DNA from: Nereocystis luetkeana
Taxonomy: Eukaryota > Sar > Phaeophyceae > Laminariales > Laminariaceae
Reading direction: 5' to 3'
NCBI GenBank assembly: GCA_031213475.1
Contig: JARUPZ010000019.1
Location: forward strand, 4,939,896 to 5,003,895
DNA length: 64,000 nt
The first letter of the stretch is position 1. Every line of letters starts with the position of its first letter. The notes under the pieces are model-generated. The model was not told the origin of the DNA. It worked only from the letters and a program-made list of their open reading frames with translations, and ran no database searches. Position numbers and translations under genes: made by a program. Below are positions 1 through 64,000 of this stretch, piece after piece.

Positions 1-1208
1 TGGCCACGATCCGACCGAGTCGAAACGTGCGCTCGCACGTGTCCCAGAGGGGTAGAGCGCGCTTGTGACGCTAGGGAGAAGGACTCCCAGATATGTAGAT
101 TATGGTAAACTGATTGGTTTGGGCCACAGGCCGAATGCGATGACCAAGGAAACGAAGGTCCGCCGAAAAGAATGGCAATCCACAAAATTGGGGAGGGGCC
201 GTAAATGACGCGGCTCCTGCTGATACGAAAACTCATGTCGTCGTAACTCCTGAAATGGTCCTAAACCAAAATAGACCGTACCAGGTATAAAGCACGAACG
301 ATAGCACATCCCCCCACAACATCACACCCGGTGCTTCTTTTATTGTTTGTTTTTCAAACAACACTTCAGCACCGGGGGTACGTTAAATACCAAACCCCTC
401 CGGAGGTACGCCTGAATACAGCATCAAACTACAGAAACACCATACCGGACCGGTGGAAACCGACCAAGCACAACACTCACTGGTATGTAGATCGGCAGAG
501 CGCCTATACCTGAGGCGATTTTTGTTAGAATTTATCGTCAAAATTCTAGAAAATTCTGCCAAGTAGCACCAATCACAGACGAGTTGTGTAGGGATTTTGT
601 AGGGACGAACGTCGGTGATTGGCACCACGATCGCACCGCCTTTGTCAGACGAGACGAGAGGTGGCGCGCGCGAGGAAGAGAGAGACCTCTGTTGTAACTC
701 GCAAGCTCAGGCAATCCACGAAGCAGAGGGCAGCCCCAACACCATGCTGGTGTGGCGGTGTCTCCCCCCTATAGTATGTGCCTTGTTGTGTGTCTCGGAG
801 TCTACGCTCTGTGAGAGGGTAGAAAGTCGGGGCCTGCGCAGCCTGTAGGGGCTGTTTTGACGTCAGAGGCGAAAACAGTTATTTGTGGGAGCCACCACCC
901 TGAATGGTTTCCGTCCTGGTGTACCTACCGACCGTGAGCGAAGACGTCGTCAACGCTACTTAGCGGCACAAGCCTTCTGTCCCTTTACGTACCCTCATCC
1001 GCCCACAGGCCACAGGTGCAAGTTTTGAGTGCATGCGCGTAGTCAGACCACAGCAACACCTGCACCAGACTATAATACCAGCAGCACTAGCTTCGGTCTC
1101 CGTCAATCCGAGCTCTGGGCCTTGCCTGCAGCAGCGGACGAACCCCGTGGTTGCAGTGTCTAGGGCGCGTTTCCCATTAAACTTCAAACAGCAGCAGTAC
1201 AGCAGAAA

Positions 1209-1386
1209 TATTACCACCCTGTCCAGAAATATAAAAGAGTTTTGATACTCGTATTAATCCCCAAACATTCGTTACATTTCCGGACATGGTAATAGTACCA
1301 GCACCACTCTGTCCGGAAACGAACGAAATTGTCGGTACTGATATTAATATCCAAAGAGTTCTGACATTATCGGACATAGTGGTATC
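1209..1386. repeat. Two adjacent copies of a ~85-bp inverted-repeat element
   Basis: The motif ATTACCACCCTGTCC(A/G)GAAAT occurs forward at about 1,210-1,230 and again, as ACCACTCTGTCCGGAAAC, at about 1,303-1,320. It occurs inverted at about 1,276-1,293 and 1,371-1,386. This gives two back-to-back units, 1,209-1,293 and about 1,298-1,386, each with ~20-bp terminal inverted repeats and a related AT-rich centre containing 'tattaat..ccaaa'. The structure is MITE-like, with no coding capacity. Confidence 0.6.
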
Positions 1387-4300
1387 GTTTACGAGAAAAA
1401 CTCAAAACCGATTCTAAAGACCTATGCCAATGGAAACGCGAAGTTGAAAAGTTTTTTTTCAAATATATGGCTTTAAAAAAACAGCCGAAAATTTTCTCGT
1501 ACCGCCGCTGTGGGGAAAAAAGAGAAAAATGTTTGATTTTTTCTTTTTTTTCCCCCAACGGCTGCAGGCGGCGCAATTTGTGTTTTTCTGGTCGCAAATT
1601 GTCAACACGGTGATCGAAACCAGCTCGTGCGACGATCGACCCTCGATCTCGACATAGACTCAGCCCACGGCCAACCCACTCGGTATCTGGCAAGCCCAAC
1701 GAGTATAGATGACGGCCTCGAAGATATCAGGCGGATCCATGGTCTAGGGGGCGAGAGCTTGCCGGCGGCGTCGTACGGTATCCTCCCAAACCTGAAAAAA
1801 AGACTATTTTTTGCCATTCGAGACGGATGGAGACGTTGTGTCTTCTGTTTTGTGCAAACCAGCGGCCAAATGTTTTTTTATCACACGCCTGGTCAGCTCC
1901 CGCCACATGACACCGGCCATGGTGTGAAGACGATGACCCTAGGGTGGGTCGGAGCCCCTTACGAGCGCACTCCGTTCAGAATTCGTGACGCAATCGTTGG
2001 TTTTGTTGATCGATGTATGTCGAGGACTCGGAATCTCGCCGCTTCGAACCAAAGATCGGCCTGAGTATTTCTCAAGCCGATGTTGGCCCAACATCGGCCC
2101 CAGATTTGCTTTTTTTGGGCTTTTCCAAAAGTTAGGAACTTTTTTTTTTTTTTAGGTGGCCCATAGGAAGCGTGTTCTGAAAATTTTTGGCGGGTATCTT
2201 TGAAATTCAAACTTTTTATTGCAACTTCGCTGTACCATTGGCATAGGTCTAAAACCAACTTAAACGAGCTCTCCCTGAGGAAAACATCTCGATAATTTAA
2301 TGCCTTGAAAAACGTTGCCCAGGATAGGATCGGAGCCTGCAGACCAGGCAAGTGCGCCCCATCGATGCAACAGCAATGGGCCGAACGAATCCGTACCCCC
2401 GACATTTACCGGTGTCTGCTGCTGCACCGCCTCGAGCGAGAATCACGTCGTTTTTCTCTAACAATCCACGGCTGCCACTCCTGCTCTGTGCTACAAGCCC
2501 CGACTACCGGTTCCGACAAAGCACCTGAGGCCCCGACAGCAGCTATACATAGGCCGAGGCCATAGTAATCAGAACCCACGCTGGGCCCAAAAAGTAGGTA
2601 CGCCCTTGTGCCCTTATGTTTACACACCATATATATTTGGTGCTGATTACGTTTTACTCTCACACGTTTCCACTGGAGCAGTCGGTAACCGTTCTCTGGC
2701 ATCGCTGCAAGGCGAGCCAAATGGCAGCCATCCTCAGGTTTCAACGTGGGCTTACCATCATCGCCACTGCGTCAGAATGGTAAGGCAAACCGACTCCCCT
2801 CTCTTTACGTCTCAAGCCCGTTTTGGCAGCAGAACCTTGAGAAATCGTGACGTAAAGTGCAAGTGTAAAAACGTAAAAACGGCTGCTCGTATTAAATAGT
2901 AGTATTGTTAATAGTGTAGAGAGTCAAAGTGTTCGCTCTGAGAACGCATCTTCGGTCGTCGTATCACACAGATCAAAGGAATTCGTTCCTGAAAATCGTG
3001 GCTTTCATTCCCCCTTTCCCTACATCGAGGGACACTCCCATTTGCAAAAAAACGCGGGCTTCTGCCCTCCCGGGTAATACCCGTTGCAGCACCACCACCA
3101 CCACCACCAACACAAGGCACGTACCTGCCCTAAGCGTTGTCGGCGTCCGTGCGAGGACAGAAGGCACTGATGCTGCTGCTGTGCCGTTGCGACATGATCA
3201 TCCTTCTCGCTGCTGTTGATAGGTGATCGCGATTGATATCGCCCAGTACCTGGTGCCGCAAGAAAGAAGGTATCGCTTTCTCTCAAGAGAAACGCTAGTA
3301 GCCACAGGATCCTCCAAATGCTGGTCAGGGAAGCTCTGAGGGGTAGAAAGACGGCCTTCATCTCCTGGGCGGGAGATATATATGTGCACCAGCAGACTAG
3401 CAGTACGTTGTCGTCTCAACGTAGCATCAGCAGCGCTCAGCGGCAGTAGTTCTGGCAAATAATAACAAGGGTTTCCAATGGTTCTGTTTGCATGCAAAGG
3501 TTCTTTTTTTTTACCCTTCTCAGCTTCGGAAGCATGATCGTGATGACACGACATGACGCAACATTTCTTCTAGCGTGGCACCTCTGCTGGTGCCTTCTAC
3601 TAGGCTCCATAGCTCCGCAGCGTGCGAGGCCGCCCAGGCAACGCCATCCGGGTGCTCAGGCAAAGGCCAGGATCACGCACCGTGCTGTGACTGCTGCTGC
3701 TCCTGGTCAAGGTATCTCGGCGCTCATCCCCACGCGGGCCGTCGGGGTCTGGGCAGGTGCGTCAGCTGATGTCACCAGGCTGGATGTCACCACCCGAACC
3801 GGCACACATTTACGTACGTAAGATAGTGACCGATCGCTGTGTACCTGGAGATTTTCGTAGTTCAATGTTTTCGCAGTTCGAGGATATGTATCGCTACGTA
3901 CATCGCTACTGCTGGCATGGTCTGCGCGTAAGTTACACACCCGAAGCGAGTTGCTGCGCTCCAGCCCTCGCAGGGCAGTCGGACACTTGAGCGGGCGGCC
4001 GTGGGTGGAGGTGTATACCACGGGCAGCGGTGAAACAACCAGCAATTTCTTGTTGTCAGCTATAATAATTTCCGGTGACATGTGAACGTGCCAATTTTTT
4101 GCTCAAATTGCCCGATATTTCATGTGTTTTTAGGTACACGTAGGCAACGACGTGAGGGCACCGGTATTGCGAGAATAGTTACCTGGTACACGTATAGGGT
4201 GCCACAAATCAGCAGCAGTTAAGGTGCGAGTGGCGCACTTAGTGAGGCAGTGGGCAACGAACTGCGACGTGTACCTGTTATGTAACTGCTGCATGCTGCT

Positions 4301-4655
4301 GTAAGTACACTGCTGAATGTTTTGCTCGAAGCCGCAGAGCTAGCATGCTGCTGTACCAGGTACCTGATGTACCATTTGCAGAGGCCCTCTACTTTCCTTC
4401 CCTTCCCATTTACCGGTACCAGTTACCATTTACCCACCGTTTTTCTGCTGCTGCGTGCTGACTCAGGCGCACTTGCTTCCAGCGGTGACTGCAATTAGTG
4501 CTGCGAACCTGCGATGAGCGGAGATCCACTGGATGCGGTGGGGCAAGGGCACGCTTGGTACGGGTACAACCTGGTAAGCGAAGCGGCGGATGGATGTCGT
4601 TCTTTATTCTATACCAGGTATTATTGTGTAAAAATCCTACCACGACTGCTGTACA

Positions 4656-4848
4656 TTCGATGCGAGTCGACGAGGGAAGAAAAGGCTGAAATCTTCTCGC
4701 GATAAAAATGAAGGCACGTACCGTAGCGGGAAGGGGGGAGAAGAGCCTGCTATGTGACCCCGGATCTGAGTTACGAGTTGGAAGGAGAGAGAGAAGAAGA
4801 TGTGCGAAGATAATGAATGGGATGAGAAAAAAAAAAAAAAAAAAAAAA
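4656..4848 (+). mobile_element. SINE-like poly(A)-tailed repeat, copy 1
   Basis: About 190 bp that recurs in inverted orientation at 6,795-6,988 with high identity. Both copies begin at 'gcgagtcgacgaggg' and run through 'gcgataaaaatgaagg' and 'gtgaccccggatctgag'. Both end in 'aatgggatgag' followed by about 20 A residues. A homopolymer A tail at the same end of both copies points to retroposition. No ORF is shared in a meaningful way. Confidence 0.65.
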
Positions 4849-6794
4849 CGTCGATTATCTCGGGGTCGGGATGAATAGCAGGCACCTCGAGCGTTGCTTT
4901 TATACCAGGCACACCGGACGGCGGTGGAGAAAGTAAGAACTCGGATCTCTTCGTCTATGTATCCCCTAACGACGTATCTTGGATTTAATAATTTCAAACT
5001 TCCAGGTGTACGAGGTGGTATGTACCTGGTATTTTACTTTAATATTATTAATAATTTGGCCAGGTGCGGTCTCGTTTACCTACAGCAGTACGTATTTATA
5101 CGTTGTGTGGTTGGCTTACACCATCGGATCAGGGTTAGGATTGCTCTGATTGGCTTTTGCGGTTACATAGGGTTATGATATCTGGTTATTTCACACCCAT
5201 GGTAGTTTTGTTTTGTGTTTTTAATATTCTCAGGCGAATTGGTAAAATGATGCTCACCACACTCCCACGTTCAGATTTCGTGTCGTGTGTCACTTTAACC
5301 CGTAGCTCCCGTTGCAACATCAGGGCAGACTGTTACCACTGGCACTTGGGCACGTTGACCCGACCTGACCCCCGAGAGGGGCAGGTGCGGTCGAGATAGC
5401 CACCCGGGAGAATCATCTCCTTCAGGTGGTGTGGGACTCGCGCGACACCCACTAACAAAAACCTACAGTAGGCTATGAGGCCTTCCCGCCGGACTTGGTC
5501 CAAATACGGTTCACCCTTGTAGGGGCGTTGGTGTTAATAGTTATATTCTCTTACACCGCCACCGCCTCAGTGCGTGCCAACACTTTTCTCGAATAAGTGG
5601 TGGGTAACCCTCTTCTTAGAAGCCGTTCACGGGGGAGCGAGTAGCAGCAGTCATCCCGTGGGTGCCAACAACCTTCTTCTTACATAACAAGCCGTCGACG
5701 AGGGAGCGCGCGGCAGCATTCAGGCCGTGGGCGTGTGGGAATAGTGTACACCAGGGTTATACTCGTAGTGTCGCTTCGATATATGTTCAAAATATGAAAT
5801 ATCGATCGTTTCCATACATCGCCGTGTCGAACGTTGGTTTGCCCTCCACCCCCTCTCGGGCATCCCACGTATTTTGGCCCTCCATCCCGTGGCGTCCCCG
5901 TGTTTGTTCATTTTTTCCCGCAGATATTGAACCAAAGCTTCCACTTCGTATCGATTTGTGGAATGTGTTTCGTATCGTTATCGAACTCGATTCTCGTTCG
6001 ATATGTAGCACCACTATGTGGGAGAGTGCCGTGCGTTGTGTTTCATATTTCGAGTAGGCTGGTGGGAGTGAAACCGTCCCTGATAGTACCTCAGCAGCCC
6101 GGGCTGTTTCGGGTGGTCGCTGCTGGTATTCCCCACTGTTTTCTCCTTGTTTTTCTTCTTATTTTCGACGTTTTTCCCGCTACACCCTGGAAGCCCCCCT
6201 GGTTAAGTACATAACAATAGCAGAAAAAGAGCGTGATGGAGTATCATACCTTTTAATGTATTAGCGGTACGTACATGCACGATACAGCACCAGCGATGCA
6301 GCGAGTATTTGCCATGCGTAGCGCATACACGAGTGGAAACATAGGGGTGCTACGAGTACCCGCCGGATACCCGCCACGAACAGGTACCCGCCAAACTCTG
6401 GAGGTCGGACTCGCAGTCTTGACCGGGTAACCCTGTTTTTCAGGTGACCGGAACCGGATCCACCGGCTATACCCGGGTAGCCGGGTACCCGGTTAACATA
6501 TCTTCCCGTCTACAGTCCTGTACAGTCCTCAAGCGGGCCTGACGAGTGGAAGGTAGGGCGCACTTTGATGAGATACATAGCGCTCAGAGAAACACAGGCA
6601 TCAAGCGGTATCAGGCATTGCATGCTAACCCAAGATCCCTCGTTTTTGTTTGAAGGAGCGTTGCTACTTGAAGTTCTTCCTCGTCGGGGTGTCGGCCCTA
6701 AACATTAAGCGTTGTTGATGTTCGTGATTTGTTTCAAAGCAGTAACTCATCGCCAAAATAGTGTCCGTCCGTGGTCGCTGGATAGGCCCCAAGT

Positions 6795-6988
6795 TTTTTT
6801 TTTTTTTTTTTTTTTTGCTCATCCCATTCATTATCTTCGCACATCGTCTTCTCGCTCTCCTTCCAATTTGTAACTCAGATCCGGGGTCACATAGCAGGCT
6901 CTTCTACCCCCTTCCCGCTACGGTACGTGCCTTCATTTTTATCGCGAGAAGATTTTAGCCTTTTCTTCCCTCGTCGACTCGCATTGTG
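6795..6988 (-). mobile_element. SINE-like poly(A)-tailed repeat, copy 2
   Basis: Minus-strand copy of the 4,656-4,848 repeat, ending in a 22-nt poly(A) (poly(T) on the plus strand at about 6,795-6,816). About 70 bp upstream of its 5' end on the same strand lies the tRNA-like sequence at 7,061-7,141. The whole 7,141-6,795 block could therefore be one tRNA-derived SINE of about 350 bp. Copy 1 lacks the tRNA-like part, so it would be 5'-truncated. Confidence 0.6.
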
Positions 6989-7060
6989 CCTACCCACGCT
7001 GCAAGGCGCTCTCAGCAATTGGTTCCTTTTTTATTTTTATTTTTGCAAATAAAGTCAAAT

Positions 7061-7141
7061 GTCCGACCCACCTGGGACTCGAACCCAGGACTCGAACACA
7101 AGTAGAATTCGAGGTTAACCACTTGAACCACCGGGGCGACC
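7061..7141 (-). pseudogene. tRNA-like sequence with A and B boxes
   Basis: On the minus strand there is a good A box (TGGTTCAAGTGG), a B box (GGTTCGAGTCC) inside a perfect 5-bp T stem (CTGGG/CCCAG), and a partial acceptor pairing (GTCGCCC against GGGTCGGAC). The D stem is only about 3 bp. The anticodon arm has an oversized loop and there is no clear variable region, so a functional tRNA is unlikely. It is either a decayed tRNA or the pol III promoter head of a tRNA-derived SINE whose body and poly(A) follow downstream. Confidence 0.5.
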
Positions 7142-7559
7142 GGCTATTCTGGAGCGGAAAGACACCCAATGAAAACACAAACGAATCGCAAATAAATGCA
7201 GCTACTGTAAGCTTCTGCTGCTGTCAACTTGGCAATGAAACAATGACACGCGTATATCGTACCTGGTGTGTATCGTACCTGTTGTGCAGTTGTACACGTA
7301 CGTATAGATAGTGTACATCGAAAATGCCAAGCCACTAAACTGCGCTATCAAACAATTGCTCGTGTATACTGCTGTATCTGGTACGAGTTTATAAGATTTA
7401 AAAACAACAGCTGTGACATCGAGGATTTTGGTCAAAACTCCTCTTTGCAAGCTGTGTGTGATACTTCGATCGCGCGTACTACGGATTACCTGGTATACTA
7501 GTATCAGGTACTGCCGCAGTACACGTATAGATAGTGTAAACGAAACAAAGTGTACGGCG

Positions 7560-7605
7560 TGGTGAGCTTAAGCTTTATTTTACCAATCCGCCGGAGGCTA
7601 GAAAC
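7560..7605 (+). repeat. Short dispersed repeat with 'ACCAATCCGCCGGAGG' core
   Basis: The block 'gagctTaagctttattttaccaatccgccggagg' (written here in pieces: GAGCTTAAGC, TTTATTTTACC, AATCCGCCGGAGG) recurs inverted at about 45,045-45,095. It recurs in the same orientation at about 59,315-59,350 and more distantly at about 5,232-5,270. Function is unknown; it is probably the conserved end of a mobile element. Confidence 0.45.
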
Positions 7606-9448
7606 CGAAACAAAACAACGTACTTGTATATATGCGTAAACGTCTCCGCAGAGGTTGCTCCTCCCCTCCTGCTGCTACTGGCCGATCCCTTCGAACTCAT
7701 GTTGATGCAGGCGCTGTAATTCCTGAGCTACAGTAGTTCGAGTACATGTGAGAGTGTTGCCCTCCTGGATCGCCTGCGTGTTTCAAGGGTTTCTGAATGT
7801 ATTGTCGGGCATATTCACCCCGGGGACACGTTGCTGACCGGGTACCCGGCCCGAAGTACCCGGCGGGTTTTGGGGCGGACTCGGACTCGGTGACGGGTAG
7901 TACCCGTCGGGTACCCGGGTAGTAGACGAGCGGATACCTCCTTTACGGAAACATGCAATAGATTAACCATGTTTCAAGGTTGTCGTCGTCGCGGCCCGGG
8001 TTTTCTTACGGCGTAGCCAGCTGCGGTTTTACCGAGAGCCGTCCCTCACCGTAGGATTCATAGATGAATAAATATCCGCCGCGCCGGGTGCAGGCTGAGC
8101 CTCCGCCGGCTTTTCCCCTAAAAGCCGATTTTGGGGTGAAAAACACCCGTTTTTTTTCCATGAGTCGGTTTTTGGGGGAGAGGGCCGGGTTTTCGTCCCG
8201 GGGGCCGAATTCTGCTAATAAGTCATTTTTTTCTCGTCCCCTGTACAAGAACGCCTAATATTTGTTATTTCTAACGAATTGTACTTTGGAAAAAAAGTTG
8301 GGAGTTGTGTGACGGATTTCTGACGCCGGCTGGCCGATGTACAACAGAAACCCATTTCCGCGTAAACGAGCCGATTTTCGAGATTTCGAGCTGACAAGGC
8401 CGAAAAAACTGTTGTTTCGGAGCCGCAAAAACCCACAAAATGTGTGTCTGGTGTCTACCGGGGGTATTTGTTTGGGCAAGTTTAGTTTTTTTGAGCCAAA
8501 ATGAGCCGGAAACATTTTTTTTAGATGTCGGCGAACATAAAAAAGCCGTTTGTTTGTTTTTTTAGCCAAACAGAAAGAAAGAAAAAAAGGTCGGCGGAGG
8601 CTCAGCCAAAGTCGAACTGTACCGTTGCAGAAATAAATATATAATCGGCGCATCGTTCGATCCTCACAGAAAGAAATGCCGTAAAAGAGAGCGTCTTTTG
8701 TAACGGTTCGGTGCGGTGCGGCGGGGTTGTCAACTTTTTTTTTCACGGTTTTGTACCAAATCGCACCACACGGCACCGTAGGAAAATCTAACACCAAAAT
8801 CCGATGTGAGTTGAAATTGATACCACTCTCAGGGCGTAAATGTAAGGACCGTTCAGACATGAACATGAATACCGACGGGTCCTCATGTTCAGGCTATCAT
8901 ACTTGGTATCTGGAAAAGCAAAAATATGACCCTTTCATTTCTTCTCGGCTATTGAGGCAAACGCAGTAGAACATAGAACAAAAGCGACGCAATTTATTCC
9001 AGGTAGTTACAGCAGCAGTAGTATTCCTCTTGAAGGGCGCTCATTACTTGCCAGATTCGGCGAAGGCTGGTGTCTCATTAGTGCGCACAAAACAAAACAC
9101 ATTAGCAGCATGATCGTTGCAGCTGGCTGGGGTTCCGAGGATTTCATAAGCTCGTCAGGTCTCTTTAGCCACAGAAAAAAAAAAAAAAACAGAAACACAA
9201 TTTGCCCTAAATCGACGCCGTCGACGTCCTTTTGCTTCCAACACCTTTGTAGAGCTGCACCGCTTTTCTAGGGGAAAACTATTGCAGATAGTGTGCGAAA
9301 ACGTTGGGAGTAAAAGGGTCATGGTTTGCCTTGAAAAAAAGTATGTGACCTTTTTACCGCCGCACTCCCGTCTAAGGGACAAAAAACCTGGATGGACTAC
9401 TCGTACTTGCACGACAAACTTGGGAGTTGCAAATAAAGGTGTTAACGC

Positions 9449-9548
9449 GTTAACCCTTTTAGAACCACAGTCCCGATTTGGGGACAAACTACTTGAAATT
9501 TGACTGGTTTGTCCCCAAAAACGGAACTGCGGTTCTCAAGGGGTTAAC
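9449..9548. repeat. MITE-like palindrome, family B copy 1
   Basis: About 100 bp with terminal inverted repeats. The left end is TTAACCCTTTTAGAACC and the right end is its near complement, GGTTCTCAAGGGGTTAA. Inside lie a paired 'CAGTCCCGATTTGGGGACAAAC' half (shown here in two parts: CAGTCCCGATTT, GGGGACAAAC) and its inverted partner GTTTGTCCCCAAAAACGG. Related copies are at 10,413-10,513, 19,768-19,862 and half of one at 54,886-54,946. Confidence 0.65.
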
Positions 9549-10412
9549 GCCTTTCTCCGAAAAGGGGCTGCCCCGAGAGCGATTTGGAGTCTTACTCGCG
9601 TTAATAGCGTAGAGCAGGCTGCCTCACAGGCGAATAAAGTGCCCACTAATAACGCCGTTAATCGGGAACTCCCACAACTAGGCGATACACACGTTGAGGC
9701 AAGCTTGGAACGCCTATCTGGCCTGGGATCGGTCTGACTTTGGTACTTGCCTTACCTAGTTTAAGGCAGTTATAACGCATGTCGAGGCTGTCAAGACACT
9801 TGAAACAGTTAGGCACGCCTTAAAACGCGCCTTGGTGTTTCGCGTGCAGCGAGCCATACCAATTTGCCTTTACGCCGCCTGCGGCGAGCATTCAAGGCAA
9901 GGGTCTTCATCGACGCCGATTCCGGCTCCGGCAACCTCAAATTCGCCTATGTGTGGAATTGGGGTTAGGGTAACGTTTAGGGTATGGCGGGGTCGGGTCG
10001 GCCAATTGAACAGTGCTATCTCCAACCATGTTCTCGAACCCAAATCCCTTGAGAGCTGCACCCACCTTTAGGAGCCGAGCTACTTGGGATGAGATTCGAA
10101 TGGTGTTTCAGCGGTTTCAGGGCTAGCTAATCTAAGCCGAGTGATATGCAAGGTAGTACACAGCTCTCATAGAGCATGTACCTTACCGCTGATGTTGCAG
10201 TTCTTGAACATTAACAGGCTGCTCGAGGCTGTACGAGGGTGTTCGATCGTCGCGTGTACGTGGTATGTATGTACTACCAGGTACAGTAGTAGGTAGCCCC
10301 CTTTTGAAGGGACCCCGCGATAAGGGAAAATGGTGTATGTAAGGGACGTCAAAATTTCTGCCCACCATTTTTTCGCACTATTGACGACTTGTGCTACTGT
10401 AGAGGGGTCACG

Positions 10413-10513
10413 TTTAACCCTTTTAGGGCAAACTGCCGTCCCGTTTGGGGGGCAAACCACTGTAATTCTGAGTAATTAGCCCCCGAAACGAGACTACAGT
10501 CCTAAAAGGGTTG
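10413..10513. repeat. MITE-like palindrome, family B copy 2
   Basis: Same layout as the 9.45-kb copy: TTTAACCCTTTTAGG at the left, CCTAAAAGGGTTGAG at the right, and internal halves CCGTCCCGTTTGGGG and CCCCGAAACGAGACT. It has no coding capacity. Confidence 0.65.
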
Positions 10514-11451
10514 AGTCTAATATTTTCAGCCTATGAGAGCCACTCGGCCGTAGTGACCACCTTTTTTCTTTGGAGCTTTTTTTTCTTCCGCGATATCCGC
10601 CTACCTCCATACCAATGGCATATGGGGTTATTTGCTTCCCTTGCGTCAAGAAAAAAACCCGAACAAACGAACAGTTTAGAAGGAGCCACTAGCCCGAGTG
10701 GTGTAAATATGGCACGTAATGCAAACGAGGGTGTACCCCCTTCCCCCCCCTACCGATACACGAGTCTGATCGTAGCACCAACTCTGATGAGGGAGGTTGG
10801 TATGTAAGGGGCCTCTATTCCCGAATGAATTCACTAGGCTCCCTCGAAAGGGGCTGCACATTGTTTTGCATATCGTCACGCAAGTAGTTATAGTAGTACT
10901 CTACGTACGGTTATTGAAATCATGAGGATATGGCAGTGAGCGACTACCGCGGCGAGTGATGTATCGGGGCGATGTCCGGTGGGGAGATTCCGAGACCAGA
11001 CCGACCTTTTATGATTGGTGCTTCTAGCCATCGAGGGATTTAGCCATCGAGGGGCCTACGGAAAATCTCCCCAATGGTTTTCGGAGTAGAGACTGCGTTG
11101 TAGCCGACTGCGGATAGAAGGGTGGTAAAAGGTACAGGAGGGGGCATCGAAACAGCCCAACGTGTTGTGGACGAGTGGCACAGGGGGGAGGAAACGAAAT
11201 GGCTTCGGCACGCAAAGACAGCAGAGAGCGCCAAGAGTGGGCTTCGATTCCTCCCCCCCAACACGAGTACAACATATGTCACATACACCCATCATACTCC
11301 TAGGCAGCCGCTTTTCAACGCAGTGCTCTGACTTTCTCTGCTTCCCCGATTCTGCGCGAAACAAACCTCGCATATTCGCCTAATGTTTCCCTTTTTTTGT
11401 CTTCCTGTGCACCGGCGGCAGCCTCGGCCAGATGAAAACTCGCGACAGCCG

Positions 11452-14400
11452 ATGGCCCAGAGCAGCGCCAGCGCGCAGGGTCCTCAACGTCGGCCGGGCG
11501 GGCTGATGGCGGACCACTTGTTCGGCGGGTAAGCCCCAGCGGCGGCGAGTGGGCGCGGAGACGGGAAGGGGGGGGGGTTACGTCTCAAGTGATGGGCAGT
11601 GCTATAGTGCTTGGCGTTCGTGTAGCGCATTGCGCGCGTTTGAAGGCTTCCCTGCATGAAAGCGGACTTGCGATAACTGCTTCTGCACCTGCTGCTGCTG
11701 CTGCTGGTGCTACACAGTTCTTCTGTCTGGAGAACTTGGAGGGTTGCATACTCTGCTCCAAGTTTCGGAGGGCGCTCGCGCCCGGAAGGGGTGATGCTTG
11801 CATTTCAGCGATGACGTTGGCTGGACTCGGCCGGCCCTCGCAGCCCTCTCCCATCTCAGCCTTAGACCTGCTTGCATCGATGCAAGCTCGAGCGATTTTT
11901 CACGGAACCGAGCGTTCTCCAGGCTCATGCACACCACAGCACAGCACGATCGTACCGTATATGACAATCTATACACCCCCGGTGATATTTTTAGGGGTTC
12001 GGGATTTTCTTCATCCGAGGCGGTATACAGTGAGGGTGCGGTAATGTGGGTGGTCATGCGAGATTTCAAAGTATTCACCACTCCCAGGTGGTTACTCGAG
12101 GGGTATGATAACAAGGCGGGGGGTGATAGCAGTGGTTACAAAGGATATTCAACATTCAAGAACAGAGTAGAAGCGATGAGACATTACCAACAATCCCCAC
12201 CGTCGACCATCCACCTACACACATACTTTGACGGCAGCTACTAATATCCTGTTGCGTGAGTTTCTAGCGACAGCTGTGCCATGTTCTTAGGCGTCCAATA
12301 CGGATATTTTGCGGGGCGGCGACTGTTTTCAAGACGTGCTTGACATCGCGATCTTCGGTATTATTGTGAGAGCTAGATTGTTGAAGGACGCCACACGCAA
12401 ACACGAGTTGAGTGGAAAACTGGTCTGCGATGAGATTATTTACACAGCACACGACAACGGCGGCGATAAGGTATGCTCGTAAGAGCCGGCCCGTCTGCTG
12501 ATTATGAGGCAATACCTCTGAGCGGGTGTGGTATACACTGTACCCCAGGCGATAGCTCGGGTGGTCGTTTAGGATTTTAGAGTATTGGCCACCCGGGTGG
12601 TATACTGTGGGCGGGTGGTATACGAGATAGGGTGTGTTATACACTGTTACATGCTGCTGTAGTTCCTCTCGTGCCCGCCACGTCGGAATGATGCCGCTCT
12701 TCGAAGCAGAAGGCGAAGCTGAGGTTTTATATTACCGTACTTAAAGGGATGAGCTGTTGCATGTCTGACGTGCAGCTTTTCGGGGATCCCCGCTGTGTCG
12801 CCGTGTGTTTTGCGTTGCCCTGACTGCATAGATATGCCGCCACCCCGTCCCTGCCTCTGCGTTTGCCGTTGCCTCAGAGTCGGGAGCCAGCAGGAAGCGG
12901 CTTTGAATGTCAAGCAAGAGTCCGTTTATGCCACCAACACCATAGGTGGGCAACAGCAGCAGCAACATCGACAGCAACACCAACAGCAGCAGCAATGGCA
13001 GCAGCAGCAACTCCAACTTCAGAAGCTTCAGCTCCAGCAACAGCAGCAGCAACAGCAACAGCACCAGCAGCGGCAGCACCAACAACTCAACGCGCTCATG
13101 CAGCTCGCCGACACGCCGCCGTTCCCTCCTGCCTCTGCCGCCCCCTTCGACCTCTCCTGGTCGCTTCCTCCATCGGAGGCGTCGTCCCTGATGTTCCCGT
13201 CTCTGGACTTACAAAGCCAGGTCCTCATGATGCAGCAAGCTACGGCGCCGCCACCACCGCCGATCGAGACCGATAGCAGGAGCAACAGCACCGGCTGCGG
13301 GCACTCGGACACCGTTGCCGCAGCCACCGCGGCTGCCGGGCACTACTTCACCTTCGACCGCCCCAATCTGCACCCTTTAACCCGCCCACCACCACAGGCG
13401 GCGGCTCCCGTAGGGGCGGGGGCAGGCGCCGCAGCAGGGGCAAGCGCTGCGGCTAGGGGGACACTGTTGTCGTCGCAGCACTCGGCGGCCGTGATGGGGA
13501 CGACGGGGGGCGCAAGTTCCGCCGGTAGTGGTGGTGGTCGTGGTAGTGTTGGTTTTGTTGGTGCTGGTGGGGCCGGCGGTGGTGGTGGTGGTGGTGGCGG
13601 TGTTGGTTATGTTGGTGCTGGTGCTGGTGCTGGTGAGGCCGGCGGTGGTGTTGGTGGTGATGATGGTGGAGGTGGTGGTGGGGCCGCGGGCGGCTACGGC
13701 GCTATCGGTAACGCTTCCGGACTCGGGCTGTGGGGGTGGTGCTTTCCTTCCCCGGTAGCAGGCGCGTCGATGGGGCCGGCGGGGGAGTTGGGGACGGGTG
13801 GCGCAGGTGTCGGGGGCGTCGGCGTCGTTGATAACTTGCAGCCTGAAAGCGGGGTACCAATGTCCGCCCAAGGGGTGCTAGGACAACATTCTGGAGCGAT
13901 GCCTCTGGGGCGTAGTCTTGACGAGGGTTGGTCGGGCGGCGATATTTTGGGACTGGGCGGAGCCGGAGCAGGTGGAATGGGAGCAAGCGGTGGTGCCGAG
14001 GTGCCCGGCCTGGGCGCGCTAGGTGGCGATCAAGAAGAATCAGGCGAAGGCACAGATGGAGGGGGTGGGGGGGGCAAGGCGAGAGAGAAGCAGGAATGGG
14101 GGACCTTGAACGCATCTGAGTTGAGGAGGAAGGAGAGAAACGCGCGCGAGCAGCGGCGGTGAGGGGCGTCCACTTTGTCGTTTCGGATCGTGCGTACCTA
14201 ACGTTTCTTGTCTACCTGTTTCGATTTCGGGATATGGTGGGACGCCCCCACGGCAAAGCTATATTTCAACGCGTCGATGGAAACGTCGATCATTGGTTCG
14301 GTGGCAAGGAGGCGGAGGCCAGGGTTGCCTCTGCTGAAGCCGGGGGCAAGAGGGCCTACAGTACATGTAGTGCGTTTTCTTTCCGGATGGCGCTCGCGGG

Positions 14401-17400
14401 GGGCGTGAGTCCCTTCCTAGTTTGTTTCCGTCTTACACCTCCTGTCCTCTCGCAAGCATGGTATGAAGGGATTGCCAAGTCAGAGAACGCATCGCGGCTT
14501 CCGAACCGTGTCACGCTATAGCCCTGTAAACGCACATCAGCCATGAGCGTTTCGCTGAATATAATTGCGGCTTTCGTTTCCCTCGCTCGTGTCTGTACTT
14601 CCGCGCTCGTAAGGTCTCTGATGACATCCCAACAGATCGACAAGCTCCGCCAGCTCCTGCTCGACTGCGGTATACAGACCAAGACTAACAAGAGCAGCGT
14701 CTTGTCCGAAGTCGCTAGCTACATGACGCAGCTTGAGGAGCAGCTGGCAGACCTGGAAGCGGAACGCCAGAGGTAATCGCCAAAAAATTGGGGTGGGGAG
14801 GGAGGAGGGACCAAGGGGGTGTGAGTGGGTTTAGAGCTGATTTCATATTTCTGACGGGAAGGCGCTGGGGCGGCGGGGGGGGGGGGGGGGGGTACTCGCT
14901 CTGTATCGGAAGGGGGGTGAGGGTTTCACCATTGCCGTCCGATGTACTCGTTGCCCTGCGCGTTTCGCGGAGGGGTGGGGGGGGGGGGGGGGGGCTGGGG
15001 GTAAGATTGCCACTACGTTGGTAGAGGCGGAGGGCGCGACGCCAGAAAGGCGGATGCCAGTTGCACTATTTAGCAGCGGTGTGTGCGCGACAAATGAGCT
15101 TGTACCCCCCACTGTACCATGGTACGATGGATTACCGGTTGGCCGCCCGCGTCCCATAAGTCACTCGAGTGTCAGAGTAGCGCTTAGCGCACAGCATGTG
15201 GTGGACCAAGAATAAAGTCGGCCGTGATTGTCACATCTGTGCGAAAGGTTAAAGCAGCGTGTTCGCTCCCGCCCCGAACGCTCCACCCGTATCATTGCCG
15301 ACGCTACGAGTGTTGAGTTGGAAGGAAGTTAAGGCCGCAGCTGCAATTCATGGCACGTTATGACCCTTTCGTGTTTCTTGAAGTCGACGTTTTGCTTCAA
15401 AATGTATATTTTTTGTTGCTGTTGTCTCCCCCGCTCCGTCCCCTATCCGCGTCGCCCTGACCTAACCACTGCCTATTGTTTTTCTGCCCCACCACGCGCG
15501 CGTGCAAGGTGGATGGCAGAAACTGCGGATGCTCCGGAAGTCGCCCGACAAGACCCTAACGGGGGTGCGATCGACTGCAAGCAGGTGTGGTGCGAAACCG
15601 GTGACGTCTTGCTCTACGGATCACCTCCGGTTTCTGGGAGGCAGCCCGTATGGGGCGGAAACCTTTGGCATTACGCTATTTAACGAGTCCCACATGCAAC
15701 TTGTAGGCGGCAGGGCACCGCGTAGACGGTAGGGCACCGCATGCGGGCGAACTACGTTCAGTGCTCGTTGAGCACGCATGGGCGTGGCAATCTCGCTCTA
15801 CACGCGTGCGTGCGTGCGTGCGTGCGTTCTTCCCAAGCCGAAATTGGTTGCCCCCCTCATCCCTCCTCCCTCATCTTCCCCTTTCTCCCTTGATGCCGTG
15901 GGCGCGCCTTCGACAGGTTTTTGCGCACGCCAGCGTAGCCTTGGCGATGGCTACCGTGGAAGGGCGGCTGATCGAGAGCAACCTGCAGTTCGAGGCGCTG
16001 AGCGGATATCTGAACGATGAGATCAAGCAGCTCACCCTGCTGAGCCTCACGGCTCCCTCTGACCTCCAGGAGACTTTTGGGTGAGAGTGGGGTGCGCCAC
16101 AACCGGGGGGCGACGAGCGCAAGGCACGATAGCCGAAGCTAAACGAAGCGACGCATTTGAGGGGTGCCAAGCAGTATGGCGAAGCGCGCGAGTATAGGCG
16201 ACCTGAAAATTAGCTGCAACCGCAATCGCAACCACAAGCGTAACAGCAATTGCAATCGGAACTTCAACACGAGCTGCAGGCGCGAAATCAATAACGATGA
16301 CGAGAAACGAGGCCTGGGGGGCGGGCGTGGGAGAGGAGGCACTCCTTAGCGCGCACGAGTTGCGAATTACTCTTCCAAATGCTTCGTCGCGCGGCGATTG
16401 TTTGTACGGCCGCCGTGCAGCCCTCTTGTGGTACGCCGGAACACGGCGCGCCCCGACAAGGCTCGGAGTGCCAACCCAGACTCGCCTCTCCCTCGGTGCG
16501 GGGCTCGGTGCACAACCCTCGGCCGCCCCTTGCCACATTCCACCTTGTTCGCGCTCGTAGTGCACCCGCACGTTTCACACCCCTTTGCGTGCTGCTGCTA
16601 CTGCTGCTGCTGTTACTATACGAAGTACTGCCTTGCCGAAACAATGAGCCATGCCCAAGCAAAAAAAAAACTGAAACTTGAAACGATTTTACACGTGGGG
16701 GTTTCTTACTTCCACTTCTGATAGGCGTCTGTCGGCCATGCTGACGGATGGAACGGGGAAGGCGCCGAAGCATGTGCTGGCCAAAGCGGTCCTCAAGAAC
16801 CAGGACCAAGATGTGAGCCACTGAACGCCGGGGTCACCGCGTGCCTCGAACCCGAACCCTCGACGATGCACGTTTTCGCCCAATTGACTGTCTGCACGAC
16901 CCTCGACAAGAAGCCTGCTTCTTGAAATTCAGTGGGGTGCGGTGTGGTAACTTTTGTTTTCGAACGGGGACATACTGTATGTATACAAAGATGCAAACAC
17001 ATTAAACGAGCGTGGCGACCTCGAACAAGCACAGGGTGCGTAGCTCTTCGAGCGCGCAATATTTTGTATTTGCGGCTGGTGTTTTTTGGTGCGTCGAAAG
17101 TTGAACCGCACCCAGGGACGACGTCGATATATCGACATCGCCGTGCCAGACTTACATTTTCGCACCGGCTATCTGTCGGGTTCTATAGTTGGGGTGTGTT
17201 TCGTCCAGGCGGGGGGTTCTTGGCCCTATTTTCGTGGGTTTTTCGTTGTTTCCAGCCCGCGTCGCTGTCTTACACGCTCTACCTTGAAACGCTCTCGCGC
17301 GCTGAAGTTGATGAACAACCTCTTGCGACCTGCGAGTGGTGCAGATTGTCGGGGGGAGGGTGGGGGGAATTTCTGTGACACCATACACTCATACTTGGTC

Positions 17401-18162
17401 TGGTTGTTTGCATAGAAACAGCGTGTTTCATAGTGCGGAGTATACAGGACGCTCATTTCGCTGTCCTCATAATTCCCCTTATCGTTACCCCAGCCCCGCC
17501 CCCACTTCCTCCACCACCACACCCGTTCTCTCGCAACTCGCTTTTTGCCCCCTGCAACCACGCAGATGTCCCTCTCCCTGACTCTGGTCCGAGACGCACT
17601 CGGCCGCCCCAAGTACTTCCTGTGCTCTCTGCTGCCCAACACCTCTCGCGCTTCTTCTTCTTCTTCTTCTTCTCCTACCCCCGCTCCTGCTCCCGCCCCC
17701 GCTGCGGCTGCGGCTGCTGTTGCTGCTGCTGCCTCTGCCGCTGCTGGTGGTGCTGCTGGTGGTGAAGCTGGTGGTGCCGCTGGTGGTATTGGCCACTCTT
17801 CTTCGTGCTCATCGTCGTCGTCTCGTTCTTCATCGACTTGCACGCCGCAGTCTTCTAATCCTGCCGGCCCCTCCTCGGTATCCACAACAACCAGCGACGA
17901 AGCCTTCGCCGCCCACTCCTCCTCGTCCGCCGCCGCTATCCCTGGCTCTGCTCCTGCTCGCAGTACGGCTGAGGCCGCTGCCGCTAGCACTGGTGGTAGC
18001 TCCCGCGGGGGCGCTGGTACTACTGGCGCTGCTGCCGCTAGTAAGGGAAGGAAAGCAGTAAAGCTTGAGAGCTCTAGCCAGGCCGGAACGAGCGAAAGTG
18101 GTTGTGAGGCCGAGCGCATAAGCGGACGGAATCCAGAAAAGAGTGGAGGAAGTGCGCGGTAG
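11452..18162 (+). CDS. bHLH-PAS transcription regulator (7 exons)
   Basis: Predicted exons are 11,452-11,528, 12,878-14,158, 14,614-14,772, 15,509-15,584, 15,917-16,080, 16,725-16,812 and 17,566-18,162. All junctions are GT-AG, the phases match throughout, and the joined frame is 2,442 nt (813 residues plus stop). Residues about 50-95 are Gln-rich (CAG/CAA codons) and about 240-300 are Gly-rich. The basic region near residue 440 ends ERNAREQRR, keeping the Glu and Arg residues that contact E-boxes. The helix-loop-helix follows in exon 3 (QQIDKLRQLL, then SVLSEVASYMTQLEEQ). A PAS domain starts about residue 530 (VFAHASVALAMATVEGR, ALSGY, TAPSDLQETF) and ends with GRPKYFLCSLLPN in exon 7. The C-terminal ~170 residues are Ser/Ala/Gly-rich. 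By family it should be a nuclear, dimerising DNA-binding protein. Single bHLH plus PAS with this basic region resembles the stramenopile/diatom bHLH-PAS group that includes the clock protein RITMO1; orthology is inference. The first exon and ATG are the least certain part; exon 4 was chosen on phase and on IDCKQ leading into VFAHA. Confidence 0.85.
12950..13085 (+). repeat. CAG/CAA trinucleotide tract inside the bHLH-PAS gene
   Basis: Imperfect CAG/CAA/CAC repeats encode about 45 mostly Gln residues near the N terminus. A second coding repeat, GGT-rich and encoding poly-Gly, lies at about 13,525-13,680. Both are in frame and may vary in length between individuals. Confidence 0.8.
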
Positions 18163-19767
18163 GGAGTGACGCCTCCCACGTCCGCAGGCTTGGAGTCGTG
18201 CGTATAGCTGCGACGGGGCGGATAAAGGTCGGGAGTTGGGAGAAAAGCGCGGTATTTTGAATATTGCCATACCGCAGTTTTCCCTTCCGTGGTTTAGGCT
18301 CACTGTAGTCTCTGCAATTGCCGGAAACCACCGACGAGCGTGTTATACATTCGTGTCTATTTCCATTGAGATGGATGGTACATGTCGCATGCGCTGCAGA
18401 CGTCTGACTTATATTATTAGCTGCCGTGGGTTGATTTCGACGTACCACCCGGCCCCCACCCGCCTCCCCTCCTGAAGCGCTTGCCCGCGTCCGCACCCCG
18501 CTCGACCCGCTTGCTTAGTAGGAGCTTTTTCGGGCTGCGTCTTGCGCTTGGCTTGACGGTTGCTCCGGCTGCCGCCTCCTGGAAGGTAGAGTACCCCTCT
18601 TGGCGGCCGAGTTTTGAATTTATCACGGATTGCTTGCGCGGTACGGCGTGGAAAGCGGCAGACGAAACCCTGTTCGAAACACACCTCAACTGAAATCGCT
18701 TACCGTAGCCTCGTTGTCGCCTCCTTGTCTTGGAAGTATGGGGGATGGCTCTCCGGATGGCTCCCGTTTTATTTTACTTTGTTGCTGGCGTTGCCCTAGT
18801 TGCTTTTGGGGCTAAGCATCCGCGGCGCCCGTGTTTTTCCTCATACGGGTTCAGCGTGCTTCCCGCGCGGTGTCGCGCATCAGCGCTTAGTATTGGTCAT
18901 CCGTGTATGGAGAGGATTTGAGGTGGTGTCAAACGTTTATGCCTTCGATATTTTAATTGATTGAACAACGATCGACCGTACGCATTGTAATAGTGGGCCG
19001 TACAGCATGCTTGCCAAATCGCGCACGAGTAGGCAGCACGGGCAGGCGGGGGTAGGGGGTACGTTTTCCGTTGGAGGCGAGAAATAGTGGAAGAGCGGTG
19101 TTAGGATATGGACTCTGGTTCGCGATTCCTTCTTCGCGCATGCCTCCTCCTACTACTACTACTACTACTACTCCTTGTGGCGCACTCACTGCTCGCCGCG
19201 TGATTGGACGACGTATGTTGGCCTCACCATGCTTTGCGAGAAATACGCCCATTCGCAGGCAAGTAGAAGAAGCGCAAGCCCTGCATTAAACGGATATTTA
19301 TCGCAGATTCTCCCGCGGCATGAAAACAGCGGCTTTGCAGGTTGTTGCTCCACAGCAGTTTTAGAGAGAGTCGGCGATTCTCTACGCAGTATAACTCGTT
19401 ACTGCGTCGTCGTTAGTTCGCAGATGCGAGAAGGCGGGAGGAGGGGTGAATACTGCACGTGGAACTCTGAATTTACGAAATTATAGCTTTAGAGCTATAC
19501 ATAGGTCCAGCTCTTCAGAGCTACCTGGTATGACGCAGCGGCATGAGCAGCTGGTTTAGTAGTGGAGTCGACAGCTCTTGGTGGTAGTCGATGTCTGTTT
19601 CTGTTCATCATGGGGACGAGTGTCGTGTTGTGTGTGTGTGTGTGTTTTTTTTTTCTCCTGGTGTGTGAGCACAGCGGTTGGCCCCTCACGTTCTGTGCGG
19701 CAGCTTCGTACTCGAAGTAGTTGCCGCCTGCACGATCCGTACGGGTGGTGCTTGCCGCCGTGTGGTT

Positions 19768-19862
19768 GTAGGGCATACTCCAGTCCCATTTTGGAGACAA
19801 ACCAGTCAAAATCTAAGTAGTTTGTACCCAAAACGGGAGTGTGTAGTCCTAAAAAGGTTAAC
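19768..19862. repeat. MITE-like palindrome, family B copy 3
   Basis: The left half has CAGTCCCATTTTGGAGACAA and the right half TTTGTACCCAAAACGGGAG followed by GTCCTAAAAAGGTTAAC. It is the same family as the copies at 9.45 and 10.4 kb. The left terminal repeat is decayed. Confidence 0.6.
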
Positions 19863-20141
19863 GTCGCGCTGCTGGGGGTGTACCCCCCTCGGCAGCCCCT
19901 GTTTTTTGTTGTTGTGTATGTTCGCTGTCGGCGTGTCTTGTGAGCGAACGTACGCCAGCTTACTACTGCAGTAATATTAACAAGTCTAATGCAACACGTG
20001 TTTTGACTATTGATATCTCGGTAGGTTAGGTCTAGTGCAACTCGTGTTTGACTACTATTAATAATCCTTCTTGGGACATTGATGGCATTTATTGACGAAT
20101 TAACAACAACGGCCACTGTTCGTGATTGGGGGATGACACAG

Positions 20142-20172
<31 letters not shown>

Positions 20173-20747
20173 TCGTACGGCATGGGCGCAAACATGATCC
20201 TAACCGTGTTGCTGGGCGCTCACGCTGCTCGTGGACGGTCCGTAACGCCAGAGTTATTATTGGGTTGGTCGCTATCAAGGGCTCCCAAAAGGGATCAGTA
20301 AGTCTAATGAAACACGCGTTTGGCTTTTTTTCTACAGTAGGCGTAATGCACCACGTGCTTGGCTATTAGTAGGTACCTGGTATATTAATAGTTGCAAACA
20401 CGTGTTGTTTGTGTGTGTTATGAGTACATACTGTAGTATACCCGTACTGTAGCTGGGATCCGTCGCCTCGATGATGGCAAAAGTGATCATTTATAGCTTC
20501 GTGTACCCCTGCACACGGTTGGTCCCGACTTCGAACCCGATTTGATGATATTTTACGTGTTGCGTTTTTGTTATTCTGAGCACTACATAGTAGCATACCA
20601 GAACGACGCGTTAAAATGCCGAGCGGAGGGCGCATAGCTCCTTTGTTTTAGACGTTAGCACGACGTGGGTGAGCACAATGGTAAATAGACGTGAACCGAC
20701 CAGCGAATGGAAGGGAAAAATTACGTTTGGTGCTTGCTCAGCTTGCG

Positions 20748-20852
20748 ATAAAAATGAAGCCCTGCGCCGAACCGGACAAGGGAAGAGGGAGCCTGCCAAA
20801 GCATAAAACCAAGGATCTGTGTTGCGGTAAAAAGGAGACCCGCGGCAGTCGC
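20748..20852 (+). repeat. Diverged third copy of the SINE-like repeat
   Basis: Shares GCGATAAAAATGAAG, then GCCTGC and GGATCTG at matching spacing, with the 4.7- and 6.9-kb copies. It is otherwise diverged and has no clear poly(A). It is likely an older insertion. Confidence 0.4.
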
Positions 20853-21281
20853 TCAGAGGGATGGGGGGGGAAGGAGTAAACACCGGATGCATCGTAATGT
20901 GTTGTTGCGGTGAGCATATTGGATGTCCGAAGCTCCTATAATACTATCGAACCCCCCGGTGTCAACTGGAGTCTCCATTTGGGTGTTTTTCCTGTCTATA
21001 CAGGTAGTCTGTCTGTCCGTCCGCCCGCCAGTCTGACCTCTCGATTTTCAGATCGAGCGTGACGTACGTCCCCCCCCCCGTCTATGGTCATACGAATACG
21101 GCCATCATATCGAGTACACCCCCCCTCCCTCAAACGATCCCTATCGATTGACGCCCACACCGCGACAGGCATCGATACCTGGCACACACACCAGCGGTAT
21201 GCGCGGTAACTCTTGGTTTCTCGGGTGCCCTGTGCGTTGACCTATTATCAGTTCGTAGAACTGAGTCTCTGTTTTGGTAAT

Positions 21282-21530
21282 GACGCGTTCTACGATAGAG
21301 GTTCACTCTATATTTTCTCAGGGTCCTCACTTGAGGAGCTCCACACCTCACCCGAAAACTAACTTCAGCGAAAATCAAATTGCATCCCGATGATTAATCC
21401 CATGGCCCAAGTATACAGTTGCGTCATTTTTCGAAACAGGATTGATATTCCGACGATTTTGGTTTGAGAAGCCCCGCCATTCAGAAAATATGTAAAGCGA
21501 AAATGTGCTGCCTCTATCGTAGAACGCGTC
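21282..21530. repeat. ~250-bp element with terminal inverted repeats
   Basis: A 20-bp sequence, GACGCGTTCTACGATAGAGG, at 21,282 is present perfectly inverted at about 21,511-21,530. Similarity (TATATTTTCTCA against the inverted TACATATTTTCTGA) extends the arms to about 45 bp. This is a nonautonomous DNA-transposon layout with no coding capacity. Confidence 0.55.
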
Positions 21531-21659
21531 TAATTGCAAATCTGTCTGTCTGTCCGCATGCCTTATATTTTTGAACACTTTCCAATGATGGATATAGAAG
21601 GTCGTTACAGATGATATTCGTGCGACGTATTCGACTCTTCTTACGGACCTTATATACTG

Positions 21660-21950
21660 AAACATACCATACCATCAGGCAGATTTAGCCATGTATTACC
21701 TTCTCCACACCGTACCATCATACCATACCACATACCGACCGTGTTTTTTTCACATACCATACCACCAACATACCATATATCACATAATGTGTTTTTTCCT
21801 TATAGTATATCAAACCGTACCATCATACCATACCACTATCATACCATATCACATACCGTGTTTTTCCTTATAGTATATCAAACCATACCAACATACGATA
21901 CCGTGCCACACCGCATAACCGTACCGTACCACACCATACCCATAGAGCAT
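21660..21950. repeat. CATAC/ACCAT minisatellite with ~80-bp higher-order unit
   Basis: Short ACCAT/CATAC repeats are interleaved with a unit containing GTGTTTTTCCTTATAGTATA that appears twice (about 21,790 and 21,860), and with a shorter GTGTTTTTTT variant near 21,740. ORFs through it are low-complexity and are not genes. Confidence 0.65.
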
Positions 21951-22249
21951 GCGAGTATAGATACCACACAAGAGCATGAATCACGCCTGCCGCCGTTTTT
22001 TACGGGGAAGTTTCGTTTTTCTGTTCCAGCTCCGACGTTTCCATCAAGCCAATTTTTTGCAGGGCAGATATGAGCTTCTTCGTGCTCTCCCGTGAGTATG
22101 CCAAAGCAACAGCACTTTTATTGCCCTCCTTCGAGGCAGACCTCGTCGCTAAAGTTTGAAAATATGGTTCCAGGCGCTTGAATTTCGGTTTCTTGTTGAA
22201 GGTGCAAGGTGATGAGGTGATATATGAGGTGACGGTGCAAAGGGAGAGC

Positions 22250-22440
22250 GATGGCACCAGGGAACAGCAGCAGCCGCACATGGCAACAGCAGCCCCAGCA
22301 GCCGCGTCTGCAACAGCAGCAGCAGCAGCAGAACCAGGTGGGACCGTTGAGCGCTTGCGACGATCTGCCCCGGAGAGCAACAGCAGTAGCAGGACCAAGT
22401 GGGTCCGCTACTGAAGTGCGTGCGACGATCGCCCCGAAGA

Positions 22441-22491
<51 letters not shown>

Positions 22492-22680
22492 CCAAGTGGA
22501 TCCGCTATGCGCTTGCGACGATCGCCTCGGACGGCCGATATGCGCTGATGCTGGATGTTTTGCTATTATTGCGTTGCTTGGCCAGCATCATGTGGATGTA
22601 CCTGGATATGCGCTTGTTTTGCTATTATTGCATCGCTTGGCCAGCATCATCAGGCCATGATGTACCTGGTACAAGGGCCT
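22250..22680 (+). repeat. CAG-rich minisatellite block
   Basis: It contains three diverged units around 'gaccaagtgg.tccgct' and 'gcgacgatcgcc', separated by CAG runs. The longest CAG run (about 16 units) is at 22,441-22,490. Then follow two copies of a ~67-bp unit with 'gttttgctattattgc.tcgcttggccagcatcat' features at about 22,555 and 22,617. Poly-Gln, Ala or Leu ORFs on both strands come only from the repeats. Confidence 0.65.
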
Positions 22681-22854
22681 GTATTTTATGCAATTGTTGA
22701 AGGAGGACGAAGAATGAAACCTTCATGCGAAGTTTTCGTTATTCACTCTGCTGTGTGCCTACGCCCTGCGCACCCAACGAAGGCCGATACGCTTAACTTC
22801 GTACCAGGTACGCCTGAAGGGTAGCATGATGGTTGAGAAGATACGCACGCAGAT

Positions 22855-23265
22855 ACATAGCATTCGTTCTATGAAAGACAAAAAGGAAAAAAAAACAGAG
22901 AAAACTGTCGTGCCTCCCCGCAGGGGATGTGGCAGACACTTGAAAAGAACGAGCTAACGAAAAAACACGACTACTTATAAACAGAGTAAGACTAGGAACC
23001 AAGGGAAGATAACAGGCAAAAACCGAGGCACAATACACCCTCCAGGTAGCCGAAGGAGACGCACGGAGGTGCATTACATTCATTCTATAAAACAAAAAAA
23101 GGGGGGGAAAAAAATACTGTCTTGCCTCCCCGCAGGGGATGTGGCAGACACTTGAAAAGGACGAGCTGAAAAAAGAAATAAACTACTTCTAAACAGAGTA
23201 AGACTAAGAACCAAGGGAAGACAACAGGCCAACCGAAGCACCAAGCACCCTCCAGGTAGCCGCAG
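22855..23265 (+). repeat. Tandem duplication, two ~200-bp units
   Basis: Unit 1 (about 22,855-23,060) and unit 2 (about 23,075-23,265) share 'tgcctccccgcaggggatg', 'tggcagacacttgaaaag', 'aaacagagtaagacta', 'gaaccaagggaaga' and 'caccctccaggtagccg' in the same order. Divergence is modest, so the duplication is fairly recent. No coding signal. Confidence 0.75.
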
Positions 23266-23610
23266 CAGGTTGTGGTTCGGGTAGCATAGCCAGGTTCTCC
23301 TTACTACAAATAGTCCGCCTGGTACCTTGCTACCCTGTCTGCCGCCTCCGTCCTGCGTTCGTCAACATGTCGAATGTCCGTTACGAACCACGACGAATAT
23401 CCCTTATCCCCGCCCAGTACGATCACGAGTAATACCGATAGCCAGCAGACGTCAGTCTCAGCCAAACCCCGCCTGCTGGGGCGCCGTTTGTCGCCGGTCC
23501 GGACTGATCTCTCTCGTCACTCTCACCAACTCCAACTGCGAGCTCACAAAAAAAAAACTGAACTGAGAACAGCGCTCGAATGCACTTCATCGAGGGCAAT
23601 AACAATGACT

Positions 23611-23717
23611 ATTACGGGGGGGCATAGTTAACAGGACCAAATATTGTTAGTAAAAATTGTTAAACATAGAGGTTTTTATGTATACCATAGGTCCTGTTAA
23701 CTATGGCCCCCCGTAAT
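23611..23717. mobile_element. MITE family A, copy 1
   Basis: A near-perfect palindrome of about 107 bp. It begins ATTACGGGGGGCATAGTTAA and ends TTAACTATGGCCCCCCGTAAT, with an AT-rich centre that contains 'ggaccaaatattgttag'. The outermost bases are flanked by TA, as in TA-targeting elements. Eight copies or fragments are in this window. Confidence 0.8.
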
Positions 23718-26700
23718 ATTATCGTACCTTATCATATTATACCTGACCTGAACGGGCACCACCACCCGAACACCCAGATTTTGCGTATAATACCCCGATT
23801 TTCGAGCCGTTTCGTGTGTACCATGAGCCAACTATTCACGAAAAATATATACGAACCCATTCGGAAAACTGCGGGCACGAAATAACTCTGAGCACCAAAC
23901 GGGTGAACGATCTCAAAAAAACGATTGACGCCCGCACGTTCAATACATTCACCGCGATGGTCGTGTGCGAGCGACGGTTGGTTGCGCTTCTTCGCCAACG
24001 GTATGATCGTGGTTCCCTCCGTCGCCAAGAAGTCTCTCCCACTAAACAGCAGTAGTGCAACCCAAGAGGAATGTGGGGGAGAGCCCTCGGCTTGGCTGAT
24101 GGCTTGTTCTTCGGCCTTGCGCAAAGACCCTCTCTAACGGGAAGAAGCGATTTCTCTATAATTCCACATCCAATATAATACGCTGGAGGGCTTATTTTAG
24201 TGGGATTTGTTTTTTGCCGGCCAACCGGCAGTCAAAAGTTGCTTGGCTACCATGCCAATAGTAACGCAGCCTCCTTTATTTGTTTTCACACTACACAAGC
24301 GTGCGGTGCGTCAATGAAGAAGACATGCCCCTTTATTGTGGAAGCTGCTGTTGCCACGCAGTTGCTTCGTAATCCTTCTTTGCGCCGTTCCCACTGCCCA
24401 GTATGAAACGTTCCTTATTTTTCCGTGGTGACCCCCTCCTCGCGAGAGCGCCCAACGTTCTTGCAATGAGGCAGTACACCGGAGAACAGCAGGGCAACTC
24501 GTATTATTGTTGTCGCTTGTGCTCTTTTTTTGCGCCGTTGCCACCGCCCATGAATCATGGAACACGCTGCACGTAGGGTATGTATAAAAGCGATTTTTTT
24601 CTGAACACCCTTAGCCTCAGCACGCAGCTTGCGAAAGATCGGCATGCGAATCAGCATACATAACCCCCGTAATAATGCACTTTTGACCATAGACCAAGCG
24701 GCACAGCAGTGGGGAACAGCAAAAGCGAATGTACCCTCATGCGCGAGCAGACCCCAGGCGGTGTTTAGTCTCAAGAAGATGATGAACACGTACATATATA
24801 GCTCTGCACCCCCATAGCTCAAAACACTACTTGGTACTATGAAGACAAGGATGGGCACGGAATCTAACATGCGGAAGCTCAGTATGTAAGCTGCCGCCGA
24901 CAAACGTCACAACCCGGCGAAACTAAATAACCGCCGGACAGCGCGAGCTCCGCTCTACGCTTTTGATACATCGTACATTCTTGTTGAACGCGATAAATTC
25001 TGGGAACGGGCCGATTTGATGGAATGAAATGTAAACCAAACACAGCGCAAAGAAACTACAACGGTATCAACAGCAGTGCGACTGACATCCTAACGCTAAA
25101 CGTTTCGTCTCGACAGCCGCAGTGGTCGTTTACTCGCGTTTACTTTGGACAGTTACTCGCAACGAGGCAAAAAAACACAAGCAAGCACACTCTGCCTACG
25201 TCACAACACTACAAGGAAATCGACCCTTCCACCTCCCACCACGTACGTACTGTTGTCCTGCCCATCGCCCCGGATCCTCCAAACACACGCCAAAAATACA
25301 ACCCAGCTCCAGCGCCAAAGCTTTAGACTAGAGTTATTATACAAATAATACTCGATAAAACGATAAATCTGAACCTAGCCCCGAGTATAGATCGAGCGCA
25401 CTGGCGCATGGCAAACAGGACTCAATGGCTCTTGCATAGTGCATGCACCCAGAAGCGCTAGATTTGAAGGAAAAAAAAAAAGTACGCCGACCCACACAAG
25501 GCAAGCCGCTGCAACACGTGTGCCACCCGCCACCCTCCATTGCCCCTCCCTCTTGATCCACCTCCTTCCTCGCCGCCAAGCACATGCATACCCAGAAGGC
25601 TACGAGGCGAAAAGAAACACACGCAAGGCGCCAACGCCGGAATACGCTCCGACTACAAGGAGTAAAAAATTGCTAGCCAACCTCCGAAATAAAAAAACGA
25701 CATTCTCACCACAGCGAGGATGGTAAGTGCCTTCTCAGCCATCGTAAGGCAGACAGAAGTAGTGCATTGTGTGCCCTCGGAGGCAGGAATTCGTCATATC
25801 GCCAATGCCTTTCCCCTCTCATGCTCACTACATTTCCCGTGGGCAGACAGAAAAAGCCAGAACGATAAAAAACAGGGTATGGACAACGCTTGCGCCAGCA
25901 GTAAACCCAACCATGGATAGCTATTGTAGCTCTATTGATGGCACTCCTGTACCTAGGACGCCTCCTTTCTTTGGCAAAAGCACCCGTAGCGTCTCCACCC
26001 CGCAAAAATACGAGTGCGCCGTGGGCGCCAGCCACTCGGTTATCCTTTTCGAGAGATCCCTCTCCAGCAATACCCACAAAAAAATACACACACCACTATC
26101 ACTCATCATCGCCACCACCACCACCACCACCATCATCCTTCTCCTCTTCCTCGTCGCCATTTCGTTATCACCATCATCCTCCTCATCATCATATCACCAC
26201 CACCATCACCATCGTCATCATTCTAATCACCGTCACCATCGTCAGCACCCTTCTTGCCCACCATCGCCATCAATAACCTTGTCGTTTATGCGGCACATCT
26301 CCGCCGCGTTCTCGCCTTCGCCTTGCAAGGCGAGATCGAAACACAAACAAATGCCGATGCAGCAGCAACTACTAATAGCAGTCCGGCAACTACCGTGAAT
26401 CTACAGCTAGCCGCACATACATCTATCTCGCGAAAAAGCAAGCGATTAAATCCGAGGGGGGGGGTGGACTCGGGGAGAGGAAACAAGCAGAACGAACATT
26501 TCCCTTACTGTATATTGCATATCCAATCAAAGCGTTCTAAAACACCAAATTAAGAAAAAAGGACCCAAAACCGCCATGGTCATGGAGGAGACGGCAGCCT
26601 CAATTGGCCAGGAAGCAATCAGACTTACTCTCGACAGCAACTCTGCGGCCTCCTCCTCCTTGAAAACCTTTTCCCTAACATCCTCCTTCCTGGCTCATTG

Positions 26701-27069
26701 GTACTTTATAGAAAGAAAGCCGCGCCAGTAAACTACCACACTGCTCAGAAGTGCGGACTCTGCGCGCCAGTCTCGACCTTCCCATCGACTGCGCAGCCAA
26801 GGCCTAATTCCCGCGGTAACCTGCCCTAGTCGCTCGGTTTAGGCATCTTTTGAGTGAAACGAAACCGAGCTACGGCAGGACAGACTACAATTGGACGTTT
26901 TTGAATGCATGCTTCGCGCTAACCTTAAGACAGACTAGGACGCTTGCAAATTTCGCGCCAACCTGGGACACTGGGACAGAGAACTGTCGGGCGAGACTCA
27001 TCGAGGGCCAACCCAACCTGGTCGGAGGTCAAACACGTCCCGTCCCAGTCGGGCCAAACGGTGAGTACG

Positions 27070-27530
27070 AGAACTACACCGCAAGCGTGCCCACACAGGC
27101 ACGAGCTATTCAGAGACAACCGCTCGTCGAAACAGAAAACCGCCCCGAAAAAACTAAAAATAAAACAAGACGCTTACGGATGCCTTCATGCAACTTCGAC
27201 TTTTTTCGCCCTAATGCGCGAAGAAAAAACATGCCCACCACTGCACGAGCTAATCAGAACCGCTCGGCCCGAACAAAAACCGTCCAGAATATGTATGAAT
27301 AAAACAGGACGCTTACGTACGCCTTAATCCAAAAGAGAATTGTTCGTCCTAATGCGCGAAGCAAGCGGTGTCCACCCAGGCACGAGTTACCCAAAACCGC
27401 TCGGCCCCCCCAAAAAACGCCCATAACATTTAATTAAGACAAGACGCTGAAGTGCGCCTTCATGCAACAGCATCGATTTTGCTCGTCCTAATGCGCGAAA
27501 CAAGCAGCGGTGGCCGCCACTGCTGCAGCA
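27070..27530 (+). repeat. Tandem array of a ~130-bp unit (3-4 copies)
   Basis: Each unit carries 'aagacgcttacg.atgcctt', 'cctaatgcgcgaag', 'cccac.caggcacgagct' and 'accgctcggcc', in that order, at about 27,080, 27,170, 27,310 and 27,440. A minus-strand frame ending at 27,488 has a hydrophobic end (ALAAAVAATAACFAH). It could be a terminal exon of the Cys-rich gene farther upstream on that strand, but this is weak. Confidence 0.55.
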
Positions 27531-28589
27531 AGCGCGTAAGCTACTCCGGTGGCGGAGACGGTGCCGCCTACGCCGCCACTCTTTCGAAGGCTGGTCGCGG
27601 CGTTGGCAGCCTCGCTCGCGCGTTCTACCTCGTCAACTGAGTTCGGCGCACCAAGCGATGCAAGCCCCAAAATTGGCGGAGAGGGGACGCGGGCACGCCG
27701 GACACGAACAGCCGAAACCAGCACGGGCGGGCAGGCGCAAGCGAGACGGAGCAAAGCACGGACGTATGTCGGGGGGTCATAATGAGAGATGGTGGTAGCG
27801 GAAGGACAGGAGAAAGCGGCGGGTTTTGCTAGCCGAGCGCCTACCGAAGCGCTGAGGGGGGGGGGGGATCACGAGCATATTTTGCCTCCACAACATTGCC
27901 TACATACGCTTTTAGGCTCGGAGGTGTCAACAACAAGTACAGTCACAGCTAGCCTGTCCTCTCCTTAGAACCCTAAGCCCTCTGCCTTATCGCCACTCCA
28001 AGACAGCTTCAATCAAATGCCTGTCACCCGAAAAAAAGTATGTAATACGGCGGCGGATTCAGCGAGCGACGGCATTTAGTTTTTGGTCGTCGTACTTTTC
28101 TGCTGTAGCTGTCACCCACTGGCCGGCTTGCGAGAGAACAAGACGTCGCCGACGCTGCGGCCAAGACAACGCCTCAAAACCTCAGCACACAGAAGCGTCG
28201 CCTCACTCTCGTCATTCTCTCATGTCACATATCGCCGTACCTCTTGGCTGGCTGACCGTTTTCATAGAGCGCACGAGCAACACACACACAAGGAGCACGC
28301 CAAACCGGCTACGCGCAGCCTCGAAAGTCGAGCGAGCAGCGAGAGAAGAGCCATCCGTTCATTCTGCGGCCGCTGTCGACCGACAGCCTCTGAGGCGATG
28401 GTTCATCGCTTGCAACACCTTTTTTTTTCCCCCGACGTGCAACCGCTGCTGTGGCGGATGGCCCATCCCTTTGGGACATGCTTTTTTTCTTGCTTTGCCC
28501 AAGTCACCGTTTTCTTCTACCACAAGCAATCAAAATCATGGCAAAAGCACATGTTCGCCTCTTGGTATATCTACGTCCGCCAGACTCTC

Positions 28590-29000
28590 GCGTATCCCAG
28601 TAGACGGGAGGAGGAAGATGCACACATGTGCCCATGTGGCAAAGTCAAAGAGAGTAGAACTAAAAAAGTGGGAGAGTGTGACGTGTACAAGGAGGAACGG
28701 GGTGTGTTGGAGATGAGGAAAATAGACGAACGTGACATGGAGAAGCTCAATTCACTACTAATAAATGTTGTACAGGGGGGAAAAAACGCTATCCTAGGAG
28801 ATAGATGGTGGCCACTACATGCGAACCAGGGTGGAAACAAGACACTCGAAACATTTTAATGTGATAAATCTGGTATTTGGCATGAACAAAAACGTGATGA
28901 GCGCCCAAATGTTGGAGGTGTCTCTATTGACAGTAGGAACGGAGCTCCTCTCGAAAGGGACGCCTCATCAATGGTCAAATGACTAAGGCAAGCAACGAAT
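28590..29000 (+). pseudogene. LINE-type retrotransposon 3' end, decayed
   Basis: The plus-strand frame to 28,857 ends with a Cys-containing tail (MCPCGKVKESRT, VGECDVYKEER, ILGDRWWP). I associate this with the C terminus of non-LTR retrotransposon reverse transcriptases in brown algae. After the stop, the same frame continues as 'ERPNVGG' and 'SRNGAPLERDASS'. The identical protein tail is encoded in two other copies (29,640-29,790 and 31,860-31,705), which supports a real retroelement end. The upstream part of the frame (from 28,083) is not recognisable. Confidence 0.5.
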
Positions 29001-29009
29001 TAGTACGCC

Positions 29010-29100
29010 CCCCCAGGGATACGAGGGTCTATGGTCATACGACTACGGCCATGCATGAGATCGAGTACATCTCTCCTATCGAGTACACCCCCCCCCCCTC
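29010..29100 (+). repeat. Family R repeat fragment
   Basis: 'Ggatacgagggtctatggtc' followed by 'atacgactacggccatgcatga' and 'tcgagtac' then a C run. It matches the 3' part of the ~200-bp family R repeat at 29,411-29,620 and directly abuts the LINE tail upstream. Confidence 0.6.
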
Positions 29101-29114
29101 CCCCCCCCCTATTT

Positions 29115-29371
29115 TATATAGGTTGGGTTGGCGTCGGTTGGCAACGACACTGTAAAACATGCCGCTCACTACGTGAGCTAGGCAACCAGGGTATCGTTTG
29201 TGTGTTTGTTTGGGCGGTCGGTCACAGCCGTCGATCGAGTTAAGTCATTTGTGCGGGGTGGGGAACCTTTACTCCGCACAAAGGGAATGAACGTATCACG
29301 TAGTGTTTTATGGTAAGGCACCCACGAGGCAGTTACATAGTACCCCCCTCGCTGTCTCTGGAAGTGGCAAC
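29115..29371 (+). repeat. Left arm of a ~265-bp long-range inverted repeat
   Basis: This segment (TTGGGTTGGCGTCGGTTGGCA through CTGTCTCTGGAAGTGGC) is repeated in inverse orientation at 34,948-35,222 with clear identity over the whole length. Together with the family R repeats inside each arm, the two arms bracket the Cys-rich gene exons at 29.8-33.4 kb. Confidence 0.75.
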
Positions 29372-29410
29372 ACCGGAAGATAAATAAACTCATTGAATCC
29401 GTCGTCCATA

Positions 29411-29620
29411 TGCAACTCCGCCTTACAAGAATTTCTTGGTACGATGCAGCTCACCCTTCGTGCGACTCGCCGAACACCTCACGGCGCTCCGCCCTTGGTG
29501 CAAGTAATACCTGCCTGGCCGGTGAAAACCCGACATACTCCGTCCCGGCACTGTAGGGATGCGAGGGTCTATGGTCATACGACTACGGCCATGCATGGTA
29601 TCGAGTAACCCCCCCCCCCG
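29411..29620 (+). repeat. Family R repeat, full copy
   Basis: About 210 bp containing 'cttggtacgatgcagc', 'cggtgaaaacccgac', 'gtcccggca' and 'ggtctatggtcatacgac', then a C run. Inverted copies are at 33,553-33,750, 34,846-34,912 (5' part only) and 61,745-61,850 (3' part). Partial copies lie at 21,080-21,135 and 29,010-29,100. It is probably an LTR-like or nonautonomous element; the termini are not defined. Confidence 0.65.
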
Positions 29621-29639
29621 CATAAGATTAGCAAAACGT

Positions 29640-29790
29640 TTCGATGTAATATATGGGAACAATGTAATGAGCGCCCAATTGTTGGAGGTGCCTCTATTTG
29701 GAGTAGGAACGGTGCTCCGTCTCGGAAGGGATGCGTGGTCAATGGTCAAACGACTCAGGCAAGCAACAAATGAGTACGCCCCCCCTTCCC
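29640..29790 (+). repeat. LINE 3'-end copy
   Basis: Encodes the same tail (ERPIVGG, SRNGAPSRKG, VVNGQTTQASN) as the 28.9-kb and 31.8-kb copies, followed by a C run. It is a 5'-truncated LINE end. Confidence 0.6.
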
Positions 29791-29829
29791 CCCCCCGCAC
29801 ACACAATCCACCCGCCCGATTCACCGTAC

Positions 29830-32800
29830 CTGTCCCCACTATGCAGGGCGCGACCACCGGCACAACCGCCGTCGAGTCACAATCCGCGCCCCCCGACAAG
29901 ATAATATCGGAGCAGCAGTCTGAGCCGCCTTCTGTGCCGCGTATGTTCTCGCACCCTGAGCCTCCGCACTGTCCACAGGAGAGCGGGCAGCACACCACGC
30001 CGTGCTGATAACCTGGGAGGTTGTTGGAGCATGTTTCGACTGCCGGGGGACAGAGCGCGTTGGCGAGGAAACAGGAGAATGCGGCAAAGCGGGCATGGTA
30101 TAAGGTAATGCAGCTCCCGCAGAGAGCGAGGCGCGGGACACGGGGAGGGCAAAGACGTACATACGTAGTCATCACCAACATACTTTAAAGCTGCGGGCGA
30201 AATACCTCTTGCAGAGATGGACGGACGTCCCGATCGGAAGCGCAACACGCGCATGAAATAGAAAACAAGGAGGAAACATGAACATAAGTTCAGCACACAA
30301 TTGAACGTATGCGCTTGTTCATCTGCCCTGGGGAACCTGCCAGGCGAGGCAAAAACAACAAACACACATACACAACTGGCCGCCACCGAAAGAGCAAACA
30401 TTGAACGAAAGGCCGAAGAGCGGCAGGCACACCGGCATGGACGTTCGCCGGTCCGCTGCGCCAAGCCGGCCCAACCAATACAAGAACACCACCTCGAGGA
30501 AAGGCAAGACCAAGACGCAACGCCATCAGCGTAGCACGTATCTCTAGCACCATGCAACGTCGGCTTCTGGCACCGACCGCCGCCAACTAGCGAGAAAAAA
30601 AAAAAAAGAACACACACACACACACAAAACACAAGCATAAGCAAGTAGGTGACACTGGAACCGAAGGAGAAACAAAACGGGGACGTTTCGGCCGCGCCGC
30701 GCCCCCCCCCCCCGGCTCTTCTTCCTCCTTGCCTTCTGTTTCGGCCGGTGGAGTGTTGTCCTGTTCCGGTGAAGGCGTCGCGGATGGTGGCGCGAGGGTC
30801 CCCCCCGGCGAAAATGTTGCCCCCGCACTGGTCCCGGGCATCGGCGCCGGCGTAGGAGCCGCGGGGGGCGCCGTGGTTGGGAGCCCCCGAGACACCGGGG
30901 CCTCTGTGACTGGCGCAGCAGGACCATCAGCCGGAGCAGGCGTCAGAGTAGGAGAGTCCGGCCCCAGGGTTTCCGGCGCAACCGAGAGTATCGGCGAAGG
31001 TGAAACACTGTCTGAAATGATGCACGGGGCCTCGGAAGTGTCGCGTCCGCATACCAAGTTCGCATTGATGATGTTGTCGTAGCAGCAGTCGGCCGAGCCG
31101 AGGATCCCGCAACCCTCTCCGCCTGGCGAACACGCAACGCATATACGTCAAAACCGGGACGGCAAGCTTGCAGTACTGGGCCAGGCAAGGGTCTACGCGG
31201 AAGGCCCTTCACCGTGCGCGAGTAGGGGCTGGTGCGGGGCCGCGGGCCTCTCGAGGTAATCGCATAAGCGGCGCAGGTTTACGAGACTTGACCCTTTTGC
31301 TACCAATCAAATTATCGCACACTAATTTCAAGTACAAATTGCCCCCAAAACATGGGTGCATCTTCTCCAACAGGGTTGAACGACACTGGTAGCAGACTTT
31401 AATGTGCCACGTTTTCCACATATACCGGGGAGCGGTGGTGTGCTCATCTGCCCGGGCCATCGTGCACGGACACGCCTGCGTGGACCGTCGACGCGTCTGG
31501 CCCGCTCTCTGCGCGGGCGCGATCGCTCACCGCACTGCCCGCAGAACTCCGAGCAGCATGCTTCATTGCTCTGCCATCCGGGAAAGCCGTTCGAGCAGGT
31601 CGAAGCCTCTGCAGCGGCAAGTAAATGGTACGTGCGTGAGATAGGTAAAGAGCGGGTGGAAAGAGGGCGAGGGACGTAGGGAGGGAGAGAGGGGCGGGGA
31701 GGGATACTCATTTGTCGCTTGCCTTAGTCGTTTGACCGTTTGACGACGCATCCCTTTCGAGACGGAGCCCCGTTTCTACTCCTAATACATTTATACTGTA
31801 GATACCTCCAAAATTTGGGCGCTCATTACGCTTTTTCCGTATATTACATAAAGACGGGCGGGGGGGATAAAAACCAGAGAAAGAGAGAGGGAGGTGGGAG
31901 GGCGTTTTCAGCGGAAAAGAGGACAAGAGCGCACGACGGGGCGAGGCGCCGAGACGTACAAAAAACAAAGCAAAAAAAAATAAAAAGACGAGCGATAATC
32001 AAGCGGCGTCAGCGGTTCCACCGCCATCATCCCACCGAACTCTACTCCACCCACAACGCATGCAAAGCGCTGAATACGTACCGCACCACGAATAAAAGGC
32101 CATGAGACCAACTTACCTAACGACGGTTTAGCCACAGGAGACACCGCAGGAGCCGATGTGACCCCTCCAGGTGGCGGCGTTGAGGGTGCGGTCGTGACGC
32201 TCGCACTCACGGGCGCAGACGACCGTGCCGGAGCTCCGGTCGGAAGCGGAGTAACGGGGGACAGGGGTGAAGCAGTTGGGGGTGGAGACGCCGTCGGCAG
32301 CGTGGGGGATTGGGGCGCAGCAGTCGGGGCCTGGGACCCAGTCGGCACGAGATCATCGGACGAGGCGCTTTGAGGCGAAGACGTTCCAGGCACTGGCGAC
32401 GGGGTCTTGGCCGTGTAGCCCGAGTCGTCGATGATGCACGGGGCTGTGTTGCCGTTGCCGCAGACCACACCAATCTTCGTGATGTCACCCGTGCAGCAGT
32501 CCATGTCGTCTAAAATCATGTACGCGACAACAAAGGGTTGTGGGCGTAAGGGCCGAGGAAAAAGAGACAGCGCGGGTGTAGTGGCTGGGAAGGCTGAGAG
32601 GGTGGGGGGCGCGTTCCGCCAGACCTGTGGCGATCGCGGGAAAAAATATTTTTGGGTGCACCGCGTGAGGCACACAACAGGAGAAGAAAACACGTACGCG
32701 CGAAGTATGCAGGCCGCGAGCCCCCAATCATCGCGCCTAACCAATCGCCGCTTCCGTGCGCGCGCGCCTTTCTCTCGTACCCCACAAGAGGCCATACGGC

Positions 32801-33430
32801 AACAAGAAAGTGCCACGCCCACTCACGCCACTTCTTGCTACATCGAAGAGCACAACAACAAGAGCAATGAAAGGGCGAGAGAGTGCTGCTTCCGACGCCC
32901 CAGCCCCCCGCACCAACACGCTACAACCACTCCCCGCCATAAAGCGGGCCGACGAGCATCGTCGTTGTCCGTGCGACCAACTGGGTTCCGACCGGCCGGC
33001 CGGCAGCGCAATCTTTGCCCAAGGCAATACATACCGTGTGAACAACAACGAGCACCGCCCCCAGCGGCGAGGCGACGCGGCGACGCAACGGGGGGAAGGG
33101 GCGCGACCGCGAAGCTAAAACCGACAGAAACCCCCTCGACGGCCAAGCAAGAAGCCCCACCCCATGAAACGACAAATTCATTTTCGCAAGGATGGTTGCC
33201 GTCGTTGTCGTCGTCGCCGCCGCCGCCACCCCACCCTACCGCACCCTGCCCTCTCCTACCCTTCCCCGCCCTTCCCTACCCTACCCTGCACCATTCCACC
33301 CTATCCTTCCCCTCGTTGTCACCTAAGTCCCCGATGTCGCCGCAGCCCTCACCGCCGCAGACCCCGCAAGCCTCGACGCAGCACACGTCCCCAGCACTGG
33401 ACTCGACCCCTTCTAACCCATTGGAGCAAG
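29830..33430 (-). CDS. Cys-rich modular extracellular-type protein (partial, 5 exons seen)
   Basis: Exons on the minus strand: 33,430-33,323, 32,509-32,117, 31,608-31,531, 31,122 to an unresolved donor near 30,650, and 30,039-29,830. They encode three copies of one domain. The pattern is a CSN start (CSNGLEG, CSNGFPGW, CSNNLPGY), then CC-x3-CG-x-CG, then GC with eight or so residues to DCC, and a final APCI (APCIIDD, APCIISD, APCIVG). The linkers after domains 1 and 2 are Ser/Thr/Pro/Ala-rich, like O-glycosylated stalks. Every resolved junction is phase 1, and the introns split domains at different places (after IGDL in one, after CGQCG in another). Even cysteines and mucin-like linkers suggest a secreted or cell-surface, possibly wall-associated, protein; this is inference, and I recall similar domains in brown algal genomes without an assigned function. 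No signal peptide or stop codon is found: the first exon enters in phase 1 and the last leaves through GTACGG. Confidence 0.7.
31705..31860 (-). repeat. LINE 3'-end copy inside an intron of the Cys-rich gene
   Basis: Minus-strand frame encodes KRNERPNFGG and LERDASSNGQTTKASDK, matching the copies at 28.9 and 29.7 kb. It lies in the intron between exons 32,117 and 31,608, in the same orientation as the gene. Confidence 0.6.
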
Positions 33431-33552
33431 CTGTTTTATGGTGACAGAAGCGGGAAAAATGAACCCATCATTACCGCAGGCGAAATGACGCCCGCAAATG
33501 CCGCGGCGACGGGGGGAAGGGGGGCAGGCGGAGAGGAGAGGGGGGGGTGTAT

Positions 33553-33750
33553 TTGTGTCACGCGTGGCCGCAGTCGTATGACCATAGATCCTCGCATTCC
33601 TATAACACCGGGACGGAGCGCGTTAGGTTTTCACCAACCAGGCAGATAATTCTTGCACCAAGCGCGAAGCGCGGTGGGGTGCTGTCGCATGAAGGGAGAC
33701 GCGTGAAGGGTGGGCTGCATCGTACCAAGAACCGCTTGTGAGGCGGGTTT
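33553..33750 (-). repeat. Family R repeat, inverted full copy
   Basis: Minus-strand match to 29,411-29,620, including 'cttggtacgatgcagc', 'gtgaaaacctaacg', 'gtcccggtg' and 'tatggtcatacgact'. It carries an extra ~15-bp insertion in the middle. Confidence 0.65.
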
Positions 33751-34169
33751 TCTTGCAATGGGTGAGAAACGTAGACAGGGTAAACTGCGCCGGGAGGGCG
33801 TGGTGAGTTGTATTGCGCGCGGGAAGAAATTGAACCCCATCGCAGTCGCCAAATCAGCACGCGACAGCGAAAAACGGGGAAGAAACAAGAAAAACAAGCA
33901 TCCGCATCTCGCTGGAGAGTCTACCCAAAGGGGAAGGTGGGGGCGGGCGGCAGACGAGCAGGCACAGCAGTACAGATAGAAAAATGGGAACGCATCAGCA
34001 CTTTTTGTTTCTCTGCCGCTTGTTGCCGAGGTGCGGAGCACAACCGCGACCTCCGGGTGGCCCAGAGCGGGAGCAAGCGCGGCGACACCGGCGGCGACAC
34101 GCTCCCACCGTTTGTCAGTGCTTGGTCGCTGCCCCCGCCCGCAATCGCACCGACGATGACGACGACTAG

Positions 34170-34292
34170 TACGGGGGACCATCGTAAATAGGACCAAATT
34201 TGTCAGTAAAAATAGGTAAATGTATACCTGGTACCAGGTATGTTTTTGTGTGTACCGTAGGTCCTACCAGGTATTTACTATGGTCCCCCGTA
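34170..34292. mobile_element. MITE family A, copy 2, carrying micro-insertions
   Basis: TACGGGGGACCATCGTAAAT at the left and ATTTACTATGGTCCCCCGTA at the right. Compared with the copies at 39.1 and 59.1 kb, it carries three extra TACCAGGTA or TACCTGGTA motifs (34,225, 34,232 and 34,265). Removing 7 bp per motif restores the family sequence. Confidence 0.8.
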
Positions 34293-34845
34293 GTAGCCAC
34301 ACCGCGGCACACAGGTAGCAGTCCGCCGCGCAACACGGGCAGATACATTTCGTGGGCCTCCTCTCCCCTTGGGATGCATAAACGCATAAACGCGAGGCCC
34401 CAAACAAAACACGTAGCGTGGGCCATCGAAAGGAAGCATCACAAACAGCTGAGCAAAGATGAGTTTCAACGAAATCCTCGAGCTCACAACCGAGAGGTGT
34501 CTTTCTTGTTCCTTTGTTTTCGGGGGAACGTAGTAATCAGAACCAACAATGGTTGTGCAAACATAGGACACATAATTCTTGGGTCCAGCGTGGTTTCTAT
34601 AGCCCTCCGGCATAGGAAGCTCCGTCCGGCGGCGCACCTGCTCGGGCAAGGTTGTGTGATGGCCACCCCAAGACAGCCACCGCGAACAGAAGCGCGAGGC
34701 GTCGTGGTCGCCACGGGCGACCTCCCGGTGCGGCTTCGCAGCCATCGACCCCACGTCGTACACCCGCGCGATGCCTGAGTTAGTCGCGCACAGGCAAGAG
34801 AATAGCGAGAGAAAGAGAGAGAGAGGGGGGGGGGGGGGGGGGTCC

Positions 34846-34912
34846 GGCGAGTCGCATCAAGGGTGAGCTGCATCGTACCAAGAACCACTTGTGAGGCGGA
34901 CTTTCTTGCGTA
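34846..34912 (-). repeat. Family R repeat, 5' fragment
   Basis: Minus strand: 'aagaaagtccgcctcacaag', then 'tggttcttggtacgatgcagc' (split here) and 'tcacccttgatgcgactcgcc'. It is truncated at a run of G on the plus strand. Confidence 0.55.
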
Positions 34913-34947
34913 GGGACAACAGCTTCGAGTTATTTTTTTGAGCGGAG

Positions 34948-35222
34948 TGGCCACTTCCAGAGACAGCAAGGGGGGTACTATGCAACTGCCTCGTGGGTGC
35001 CTTACCATAGACACACTACGTGATACGATCATTCCCCTTGGACGGAGTAAAGGTTCTCCACCCTTTGCAAATGATATATTAATACCTCGATCGCTAGCTG
35101 TGACCGACCGCCGAAAAACACACCCACAAAAAAAAACTGTATCTTGGTTGTCTAGCTCACGTAGTGGGCGGCACGTTTAACAGCAGTGTGATTGCCAACC
35201 GACGCCAACCCAACCTATATAT
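34948..35222 (-). repeat. Right arm of the long-range inverted repeat
   Basis: Inverted partner of 29,115-29,371. Differences are small indels, for example an A/T run in place of GTTTGTTTGGG. Confidence 0.75.
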
Positions 35223-35855
35223 GAGAAAGAAGGGGAGGGGGGAGTCACGGTGATGTCGACACACAGGCAAAGGGCGGTTCTAGCGTGAATACTTTTACGT
35301 TGCTTGTCGCGGAGGCAGAGTCTTGATTGTTCTTGTTTGTACAAGAGATAGGGTCTATGACAATCATTACTGCTGTTGTACGTATTCATAGAAGAAGAGG
35401 CGCAGTTGATGGTTACTACCGCTGTGGGTAGAGGGAGACTCATCGATACTGCTGCTGTGGGCAGGATATTGAGCTATCATAGTCTATGTAAGTGTACAAA
35501 TGTGAGTTCTTGGGGTGGTAGTGGCTCGGAGGGGGCGCGCAGTGGGATAGGGGGGTGGTTGGCGCCGAGCACGTTGAGTGCTCTTACATCCGCAGGAGCA
35601 CGAGGAGGAGGAGGAGGAGGGGGGGGAGGAATGTTGGAGGTAAAGAGAATAAGAGTAAACTATTAATAGCGACATAACGTAGTTGTGATAAATAGAACAG
35701 TATTAGGAATATAAGAATACGTACTGATACACACAAACCGCGGTAGCCGGTAGTGCTACTGAATAGAACTCGCAGGAAGAAGAAAAATAGCCACAGCAGC
35801 ATATTGTTAGAAATGGCGGCTTGGCGGAGAACGAACCTCGACAACAGCGAGGTCG

Positions 35856-36215
35856 TTTCAGGAACCTACAGCAGTACGTAGGAACCGGGATGAGTTGTCT
35901 ATCTCAACCAGAGAGGTGCAATTTCAGGGTTTTTTTTCCGTCGTGTCTTTTTTTGTTCGTTGCTTTATCTGCTGCTTGCTGGCGCTGTGTACGGGTACAT
36001 TTGTAGCATCTGATCAAGCATTTGATGTTGTGGCAGCCATGTGCTTCAAGCTTCCCCTTTGCGACAGCCACGAACGGTGATTCTGAGTGTTTGTGCGTGA
36101 GCGTGTGTGTATGCCATGTTAACCTACAGCAATACAATAGGAGCCACAGGAACAATCTGTCTCAACGATATGAATAGAGGTGCAACTTCACCTTTTACCT
36201 CTTCGTCTTTTTTTG
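35856..36215 (+). repeat. Direct repeat pair (~90 bp each)
   Basis: About 35,862-35,960 and 36,120-36,215 share 'acctacagca.tac', 'ctgtctcaac' type sequence, 'agaggtgcaa.ttca' and 'cgtctttttttg' in order. They are diverged and function is unknown. Confidence 0.5.
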
Positions 36216-39111
36216 CTGTAATGGGCGTACAGCGTAAACGTAGTTACGCGTAACCAAACAGGTATGGCCGTAACTGGGGTATGTCCCGTGATTACGCCTG
36301 TCCCCGCGTGCCCTCTTATGATACGCGTAGAAAAAAGAAAGCGAAAGAGGGCACGCCATCCACAGCTGAACCGGGCGCGTAACACACACATGCCGAGCTG
36401 CTGCTTCCGTGCACCGCCCTGCCCATGCACTATTGTAACAGCAGTAAAGGTGCGGCTGATTTGCATCGAGTACAACAGTATGCAGGCCACACGGAGTTCC
36501 AGCGCATCTAATTATGTTACCGGGGATACGCCTTTTTCATCGTCGGGGGGGTAAATTCGTGAACACGAATATCCCTCGACATCATTCGTACTATTCGTAC
36601 GTACGAATACTTGTACTGCCTATGGCTGTTTTCCCGTAATTACGTGTAACTTTTCGTGGGCATTGACGTAACGGCTGTGTAGCTGCTCTGTACCGGTATC
36701 CCACCGCAATCTTTTTGACGCTGTAGAAGCCTCGATGATCCCAACCCACACGTTTCCTCTGAATTAAAAAAGCGCCAAGCATCACAGCAGCGGTACCCAG
36801 TAGCAGCAGTTGGGGTGTACAACGCCAGCGAACTTCGCATGGGCTGACATAAAATAGGGCCGCCTGCTGTGTTCCTCTTTTCTTTCATTGCGACACCACC
36901 GAAATTTCAAGTGAACAACACCCCGAAGGTACGTGTATATGACATTGGCAAATACAATCACAACCTGTTGTCCCGACTCGTCGTCCCGGGCGAATGTCAA
37001 ATAATCAACAAAAAATGACCATTGCACAAATATTGCACACCTCGTATGACGTATGACGAGACAGAGTTTTGAGGGAAAAAGCGATACTGCTGTATCACAG
37101 ATCACAGCAGTAGAGGTGTCAATATATTCTTTCAAATATATATATTTTAAACTGCTGTAATGTGTACGAGTGCTGCTGCTGCTGTATGATGCATATGAAT
37201 CATGTGCCAGTTGGTATAAATGGTTGCTTCGATTTTTGACGATAAGACTTCTAACGTCAAATGTCACATCACACCAAGAAAAGTTGAGCTTTGTTACCAA
37301 CTACCTGGTATTCGAGTTCACTGCTGTTTGCTGTTTGATACGTAGTCGTGGACTCTCTCTACAGACGTACGGGTTCTGCCGACGTAACGCAAGGGTTTCG
37401 TCGTGGGTAAAAGGCAAGAAGGACGGAAACATAGGGGGTCACGATCGAGTACCTCGTGCTTGATATGCATACAGAAGTAGCTGCCCGTGCAAAGCAGAGA
37501 CACGCGAGCACACGGCACGACCCTGCTGCCCGCTGCCGATTGATCGGCCTAGCCTACAGACAGTAGGTCTACAACTGTTGTTGTGGTTTCTACTCTCGGG
37601 CACTGGCAGGACGATATGGAACGAGAAGCAGCGGCCGGTGTCGCGGCTTTCCTACCACGCCAGTGGAGCCCCCCCGGGACGTCGCAGAGAATAGTATCAA
37701 CATTGCAATTCGAAGGATATACAACATTACGAGTACCAGGTATCTTATCAGGTACCTGGTACCTGGTATGAGTACTGGCTGTGTGGCACGAGGTTTGTAC
37801 CGACTTGAGCGTAGTATCGTGCGTTGTGTAGTATTGATATTGTAGTAACATACTACCGATGTTGTTGTTGTCACATTAAACCGTTCTTTCTACCCAACAA
37901 AATCCGTGCAAAGCCAGTGCCCAGTCCTGCTTCTACCTGTAGTACTCGTAGTGCAGTGTACGCGCGGGTATGCATTGCACTCTGGTGCATCGTACGTTGT
38001 GGCTCGTACACCTCGTACCATTGTACCTGTTTCACTATGTATCATCATAACGAACATGAACGCAGCATGGACACAATGAGGAGTAACAATAAATTATACC
38101 GGAAACAGACACCCTCGTAAAACAACACCGAGGGCAACATTCACCGACTTTTCTACTGCTTGTACATGCTGATCTGCTGGAACCTGGTGTAACGTAGATA
38201 TTGTACCAGGTACATACAAGGAGGCAACATGCTGTATGCATACGATATTTTTCTACACCTGGTGCCTGGTACTCGTGTATAGCTGATATATACCTGGTAT
38301 TAATAGACGTTACCAAGAGGTACCTGGTAGTAAAGAAAGCTCACAACTCAGATTCTTGCGGCCGACAACATCACGACTCACGACTAACGACGAACATTCG
38401 GTGGGATGGGTTGGGGTGCGTTCACGGAAATAAATTCGCTATTACTTTTCGACTGTTTACACTACGAGTTCGTACTCGAGTTTCGTTAGACTTTCGACTT
38501 TCGACCGCAGGGACTAAATTACTTCTGTTTCGTCTTTCGTTTTTCGTTTTCCCCCCCCCCGTTTTTCCTGCTTTGTTTCTCGTTCGTTTCTTAGGCCCTG
38601 TTTCACACCCACGCCTTGCTGCTGTCGCTACTTGCGGCTCAGTCAACCCAGCATCGGAAAGGTGTTCAGGCTGCTGTGTGAGGCGTGACAGGGTGTTTGG
38701 AGGGATAGACAGGGCTTCAACAGCTTTTTCGGTCAAGAAATCCGATCGAAAAAGTTGAGATCGAAAAAACTCTCTTTCAACAGCAGCCCGTATAGGAAAG
38801 CCCGATCTTGTCTCCGATGGGAAACCGGCTTTTTCGATGCACGTATCCGACTGCGTGAGAATTAACCTTATTACCGGGGTTGTCAAAACGAGGTCTCCTT
38901 CGTAGGGGTGCTTTCTTAACGTCGTCCAAAAGTGAGCCTTCACGTTCTTACTTCTAATATTAATACTGTAAACATTGATTATTTCTTATTCGAGGACCCA
39001 CACTGCCTGTAGCGTACGATCGTACACCGCGTAACAGGCAAGATAAGACCCCCCCTGGAACGAAGATGGTGGCTCTGGAAAGATCTCGTCCAGAAGGTTG
39101 CATATACTCGT

Positions 39112-39217
39112 ATTACGGGGGACCATAGTTAATAGGACCAAATATTGTTAGTAAAAATGGTTAAATATATAGGTTTTTATGTATACCATAGGTCCTATTA
39201 ACTATGGTCCACCGTAA
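39112..39217. mobile_element. MITE family A, copy 3
   Basis: TATTACGGGGGACCATAGTT at the left and AACTATGGTCCACCGTAATA at the right, with centre 'aaatattgttag'. This copy is close to the family consensus and is intact across its full length. Confidence 0.8.
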
Positions 39218-41086
39218 TAGTAGACGCATGGCTCGGTCACAAGCAAAACGATTAGCCAGTGGCCAAAACTCGAACCGTACGTATATAGTGTTAATAGCAG
39301 CAGTCAGGTCCGTATTGTATGTATAGTAGCAGCAGTCATCCGTACAGCAAACAGCAGCACCAGGTAGGTATATGTGATTCGGTTCTGGTTCTGTCGTGTT
39401 TGTGGCGTGAGCATCTATGCACAGAACTACTGCTGTACCTCGTACGAGTGCAGCAGCAGTAGTGCCGGGATGTACCATACACGAATCGTTTCAATTTGCT
39501 CCTTGTACCTGGTACCTCGTACCAGGTACCTGGTACGTATTTGTACCGGTAAGACAAGTATGTACAGACAGCCTTTCAGACAAACAGGGCGTACCGGTAC
39601 GACGGTGCGGCCAGTGTGAGACGAAATCGGTACAGGGTACAGGTACACATACCCGGACGTAAATATCCTCCGTGCCCGTGCCCGGGGGTACCAGTGTTTG
39701 ACAGCATGAGTAACAGAGTACAAGAGCACAAATCACAACAGAGCACAGGGCAGGAGTACTCGTAGTGGCTGCTGTTCCGTTTCCTGGATTCCTGGATGTA
39801 CAGCAGTACCTGCTGTTGGGTGCTGAAAATAATAACCTCATCCTGACAGAATTCATCATTATACTCTGCACGTACATAGTTGGCAATGAATTGTCGCGAA
39901 CCGTGTTTGGGAGGAGCCGTTTGTTGTACGTACGTATATCTCCGCCCCCATCAACCTCGGTCATGGCCGCTGCTGTTCGCTCCTTGCCGTCTCTACGAGC
40001 ACTACTTCGAGCACCGGTCGGCTGGTCGCCGCCGTGCTATTATTATTCATAGTAGACCACCGTCTAAACGCGACGCACATCTCACTCTCACGCATCTCCA
40101 ACGTCTCCTACCAACGCATCCCAAGGAAGGATCGGTACATGGCTCCGGCGGGACTACTTCTTTCTGTGTCGTGTCCTACTTATTAATAGTATTATACCAC
40201 GTCTTTACTGTGCGACGTACGCGATTATACGAAAAAATCGTTCTGAGCAGCGCAAGCCCCAAGCAGAAGTGGGGTCCGCACTGATATCGGCGTTCTATCT
40301 AGATGATTGCGCGAAGTCGGGGCTCTTTGCGCACTACCGGACGGTCCTGGCGGGTTTTCTGTCACTCGTCCGTTAGCAAGTGCACAGCACGTAAATATAG
40401 GCGGTGTGGTTTTGACGGTTCTGCTTTTCTGGGGCGCGCTGGTGCAGCTGCTGCATCGACTTGCTTAGCTCGATACAGCGAATAATCGAGACCCTGGCTC
40501 ACCGACACGAAGCGGAAGCCCTTCGGTTCATCCTCAGAGCTGGGTCTTCGTGCAGTTCTACCCGCCTGGCTACCGTTCACCGTTCGCCTGCTTCGTGCTC
40601 TATCAGCAGTCGCACAAACTTGTTTACGCTGCCTCTCAAGAAATCCCCGATTTCCTGCACAAGAAAGCCTTTAAATATATATAAAACCCCTTTCGACACC
40701 AAAAGCAAAAGCACCTCGAAAGGCACAACCGCAGCAGCAGCAGCAGCAGCAGCGCAATAGAAAAGGAAGGTGAGATATAGGATATGCCGTCGATTCATCT
40801 GAGTTTTATGGTTTTGCCCCGATGGATCCATCCGCGCGAAGGAGCCATCGGCGTTACCCACAGGGTCAAAAACCTTGGCTTCCCTGCTGTGCGGCGGTGA
40901 TCAATCATCCTATTGGCGCGCGGGCGTGGGGCAGCCATTATCTTGGGGTTGGCTGCGCACCGGCTGTCGTGCAAAGGCAGTGCTACGAAGACCCGTGTAT
41001 TTCTGTCGGCATATGTTCCCGCAAGCACTCGGTCGTTGAGTGGCGGCAATTGAAGAAATGAAAGAAAAGCAACGCAAAACTCTGTT

Positions 41087-41590
41087 TTTGGATTGCTATC
41101 ATAAAGTCAATGTTAATACAATACCAGGTACGTACCAGGTAGTATTTTGTGTTTTCTCGCAAGCAAACCCGATGTGGTGTGTGGTGTGGTGGTGTGTGCT
41201 TCCCTCTCCGAGAACTGCTCCGACACCCCCCATGTTTTCATATTGCTTCATGGGGAGGGGGACAGCAGGGGGAGTGGATACGGGCGGAAAACACTTAATG
41301 GTGAAGGCAAAATATATTATATTGGCACATCCAGGGGCTTCAAGACCAAGACCCCCCCCCACCCCCCGATGTTGTTGTTTTGGATTGCTATCATAAAATC
41401 AATATTTATAGTATTTTGTGTTTTCTCTCTCCGGGAACTGCTCCGACTCCCCCCATGTTTAAGATTGCTTCATGGGGAGGGGAGGGAGACAGCAGGGGAG
41501 TGGATACGGGCGGAAAAAACTTAATGGTGAAGGCAAAATATATTATATTGGCATATCCAGGGGCATCAAGACCCCCCCCCTCTTGCTGTT
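41087..41590 (+). repeat. Tandem duplication, two ~220-290-bp units
   Basis: Both units start 'ttggattgctatcataaa' and share 'tattttgtgttttctc', 'gaactgctccgac', 'ttgcttcatggggagggg' and 'tggatacgggcggaaaa', then 'ggcaaaatatattatattgg', ending at a C run. Unit 1 contains two TACCAGGTA motifs that unit 2 lacks. Confidence 0.75.
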
Positions 41591-42669
41591 GTTGTCTAGG
41601 CCCCCTCTCACCTCCTCCTCCTCCCTATTCTCGTTTGGTCCTCTGCCATTTCGTCGTCGATTTTCAATTTGGCGACCCGTGGGGGGTCCCGCGAAGCAGG
41701 CAGGGCTTGTGTGTTGCATCTCACCCCTCGCTTCGCTTCTCGGCTGAGGTGGCTTGTCCCTGAGGAGGAGTGGGAGGAATATTGGCCACCATGCAGTGCG
41801 CAAGTGAGTGTCATGTCATTATATGATGAGGTCAAAAGTCAGGTACAGCAGGATCCTCGAAGGAGACGAATAAAGTTGAAAACAACCCCTTATTCCCGAC
41901 TCCAGGGAAAAAAGACGTCATCCTGGACAGGTCTGATATGATATTGCACATAGATCACTTGCAAGTATTAATGGCGAGACTTTGCTTCTCCGAACGAAAA
42001 AAGAAACAAGAGAATGAGTTGAGATGCTGAGACTTCTCAGTCGTTAGCCCTCGATCCCCAGCCCTTGCGGCAGCGCGGGGCGTCTCGGGGTCTATCTCGA
42101 TTTCACGTCTCTCGTTTTTACTCGTCACACGAAAATCATTTGGGAGTTTCGAGTGCCGTACGTGGGCCCGTAAAGAAAGGTTGCTTTGCGGCTGGCTGCG
42201 AGAGAAGGGGCGTTATACAGCGGCAACGAGCATGGCAACGACATTGCGGCAGGCACCCGTTTTGGCATTACACCCCCCGAAGGCTCTCACGTCTACGAGT
42301 ATGAACCCATCCTCTGAAACTGTACATTTACAGCAAGTACCTGGCATGTACGCATGTATCATATGCGCACACCCATAAGGATACGGTAACAGCCACTTGC
42401 TGACAACGACTCAACACATTTATGGAGCACAGCGAGAAATACCGTAGATATAAGTACGATATTTTTGGCCCTGTGCTCTAGCGCTCCTCGGTGTTTTTTA
42501 GACGTATTTTTTTGCGTTGTTCGTGCTAGCGCGAGATGAGGTTCACATCACGGGACAAAACCCCCTCATCGGGATCCCCGACCCCGACTGTGTCGGGGGC
42601 GGCCTCGGGCTTGCTTGCGCCGTCCCCTGGCTGCCGGCTGGCCGGGTGTGCCGGCTGGCCGGGTGTGAG

Positions 42670-43040
42670 TCCGTCAGCTGTGAGTGGGGCCAGTTGAGTG
42701 GTCGATACTTGATTTACAACAGTCTCGTGTCCAAAGAATTTGGTTGACGGCTTACCTTGCCCTACGTTTGTCCCGTCAAACCCTCTTCTAAAATATCATA
42801 GTTCTCACCTTTGGCATGTCCGTGACAGCTGTGGCCGGATTCGCTGTGCTCGTTTCTCACAGAAACTTTTTTATTTAAACGTCAACTGTGAGTTGGACTA
42901 GTTGAGTGGGTCATGCTTGACTTATCATAGTATCGTGACCAAAGATTTTGGTTGATGGCCTACCTTTGCCCCGTCAGGCCTACCTTTGCCCCGTCAAGCC
43001 TTCTTCTGAAGTGTAATAGTGTGGAGCATTGGAATATCCT
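42670..43040 (+). repeat. Diverged tandem duplication (~165-bp units)
   Basis: 'Gtcagctgtgagt', 'agttgagtggtc', 'tcgtgtccaaagaatttggt' and 'cccgtcaaaccctcttct' at 42,675-42,795 are matched in order by 42,885-43,015. No coding support. Confidence 0.5.
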
Positions 43041-43861
43041 TGACGGCTGCCCGTCAAGGGGCAAATATGCCGTCAACCGACATCTATGCTCGCTCGTGAC
43101 GGTAAAAATATTCTGTTTTCGATGCCAGCACCCAGATTGGACCTCTTCTCCTTCGGCCGAAACGGGAGAGGCCGCATTCTCCGCGGCTTTTGATAGCTCA
43201 TGGCGACAAGAGTGTGGGGAATATGGGCTGGGGTTGCGGGTGTCATGCTCCGCCGTTGCTTGTGCGTCGAGGGTCGGGCGTTTCAGAATCGAGTGTCGAA
43301 ATTCCCTTTCGACTATTTTACGTGTGAAAGCACTAGTTTTGCGCACAGCTGTTGAGATTCGTAGTCTATAGCATATGGCCGCGAAACGAGCGTCGCGAGC
43401 CTCTTCGGCTGCTGTGCACGCCGGGCGACCAGACTCCTTAAGGCAGAGAGGACGGGATCTTTGGTGTCGACCGAATCGGATGTGCCTACGCCGCGGCAGG
43501 AGCGGTACGGTGTTGGAGGTACAAACGGTGCCTACGAAATTAATTTGGTACACACGGCACTGTCAGACAGTGAGTGTCACGTGCATCGTGGAGTTTTGGT
43601 TGTGTTGCGAAGGCGTTTTGTATTATTCTAGTAGCTACCAAGAAAAAAAGAAGTCATGAACGAGTACATGTATGCATGTATGTGTGCATTACGCTTACCC
43701 TGCAACATGTTGCGTTGCTGACCCTCGCGGGTATGATTATGCCTTTCCTCGTCGTGCCTACTGCTGTAGAGATGAATGGAGTACACACTCGATGAGACTC
43801 GAATCCACAACTTGGCTTTAGTAGGGACGAGATTCACCCAGTACAAAGTAACTCCATCGGG

Positions 43862-44220
43862 GATGCCATGTCACCTTCCCTCGTCGTGCCCCACGGTGCT
43901 TCCCTGCCTCACCTGCTGTGCCGAAGGCGGCCTCGGGCGTGCGTGATGTGATATACTGCTGCTGCTTCGTGCAGCTGCTGTGTTGCTCTGCTGTTGCTGC
44001 TGCTGCTGCTCACGCAGTCCGCCTCACGAAGGCCTGGGATGTAGTATTGTGCCTTTCCTCCTCGTGCGCCACCGGGCTCCCCTTCCTCTACTGATGTGCC
44101 AGGAGCAGCCTTGGGCGTGCATGATGCGGCTGTTCCTGCCCCTGTGCCGCTGCTCTGGTGCTGCTGTTGTGCACGTGCTACTACTGTGCTGTTCAGCTGC
44201 TGCTGTTGCCATGTCTGCGA
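43862..44220 (+). repeat. CTG-rich tandem repeat (~175-bp units)
   Basis: Units starting near 43,865 and 44,040 share 'ccttccctcgtcgtgc'/'cctttcctcctcgtgc', 'gatgtgcc', 'cttgggcgtgcatgatg' and CTG-rich tails. A partial unit precedes at about 43,735. Poly-Ala, Leu and Gln frames are repeat artefacts. Confidence 0.5.
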
Positions 44221-45231
44221 TATGTTTTTGCTGCTAACCCCCGTGAGAATGGTTATTACGCAAGTCACCTCCGCATCTTGAAGTTGAAAGACGGATCCAT
44301 CTGCTTCGGAAGCCGTGCGAGTACAGTCTCGTAATTGACATTTATTTGGCGTCTCGGCGGAGGTCTCGTGCCAGCGTAGTTTTCGTACGACACGCACCTG
44401 TACGCTATGCTGCTGCTGCTTGCTGCTGCTGCTGAGTTTACCGCACCAACGTAATCGCCGGCGCTTCGCACTGTCGATTAGCTCGATCGACTGCTGCTCA
44501 ACTAACTGTTTTGTGGATATCTGCACATGAAGTATACAGTACGGACACCGAGCGTCTCGTACGTGAATAGAAAAGTGCTGCTTGCTGCTGTACGAACGAG
44601 TTATGTGTTGTGTTGGATAGCGGATGGCAATGGTCGTTTTTCTTGTGTTTCGAGCGTTTTATTTCATCTCACTCAAAGTTGTTTTTTATATTGCACTCCT
44701 TGGCAGTACTGTCGCACTAACAGCCTCGAGTTGCATACCGGTACGCGCTCAGCCATAACGGGCATGCGCGGGGAGCCGCGGGCCGGCGCCAGCCCGCCGC
44801 GACGAAGCCCCCCCTTGTATATAATACAGTATTCGTCGACGAAACGTTTTCACCCGGCCTAGCATATTGCGACCCCTCCCCCCCCTCCTTGGTCGTGAAA
44901 AATAAAGCCTCCGAACGGGTGTGAGTGTTTTCTTTGCAACGTTGGTCTGCGCCGCATAAAAGACAGGAAGGAAGGAACTGTTCGCTTATTTGCGATGCTG
45001 ATGGGTATGATGTATACCAGGTATGCAACTTTTCATTGTTATTTTTTATCCTCCGGCGGATTGGTAAAAATAAAGCTTGAGCTCACCACACTGCGTGCCA
45101 GTGTGTCTCTCATGCTTGATACGATCGCATAGAATATTCTCCCTGCCGCCCCTCCGGTTTCCGTACGCGGCCCTCCGTACCCCGCCACTCGAAAATGGCG
45201 GGGACGACAACGACAACGACGGCCGTGGAAC

Positions 45232-45370
45232 CGCACCAAACCAAACCAAAACAACACGAAACAAAACACAAAACAAAACAACACAAAACGAAACAAAACC
45301 TGACCAAACAAAACAAAACAAAACCAAACCGCATTGAACCGAACCGAACCGAACCGAACCGAACCGATAT
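45232..45370 (+). repeat. A/C-only minisatellite grading into (GAACC)n
   Basis: An AACCAAAC/AAAACAAC tract runs into five units of GAACC. The plus strand is almost devoid of T over about 140 bp. A similar (GAACC)n lies at about 60,545-60,565. Confidence 0.7.
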
Positions 45371-45825
45371 TTTACCAAAACCTGACTTAATACCGAAACG
45401 AAACCAAACAAACGAGCATACAAATAAAATTGCGAGACCCCTCGGAACTTGATTTTTTTTTGTAATATACCTGGGAGTATGGAGCCGACCAAAAAAACGG
45501 TGATATTTTGCGATCTACCACGTAAACAACTACATTACAGTAGGGAGAGCATGCAGCAGCAGTGCAAGTATTTTCACCATGCTGCGTGGGTGTCGTACGG
45601 CTCATTTACGTTGCAGTTCGGACACATCCCCTATCCCCTACCCCAGGAACCCGGGCTGCTTAGTGTGGCAAATGTTGTAGTCAAAATGTGTACCAGGTAT
45701 AATATATACGTACATACATACATGAATATTGTGGAGTATTTTGCTTATTTCCCTCCGACGTTGCAAAGGGATTAATGGACGCCCCCCGCCCCGCCCGTCC
45801 CGCCTCCTTAAATATGCGTTTGTAG

Positions 45826-48800
45826 TATCGGGACAGACGCCGGAGGTCCCGGTGGTGTCGAAGAAGTCGGGCCACCTGTTCGAGAAGCGGCTTGTCGTCA
45901 AGTTCATCGAAACCGAGGGAACGGTGAGGAGGCGCAGCGGTCTATATGTATCAATATTACAATATTACGGGGGACCATATTCAATAGGACCTACCGTACA
46001 CAAAAACTATATATTTCGCTTTTTTATTGACAATATTTGGTCCTACTTATTTACTATATTCCCCCGTAATAGTAGTACTTGGACGGGACCACACGTATGG
46101 CAGAAATCGTGGTGTGGTATTGATACTTATATCACTATTTGCTCTCTTTATTGTTTTTGGTGTTGTGTTCGGAGGGTGAGCGGGGGGGGGGGGGGGGGGG
46201 GGGGAGCAGGTGTGATACAGGGGTGGTTGTTATGCGTGAATTCCAGGGGGGGGAAAGTAGTAGAAATAGTGAGGCGACTACTAATTTCGAGAGAATATGT
46301 TAATAATATCCAGAGCCCAATACGGTGTGTACACATGCGGGGGATATCTGTTTTTTGGGTCCAGCGTGGGTTCCGGTTGCTTTCGTCATGAGCGTTCAAG
46401 AGCAGCACGTTCGCAACAACCAGTCAGAGTTACGAGTATGGGTGAGAGATTTGTCTTGTGCTGGTGTGATGCATGAGGGTCCGGGGTGCGCTGTCCCATG
46501 GCCGGGGGTCGCGTCCGAGGTTGTTGCCGTGTCACTGCTGCTCTATGATTGACAGGAGTTTCTCTGCCCGTCTAAGTCTGCCTGTCTCTACCACAGCAGT
46601 CGCAGGCCGACGGATTTTACGACACAAAACGGAGGGCGTTTCCTGTCCTCCCCCCCCCCCCCCCCCCCGCTCCGCCCCGCCCCGCCCCACCCCGCCCGTC
46701 GGCTGAGGGAGGGAGGTTGAGAGAGAGGGGCAATGGGCGGGCGCGCTGGTCGGAATGCGTGGGAAGGCTAACGGCTGCGGGGGAGTAACTCGCGTGATCG
46801 TCAGATCAGCGTTTGATTGATGTGTTGCTACAAGACTAGACCACAGCAACAGTAGTGGTGGAGCAGGGTAAGCAGGAAACGTATACCTGTTATTAGTCGA
46901 GGGGGGGGGGGGCGGGGGCTATCGCGAACATCGCGTCCTGCCCACGGTGTGCAATGCACTATTAATAGTGTTTTCTCTTGTGGTGTCGTTTATTTGGAGA
47001 ATTTAGACCCCGGGGCGTTCCGCTTTTTTTTTTCTAGCCATCTCAAACAAACCAAGAGCAGCAGGAGCCACACCGGAAAGGCGATCGCCCTCTTGTATGC
47101 GAAACCGCCGCGTGATTATGATGGAACGTGCGCCAGTACTGGGTGAGAGGCAAGGCAAGGCGAGGCGAGGTACGGCAGTCTTCTGCTACCGCTCGCCCCG
47201 CGAAGAGGATGTCCGGCCGCCTTGCTTGCTCAACACAACGTCCTACGAGCAACATAGGAGGCATTTCACCATGGGGGGATCCTTCCCCCCCCCCCCCCCT
47301 CCCCTCCTCTCGCTGTCACCCCCATGCTGTTGTCGTTCGTCTGCCTGTCTGTCTATCCCGACGAGCAAAGACGCCCGCCATGGATGCATTAGTGCATGCT
47401 TGCTGCCCCTGCGAGCCCCTCTGATCTCTATCCGCCGTCTATTTCCGCTGCTATATGTGTACGGCAGTGTCCCGCCACGGGAGAGGAGCTGACAGTAGAT
47501 GACTTGCTGGAGCTCCGATCGGACAAGGCGGTCAAGCCCCGCCCTGTCGAGGCCGCCTCCATCCCCGGCCTCTTGGCTATAATGCAGGTCAGCGCCGAAG
47601 GCGTTATTGTCGAGGGGTGGGAGGTGGTAGGGGTTGGCGGTAGTAGGATACGCTCTCGAAAGAAAGGAGTTTTGTACTCTGCGCGCGGTGCGTAGGAGTA
47701 GGAGAGTATGTTGTATTCTTTGTTTTGTTTTCCCAAGGGAGGGTAGGAGGGGGGCAAGGGTGGGCGGGCGGGGGACGGGCGGGGGGGGGCATTCCTGCCC
47801 CTCCCGAAAGAAAAATAACATGAGGCTACTGCTGCTGTACGATCCCAACCTACACAGTAAGTACACCGCGCAGTTTACGCAGTGCTTGCTGTGTGTGCCC
47901 GCCAAAACAGAAAACATTGAAGAAACTATCGCCTCGTTTCTGTGTTGCACGGCGATATCTTGTTGTCGCGCCCTCTGGCCAAGCTCATTAATAAACTTAG
48001 CTCCTCCTGTACGAGTAAACACGGAGTTCTTATGCTCCCGTCTGTGCCGCCGTCCGCCCGTCTTTGGCCTCGAGCAGAACGAGTGGGACGACCTGATGCT
48101 CGAGACGCACACCCTCAAGCAGCACCTGGACCAGACGAGGCAGGAGCTGAGCCAAGCCCTGTACCAGGTGAGATCGCATGCACCTCTCCAGTGGGGCTCT
48201 GGTGGCCCGGGGGGGGGGGCGGGGGGCTCGGGACGGCGCTGGCGAGCATCGGCTCGAACCTAAGCTATGTATGTAGATATGTAGATCTACTGTACTATCT
48301 TGTAGGGCACCGACGCTTTGTTCATTTGACACTATCGGCGTTCCCAGGCAGGGAGAGAATGTTGCAAGCGGGTCTCAGGCCTTGTCCGACGTATGTTAGG
48401 TGCGCGCTCGTGGGCGTTAGCGGGATCGTTTCGTGTTGCCGTGCGCCACGTTGACGTGTTTCTCGTTGTTGGGTCGTCGTTCAAGATTGTTGTTCGGTCC
48501 ACGTTTATTTGTCCCGCGTGCTCCGTCCCACGCGTTCGTTCCATGTTACCGTTTCCGTGACATCGATTATCCTGACAGTTTCCAGTGATAGTGTCGTGTT
48601 CGCACGTATTTCGTTCATTCAGTAAATGCTACTGTTGTATCAAGTTTTCACACTTGCTTGTACCTCGGACGTCATTGGTAGATAAGCGATAGGTATGTAC
48701 CATGTTTCCGCCGCCAGGGACCAGCAGAAGGCGTTTTGCACGCCGGAGCTCATTACGCCCGACCGCAACAACGCCCCTGCTTTCGCGCGCGCGGTTTTTT

Positions 48801-51800
48801 GTTTTCTCGAGCGGCGAGGCGGTCGGGAGCCGTTCCGGCTTAGGTTGTGCTGTTAGGCGTGGCCGTTGGTCTATTTTTTTGTGCTGTTCCATTGGGTCAG
48901 TCGGTAGGTTCTGTGCTCGAAGACGTGGTATTATGACCTGACGTGTGTGCTTCGAGGTAGTAACGGCCGTAACGGCCTTGTGATGGGCTGTCCCCGCCAC
49001 CCCCCGCCCCGAGCCTCTGCCCTCCCCTCCCACGTCTGACCGTGCCGGTGCTTCGTGCCCGGCCCGTCCCCCTTCTCCCTCTCTCTCCCTCCTCCTCTCC
49101 CTCTCCTTCTCCCTCTACCTCTCCCACTCCCACTATCTCTCCCCGCCCTCTCCCCCCCCTCTTTTTTTCGCTCTTTCTTTCTCTTCCTTCTCCCCTTTCT
49201 CCCCCTCCTTTCCGCTCTCTCGTTCCTGTTGGTGTTTTGTCCGTATGCCTGTGTTGCTATATGTGGTTTCCGTGTAGAACGACGCGGCGTGCCGCGTGAT
49301 CGCGCGCCTGGTGCGCGAGCGGGACGAGGCTAGGTCGGAGTTGCAGACCCAGAGGATTGCGCTGGCACAGGCGCAGGCGGCGGCCCCCGCGGCGGCCGTG
49401 GTGGAAGGTCAGTCTTCCCCCCCCCCGCGCGCGCCCCGCTGCCGAGTAGACCCATCGGTATGCAAGTGCTGCTGCTGCTGCTGCTCAGCATCGGTGCGCG
49501 ATTGCTCTGGCGGCCGCGTGTCATGTGCTGTCGGTTAGCGAAGAGTGGGCGCGCTTCTTGTTTTTGTTATTTGTTCGCTTGCTCGTATTGTACGTGTGTT
49601 TTGCGCCATCGTGTTTTGCGCCGCCGGGTGTGTCTTGTGTGTTATTTAGTGCGCTTGCTTGCGTGCGCGTGCGTGTGCTTGTACTGATGTGGTTTTCGTG
49701 TTTTCGTGTTTCTTCGATTTTGATCACGTACGAAACGTATCCTGTTGGGGTTCGACAAACGTTCCGGGCTGTGCTGTATGATGAGCCTGTGGAGGCCAGC
49801 GCAAAGAACAAGGGATGGAGTGCGGGCAGGGTGATCGATAGACGTCCAGGCGACTGACTGACTCACTGACGGGCTGTAACGGTGGTCGTGCGAAGAATTC
49901 GCGAAACTGCGTGTGGTGTATTTTGCCGATGCGGATGGAAGGACAGACGTTTGGGGCGTCTGTTGTCTGTCTGCCTCCAGCTGCATCGGTCGCTCTGTGC
50001 TTGCGAGCGCGCTCGGTCTCTCCGTCCTGTGGCGCTAGATGTGGCCAAATTGCCCACAATTGTGCGAGTAATCCCATCGCGGGGGAGCCTAGTTTTCATA
50101 TCTAAATATGGTGTGTACCAAAAACTCTCGTGCTGCAACCATGGAAGTTGACATGTCCACTCCCGCCGAAACCAAAACTTTGAGAGTTTGCCACGCGCTC
50201 CAGAGAGCACGAATCGCGCCCGCACCTCGACAAATGTGTCCGGACGAGCTTCCCGTGTCGACTACGTAGCGTTTTGCCAAAAAGTGCTCGCACGATGAGA
50301 TTTGTTCGAAAAAGTACAAAAAATCACAAAACATTACTATTAATATGCATACGAAAAATAATGACTCTGGGTCCATCGAGGGTTCTGGTTTCTACTATAG
50401 ACGTAGCTCCTCGTAGTAGATTCTACTCGTAGCCCCTACAGGTGCTCAGGTAGCCTTTTTTAGAACTGTCAAACGTTTCCCACACGATTTATTTCCTAGT
50501 AAATTTGTTGACACAAACGAGGGTTAGAGCTCCAAAGTGCTTGACTTAGGAGCCTTTTTATTTATTTCACACCTCTAATGATCCCATTCTAATTCCAAGT
50601 AATTTTCTCCCAAAAAACGTGGGTGCAGTTCTCAAGGGGTTTAAACAAACGGGGAGGGTTTTCTTAATAGGGTGGGTCTTGGGGTCCAGCCTTCCCGCCC
50701 GTAGCACAGCCCACAAGCGTAGGGATACAATTGAAAAATAAAAATCGAACAGAGCTGTGAGGTCGAAGCATTCCCTCAAAACTCATCTTCGCAAGCTTGG
50801 TAGATAAATATATGCATATATGTATACGTATACATCTGTATACATATATGCATATATACATATATGCCAGGCAAAAAAATTGCGCGCTCCCCGTTTTGTT
50901 TTTTGGCATGCTCCCGTTTCCTGTGTGTAGGTTCTCACTTCTTCCTTGTTTTTATTTTGTTTTTTGCGGGCTGTCATTTTCGTTTCGTGCTGTTGTTGTC
51001 GTTTTCTGTGGTGGTGGTGGTGGTGGTGGTGGTGTGCTGTGCTGTTCTGTGCCTTGCAGAGATGCAGACGGAGGACGACGGAGAGGAGGGCATCTCGGAC
51101 GCCGTGCACGCGCAGATGCAGGCGAAATGGAAGGAGCTCTCGAAGAAGAGGTGGGTCTTTTTTTCTTGTACATAGGTCCCGAGACCCTTTTTTCTCTTTT
51201 TGTTGTTCCGTCGTTTTGTGTGCGTTTTATTTTGCTTTTGGCGCCTGCTTCTTGTTGCTTGGTCTTTTTGTTTTGAGGACAGCGTTTTTACGGCAAGAAG
51301 TTCCCATCGACAGGGTGGTGTTGTTATTCTGGTGCTCTAAAAAGGGAGCGCAATGGAAAATCGGAGCGTGAACGTGAAATTTCGAGAACGCGAAAGCGTG
51401 TACATGCCAAGGCATACACGAGAGGAAAACAAATGGAAAACAACAAAGTCCCCGTGATGCTCGAGCGGTGGGTGATGCATTGCTAGCTCCTCCTCTTGTC
51501 CCATCTGACACTCGTACGTAGTGCTCTTTTATTGTTTGCGCTGGCCACCTTCTCCTATCTCCCCGGCCCCCCCGCTTCCCTCCCAATCTTGGCACCGGGA
51601 TTTTTTTCTCTCTCTCGAGTAATATTCTGTGCCAGGTATTTCTTTCCGGCCTTTTTGTTTTAATGCGTGCTACCCGGTACGGGTATATATCATCTATTTT
51701 TTCTAGTGGAGGAGTTCCATACTACTGTAGTGTTCGGTCAAAACTGACTTTTGGAAGACGAACAACAACTGTAGCCTTAACCCGGCGAAAACATCCTCTG

Positions 51801-54800
51801 GCCTTTTTACAGGTACGAAACGAACAATTATGTGCATTACAAATGGAACACGCAGTTGATGAGATCCTCCGCGAGTCAGAATGACCAGGTACTGCAGCCT
51901 AAAAGCGCTGCCCCTAACATCATACTTGTACGGCAGTAGGGGTCCTTCCATAAGGCGGTCTTGAGTGAGGCGATATGCCGACACAAGGCGCGACTGGGGA
52001 ATTGCGCTAAAAAAACCTGGAATGAATAAGGCGGCTTCCCTCAATATGGCGGTCATGTTGCTCTGGCACACCACCACCTCTCCTGGAGACCCCTACTGTT
52101 CCTGGTTACATGGCGCGCGTCTTTTGTGCTTCTGTTCGTGCCGGGAAAAATGAAAACCTCACCTTTCTTCTTTTTTTGTTGTCTCTGTTGTGTATTTTTT
52201 GTGTTTCCTCCCTTTTTTTGTTAATGAAATGCGGTACGACAGAAAGAAGAGGGCCATGCCCGAGGACCTGTCCTCCGCGGAGGCGGTGTCGGGCTGGGAG
52301 GAGACGTCCAGCAACACCCTCCACAAGACCAGCCCCAAGGGGATCACGTGCCTCGACCTGCACCCCTCCAAGCCGAACCTGGTGCGCCCGCTGTTTTCTG
52401 TTTTTGGCGTGCGCGGCGGTACCTTTGCCGGTTAGCAGTTTATTCAGCCGCAAAGTGCGGTGGCGGTCAAGTATGCTATTAATCTATGAATAGGCCGCGG
52501 TGTGACACCCTGACTGACCGCGCCTAACCGCCCCACACTAAAGCTACCATGTTAAGACCAGAGGAGGAAAGCAGGCCTTGACGGCCTGACGCGCCCAACA
52601 GACGGATTTCCTAGCATGTTTGGTGGCGGTGGCTGTAGCGTTGTTCTCCCACGCGTATACTCGTATCATAGTGCCACCACCACCTCGTTCTGCCCCCCCA
52701 CCGCCACCACCACCACCACCACCACCACAGGTCCTCACCGGGGGCGTGGACAAGACGGCGATCGTGTTCGACCGCGACTCACAGGCGCAGGTGGCGACGC
52801 TCTCCGGGCACACCAAGCGCGTCACGGACGCGTGCTTCCACCCCACCAAGGAGCTTCTGCTTACCTCCTCGGCGGACAAGACAGCACGCGTGTGGCAGGC
52901 GGTGGAGGGCGGTGGCGAGGGCGGAGGTGGAGGAGGCTACAAGGCGGCGCACGTGCTGGATGACCACGAGGGGGAGGTGGTCGGGGCTACGGTGCACGCG
53001 ACGGGAGACTTCGTCGCCACGGCTTCTAAGGACAAGAGCTGGGCTTTTTACGACATCAACCGGTGTGTGGGTTTTGTGGGTTTAGGGTATTTCGGGTGTG
53101 TTTGTGGTGGATGTGACGTGGATGGTGTGGCGTGGATGTTGGGTGTGGTGTTGGGTGTGGGTGTTGGGTGTGTTTTGGGGTGTTAGCTGTATGCGTGATG
53201 AGCGGTGTTGGTGTGCTTTGTGTGCGGTGTTTGTTGCTGTGTGGTTGTTGGGTGTTTATGTTTGTGTGTTGCACATGTGTTGTCTGTGTGTTGGCTATGG
53301 GTTCGTGTTTTGTGCTTTGTGTGGTGCACTTTGTGTAAAATGTGGTGTGTTGTTTGTTGTGGGTGTTGTCGGTTTGCGTTGTTGGGTGTTGGATGTGTGT
53401 TGAGGTTTTGCGTTGTTTGCTGTGTTTCATGCTCTGGTTTGTTCTGCGTGTATTGCGTTGGGTGTCTTGCGTTGTGTGCATGATACGGTTTTTGTGTGTT
53501 GGGCGTGTATTTTTGTTTGCAATGGTTGTTGAGTGTGCGTTGCGTATCGACCTGTACATATATGGTACAAGGAACACTCTCACCGTACTCTCCATGTATA
53601 TACTCGTAGAGTGTTGCGTTCGTGTGCCATGTCCCGTCACACGATACCACCCACCCTCTCTCTCTCGCGACACCCCTCCAACGCCCAGCCAAGCCTGGCA
53701 CCTGCATTCCTCTCACGTTGATGTATCACCATCATCCTTCTACAATACAATATTCTCTCAACATCTTCTCAAACATTTATCGCTCGCCACCTATGATACC
53801 ACCTTGTCCCACCACTCCCCCTCTGTCTCTCACTGGCCGTGCGGTCTCTCGCTCCTCCTCGACTTGTCCGAACCGGGCAGGGGGAGGTTGTTGAGGCACG
53901 TCAAGAACGAGGAATACGCGGAAGGCTACAAGTGTGTCCGCTTCCACCCCGACGGCCTCATCCTCGGCACCGGCACCGGGGACGCCCTCGTTCGCATCTG
54001 GGACATGAAACAAGCGGTACGGTCCCGTCGGTTGGTCGGGAGCCTCGCTGTGTTTGGTTTTGTGTATGCCCGCTGTTTCAGCCCTTCTTTGTCCCCCCAG
54101 TACTACTAGTAGAAAAAAATGTCGCACACTCATTTCGAGCGGTTTGGCCCTAAAACATGGTTCGCAGCGCCAAAGAGCTTCAACTATTGATGAACGTATA
54201 CTACGAAGTACCAAGTAGTATACCAGGTACCGGGGTATTATTCGCGCTACTGGGTACTTTTTCTCTTTCTTTGTGCTGTTGTATGCTGATTCATGCCTGG
54301 TGTACTACTGCTCTTACACGAAGTATACCTGATTTATTGTTATTACAGGTATGGCAACGATTTTTCGCCAGAATGCGGTACGATATACTGGGAATGTTCT
54401 GCGCCACTTGCCGGTATAGGGCAAAAATCCGCGACACATAGCACCTTGTATAGGCAGCGCTCACTGGCCAAAGGCACCGCGGCACCCGATGTGCCGTGAT
54501 CTGGCCACAAATCCTACGGATCTACCGAATACTCCTATGTAGCTACTCGGGCTGATGTTCACCATGTTACAGCCTATGGTCCCTATGGTTCACCGTTTTA
54601 TGGCCTGGTACGGTTCACCTCGTACCGTTTTATGGCGAAGAAGAGGCCTGCCAATAGAGAGCCATCAGACCCGTGCATCGCCAGCCCCCGCCAACTTAAA
54701 AAGTAAACAAGACGACAGCGTGTATCATGTTGTACATCCATACGGAGCGGCAGCATACTTCGTACAACCAACGGCAGAGCGATGTCGAGGCGAGTGTACA

Positions 54801-57800
54801 CCTCAATGCGTCGGTGCGGCTTTGTTGCCGGGGCCCTAAATATATAGACCGCGGGTCCAAGGTAGTCGGCGCGTGTGGCGAGCTCGACCCTTTGAGGGCA
54901 AACAAGCTGCAGTCCCGTAGTCGGGACAAACCAGTCATATTGTAAGTATTACCGGGGGCCATAGTAAATAGGTCCTGCGGTACACACAAAAGCCCATATA
55001 TTTCCTATTTTTTACAAACAGTAAAATTGGCGATGACAGCAGAGGAAATGATCTGGTACAAATCATGGAACTAGGTGTGCCATCAGATTTGTCTTGAATT
55101 TGTATTGTGGAGTGGTCGCCTACGATCAGTCGTCATTTCGTTCCCAAAACCTCGTGAGCAGAGGTGGGCACGACATATATATTGAGAGGTAGAAGAGATC
55201 GAGATGCCTCGGACCACGCGGTCGACCCCGACCCCACCGCCTTCGGAGGACGCGACGGCGCCGGTCCCGGCGGCGCCCGCGGTGCGTTTGCCCAACCCCA
55301 ACCCCGATCGGGCGGCGGCTACGTTGGTGGACTCGGCGACCATGCTGAAAGATCTCCCTTGTTTCATCCCGGGTGCCTTGGGGGCTGGTATGGTCCTGGA
55401 CTTCGAGCGTGTTTTCTTGGCGACGGGCGGCAGCTGTGCCTCCTCTTCGCGCTTCCAATTCTCGTGTGCCTTAGGCTCGGTGGCAATGCGGTTTTCCCCA
55501 GGTGCAGACACCTGGCCCCAGGTGCAGGAAGCGGCGGAGAAGAGGGCGATGTCCTCGCGAGGAGGGGCGTCCCGCGCGTACCGGGAGGTGGAGGCGACGC
55601 GCCTGATGGTGCGCCACATTTTGGACCTGCTGCAGTTCCATGGTTTGCCCTTACAGTCCGAACATTGCGTCCTTCTCCACGGGGCCTCCGAGGTGGGGGA
55701 CACGACGGGTAGGCCCAGGGAGGGGTCGGGAGCTGCAGGACGGGGGCGCTCGCCGCCCAAATGGCAGAGGTGGAGGTCACCCCAGCTGGGACGACCTCAG
55801 CCGGAGCGAAGCCTGGTGGGGCGAGCGCTGCAACTGGATCGACCCCAGCCGAAGCAGCGGCAGGTGGGGAAAATGCTGCGGATACCTCGGGGGGGCGGGG
55901 CCCGGCAGGAGCGAGCACTGATGGGGCGGGTGTCTTGGATGCGGCGGAGTCGAGGCAGCGGGACGACCAGACCCAGGCTGACAAAGGACCTGCTCGGGCT
56001 GATCACAGAGACACACTCCCCTGAGGTACGCACTGTTGTACGAGTTCGGCTCTGCGGTACAAGAATCGTGTTCTTCTAACAGGGAACGTAGGCAAGTAAA
56101 TGAAACACACAATGATACCGCAGAGCCGAAGTCGTACAACGGTGCGTACCTCAGGGGAGTGTGTCTCTGTGATCAGCCCGAGCAGGTCCTTGTCACCCTG
56201 GGTCTGGTCGTCAGGCAGCCTCGACTCCGCCGCGTCCAAGACACCCGCCCCACCAGTGCTCGCTCCTGCCGGGCCCCGGCCCCCGAGGTATCCGCAGCAC
56301 TTATGTTGGCACGGGCTTGCTAACGACCCCACCCCCCCCCCGGGGGGGCATCGCAAGGCGGCGCGCTCACACGCCTCCGCACGCCCACGGGGTGTCGTGA
56401 TCCGTTCGGTTATTTACCTGTACACAGAGCGCCCGCGGGAGACCCGCCCAGGGCGCTAGACCCGTCCAGGGCGCTGCCGTCCGTGGAGGGCTCGCGACGA
56501 CCCGGGACTTGGTGCGGTTTTTACGTTTTGCTCCGCATGTCACGAAGAGAATCTTGCGCAATTTGATTTCTGTTGGAAATGTGGCGTGCAGCCGGCTCGG
56601 GCTCTACCGGCCCCGCGGTACCCAAAGAGGTCGCCGGTCGTTGTGTATGTCCAGAAGCTCCAGGCATGGCGACGAAAAGTATTGGCAGCGATGGACGGGC
56701 GCCCCGGGCAAGGACGGAAAAACAGGGTAGCCGATGAGTTCGACGCGTTCGTCCTCGTCATTTCGGCTGGATCCCGTGGCTGGACGACAGCAACGCCGGA
56801 TGGCGTCTTCGATTTTCTCTGATACCTTGACACTCAGGGAAAAGGCACCAAGTTAGTGCATGCGACGTCTTGCCCAGACGTAGGCCGGGCGGGCGACGAC
56901 GCGTGCCTGGCGGGGTCTTCATGCGCAAGACGCTACACGGCTGAGTCCTTCCGAAATGGGTTTATCTCTATAAGCTTAAAATAGCCATGAAAGAACACGG
57001 AAAAGGGGATGAGTGGGACCCGGCCCGCCGGGTGGGCAACCCTTGCGCGAGCCCATTGGTAGATTCGTATCTCACGTTTTTGTCCGAGGAGCAGAAGCAG
57101 GTCGGGGTACCGGTAAATCAGGCAGCTCCAATGTTGGGAGCATACACTCATGGACCTGCTGAGCGACATGAGGTCGCGGGCACAAGTAGCTAGTTCGTTG
57201 GCGGAGCGTATCTCCCTGACGAGAGATATTGCCCTGTATGCACTGCTGTGGCCTTTTTCTCGATGCGCAGGGGACGACGACCTCTCCTTTACCCTGGGGT
57301 CACAAATCCCGAGGCTCCCAGAGTCTAGAGGCTTAATCTTTAATACCAGGTATTCAGTTTGGTAAGACGCTTCGTGTTTCTAGTGAGGCGATAGTGGTGT
57401 TGGCAGACCGGGTCTGCCCGGAGGCGTGCGCAAGCCGGGCGGTTACGGCATACATATCCGCCGCGCAGCGGATTGGGTGGGATTTAACCCTCGGGCATCT
57501 TTTCCCCGTGGTTACGACGGAAGGGGGGCGGGGTTCTCGGCCCCTCTCCGCAGCCCGTATGACCGCTTCCCTGCAGGCACGTCTGCGAGAGGCGGGCCTG
57601 CCGAGCCATTTCACGATGCACTCCTTTCGAGCGGGTGGCTCCCTCACCCAATCCCTGGCCGGATCGGTGGTGGGCGATATCATGAAAATCGGTGGTTGGA
57701 AGACGGAGGCAATAGCAAAATACTACATCGGCGGTACTTCTAGTGGCCGAGTCCAGGGTGGCAAGAGAAAACGCGGCCAGCACTACGCGGACGCTAGCCG

Positions 57801-60800
57801 GCTTCCTCTGTCGCCCGAGTTCGAGAAAGATTTCGCAGCATGTGCGAGACAGGGTTGGGGCAAGCGTAAATAAGTTTGGGTGAGACAACTACGTATCCGA
57901 CCAGTGGTATTTTAAGGGAAAACGCAACAAGATACTATCCAACGACGCAACGAAGTATGGACGAGACCACAGGTCGACGCAGGAGGCCTGATCCAAAAAT
58001 CCAATACTTACATCAAATGATTCAGGACATCGAGTCAGAATACTACAGTATTTGGTCCCATAGTATATAGGACCTACGGTGCACACAAAAAACATATAGA
58101 ACTACATACTTAGATCACAACCCCTGAGCGTGCTCGGTTGGTGCATCCCTGGCCTCTCAGAGCTCCCACTTCAAAACCGCCTCCTTTCATTACTTGCCGG
58201 ACCTTTCCACCAGTTCTTTGTTTTCTCGGTCATTTCTTCCTTTTTTCTTCTTTCGTTTCGTGTGCGTGCGTGTTCTCCGAGCACGGCATCGCGGGAGGAC
58301 CCGGCACCGTCGCGGGTGCCAGCGGGTGCTGGCGGGTAGAGGGGGGGGTGCAAGAAGCGCGGTCGCCGCTTTCGTGCCTAGGCGTCGCGTGTGCCTCGAG
58401 ACACGAGGGATGCATGAACGGGCTTTGTCTGGCTTCGATTTATGATTGTTGATAGAGTATGTACGAGTTTATAAAGGTCGTTCGGGAGGGCAAGATAATA
58501 TTCAAGCGGTGCTTATTTTTGCGACCACGCTAAAGTTGAAAGAGGGAGGTGTGCAGTTTGAACAAGAAGCTCTTCTGTGCCATTTGTTTCTTTTCTTTTC
58601 GACCGGGTGTAAGGTGTTCCAATCAGGCAGAAAAATATTTCACGAGAGGGGGCGGGGATTTTTTTTCCTTCCCGAGTTTTCGGTTTCATTTTCATTGTTT
58701 TTGCTGCCGTGCCGTGCTGTGCTTTGGTTTTCTTCGTACATACAGTACAGACATAGAGCATATCGAAAGAAGAAAATAAGTACAGACAGTAGTACCCTAC
58801 CTGGGGTGTATGTACGTACGTACGACATCCGCGACGCGAAGCGTATATGTGGCATCCAAGCTGACGTCGGAGCTGTTTTTTCCTGAAGCATGGCGGCGGG
58901 ACTCTTGGCATTATCAAGTCGCCGGTTTCCAACTACGATCCTTGAAAACACTAAACTCAATCGTGGACCTCTGTTCGCTTCGCATAATTTGATGTACTTT
59001 TTTCCTTCCTGAGCGAGCGTAGCGGGCGGCGAAGGCCGCCCGCGGAGCGAAGCGCCTTGTATTTCCCTATGTTTACCATTAATATTAATATTAAAAACAA
59101 TATTTTGTGCCATAGTAAACACAAAAAACATATATTTGCCTATTTTACGAACAATATTTGGTCCTATTTACTATGGTCCCGCGTAATAGCACATCCCCGA
59201 AACGGGACTGCGCTTGCGTTATGGGGACGAATTACGTACACTTAAGAGTCAGATATATATTTTTTCGTTTTGAACAGTGTAGTGCCGTAGTATTTTACCG
59301 GTGAAAAAGAAAATTGAGCTTCATTTTTACCAACCCGCCGGAGGTTATAAATCGTAGACCGGTAGATTTCGTTTCTGGGAAGAAGAAAAAAACGCGAAAA
59401 GGCGACGGCGTATTTTTCGCGCGCTTGCCTCCTCGTCCCTCCCTCCCTCCCTCCCTCTCTCCCGCACCCGAGGGAGGACGTACGCATGTACTCATGTGCA
59501 AGTACGCAACAGCGTTAATTCACGTGTGTAGCAGTGTGATTTGCTGACGTACTGCATGCGCATGCACAGGGGGGACGTACACATAAGACGGATATAATTA
59601 TAATAGCTGTTGCGCTGGCGCAACATTTTGGTCAAAATAGCCGTTTTCCGCGACAGCCGCGGAGGGGGGGGCTGGTGGCGCGCAGCGCAATACGCGATTT
59701 TGGGCGCGCAGCTTTTTGGGCCGCGGGCCCAAAAATTTGCTGCGGCCTTTTTTGCTCGCCGACAAAAAAAAGTGAAACCCCGTTTTTCAAATTCGCCTTT
59801 GGCGGGAAAAAATAATGAGCCTTTTAAATTCGCCGCAGACGATGTTTTTTTTAGAGGCCCTCTTCTGTAGGTTCTGATCTCGATACACGCCTTTTCGAGG
59901 TTCGGGGGGCGTTTAAACGCACTTTGTTACTCGGTTTTCGGGCATAGATTCGCACGTATATCGTATTTGTTTGCGCAACACGCCTTGCGTCGCCTGTTGC
60001 GCTGCGCACAACAGACACCGGACCACTAATTATATCCCTGGTACAAATGTACTCAACGCAACAGTATTAATTCGCGTATGTGGCGGTGTGATTTGCATAC
60101 GTACTGCATGCGCATGCACGCATACGTTTGCTTGCGTGTCGAGCGTGTTCCCGACTGCCCGCGGTTGGTCCGGTTGCTACGTGGACTTTTAGCTGCGAGG
60201 GGGGCCGAATGGGGAGCCAAAGGGCTCCGACCTGCTCCAGATAACCCGACCACCGTGGTTTGTTTGATTGATCACCTCCTCCGACAGCAGCAGCAGTGTT
60301 CTGTTGGGTTGTAATACCTGGTACCTCGTGTGTTGTTGCTCCGCGAGACGTTGTATGCTGCTGACCGGATGTGACTGGCGCATCCGGGAGTGCATCCTGG
60401 CCGGGTGTGACTGGCGCATCGCATCGGTCGACATTCTGTACGCCATGAACGTTGACAAGGTGGCGGGGAACATATCTCTCACCCCAACCCCTCCCAAAAA
60501 ATAAATACATGAAAACGACCCGACCCCAAATCAACCCAAACCAGACCGAACCGAACCGAACCGAAAAAAAAACGGAAAAATGAGGTGCTACCCCTATTGT
60601 ATATACCAATATAGTTTTAGGGACATAGTGATTGTCCCTAAATCCCAGGAACGATTGCAGTCAGTGTATGTATGTATAACCAGGTATACAGTACTCGTAG
60701 GGGTAAGTAGCACCTAATATTTCTGATTTTGTTCAGAGTTCTCACTCAAAAGCTATACCTGGTATGCATTTTTCCCCACCCGAACCACTTGACTGGCCTC

Positions 60801-63259
60801 TGGACAAAATATTAAGGGGCCGTCGTAACCCGACCAATAATCCCATGGCCTATATAGAATGTAGGCATATAAGAAATATTATTGCTTTTAAACAAGCCAT
60901 ACATATATATATACCTTATCCGGTAGCGGCAGACCGCTCCGTCAGACAGAAAAAAAAGTATGTATATATAGTCGCCCTAATAGTGCTACCACCTCTTGTC
61001 CTAGCTACGCGTCACGAAACCAACTCCTACGTTAACCAAAAAGCCAACCCGACCCGACCCGACCCAACCCAAACCAATTCCCTCTGCCCCCGCCGCCGCC
61101 GCACCCCTCCCCGCACCCCACCTCCCCTCGTTGCCGTGCGCTGATTTTATTTTTTATGCGCGTATTGTAAAATAGGCGAACGTGGCGAACTTCAAGGGGC
61201 ACGAGGGAGGCGTGAACGCTCTGGCCTTCAGCGAGAACGGGTACTACATGGCCTCGGCGGGCGAGGACGGGTACGCGCGGCTGTGGGACCTGCGCAAGTT
61301 GACCAACTTCGACAACCTGCCCATAGGCGAGGGGGCGGCGTCCTCGGTGGCGTTCGACTTCTCGGGCTCGTACCTGGCGGCGGGCGGAAAGAACTGCACG
61401 AAGGTGATATTCAGTTTTTCGACTTTTTTTGTTTTGTTTTGGGGGAGGGGGGGGGGGAGGGGAAGGAGGGGGAGGGGGCTGTACTCACGTCGCGCATGGC
61501 CGTAGTATGTAGTAGTACTTACGGGGGACCATAGTAAATAGGGCCAATTGTTGTTCGGAAAAATAGCAAAATATATTGGTTTTCGTGTGTACGGCAGGCC
61601 CTATTTAAAATGGCCCCTCGTAATAGTACTACACAGTACTAGTAGTAGGAATAGTCTATGACTATAGAGACCCTCGCATCCCTACGTACAATGCCGGGAC
61701 GAAGATTCTTATATATTTTTTAGCGGGGGGGGGGGGGGGGGGGTACCTCGATATCATACATGGCCGTTGTCGAATGACCATAGACCATCGCATCCCTACA
61801 ATGCCGGGACGAAGCACGTCGGGTTTTCACCGACCAGGCGGGGGGGGGTTGTGCTCGGCCTTTTATTTCTGATGTTGCACGCTCCGGACGGGGTGTCGGG
61901 TTTATTAGGCCGGCTGACTGGTGCCTGTTGACCGTTTCTAGAAGGTTCAGCTTTTGGGTGGAATTCCCAAAAACCCTGCTCGCACGTATGGTGAGTGGGT
62001 CGGTCGGTCAGTCGGTCGGTCGGCTGCAGAGTCAGCCCCTCGGCAACGGTATAACTTGTTTTTTGCGTTTATAGCCACTGCGTTATATACATACGTGCAG
62101 GTGGTTCGGTTTTTTACTTGGGACATGCACAGGTATAATTGCTCCTCATAACAGGTGAACAACTTGAAAGGCTACGGCTACCTGGTTCGGCAAGGAACAC
62201 CTTCATCGCACCCGCCCACTCGCTCTCCTCCCCCCCATGTTTTGATTTCTCGCCCCCACCCACCCTGTTGACGATTTCGCCTTGCGCGATTTTTACCGTT
62301 TTTTTTTTTGTTTTTGTTTTTTTTTCTGTTTTTGGCCAGGTGTTTGCGGTGAAGACGTGGGGAGAGCTGGCGACGTACGAGGGCTACGGCGGCTCGGTGA
62401 CCGGTCTCAAATTCGGCAAGAGCGCAGGTTTCCTGGTGAGAAAAAAAATTAAACTGAGTATTACATTATATATTGGAAGGCGTTTTTCATTTGTTCGATT
62501 TTGACGTCCTTCGGTGCGGAGAAAACAAAAGGCATTCACACTAATTTCAGGGTGTTTTTTTCGTTCTGCTTTTTTGTTCCCAGTGTTTTTTGCAGTTATT
62601 TGTGGTCAACATTTTGTTCCACTTTTCCCCTGCTATTTTCATGTTGTGTCTAATATGTCTAATCGATGTTATTTTTGTTTTTGTTGTGTGTTATCGGCCT
62701 TCGAGTGTTTTGCTCTTGTCTTGAAGGAGACTGTGGGGATTTTTTTTTCATGCGGTACGGGTGCTACGAGGGCGACAAAGCGACACGTGCCGGCTACAAA
62801 GACGTTCAGCAAAAAAAAAAATGTTACTTCTGAAAATATTTTCTTGTGTATCGTAAAAATAAATACCTGGTGTACCATAAAACACCCTCCCTCAGCTGTG
62901 TGTGAGATCGAGAGCTTCGTCGAAACTTATTCGGGCGAAAACTTATTTTGCGCCAAGATGCCGTTTCGGCCCAACCCGTAGCCTGCCCGTCTGCTCCCTG
63001 GCTTCGTTACAAGCATCACATCATATCCCCGCTCGGCGCGCAGCTGCTCCCAAACAAAAAGCGTGCTTGTTGTGCTCCGGAAAAAAATTGGAGCCCTCAA
63101 GCGTTATTTTGCTGGTGATGATGCGTGAGCCCTCCTCGTTTCCGACTCGCGTGCCCCCCCCCCCCCCCTCCCCCCCCCCTCCCTTGCCTCCGCCCGTTTT
63201 TTGTTCAGGCGACATGCTCGATGGACAGGACTGTACGTTTCTACGGCAGCGCGGATTAA
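45826..63259 (+). CDS. PRP19: Pre-mRNA-processing factor 19 (U-box E3 ligase, WD40)
   Basis: Exons: 45,826-45,923, 47,468-47,587, 48,078-48,167, 49,278-49,407, 51,060-51,150, 52,243-52,381, 52,731-53,062, 53,881-54,016, 61,176-61,403, 62,340-62,435 and 63,209-63,259. All junctions are GT-AG, phases match, and the sum is 1,511 nt plus one missing base, about 504 codons, close to the usual length. The U-box is at the N terminus ([13 protein letters not shown], then [15 protein letters not shown] and KPRP). Next comes the tetramerising coiled coil ([27 protein letters not shown]), a linker (KKRAMPEDL) and seven-bladed WD40 repeats ([77 protein letters not shown]). It ends [12 protein letters not shown] and TAA. 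As the core of the NineTeen complex it ubiquitinates spliceosomal proteins and acts in the nucleus. Odd points: the gene spans 17.4 kb, one intron is 7.16 kb, and a Gly-rich insert lies in one WD blade ([11 protein letters not shown]). The first few codons (ATG exon) are not found; a frame from an ATG at 45,729 is an alternative start without that exon. Confidence 0.92.
45964..46070. mobile_element. MITE family A, copy 4 (PRP19 first seen intron)
   Basis: ATTACGGGGGACCATATTCA at the left and TTACTATATTCCCCCGTAAT at the right; the centre is inverted relative to copy 3 ('ctaccgtacacaaaaac' side first). It lies in the intron after exon 45,923. Confidence 0.8.
49060..49215 (+). repeat. Polypyrimidine tract in a PRP19 intron
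   Basis: About 155 bp of nearly pure C/T (CTCTCCC-type units) precedes the exon at 49,278. It may serve as an extended pyrimidine tract for the acceptor, or be expanded microsatellite capable of triplex formation. Confidence 0.7.
50560..50646. repeat. Possible family B-related half element
   Basis: 'Cccaaaaaacgtgggtgcagtt' (in parts: CCCAAAAAACG, TGGGTGCAGTT) followed by CTCAAGGGGTTTAAAC resembles the right half of the 9.45-kb family B copy. A related sequence, 'cccaaaacatgggtgca', is at about 31,342. Confidence 0.35.
53063..53530 (+). repeat. G/T-only strand-asymmetric intron tract
   Basis: From the donor of the 52,731-53,062 exon onward, about 460 bp of the plus strand is almost entirely G and T (GTGTTGGGTG-type units), with few A or C. 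It is transcribed as a GU-rich intron. Several GGG runs could form weak G-quadruplexes. Confidence 0.75.
54886..54946. repeat. MITE family B, half copy
   Basis: 'Gaccctttgagggcaaac', 'gcagtcccgtagtcgggac' and 'aaaccagtcatatt' match the left half of the family. The right half is missing, and the sequence runs straight into a family A element at about 54,948. Confidence 0.55.
54948..55030. mobile_element. MITE family A, copy 5, 3'-truncated
   Basis: ATTACCGGGGGCCATAGTAA followed by 'ataggtcctgcggtacacac' and 'atatttcctattttttac'. The right terminal repeat is absent. Confidence 0.65.
55204..56079 (+). CDS. Unrecognised ORF in the PRP19 intron, possible mobile-element gene
   Basis: ATG at 55,204 lies about 30 bp after an ATATATAT box. 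For the first ~185 codons the codon use is GC-rich at third positions, and the product is Pro/Ala-rich then helical ([30 protein letters not shown]). I recognise no domain. After about 55,740 a different frame (from 55,761, [20 protein letters not shown]) looks more protein-like, suggesting a frameshift. The 3' end runs into the left arm of the 55,875-56,298 inverted repeat. Its position 0.5 kb upstream of a tyrosine-recombinase pseudogene on the same strand suggests both belong to one element; this is inference. Confidence 0.4.
   Translation: MPRTTRSTPTPPPSEDATAPVPAAPAVRLPNPNPDRAAATLVDSATMLKDLPCFIPGALGAGMVLDFERVFLATGGSCASSSRFQFSCALGSVAMRFSPGADTWPQVQEAAEKRAMSSRGGASRAYREVEATRLMVRHILDLLQFHGLPLQSEHCVLLHGASEVGDTTGRPREGSGAAGRGRSPPKWQRWRSPQLGRPQPERSLVGRALQLDRPQPKQRQVGKMLRIPRGGGARQERALMGRVSWMRRSRGSGTTRPRLTKDLLGLITETHSPEVRTVVRVRLCGTRIVFF
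55875..56298. repeat. Long hairpin: ~185-bp inverted repeat with 56-bp spacer
   Basis: Left arm 55,875-56,059 (GCTGCGGATACCTCGG to TTCGGCTCTGCGGTA) and right arm 56,116-56,298 (TACCGCAGAGCCGAA to CCGAGGTATCCGCAGC) are near-complementary over their length. The high identity suggests a recent snap-back duplication or an active long-TIR structure. Confidence 0.85.
56523..57873 (+). pseudogene. Tyrosine recombinase (zinc-ribbon + YR) pseudogene
   Basis: The N-terminal part has two CxxC pairs (CSACHEENL, then CWKCGVQP), like a zinc ribbon. It is followed by PDGVFDFL and an in-frame TGA at 56,820. The same frame goes on ([13 protein letters not shown]), then shifts near 56,978 ([29 protein letters not shown]), near 57,148 ([30 protein letters not shown]) and near 57,344. 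The last piece (57,394-57,873) has the catalytic HSFRAGGS box, [14 protein letters not shown] with the Tyr, and ends at TAA. The family cuts and rejoins DNA through the Tyr; related genes occur in Crypton- and DIRS-like elements and as solo YR elements in algae. One stop and three frameshifts make this copy inactive. The fourth break coincides with a TACCAGGTA motif. Confidence 0.75.
58041..58100. mobile_element. MITE family A, fragment (copy 6)
   Basis: 'Cagtatttggtcccatagta', 'tataggacctacggtgcacac' and 'aaaaaacatata' match the family interior. Both ends are decayed. Confidence 0.5.
59100..59187. mobile_element. MITE family A, copy 7
   Basis: The right end CTATTTACTATGGTCCCGCG and TAAT is well conserved; the left half retains 'gtgccatagtaaacacaaaa'. 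It provides the uninterrupted TCCTATTTACTATGG that shows the 34,265 motif is an insertion. Confidence 0.7.
59490..60125 (+). repeat. Direct repeat pair (~75 bp) flanking ~480 bp
   Basis: About 59,496-59,570 and 60,050-60,122 share 'acgcaacag.ttaattc', 'gcgtgt.gyrgyrgtgtgattt' type sequence and 'acgtactgcatgcgcatgca'. The DNA between is rich in short hairpins (GTTGCGCTGGCGCAAC, GGGCCGCGGGCCC). Confidence 0.55.
61519..61625. mobile_element. MITE family A, copy 8
   Basis: TTACGGGGGACCATAGTAAA at the left and TTTAAAATGGCCCCTCGTAA at the right. It lies in the PRP19 intron 61,404-62,339. Confidence 0.75.
61745..61850 (-). repeat. Family R repeat, 3' part, in a PRP19 intron
   Basis: Minus strand: 'ggtgaaaacccgacgtg', 'cgtcccggcattgtagggat' and 'ggtctatggtcattcgac' match 29,520-29,610. 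A second, shorter fragment ('gaccctcgcatccctac') is at about 61,668-61,705, next to a 22-nt G run. Confidence 0.6.
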
Positions 63260-64000
63260 GCAAGTGTCCGTTCGCCAAGAGGAGTTATAAAAAAGGGGGG
63301 AGGCGGGGGGTTGCGAGGGGGCGCGGCGTGGGAGGGGAAAGCTCTTGGAAACCGTCCGGGTAGCTTAATCGCGAGTGCGCCATGATGTTGGTGTCGTTTT
63401 TGTGTACCAAATGCCGGTGCTTTTGACCGAAAGCCAACGCGCTTGGTCGAGAACCCCAGTGCTTTGGCCGAAAGTCGGTGCTTTGGCAATAAACCGGCGC
63501 TTTAGCCGAACGCCGGCGATTTGGCGAGACTGACGATTTTTTGGTCAGACGCCGGTGATTTGACCAAATCGACGGTGCTTTGGGCAAATTGACGGTGCTT
63601 TGGCCACACTCCGGTGCTTCGACCAAATTTACGGTGCTCTGGCCTAAGGCCGGTTCTTCGCTCAACTGGCAGAGGGCACGAGAACAAGGGTCATCTGCAG
63701 CTTCTAGGAGAGCCTCGTGTTAAATCACCGGTCGCGCCTGTTGATGTTCGTGGAACGCCGTCGCCACACAAGCACAAGGGGGCGAGCGGGGGGGGGGGGG
63801 GGGGGGGGTTGAGGCGTTCCTTGCTTTAGCGGGAGCAGTCAGCGGAGTTTGTTCTTTTGTCTCATACCGGCGTGTTCTTTTTGTTATATTTTCGCTACTT
63901 CTTTTTTTAACGGGAAGGCCGTTTGGCAGAAAATTGAGAGGAGAGGCTGTCGCAGCGTGGAGCAGAGGAACGTCGACGCGCGGAGCCAGCCTCCGTGAAG
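63260..64000. other. Downstream of PRP19: no gene seen
   Basis: PRP19 3' flank. It holds a ~20-bp minisatellite (63,411-63,670) and an 18-20-nt G run near 63,790. The final bases contain no supportable coding start. Confidence 0.5.
63411..63670 (+). repeat. ~20-bp minisatellite, CGGTGCTTTGGCC unit
   Basis: About 12 units of the form (A)CGGTGCTTTGGCCnAAnn occur head to tail, best preserved at 63,570-63,660. Translated on the minus strand it gives repeats like QSTVNL-EAPECG. I treat this as noncoding repeat, not a gene. Confidence 0.75.

Follow-up and report, generated by a model that had tools for sequence, protein, structure and literature searches.

What process could scatter a single nine-letter word, TACCWGGTA, through a stretch of DNA in which chance would place it less than once? 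The word occurs 32 times as exact matches in the window, by which we mean the whole 64,000-nucleotide stretch analysed here, with 16 copies reading TACCAGGTA and 16 reading TACCTGGTA, where between 0.35 (first-order Markov) and 0.51 (second-order Markov) would be expected, in keeping with the value of about 0.5 per 64 kb given in a preliminary description of this DNA. That description had listed 31 copies, all of which are exact, and had overlooked a 32nd, a TACCAGGTA copy on the plus strand at 279..287.

Abundance and distribution of the motif

Apart from the copies taken up individually below, exact matches lie on the plus strand at 4354..4362, 4612..4620, 10275..10283, 22802..22810, 37734..37742, 38204..38212, 45015..45023 and 45691..45699, and on the minus strand at 4180..4188, 5023..5031, 7487..7495, 19522..19530, 20374..20382, 22663..22671, 37302..37310, 38291..38299, 38321..38329, 60315..60323 and 60756..60764. 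The interval from 11.4 to 18.2 kb is empty, as had been reported, because no copy falls between 10,275 and 19,522. One plus-strand copy (54221..54229; exact match and translation) lies downstream of PRP19 WD40 exon sequence, and the earlier statement that no copy lies in a called exon holds for the PRP19 exon pieces, which are the part on which it was checked.

Once simple repeats are set aside, TACCWGGTA is the top 9-mer of the window, and it is also the top non-simple 9-mer in 20 stretches of 10 kb from across the genome, which between them contain 81 copies in 197,500 readable bases and none of the reversed word. The preliminary description had proposed ranking the word genome-wide, with a count near expectation to be taken as telling against its claim; the 465-Mb assembly, a large genome and very probably that of a brown alga, holds 182,395 copies compared with 1,744 for a reversed-pattern control, an excess of about 105-fold.

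The nesting of copies at a period of 7 proved equally real. It is seen in the window at 37753..37761 and 37760..37768 (both minus strand) and at 39506..39514 (minus strand, in a 7-bp tandem array), 39520..39528 (plus) and 39527..39535 (minus), and genome-wide there are 15,917 tandem pairs against 2 in the control. Clustering within 60 bp amounts to 25 pairs where 5.3 are expected, and 66 of the 113 copies in the window and the 20-stretch sample are isolated, even from neighbours with two mismatches. The 5-nt unit at the heart of the motif, CCWGG, is short and self-complementary save for its centre, which is A or T in 113 cases and C or G in 13. Minority variants are also in excess, namely CCAGGG (9 against 0.7 expected), CCGG (16 against 4.4) and CCAG (22 against 8.6).

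Filled and empty homologous sites

TACCWGGTA is an insertion, because homologous copies of the repeats that carry it lack it, and it arrives as 7 bp, converting one TA into TA-CC(A/T)GG-TA. The clearest case is a palindromic MITE with three insertions at 34156..34296, which was aligned with the other members in the window (no strand assigned). Its first site, where nested copies lie at 34225..34233 (minus) and 34232..34240 (plus), is longer by 14 bp, and this is missing in all six other members: those at 39111..39222, 23608..23721, 45961..46077 and 61519..61628, and the partial ones at 54947..55031 and 59112..59189. The last of these stops short of the second site (34265..34273, plus strand), where a 7-bp excess is missing in all five members that reach it, and a 7-bp gap is found in 17 of 17 spanning alignments.

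A second case is the plus-strand copy at 57344..57352, which sits within the open reading frame of a decayed transposable element. This tyrosine-recombinase gene (56413..57846, plus strand; tblastn with P0121) is broken at that point, the copy shifting its frame by 7 bp. A Pfam search with P0121 placed an ALOG domain above its cut-off and Phage_integrase below. All 20 paralogues fetched, from 41 other matches, are empty, as are 52 of 52 spanning protein homologues, and the DNA alignment with L010 has a 7-nt gap. A TA is present exactly at the insertion point in just one of the 20 empty paralogues, so the account requires that a T had first changed to A there. L010 itself came from a genome contig search with A2; a similar search with P0203 gave none that were confirmed. 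Scans of viral contigs found a tandem 16-mer in nine contigs (L001–L009), no MITE end and no confirmed recombinase.

Elsewhere a gap of 7 was seen in 13 of 16 spanning alignments at L039 7057 and in 11 of 12 at L042 3010, while re-tests were mixed, with a 7-bp gap in 0 of 1 at L021 5267, gaps of 7, 8 and 3 at L025 3809 and a gap of 7 in 1 of 2 at L028 9582. An unbiased indel census returned 47 places with a 7-bp gap, ten of them of the form TA-X-TA, and X was CCAGG in eight of those ten. These comparisons in independent repeats bear out the micro-insertions of the preliminary description, and demonstrate both the length of the unit and its TA flanks, as the counts above do its abundance and nesting: at the MITE sites and in the census the scar has TA on either side where the empty site has a single TA, with the exception described for 57,344. 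The expectation that alleles would differ by 7 bp at TA stands for most sites, with differences of 14 or 21 bp where several copies are involved; it fails for the CCAGGG variant, which gives 8 bp, and at 41 kb, where the first of two direct repeats carries plus-strand copies at 41122..41130 and 41133..41141, the former within a 23-bp excess at TA relative to the second repeat.

A second unit, TA-TTAA-TA, was found inserted in several repeats in the census and the re-test alignments, with its own flank preference, TAC-TA-GTA. There are 52 in the 197,500 bases, and the resulting TATTAATA figure of about 120,000 is an extrapolation from the sample, background included, while the 182,395 for CCWGG was counted.

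Probable excision footprints and alternative origins

The word has reached some 180,000 occurrences because the same 7 bases were repeatedly inserted at TA. We infer a transposon, and the scars are probably the excision footprints of a TA-targeting cut-and-paste element of Tc1/mariner-pogo type with CCAGG ends and a 5-nt stagger. The ends of such an element would start 5'-CCAGG, and it would insert at TA and duplicate it; on excision the cut in the non-transferred strand would fall 5 nt in from either end, leaving a pair of CCAGG 3' overhangs that would anneal antiparallel around a central A:A mismatch, which repair would turn into A:T or T:A. Nesting at period 7 would arise because the scar retains two TA targets for later rounds. 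The CCAGGG, CCGG and CCAG variants are such as faulty joining could leave, and the element would have very few surviving copies relative to its scars or be extinct in this genome.

The target sites themselves have a demonstrated palindromic pattern about TA, with a purine before it in 98 of 113 copies and a pyrimidine after it in 94; position −6 is A in 61 copies and position +6 is T in 62. Among the 66 isolated copies the surroundings are RTAY in 48, compared with 35.9% of 14,081 TA sites, and A or T occupies −7 in 79%, which gives a consensus of RTAY in which A is preferred at −6 and A/T at −7. The stricter Tc1-like target AYRTAYRT fits only 4 of these 66. ZB and SB also have a palindromic preference, but as plain ATATATAT around TA (PMC7913693), from which the consensus here differs.

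The preliminary description had proposed looking for full TA-CCAGG...CCTGG-TA transposons. The search brought up no such element in the window and sample or at the five transposase loci read, and none in the form of an abundant MITE of 197–257 bp with a sixth base other than T. No convincing pair of terminal inverted repeats with TACCAGG/CCTGGTA ends was found in the window and sample (about 264 kb); in that sequence TACCAGG lacks a following TA in 49 cases, where 34.3 would be expected, and nine of the 49 continue GT like the CCAGGG-TA variant. The genome-wide pattern for CCAGG-ended elements of 197–257 bp, which requires a sixth base other than T and so misses elements starting CCAGGT, gave 131 forward and 137 reverse matches against 383 in the control. 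Matches of 213–253 bp starting TACCAGGGA were considered as a candidate parent MITE and rejected: five copies with 250-bp flanks were homologous past both ends, and because of this the family is part of a larger repeat. For transposases, PF13358 had no match in the genome and PF03184 had 28; of five such loci read, four have no inverted ends within the 5 kb fetched. The fifth, L043, matches the DDE_1 transposase, is flanked by TA and carries CAGTGGGG ends, and we take it to be pogo-like. In favour of the footprint reading, the scar that its ends predict, TA-CAG-TA, is likewise in excess (103 against 40).

The footprint claim of the preliminary description is plausible, being consistent with the target pattern, with a centre of A or T and with the minority variants, and is weakened by the failure to find a TACCAGG...CCTGGTA element in these searches and by a length of 5 bases, outside the 2–4 bp reported for Tc1/mariner footprints (PMC7913693). 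The rarity of TA at the point of the 57,344 insertion and the mixed re-tests also speak against it, as do the poor fit to AYRTAYRT, the lack of a PF13358 match and the contrast with the mostly untidy excisions of rice described below.

It is possible, although doubtful, that no longer element was ever there, and that some enzyme, such as a repair polymerase or a transposase that has degenerated or been domesticated, adds the 5-nt CCAGG, or integrates it, directly at TA and duplicates that TA. We know of no enzyme that does so. The dominance of a single product, the clustering within 60 bp and the abundance of scars with no CCAGG-ended element in what was searched would all suit such a process, as would TA-TTAA-TA, which follows the same plan; a process of this kind, with an equally modest claim to belief, would insert no fewer than two fixed palindromes (CCWGG and TTAA) at TA with TA duplication and separate target preferences, and may account for about 300,000 scars in total. 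Against it, a near-palindrome with a central A/T is the product that annealed transposon overhangs would give, the variants resemble joining products, and the parent was sought in no more than a small fraction of the genome.

We think it quite unlikely that the source of the scars is a transposon that lies outside Tc1/mariner-pogo but happens to duplicate TA and has CCAGG ends and a 5-nt stagger. Such a stagger is unusual for Tc1/mariner (PMC7913693), PF13358 is without a match, and for the Ectocarpus genome Table 1 of PMC12477816 gives 51 families of DNA transposon whose superfamily is unknown, but the palindromic TA preference is one shared with ZB and SB.

A functional motif bound by a protein, and maintained or multiplied by selection, is very improbable: the 9-mer is sharp and near-palindromic with symmetric flanks, but homologous repeats show it entering dead transposable elements as a discrete unit, there are 182,395 copies and 15,917 tandem pairs, and homologous positions lack it instead of conserving it. 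Slippage of tandem repeats or chance is scarcely credible and was rejected, as was the regulatory motif: although 7-bp arrays exist and there are more tandem pairs than a rough estimate for random insertion would give, most copies are isolated and not head to tail, orientations are balanced at 16:16 in the window, and the excess over the control is large.

If the scars are footprints, they would form a fossil record of about 180,000 excisions by a single kind of transposon, whose stagger exceeds the range we found reported for the superfamily. Their density would make it possible to measure where the element prefers to insert, how far it re-inserts locally, how faithfully the sites are repaired and when this took place, all without the element. 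A cut-and-paste element could then change a genome mainly via its scars, with effects that include frameshifts in the genes struck and tandem arrays. If there was no parent, this would be a mode of DNA insertion so far unknown. Either reading accounts for the top non-simple 9-mer in the sequence sampled, and the added DNA comes to about 1.3 Mb in 7-bp units (182,395 × 7).

Comparison with known systems

Among known elements, one end of the Mos1 mariner begins CCAGG, as proposed here, but Mos1 footprints are 3 nt long and those here 5 nt. Minos leaves a longer Tc1/mariner footprint of 4 nt plus TA, yet this is one nucleotide shorter and of different sequence. Footprints of the pogo/Passer type measure 0–4 bp (PMC9976928), and L043 is present in the genome but predicts TA-CAG-TA and not TA-CCAGG-TA. 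Among the literature matches listed, no title or opening of an abstract deals with mass scars, this motif or such 7-bp insertions, which is no proof of absence. The Sleeping Beauty and Frog Prince footprint, C(A/T)GTA (PMC3878927, Table 1), is likewise a TA-flanked near-palindromic scar with a free A/T centre, but it comprises 3 nt plus TA where ours has 5 nt plus TA, and only there is the element known. In rice, scars have also been studied via homologous sites, and just 8 of 94 excisions across all DNA-transposon superfamilies were perfect, most being untidy, with deletions and fillers (PMC4423477), whereas here one product dominates.

Abundance, target site and clustering of the motif

The 31 exact copies of TACCAGGTA/TACCTGGTA listed in the preliminary description are all genuine and one additional copy lies at 279, giving 16 copies in each orientation (n=32) where 0.35 would be expected in the window under a first-order Markov model and 0.51 under a second-order one. 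With simple repeats set aside, the motif, TA-CC(A/T)GG-TA, is the top 9-mer of the window and also of 20 sampled 10-kb stretches at fixed positions on 19 contigs of the same assembly, where it occurs 81 times in 197,500 readable bases and its reversed control pattern not at all. Counted across the whole 465,085,209-base assembly, in which the window is positions 4,939,896-5,003,895 of contig C19, it is present, as a count that had been suggested shows, 182,395 times and the reversed pattern 1,744 times. The period-7 nesting that had been described is likewise general, with 15,917 tandem pairs genome-wide against 2 for the control and roughly 3,700 under random targeting of RTAY sites.

In the 113 copies of the window and sample together, a purine precedes the TA in 98 and a pyrimidine follows it in 94, with A at position -6 in 61 and T at +6 in 62. 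Because nested copies could mimic the signal at -6 and -7, the pattern was re-measured on 66 isolated copies with both flanks pooled; RTAY was found in 48 of 66, compared with 35.9% of 14,081 TA sites, with A at -6 in 52% and A or T at -7 in 79%. Copies also cluster: if equal numbers are distributed over RTAY sites, of which the 264-kb sample contains 5,072, 5.3 pairs no more than 60 bp apart are expected and 25 are seen; at 61-200 bp the values are 9 observed and 9.0 expected, and at 201-600 bp 36 and 22. Preference for its own scar, local re-insertion or some slippage are alternative explanations of the excess of tandem pairs.

Evidence for insertion

The motif is an insertion, as is seen in a MITE family, a recombinase gene, a census of indels and direct repeats at 41 kb. 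The window contains seven members of the MITE family, a palindrome of about 110 bp, and the one at 34,156-34,296 exceeds the more complete of the others by 21 bp, made up of 14 bp (nested copies at 34,225 and 34,232) and 7 bp (copy at 34,265). The 14-bp insertion is absent from six of six other window members and the 7-bp insertion from all five others that reach the site, the copy at 59,112 being partial. Across both sites, 13 alignments from the window and sample differ in length by 21 in ten cases, 24 in one and 14 in two, and the members in the last two (sampled stretches L039 and L027) have the motif, exact or with one mismatch, at the first site; several members have thus either been struck there or inherited the insertion. 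The window also holds a pair of inverted repeats (4660-6984; 189 bp each, 96% identical and about 2.3 kb apart), relatives of which occur in sampled stretch L031 too.

The copy at 57,344 throws a decayed tyrosine-recombinase transposable-element gene (56413-57846) out of frame. This gene lies 3' of the exons of a PRP19 gene, and a self-palindrome (436 columns, 88% identical) occupies 55871-56302. The window is eukaryotic; PRP19 occupies approximately 45.8-54.1 kb of its + strand and has long introns. Among the best 120 of 523 protein matches the highest identity (128 of 155 aligned columns) is to a 201-residue fragment named as from the brown alga Hapterophycus canaliculatus, and the host is probably a brown alga or closely related to one. 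In P0121, a relative of the recombinase gene, an ALOG domain passes the Pfam cut-off and a Phage_integrase match falls short of it. The site at 57,344 is recognisably spanned by 52 of 84 protein homologues, in all 52 of which one residue stands against 3 + 7 nucleotides of the window; over the ten columns around it 50 are gap-free and two lack the first column only. A DNA relative, L010 (JALZUV010000315.1; 3,946 bp, 66% identity in the best segment), shows a clean 7-nt gap here. This record is filed under a Rickettsiales MAG yet bears a relative of an algal transposable element, and is probably mis-binned; L010 contains two copies of the motif and the whole MAG record 23, against 8 for the control.

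A search of the genome with the recombinase gene scored 42 matches including the window, and none of the 20 fetched from the other 41 carries the motif at this site. Locally, 18 of the 20 are shorter than the window by exactly 7 nt, while paralogues L052 and L068 have 1 and 3 further nucleotides; two more insertions near the site, of 5 nt at 57,244 and 1 nt at 57,276, are particular to the window copy. Counting against a plain reading, L058 is the sole paralogue with a TA at the precise point of insertion; most have AATTTTC, as against the AATATTC expected of the window. A substitution that preceded or accompanied the insertion must therefore have given the window copy its TA.

An all-against-all comparison of the window, L010 and stretches L021-L045 gave 47 places with a 7-bp gap, ten of TA-X-TA form and eight of these with CCAGG. 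Six of the eight were re-tested together with two window sites, and the gap was 7 in 13/16 spanning alignments at L039 7057, 11/12 at L042 3010, 17/17 at window 34,266, 1/1 at L042 4551, 1/2 at L028 9582, 1/3 at L025 3809 and 0/1 at L021 5267, while the count at window 34,226 was blurred by the adjacent nested copy. L039 7057, L042 3010 and the window sites belong to the same MITE family, L042 3010 being a different site within it. Finally, the first of two direct repeats at 41060-41600 has a 23-bp excess at a TA, which includes the copies at 41,122 and 41,133; the two CCAGG scars account for 14 bp, leaving 9 bp over.

Variants and other TA-flanked units

The centre of the motif is A or T in 113 cases and C or G in 13, and shorter or longer forms also exceed expectation (CCAGGG 9 vs 0.7, CCGG 16 vs 4.4, CCAG 22 vs 8.6). 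One-mismatch forms number 143 (56.6 expected) beside the 113 exact copies, which suggests that copies differ in age. One repeat in L025 contains three scars, CCAGGG as an 8-bp insertion at a TA adjoining insertions of TTAA and CCTGG. A second unit, TA-TTAA-TA, appeared in the census as a 6-bp gap at 7 places, and on re-testing of six the gap was 6 in 4/6, 8/8, 1/1, 6/6, 3/4 and 2/2 spanning alignments. Insertions of this type are noted at L025 3785, L026 4569, L027 7836, L029 7097, L032 6283 and L035 3924. The 200-kb sample has 52 copies of TATTAATA and the window 13, and the flanks of 60 copies follow a pattern (TAC-TA-GTA; T 57%, A 58%, C 50%) that differs from the CCAGG one. In the window and L021-L040 there are also excesses of TA-CAGCAG-TA (25 vs 0.8) and TA-CGAG-TA (40 vs 9.3), possibly further scar types, and of TA-CAG-TA (103 vs 40). 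CCAGG is thus the largest among several TA-X-TA classes.

The TA-CAG-TA excess matches the scar predicted for a TA-flanked element at 1952-4563 of L043, one of five transposase loci read, which has inverted repeats starting CAGTGGGGGG, ends CAGTGGGG and a DDE_1 transposase match, and which we take to be pogo-like. Its left TA adjoins a CCAGG.

Proposed excision model and known systems

The motif is best accounted for as the scar of a TA-targeting cut-and-paste element. An element with CCAGG ends would excise from its TA target with a 5-nt stagger, and the two CCAGG overhangs would anneal with an A:A mismatch in the centre. The transposon footprints proposed in the preliminary description fit the flanks, centre, target pattern and nesting; a parent element with CCAGG ends was not found in what was searched. 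TACCAGG without a following TA occurs 49 times in the 264-kb sample (nine continuing GT, like CCAGGG-TA), barely over the 34.3 expected, so surviving element ends are far scarcer than scars. No convincing TIR pair with CCAGG ends was seen in the window and sample, and a whole-genome pattern for CCAGG-ended elements of 197-257 bp (sixth base not T) gave 131 and 137 matches, below the control of 383. A candidate family from this pattern was rejected, as it is not bounded at those ends. Insertion without any parent element would agree with these searches, but is unlikely beside an excision scar, which accounts for the TA flanks, the near-palindrome with its free A/T centre, the target pattern, the nesting and the minor joining products.

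A survey of Ectocarpus transposons gives 17 Mariner-Tc1 families with 11,912 copies, mostly non-autonomous, and the part of it available to us makes no mention of 7-bp TA scars (PMC12477816). Tc1/mariner footprints are put at 2-4 bp in the accessible text of PMC7913693, and excisions in rice, across all superfamilies, are mostly untidy, with 8/94 perfect in the sections consulted (PMC4423477); with no element found, the motif is therefore not classed as a canonical Tc1/mariner footprint. The ZB and SB target, as described in the same portion of PMC7913693, is a plain ATATATAT repeat, whereas the preference here is palindromic without that repeat, the stricter AYRTAYRT being present at only 4 of the 66 isolated copies (background 1.7%). 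The scar nevertheless is built like the C(A/T)GTA scar of Sleeping Beauty, as it appears in the excerpt of PMC3878927, and works like a Tc1/mariner footprint.
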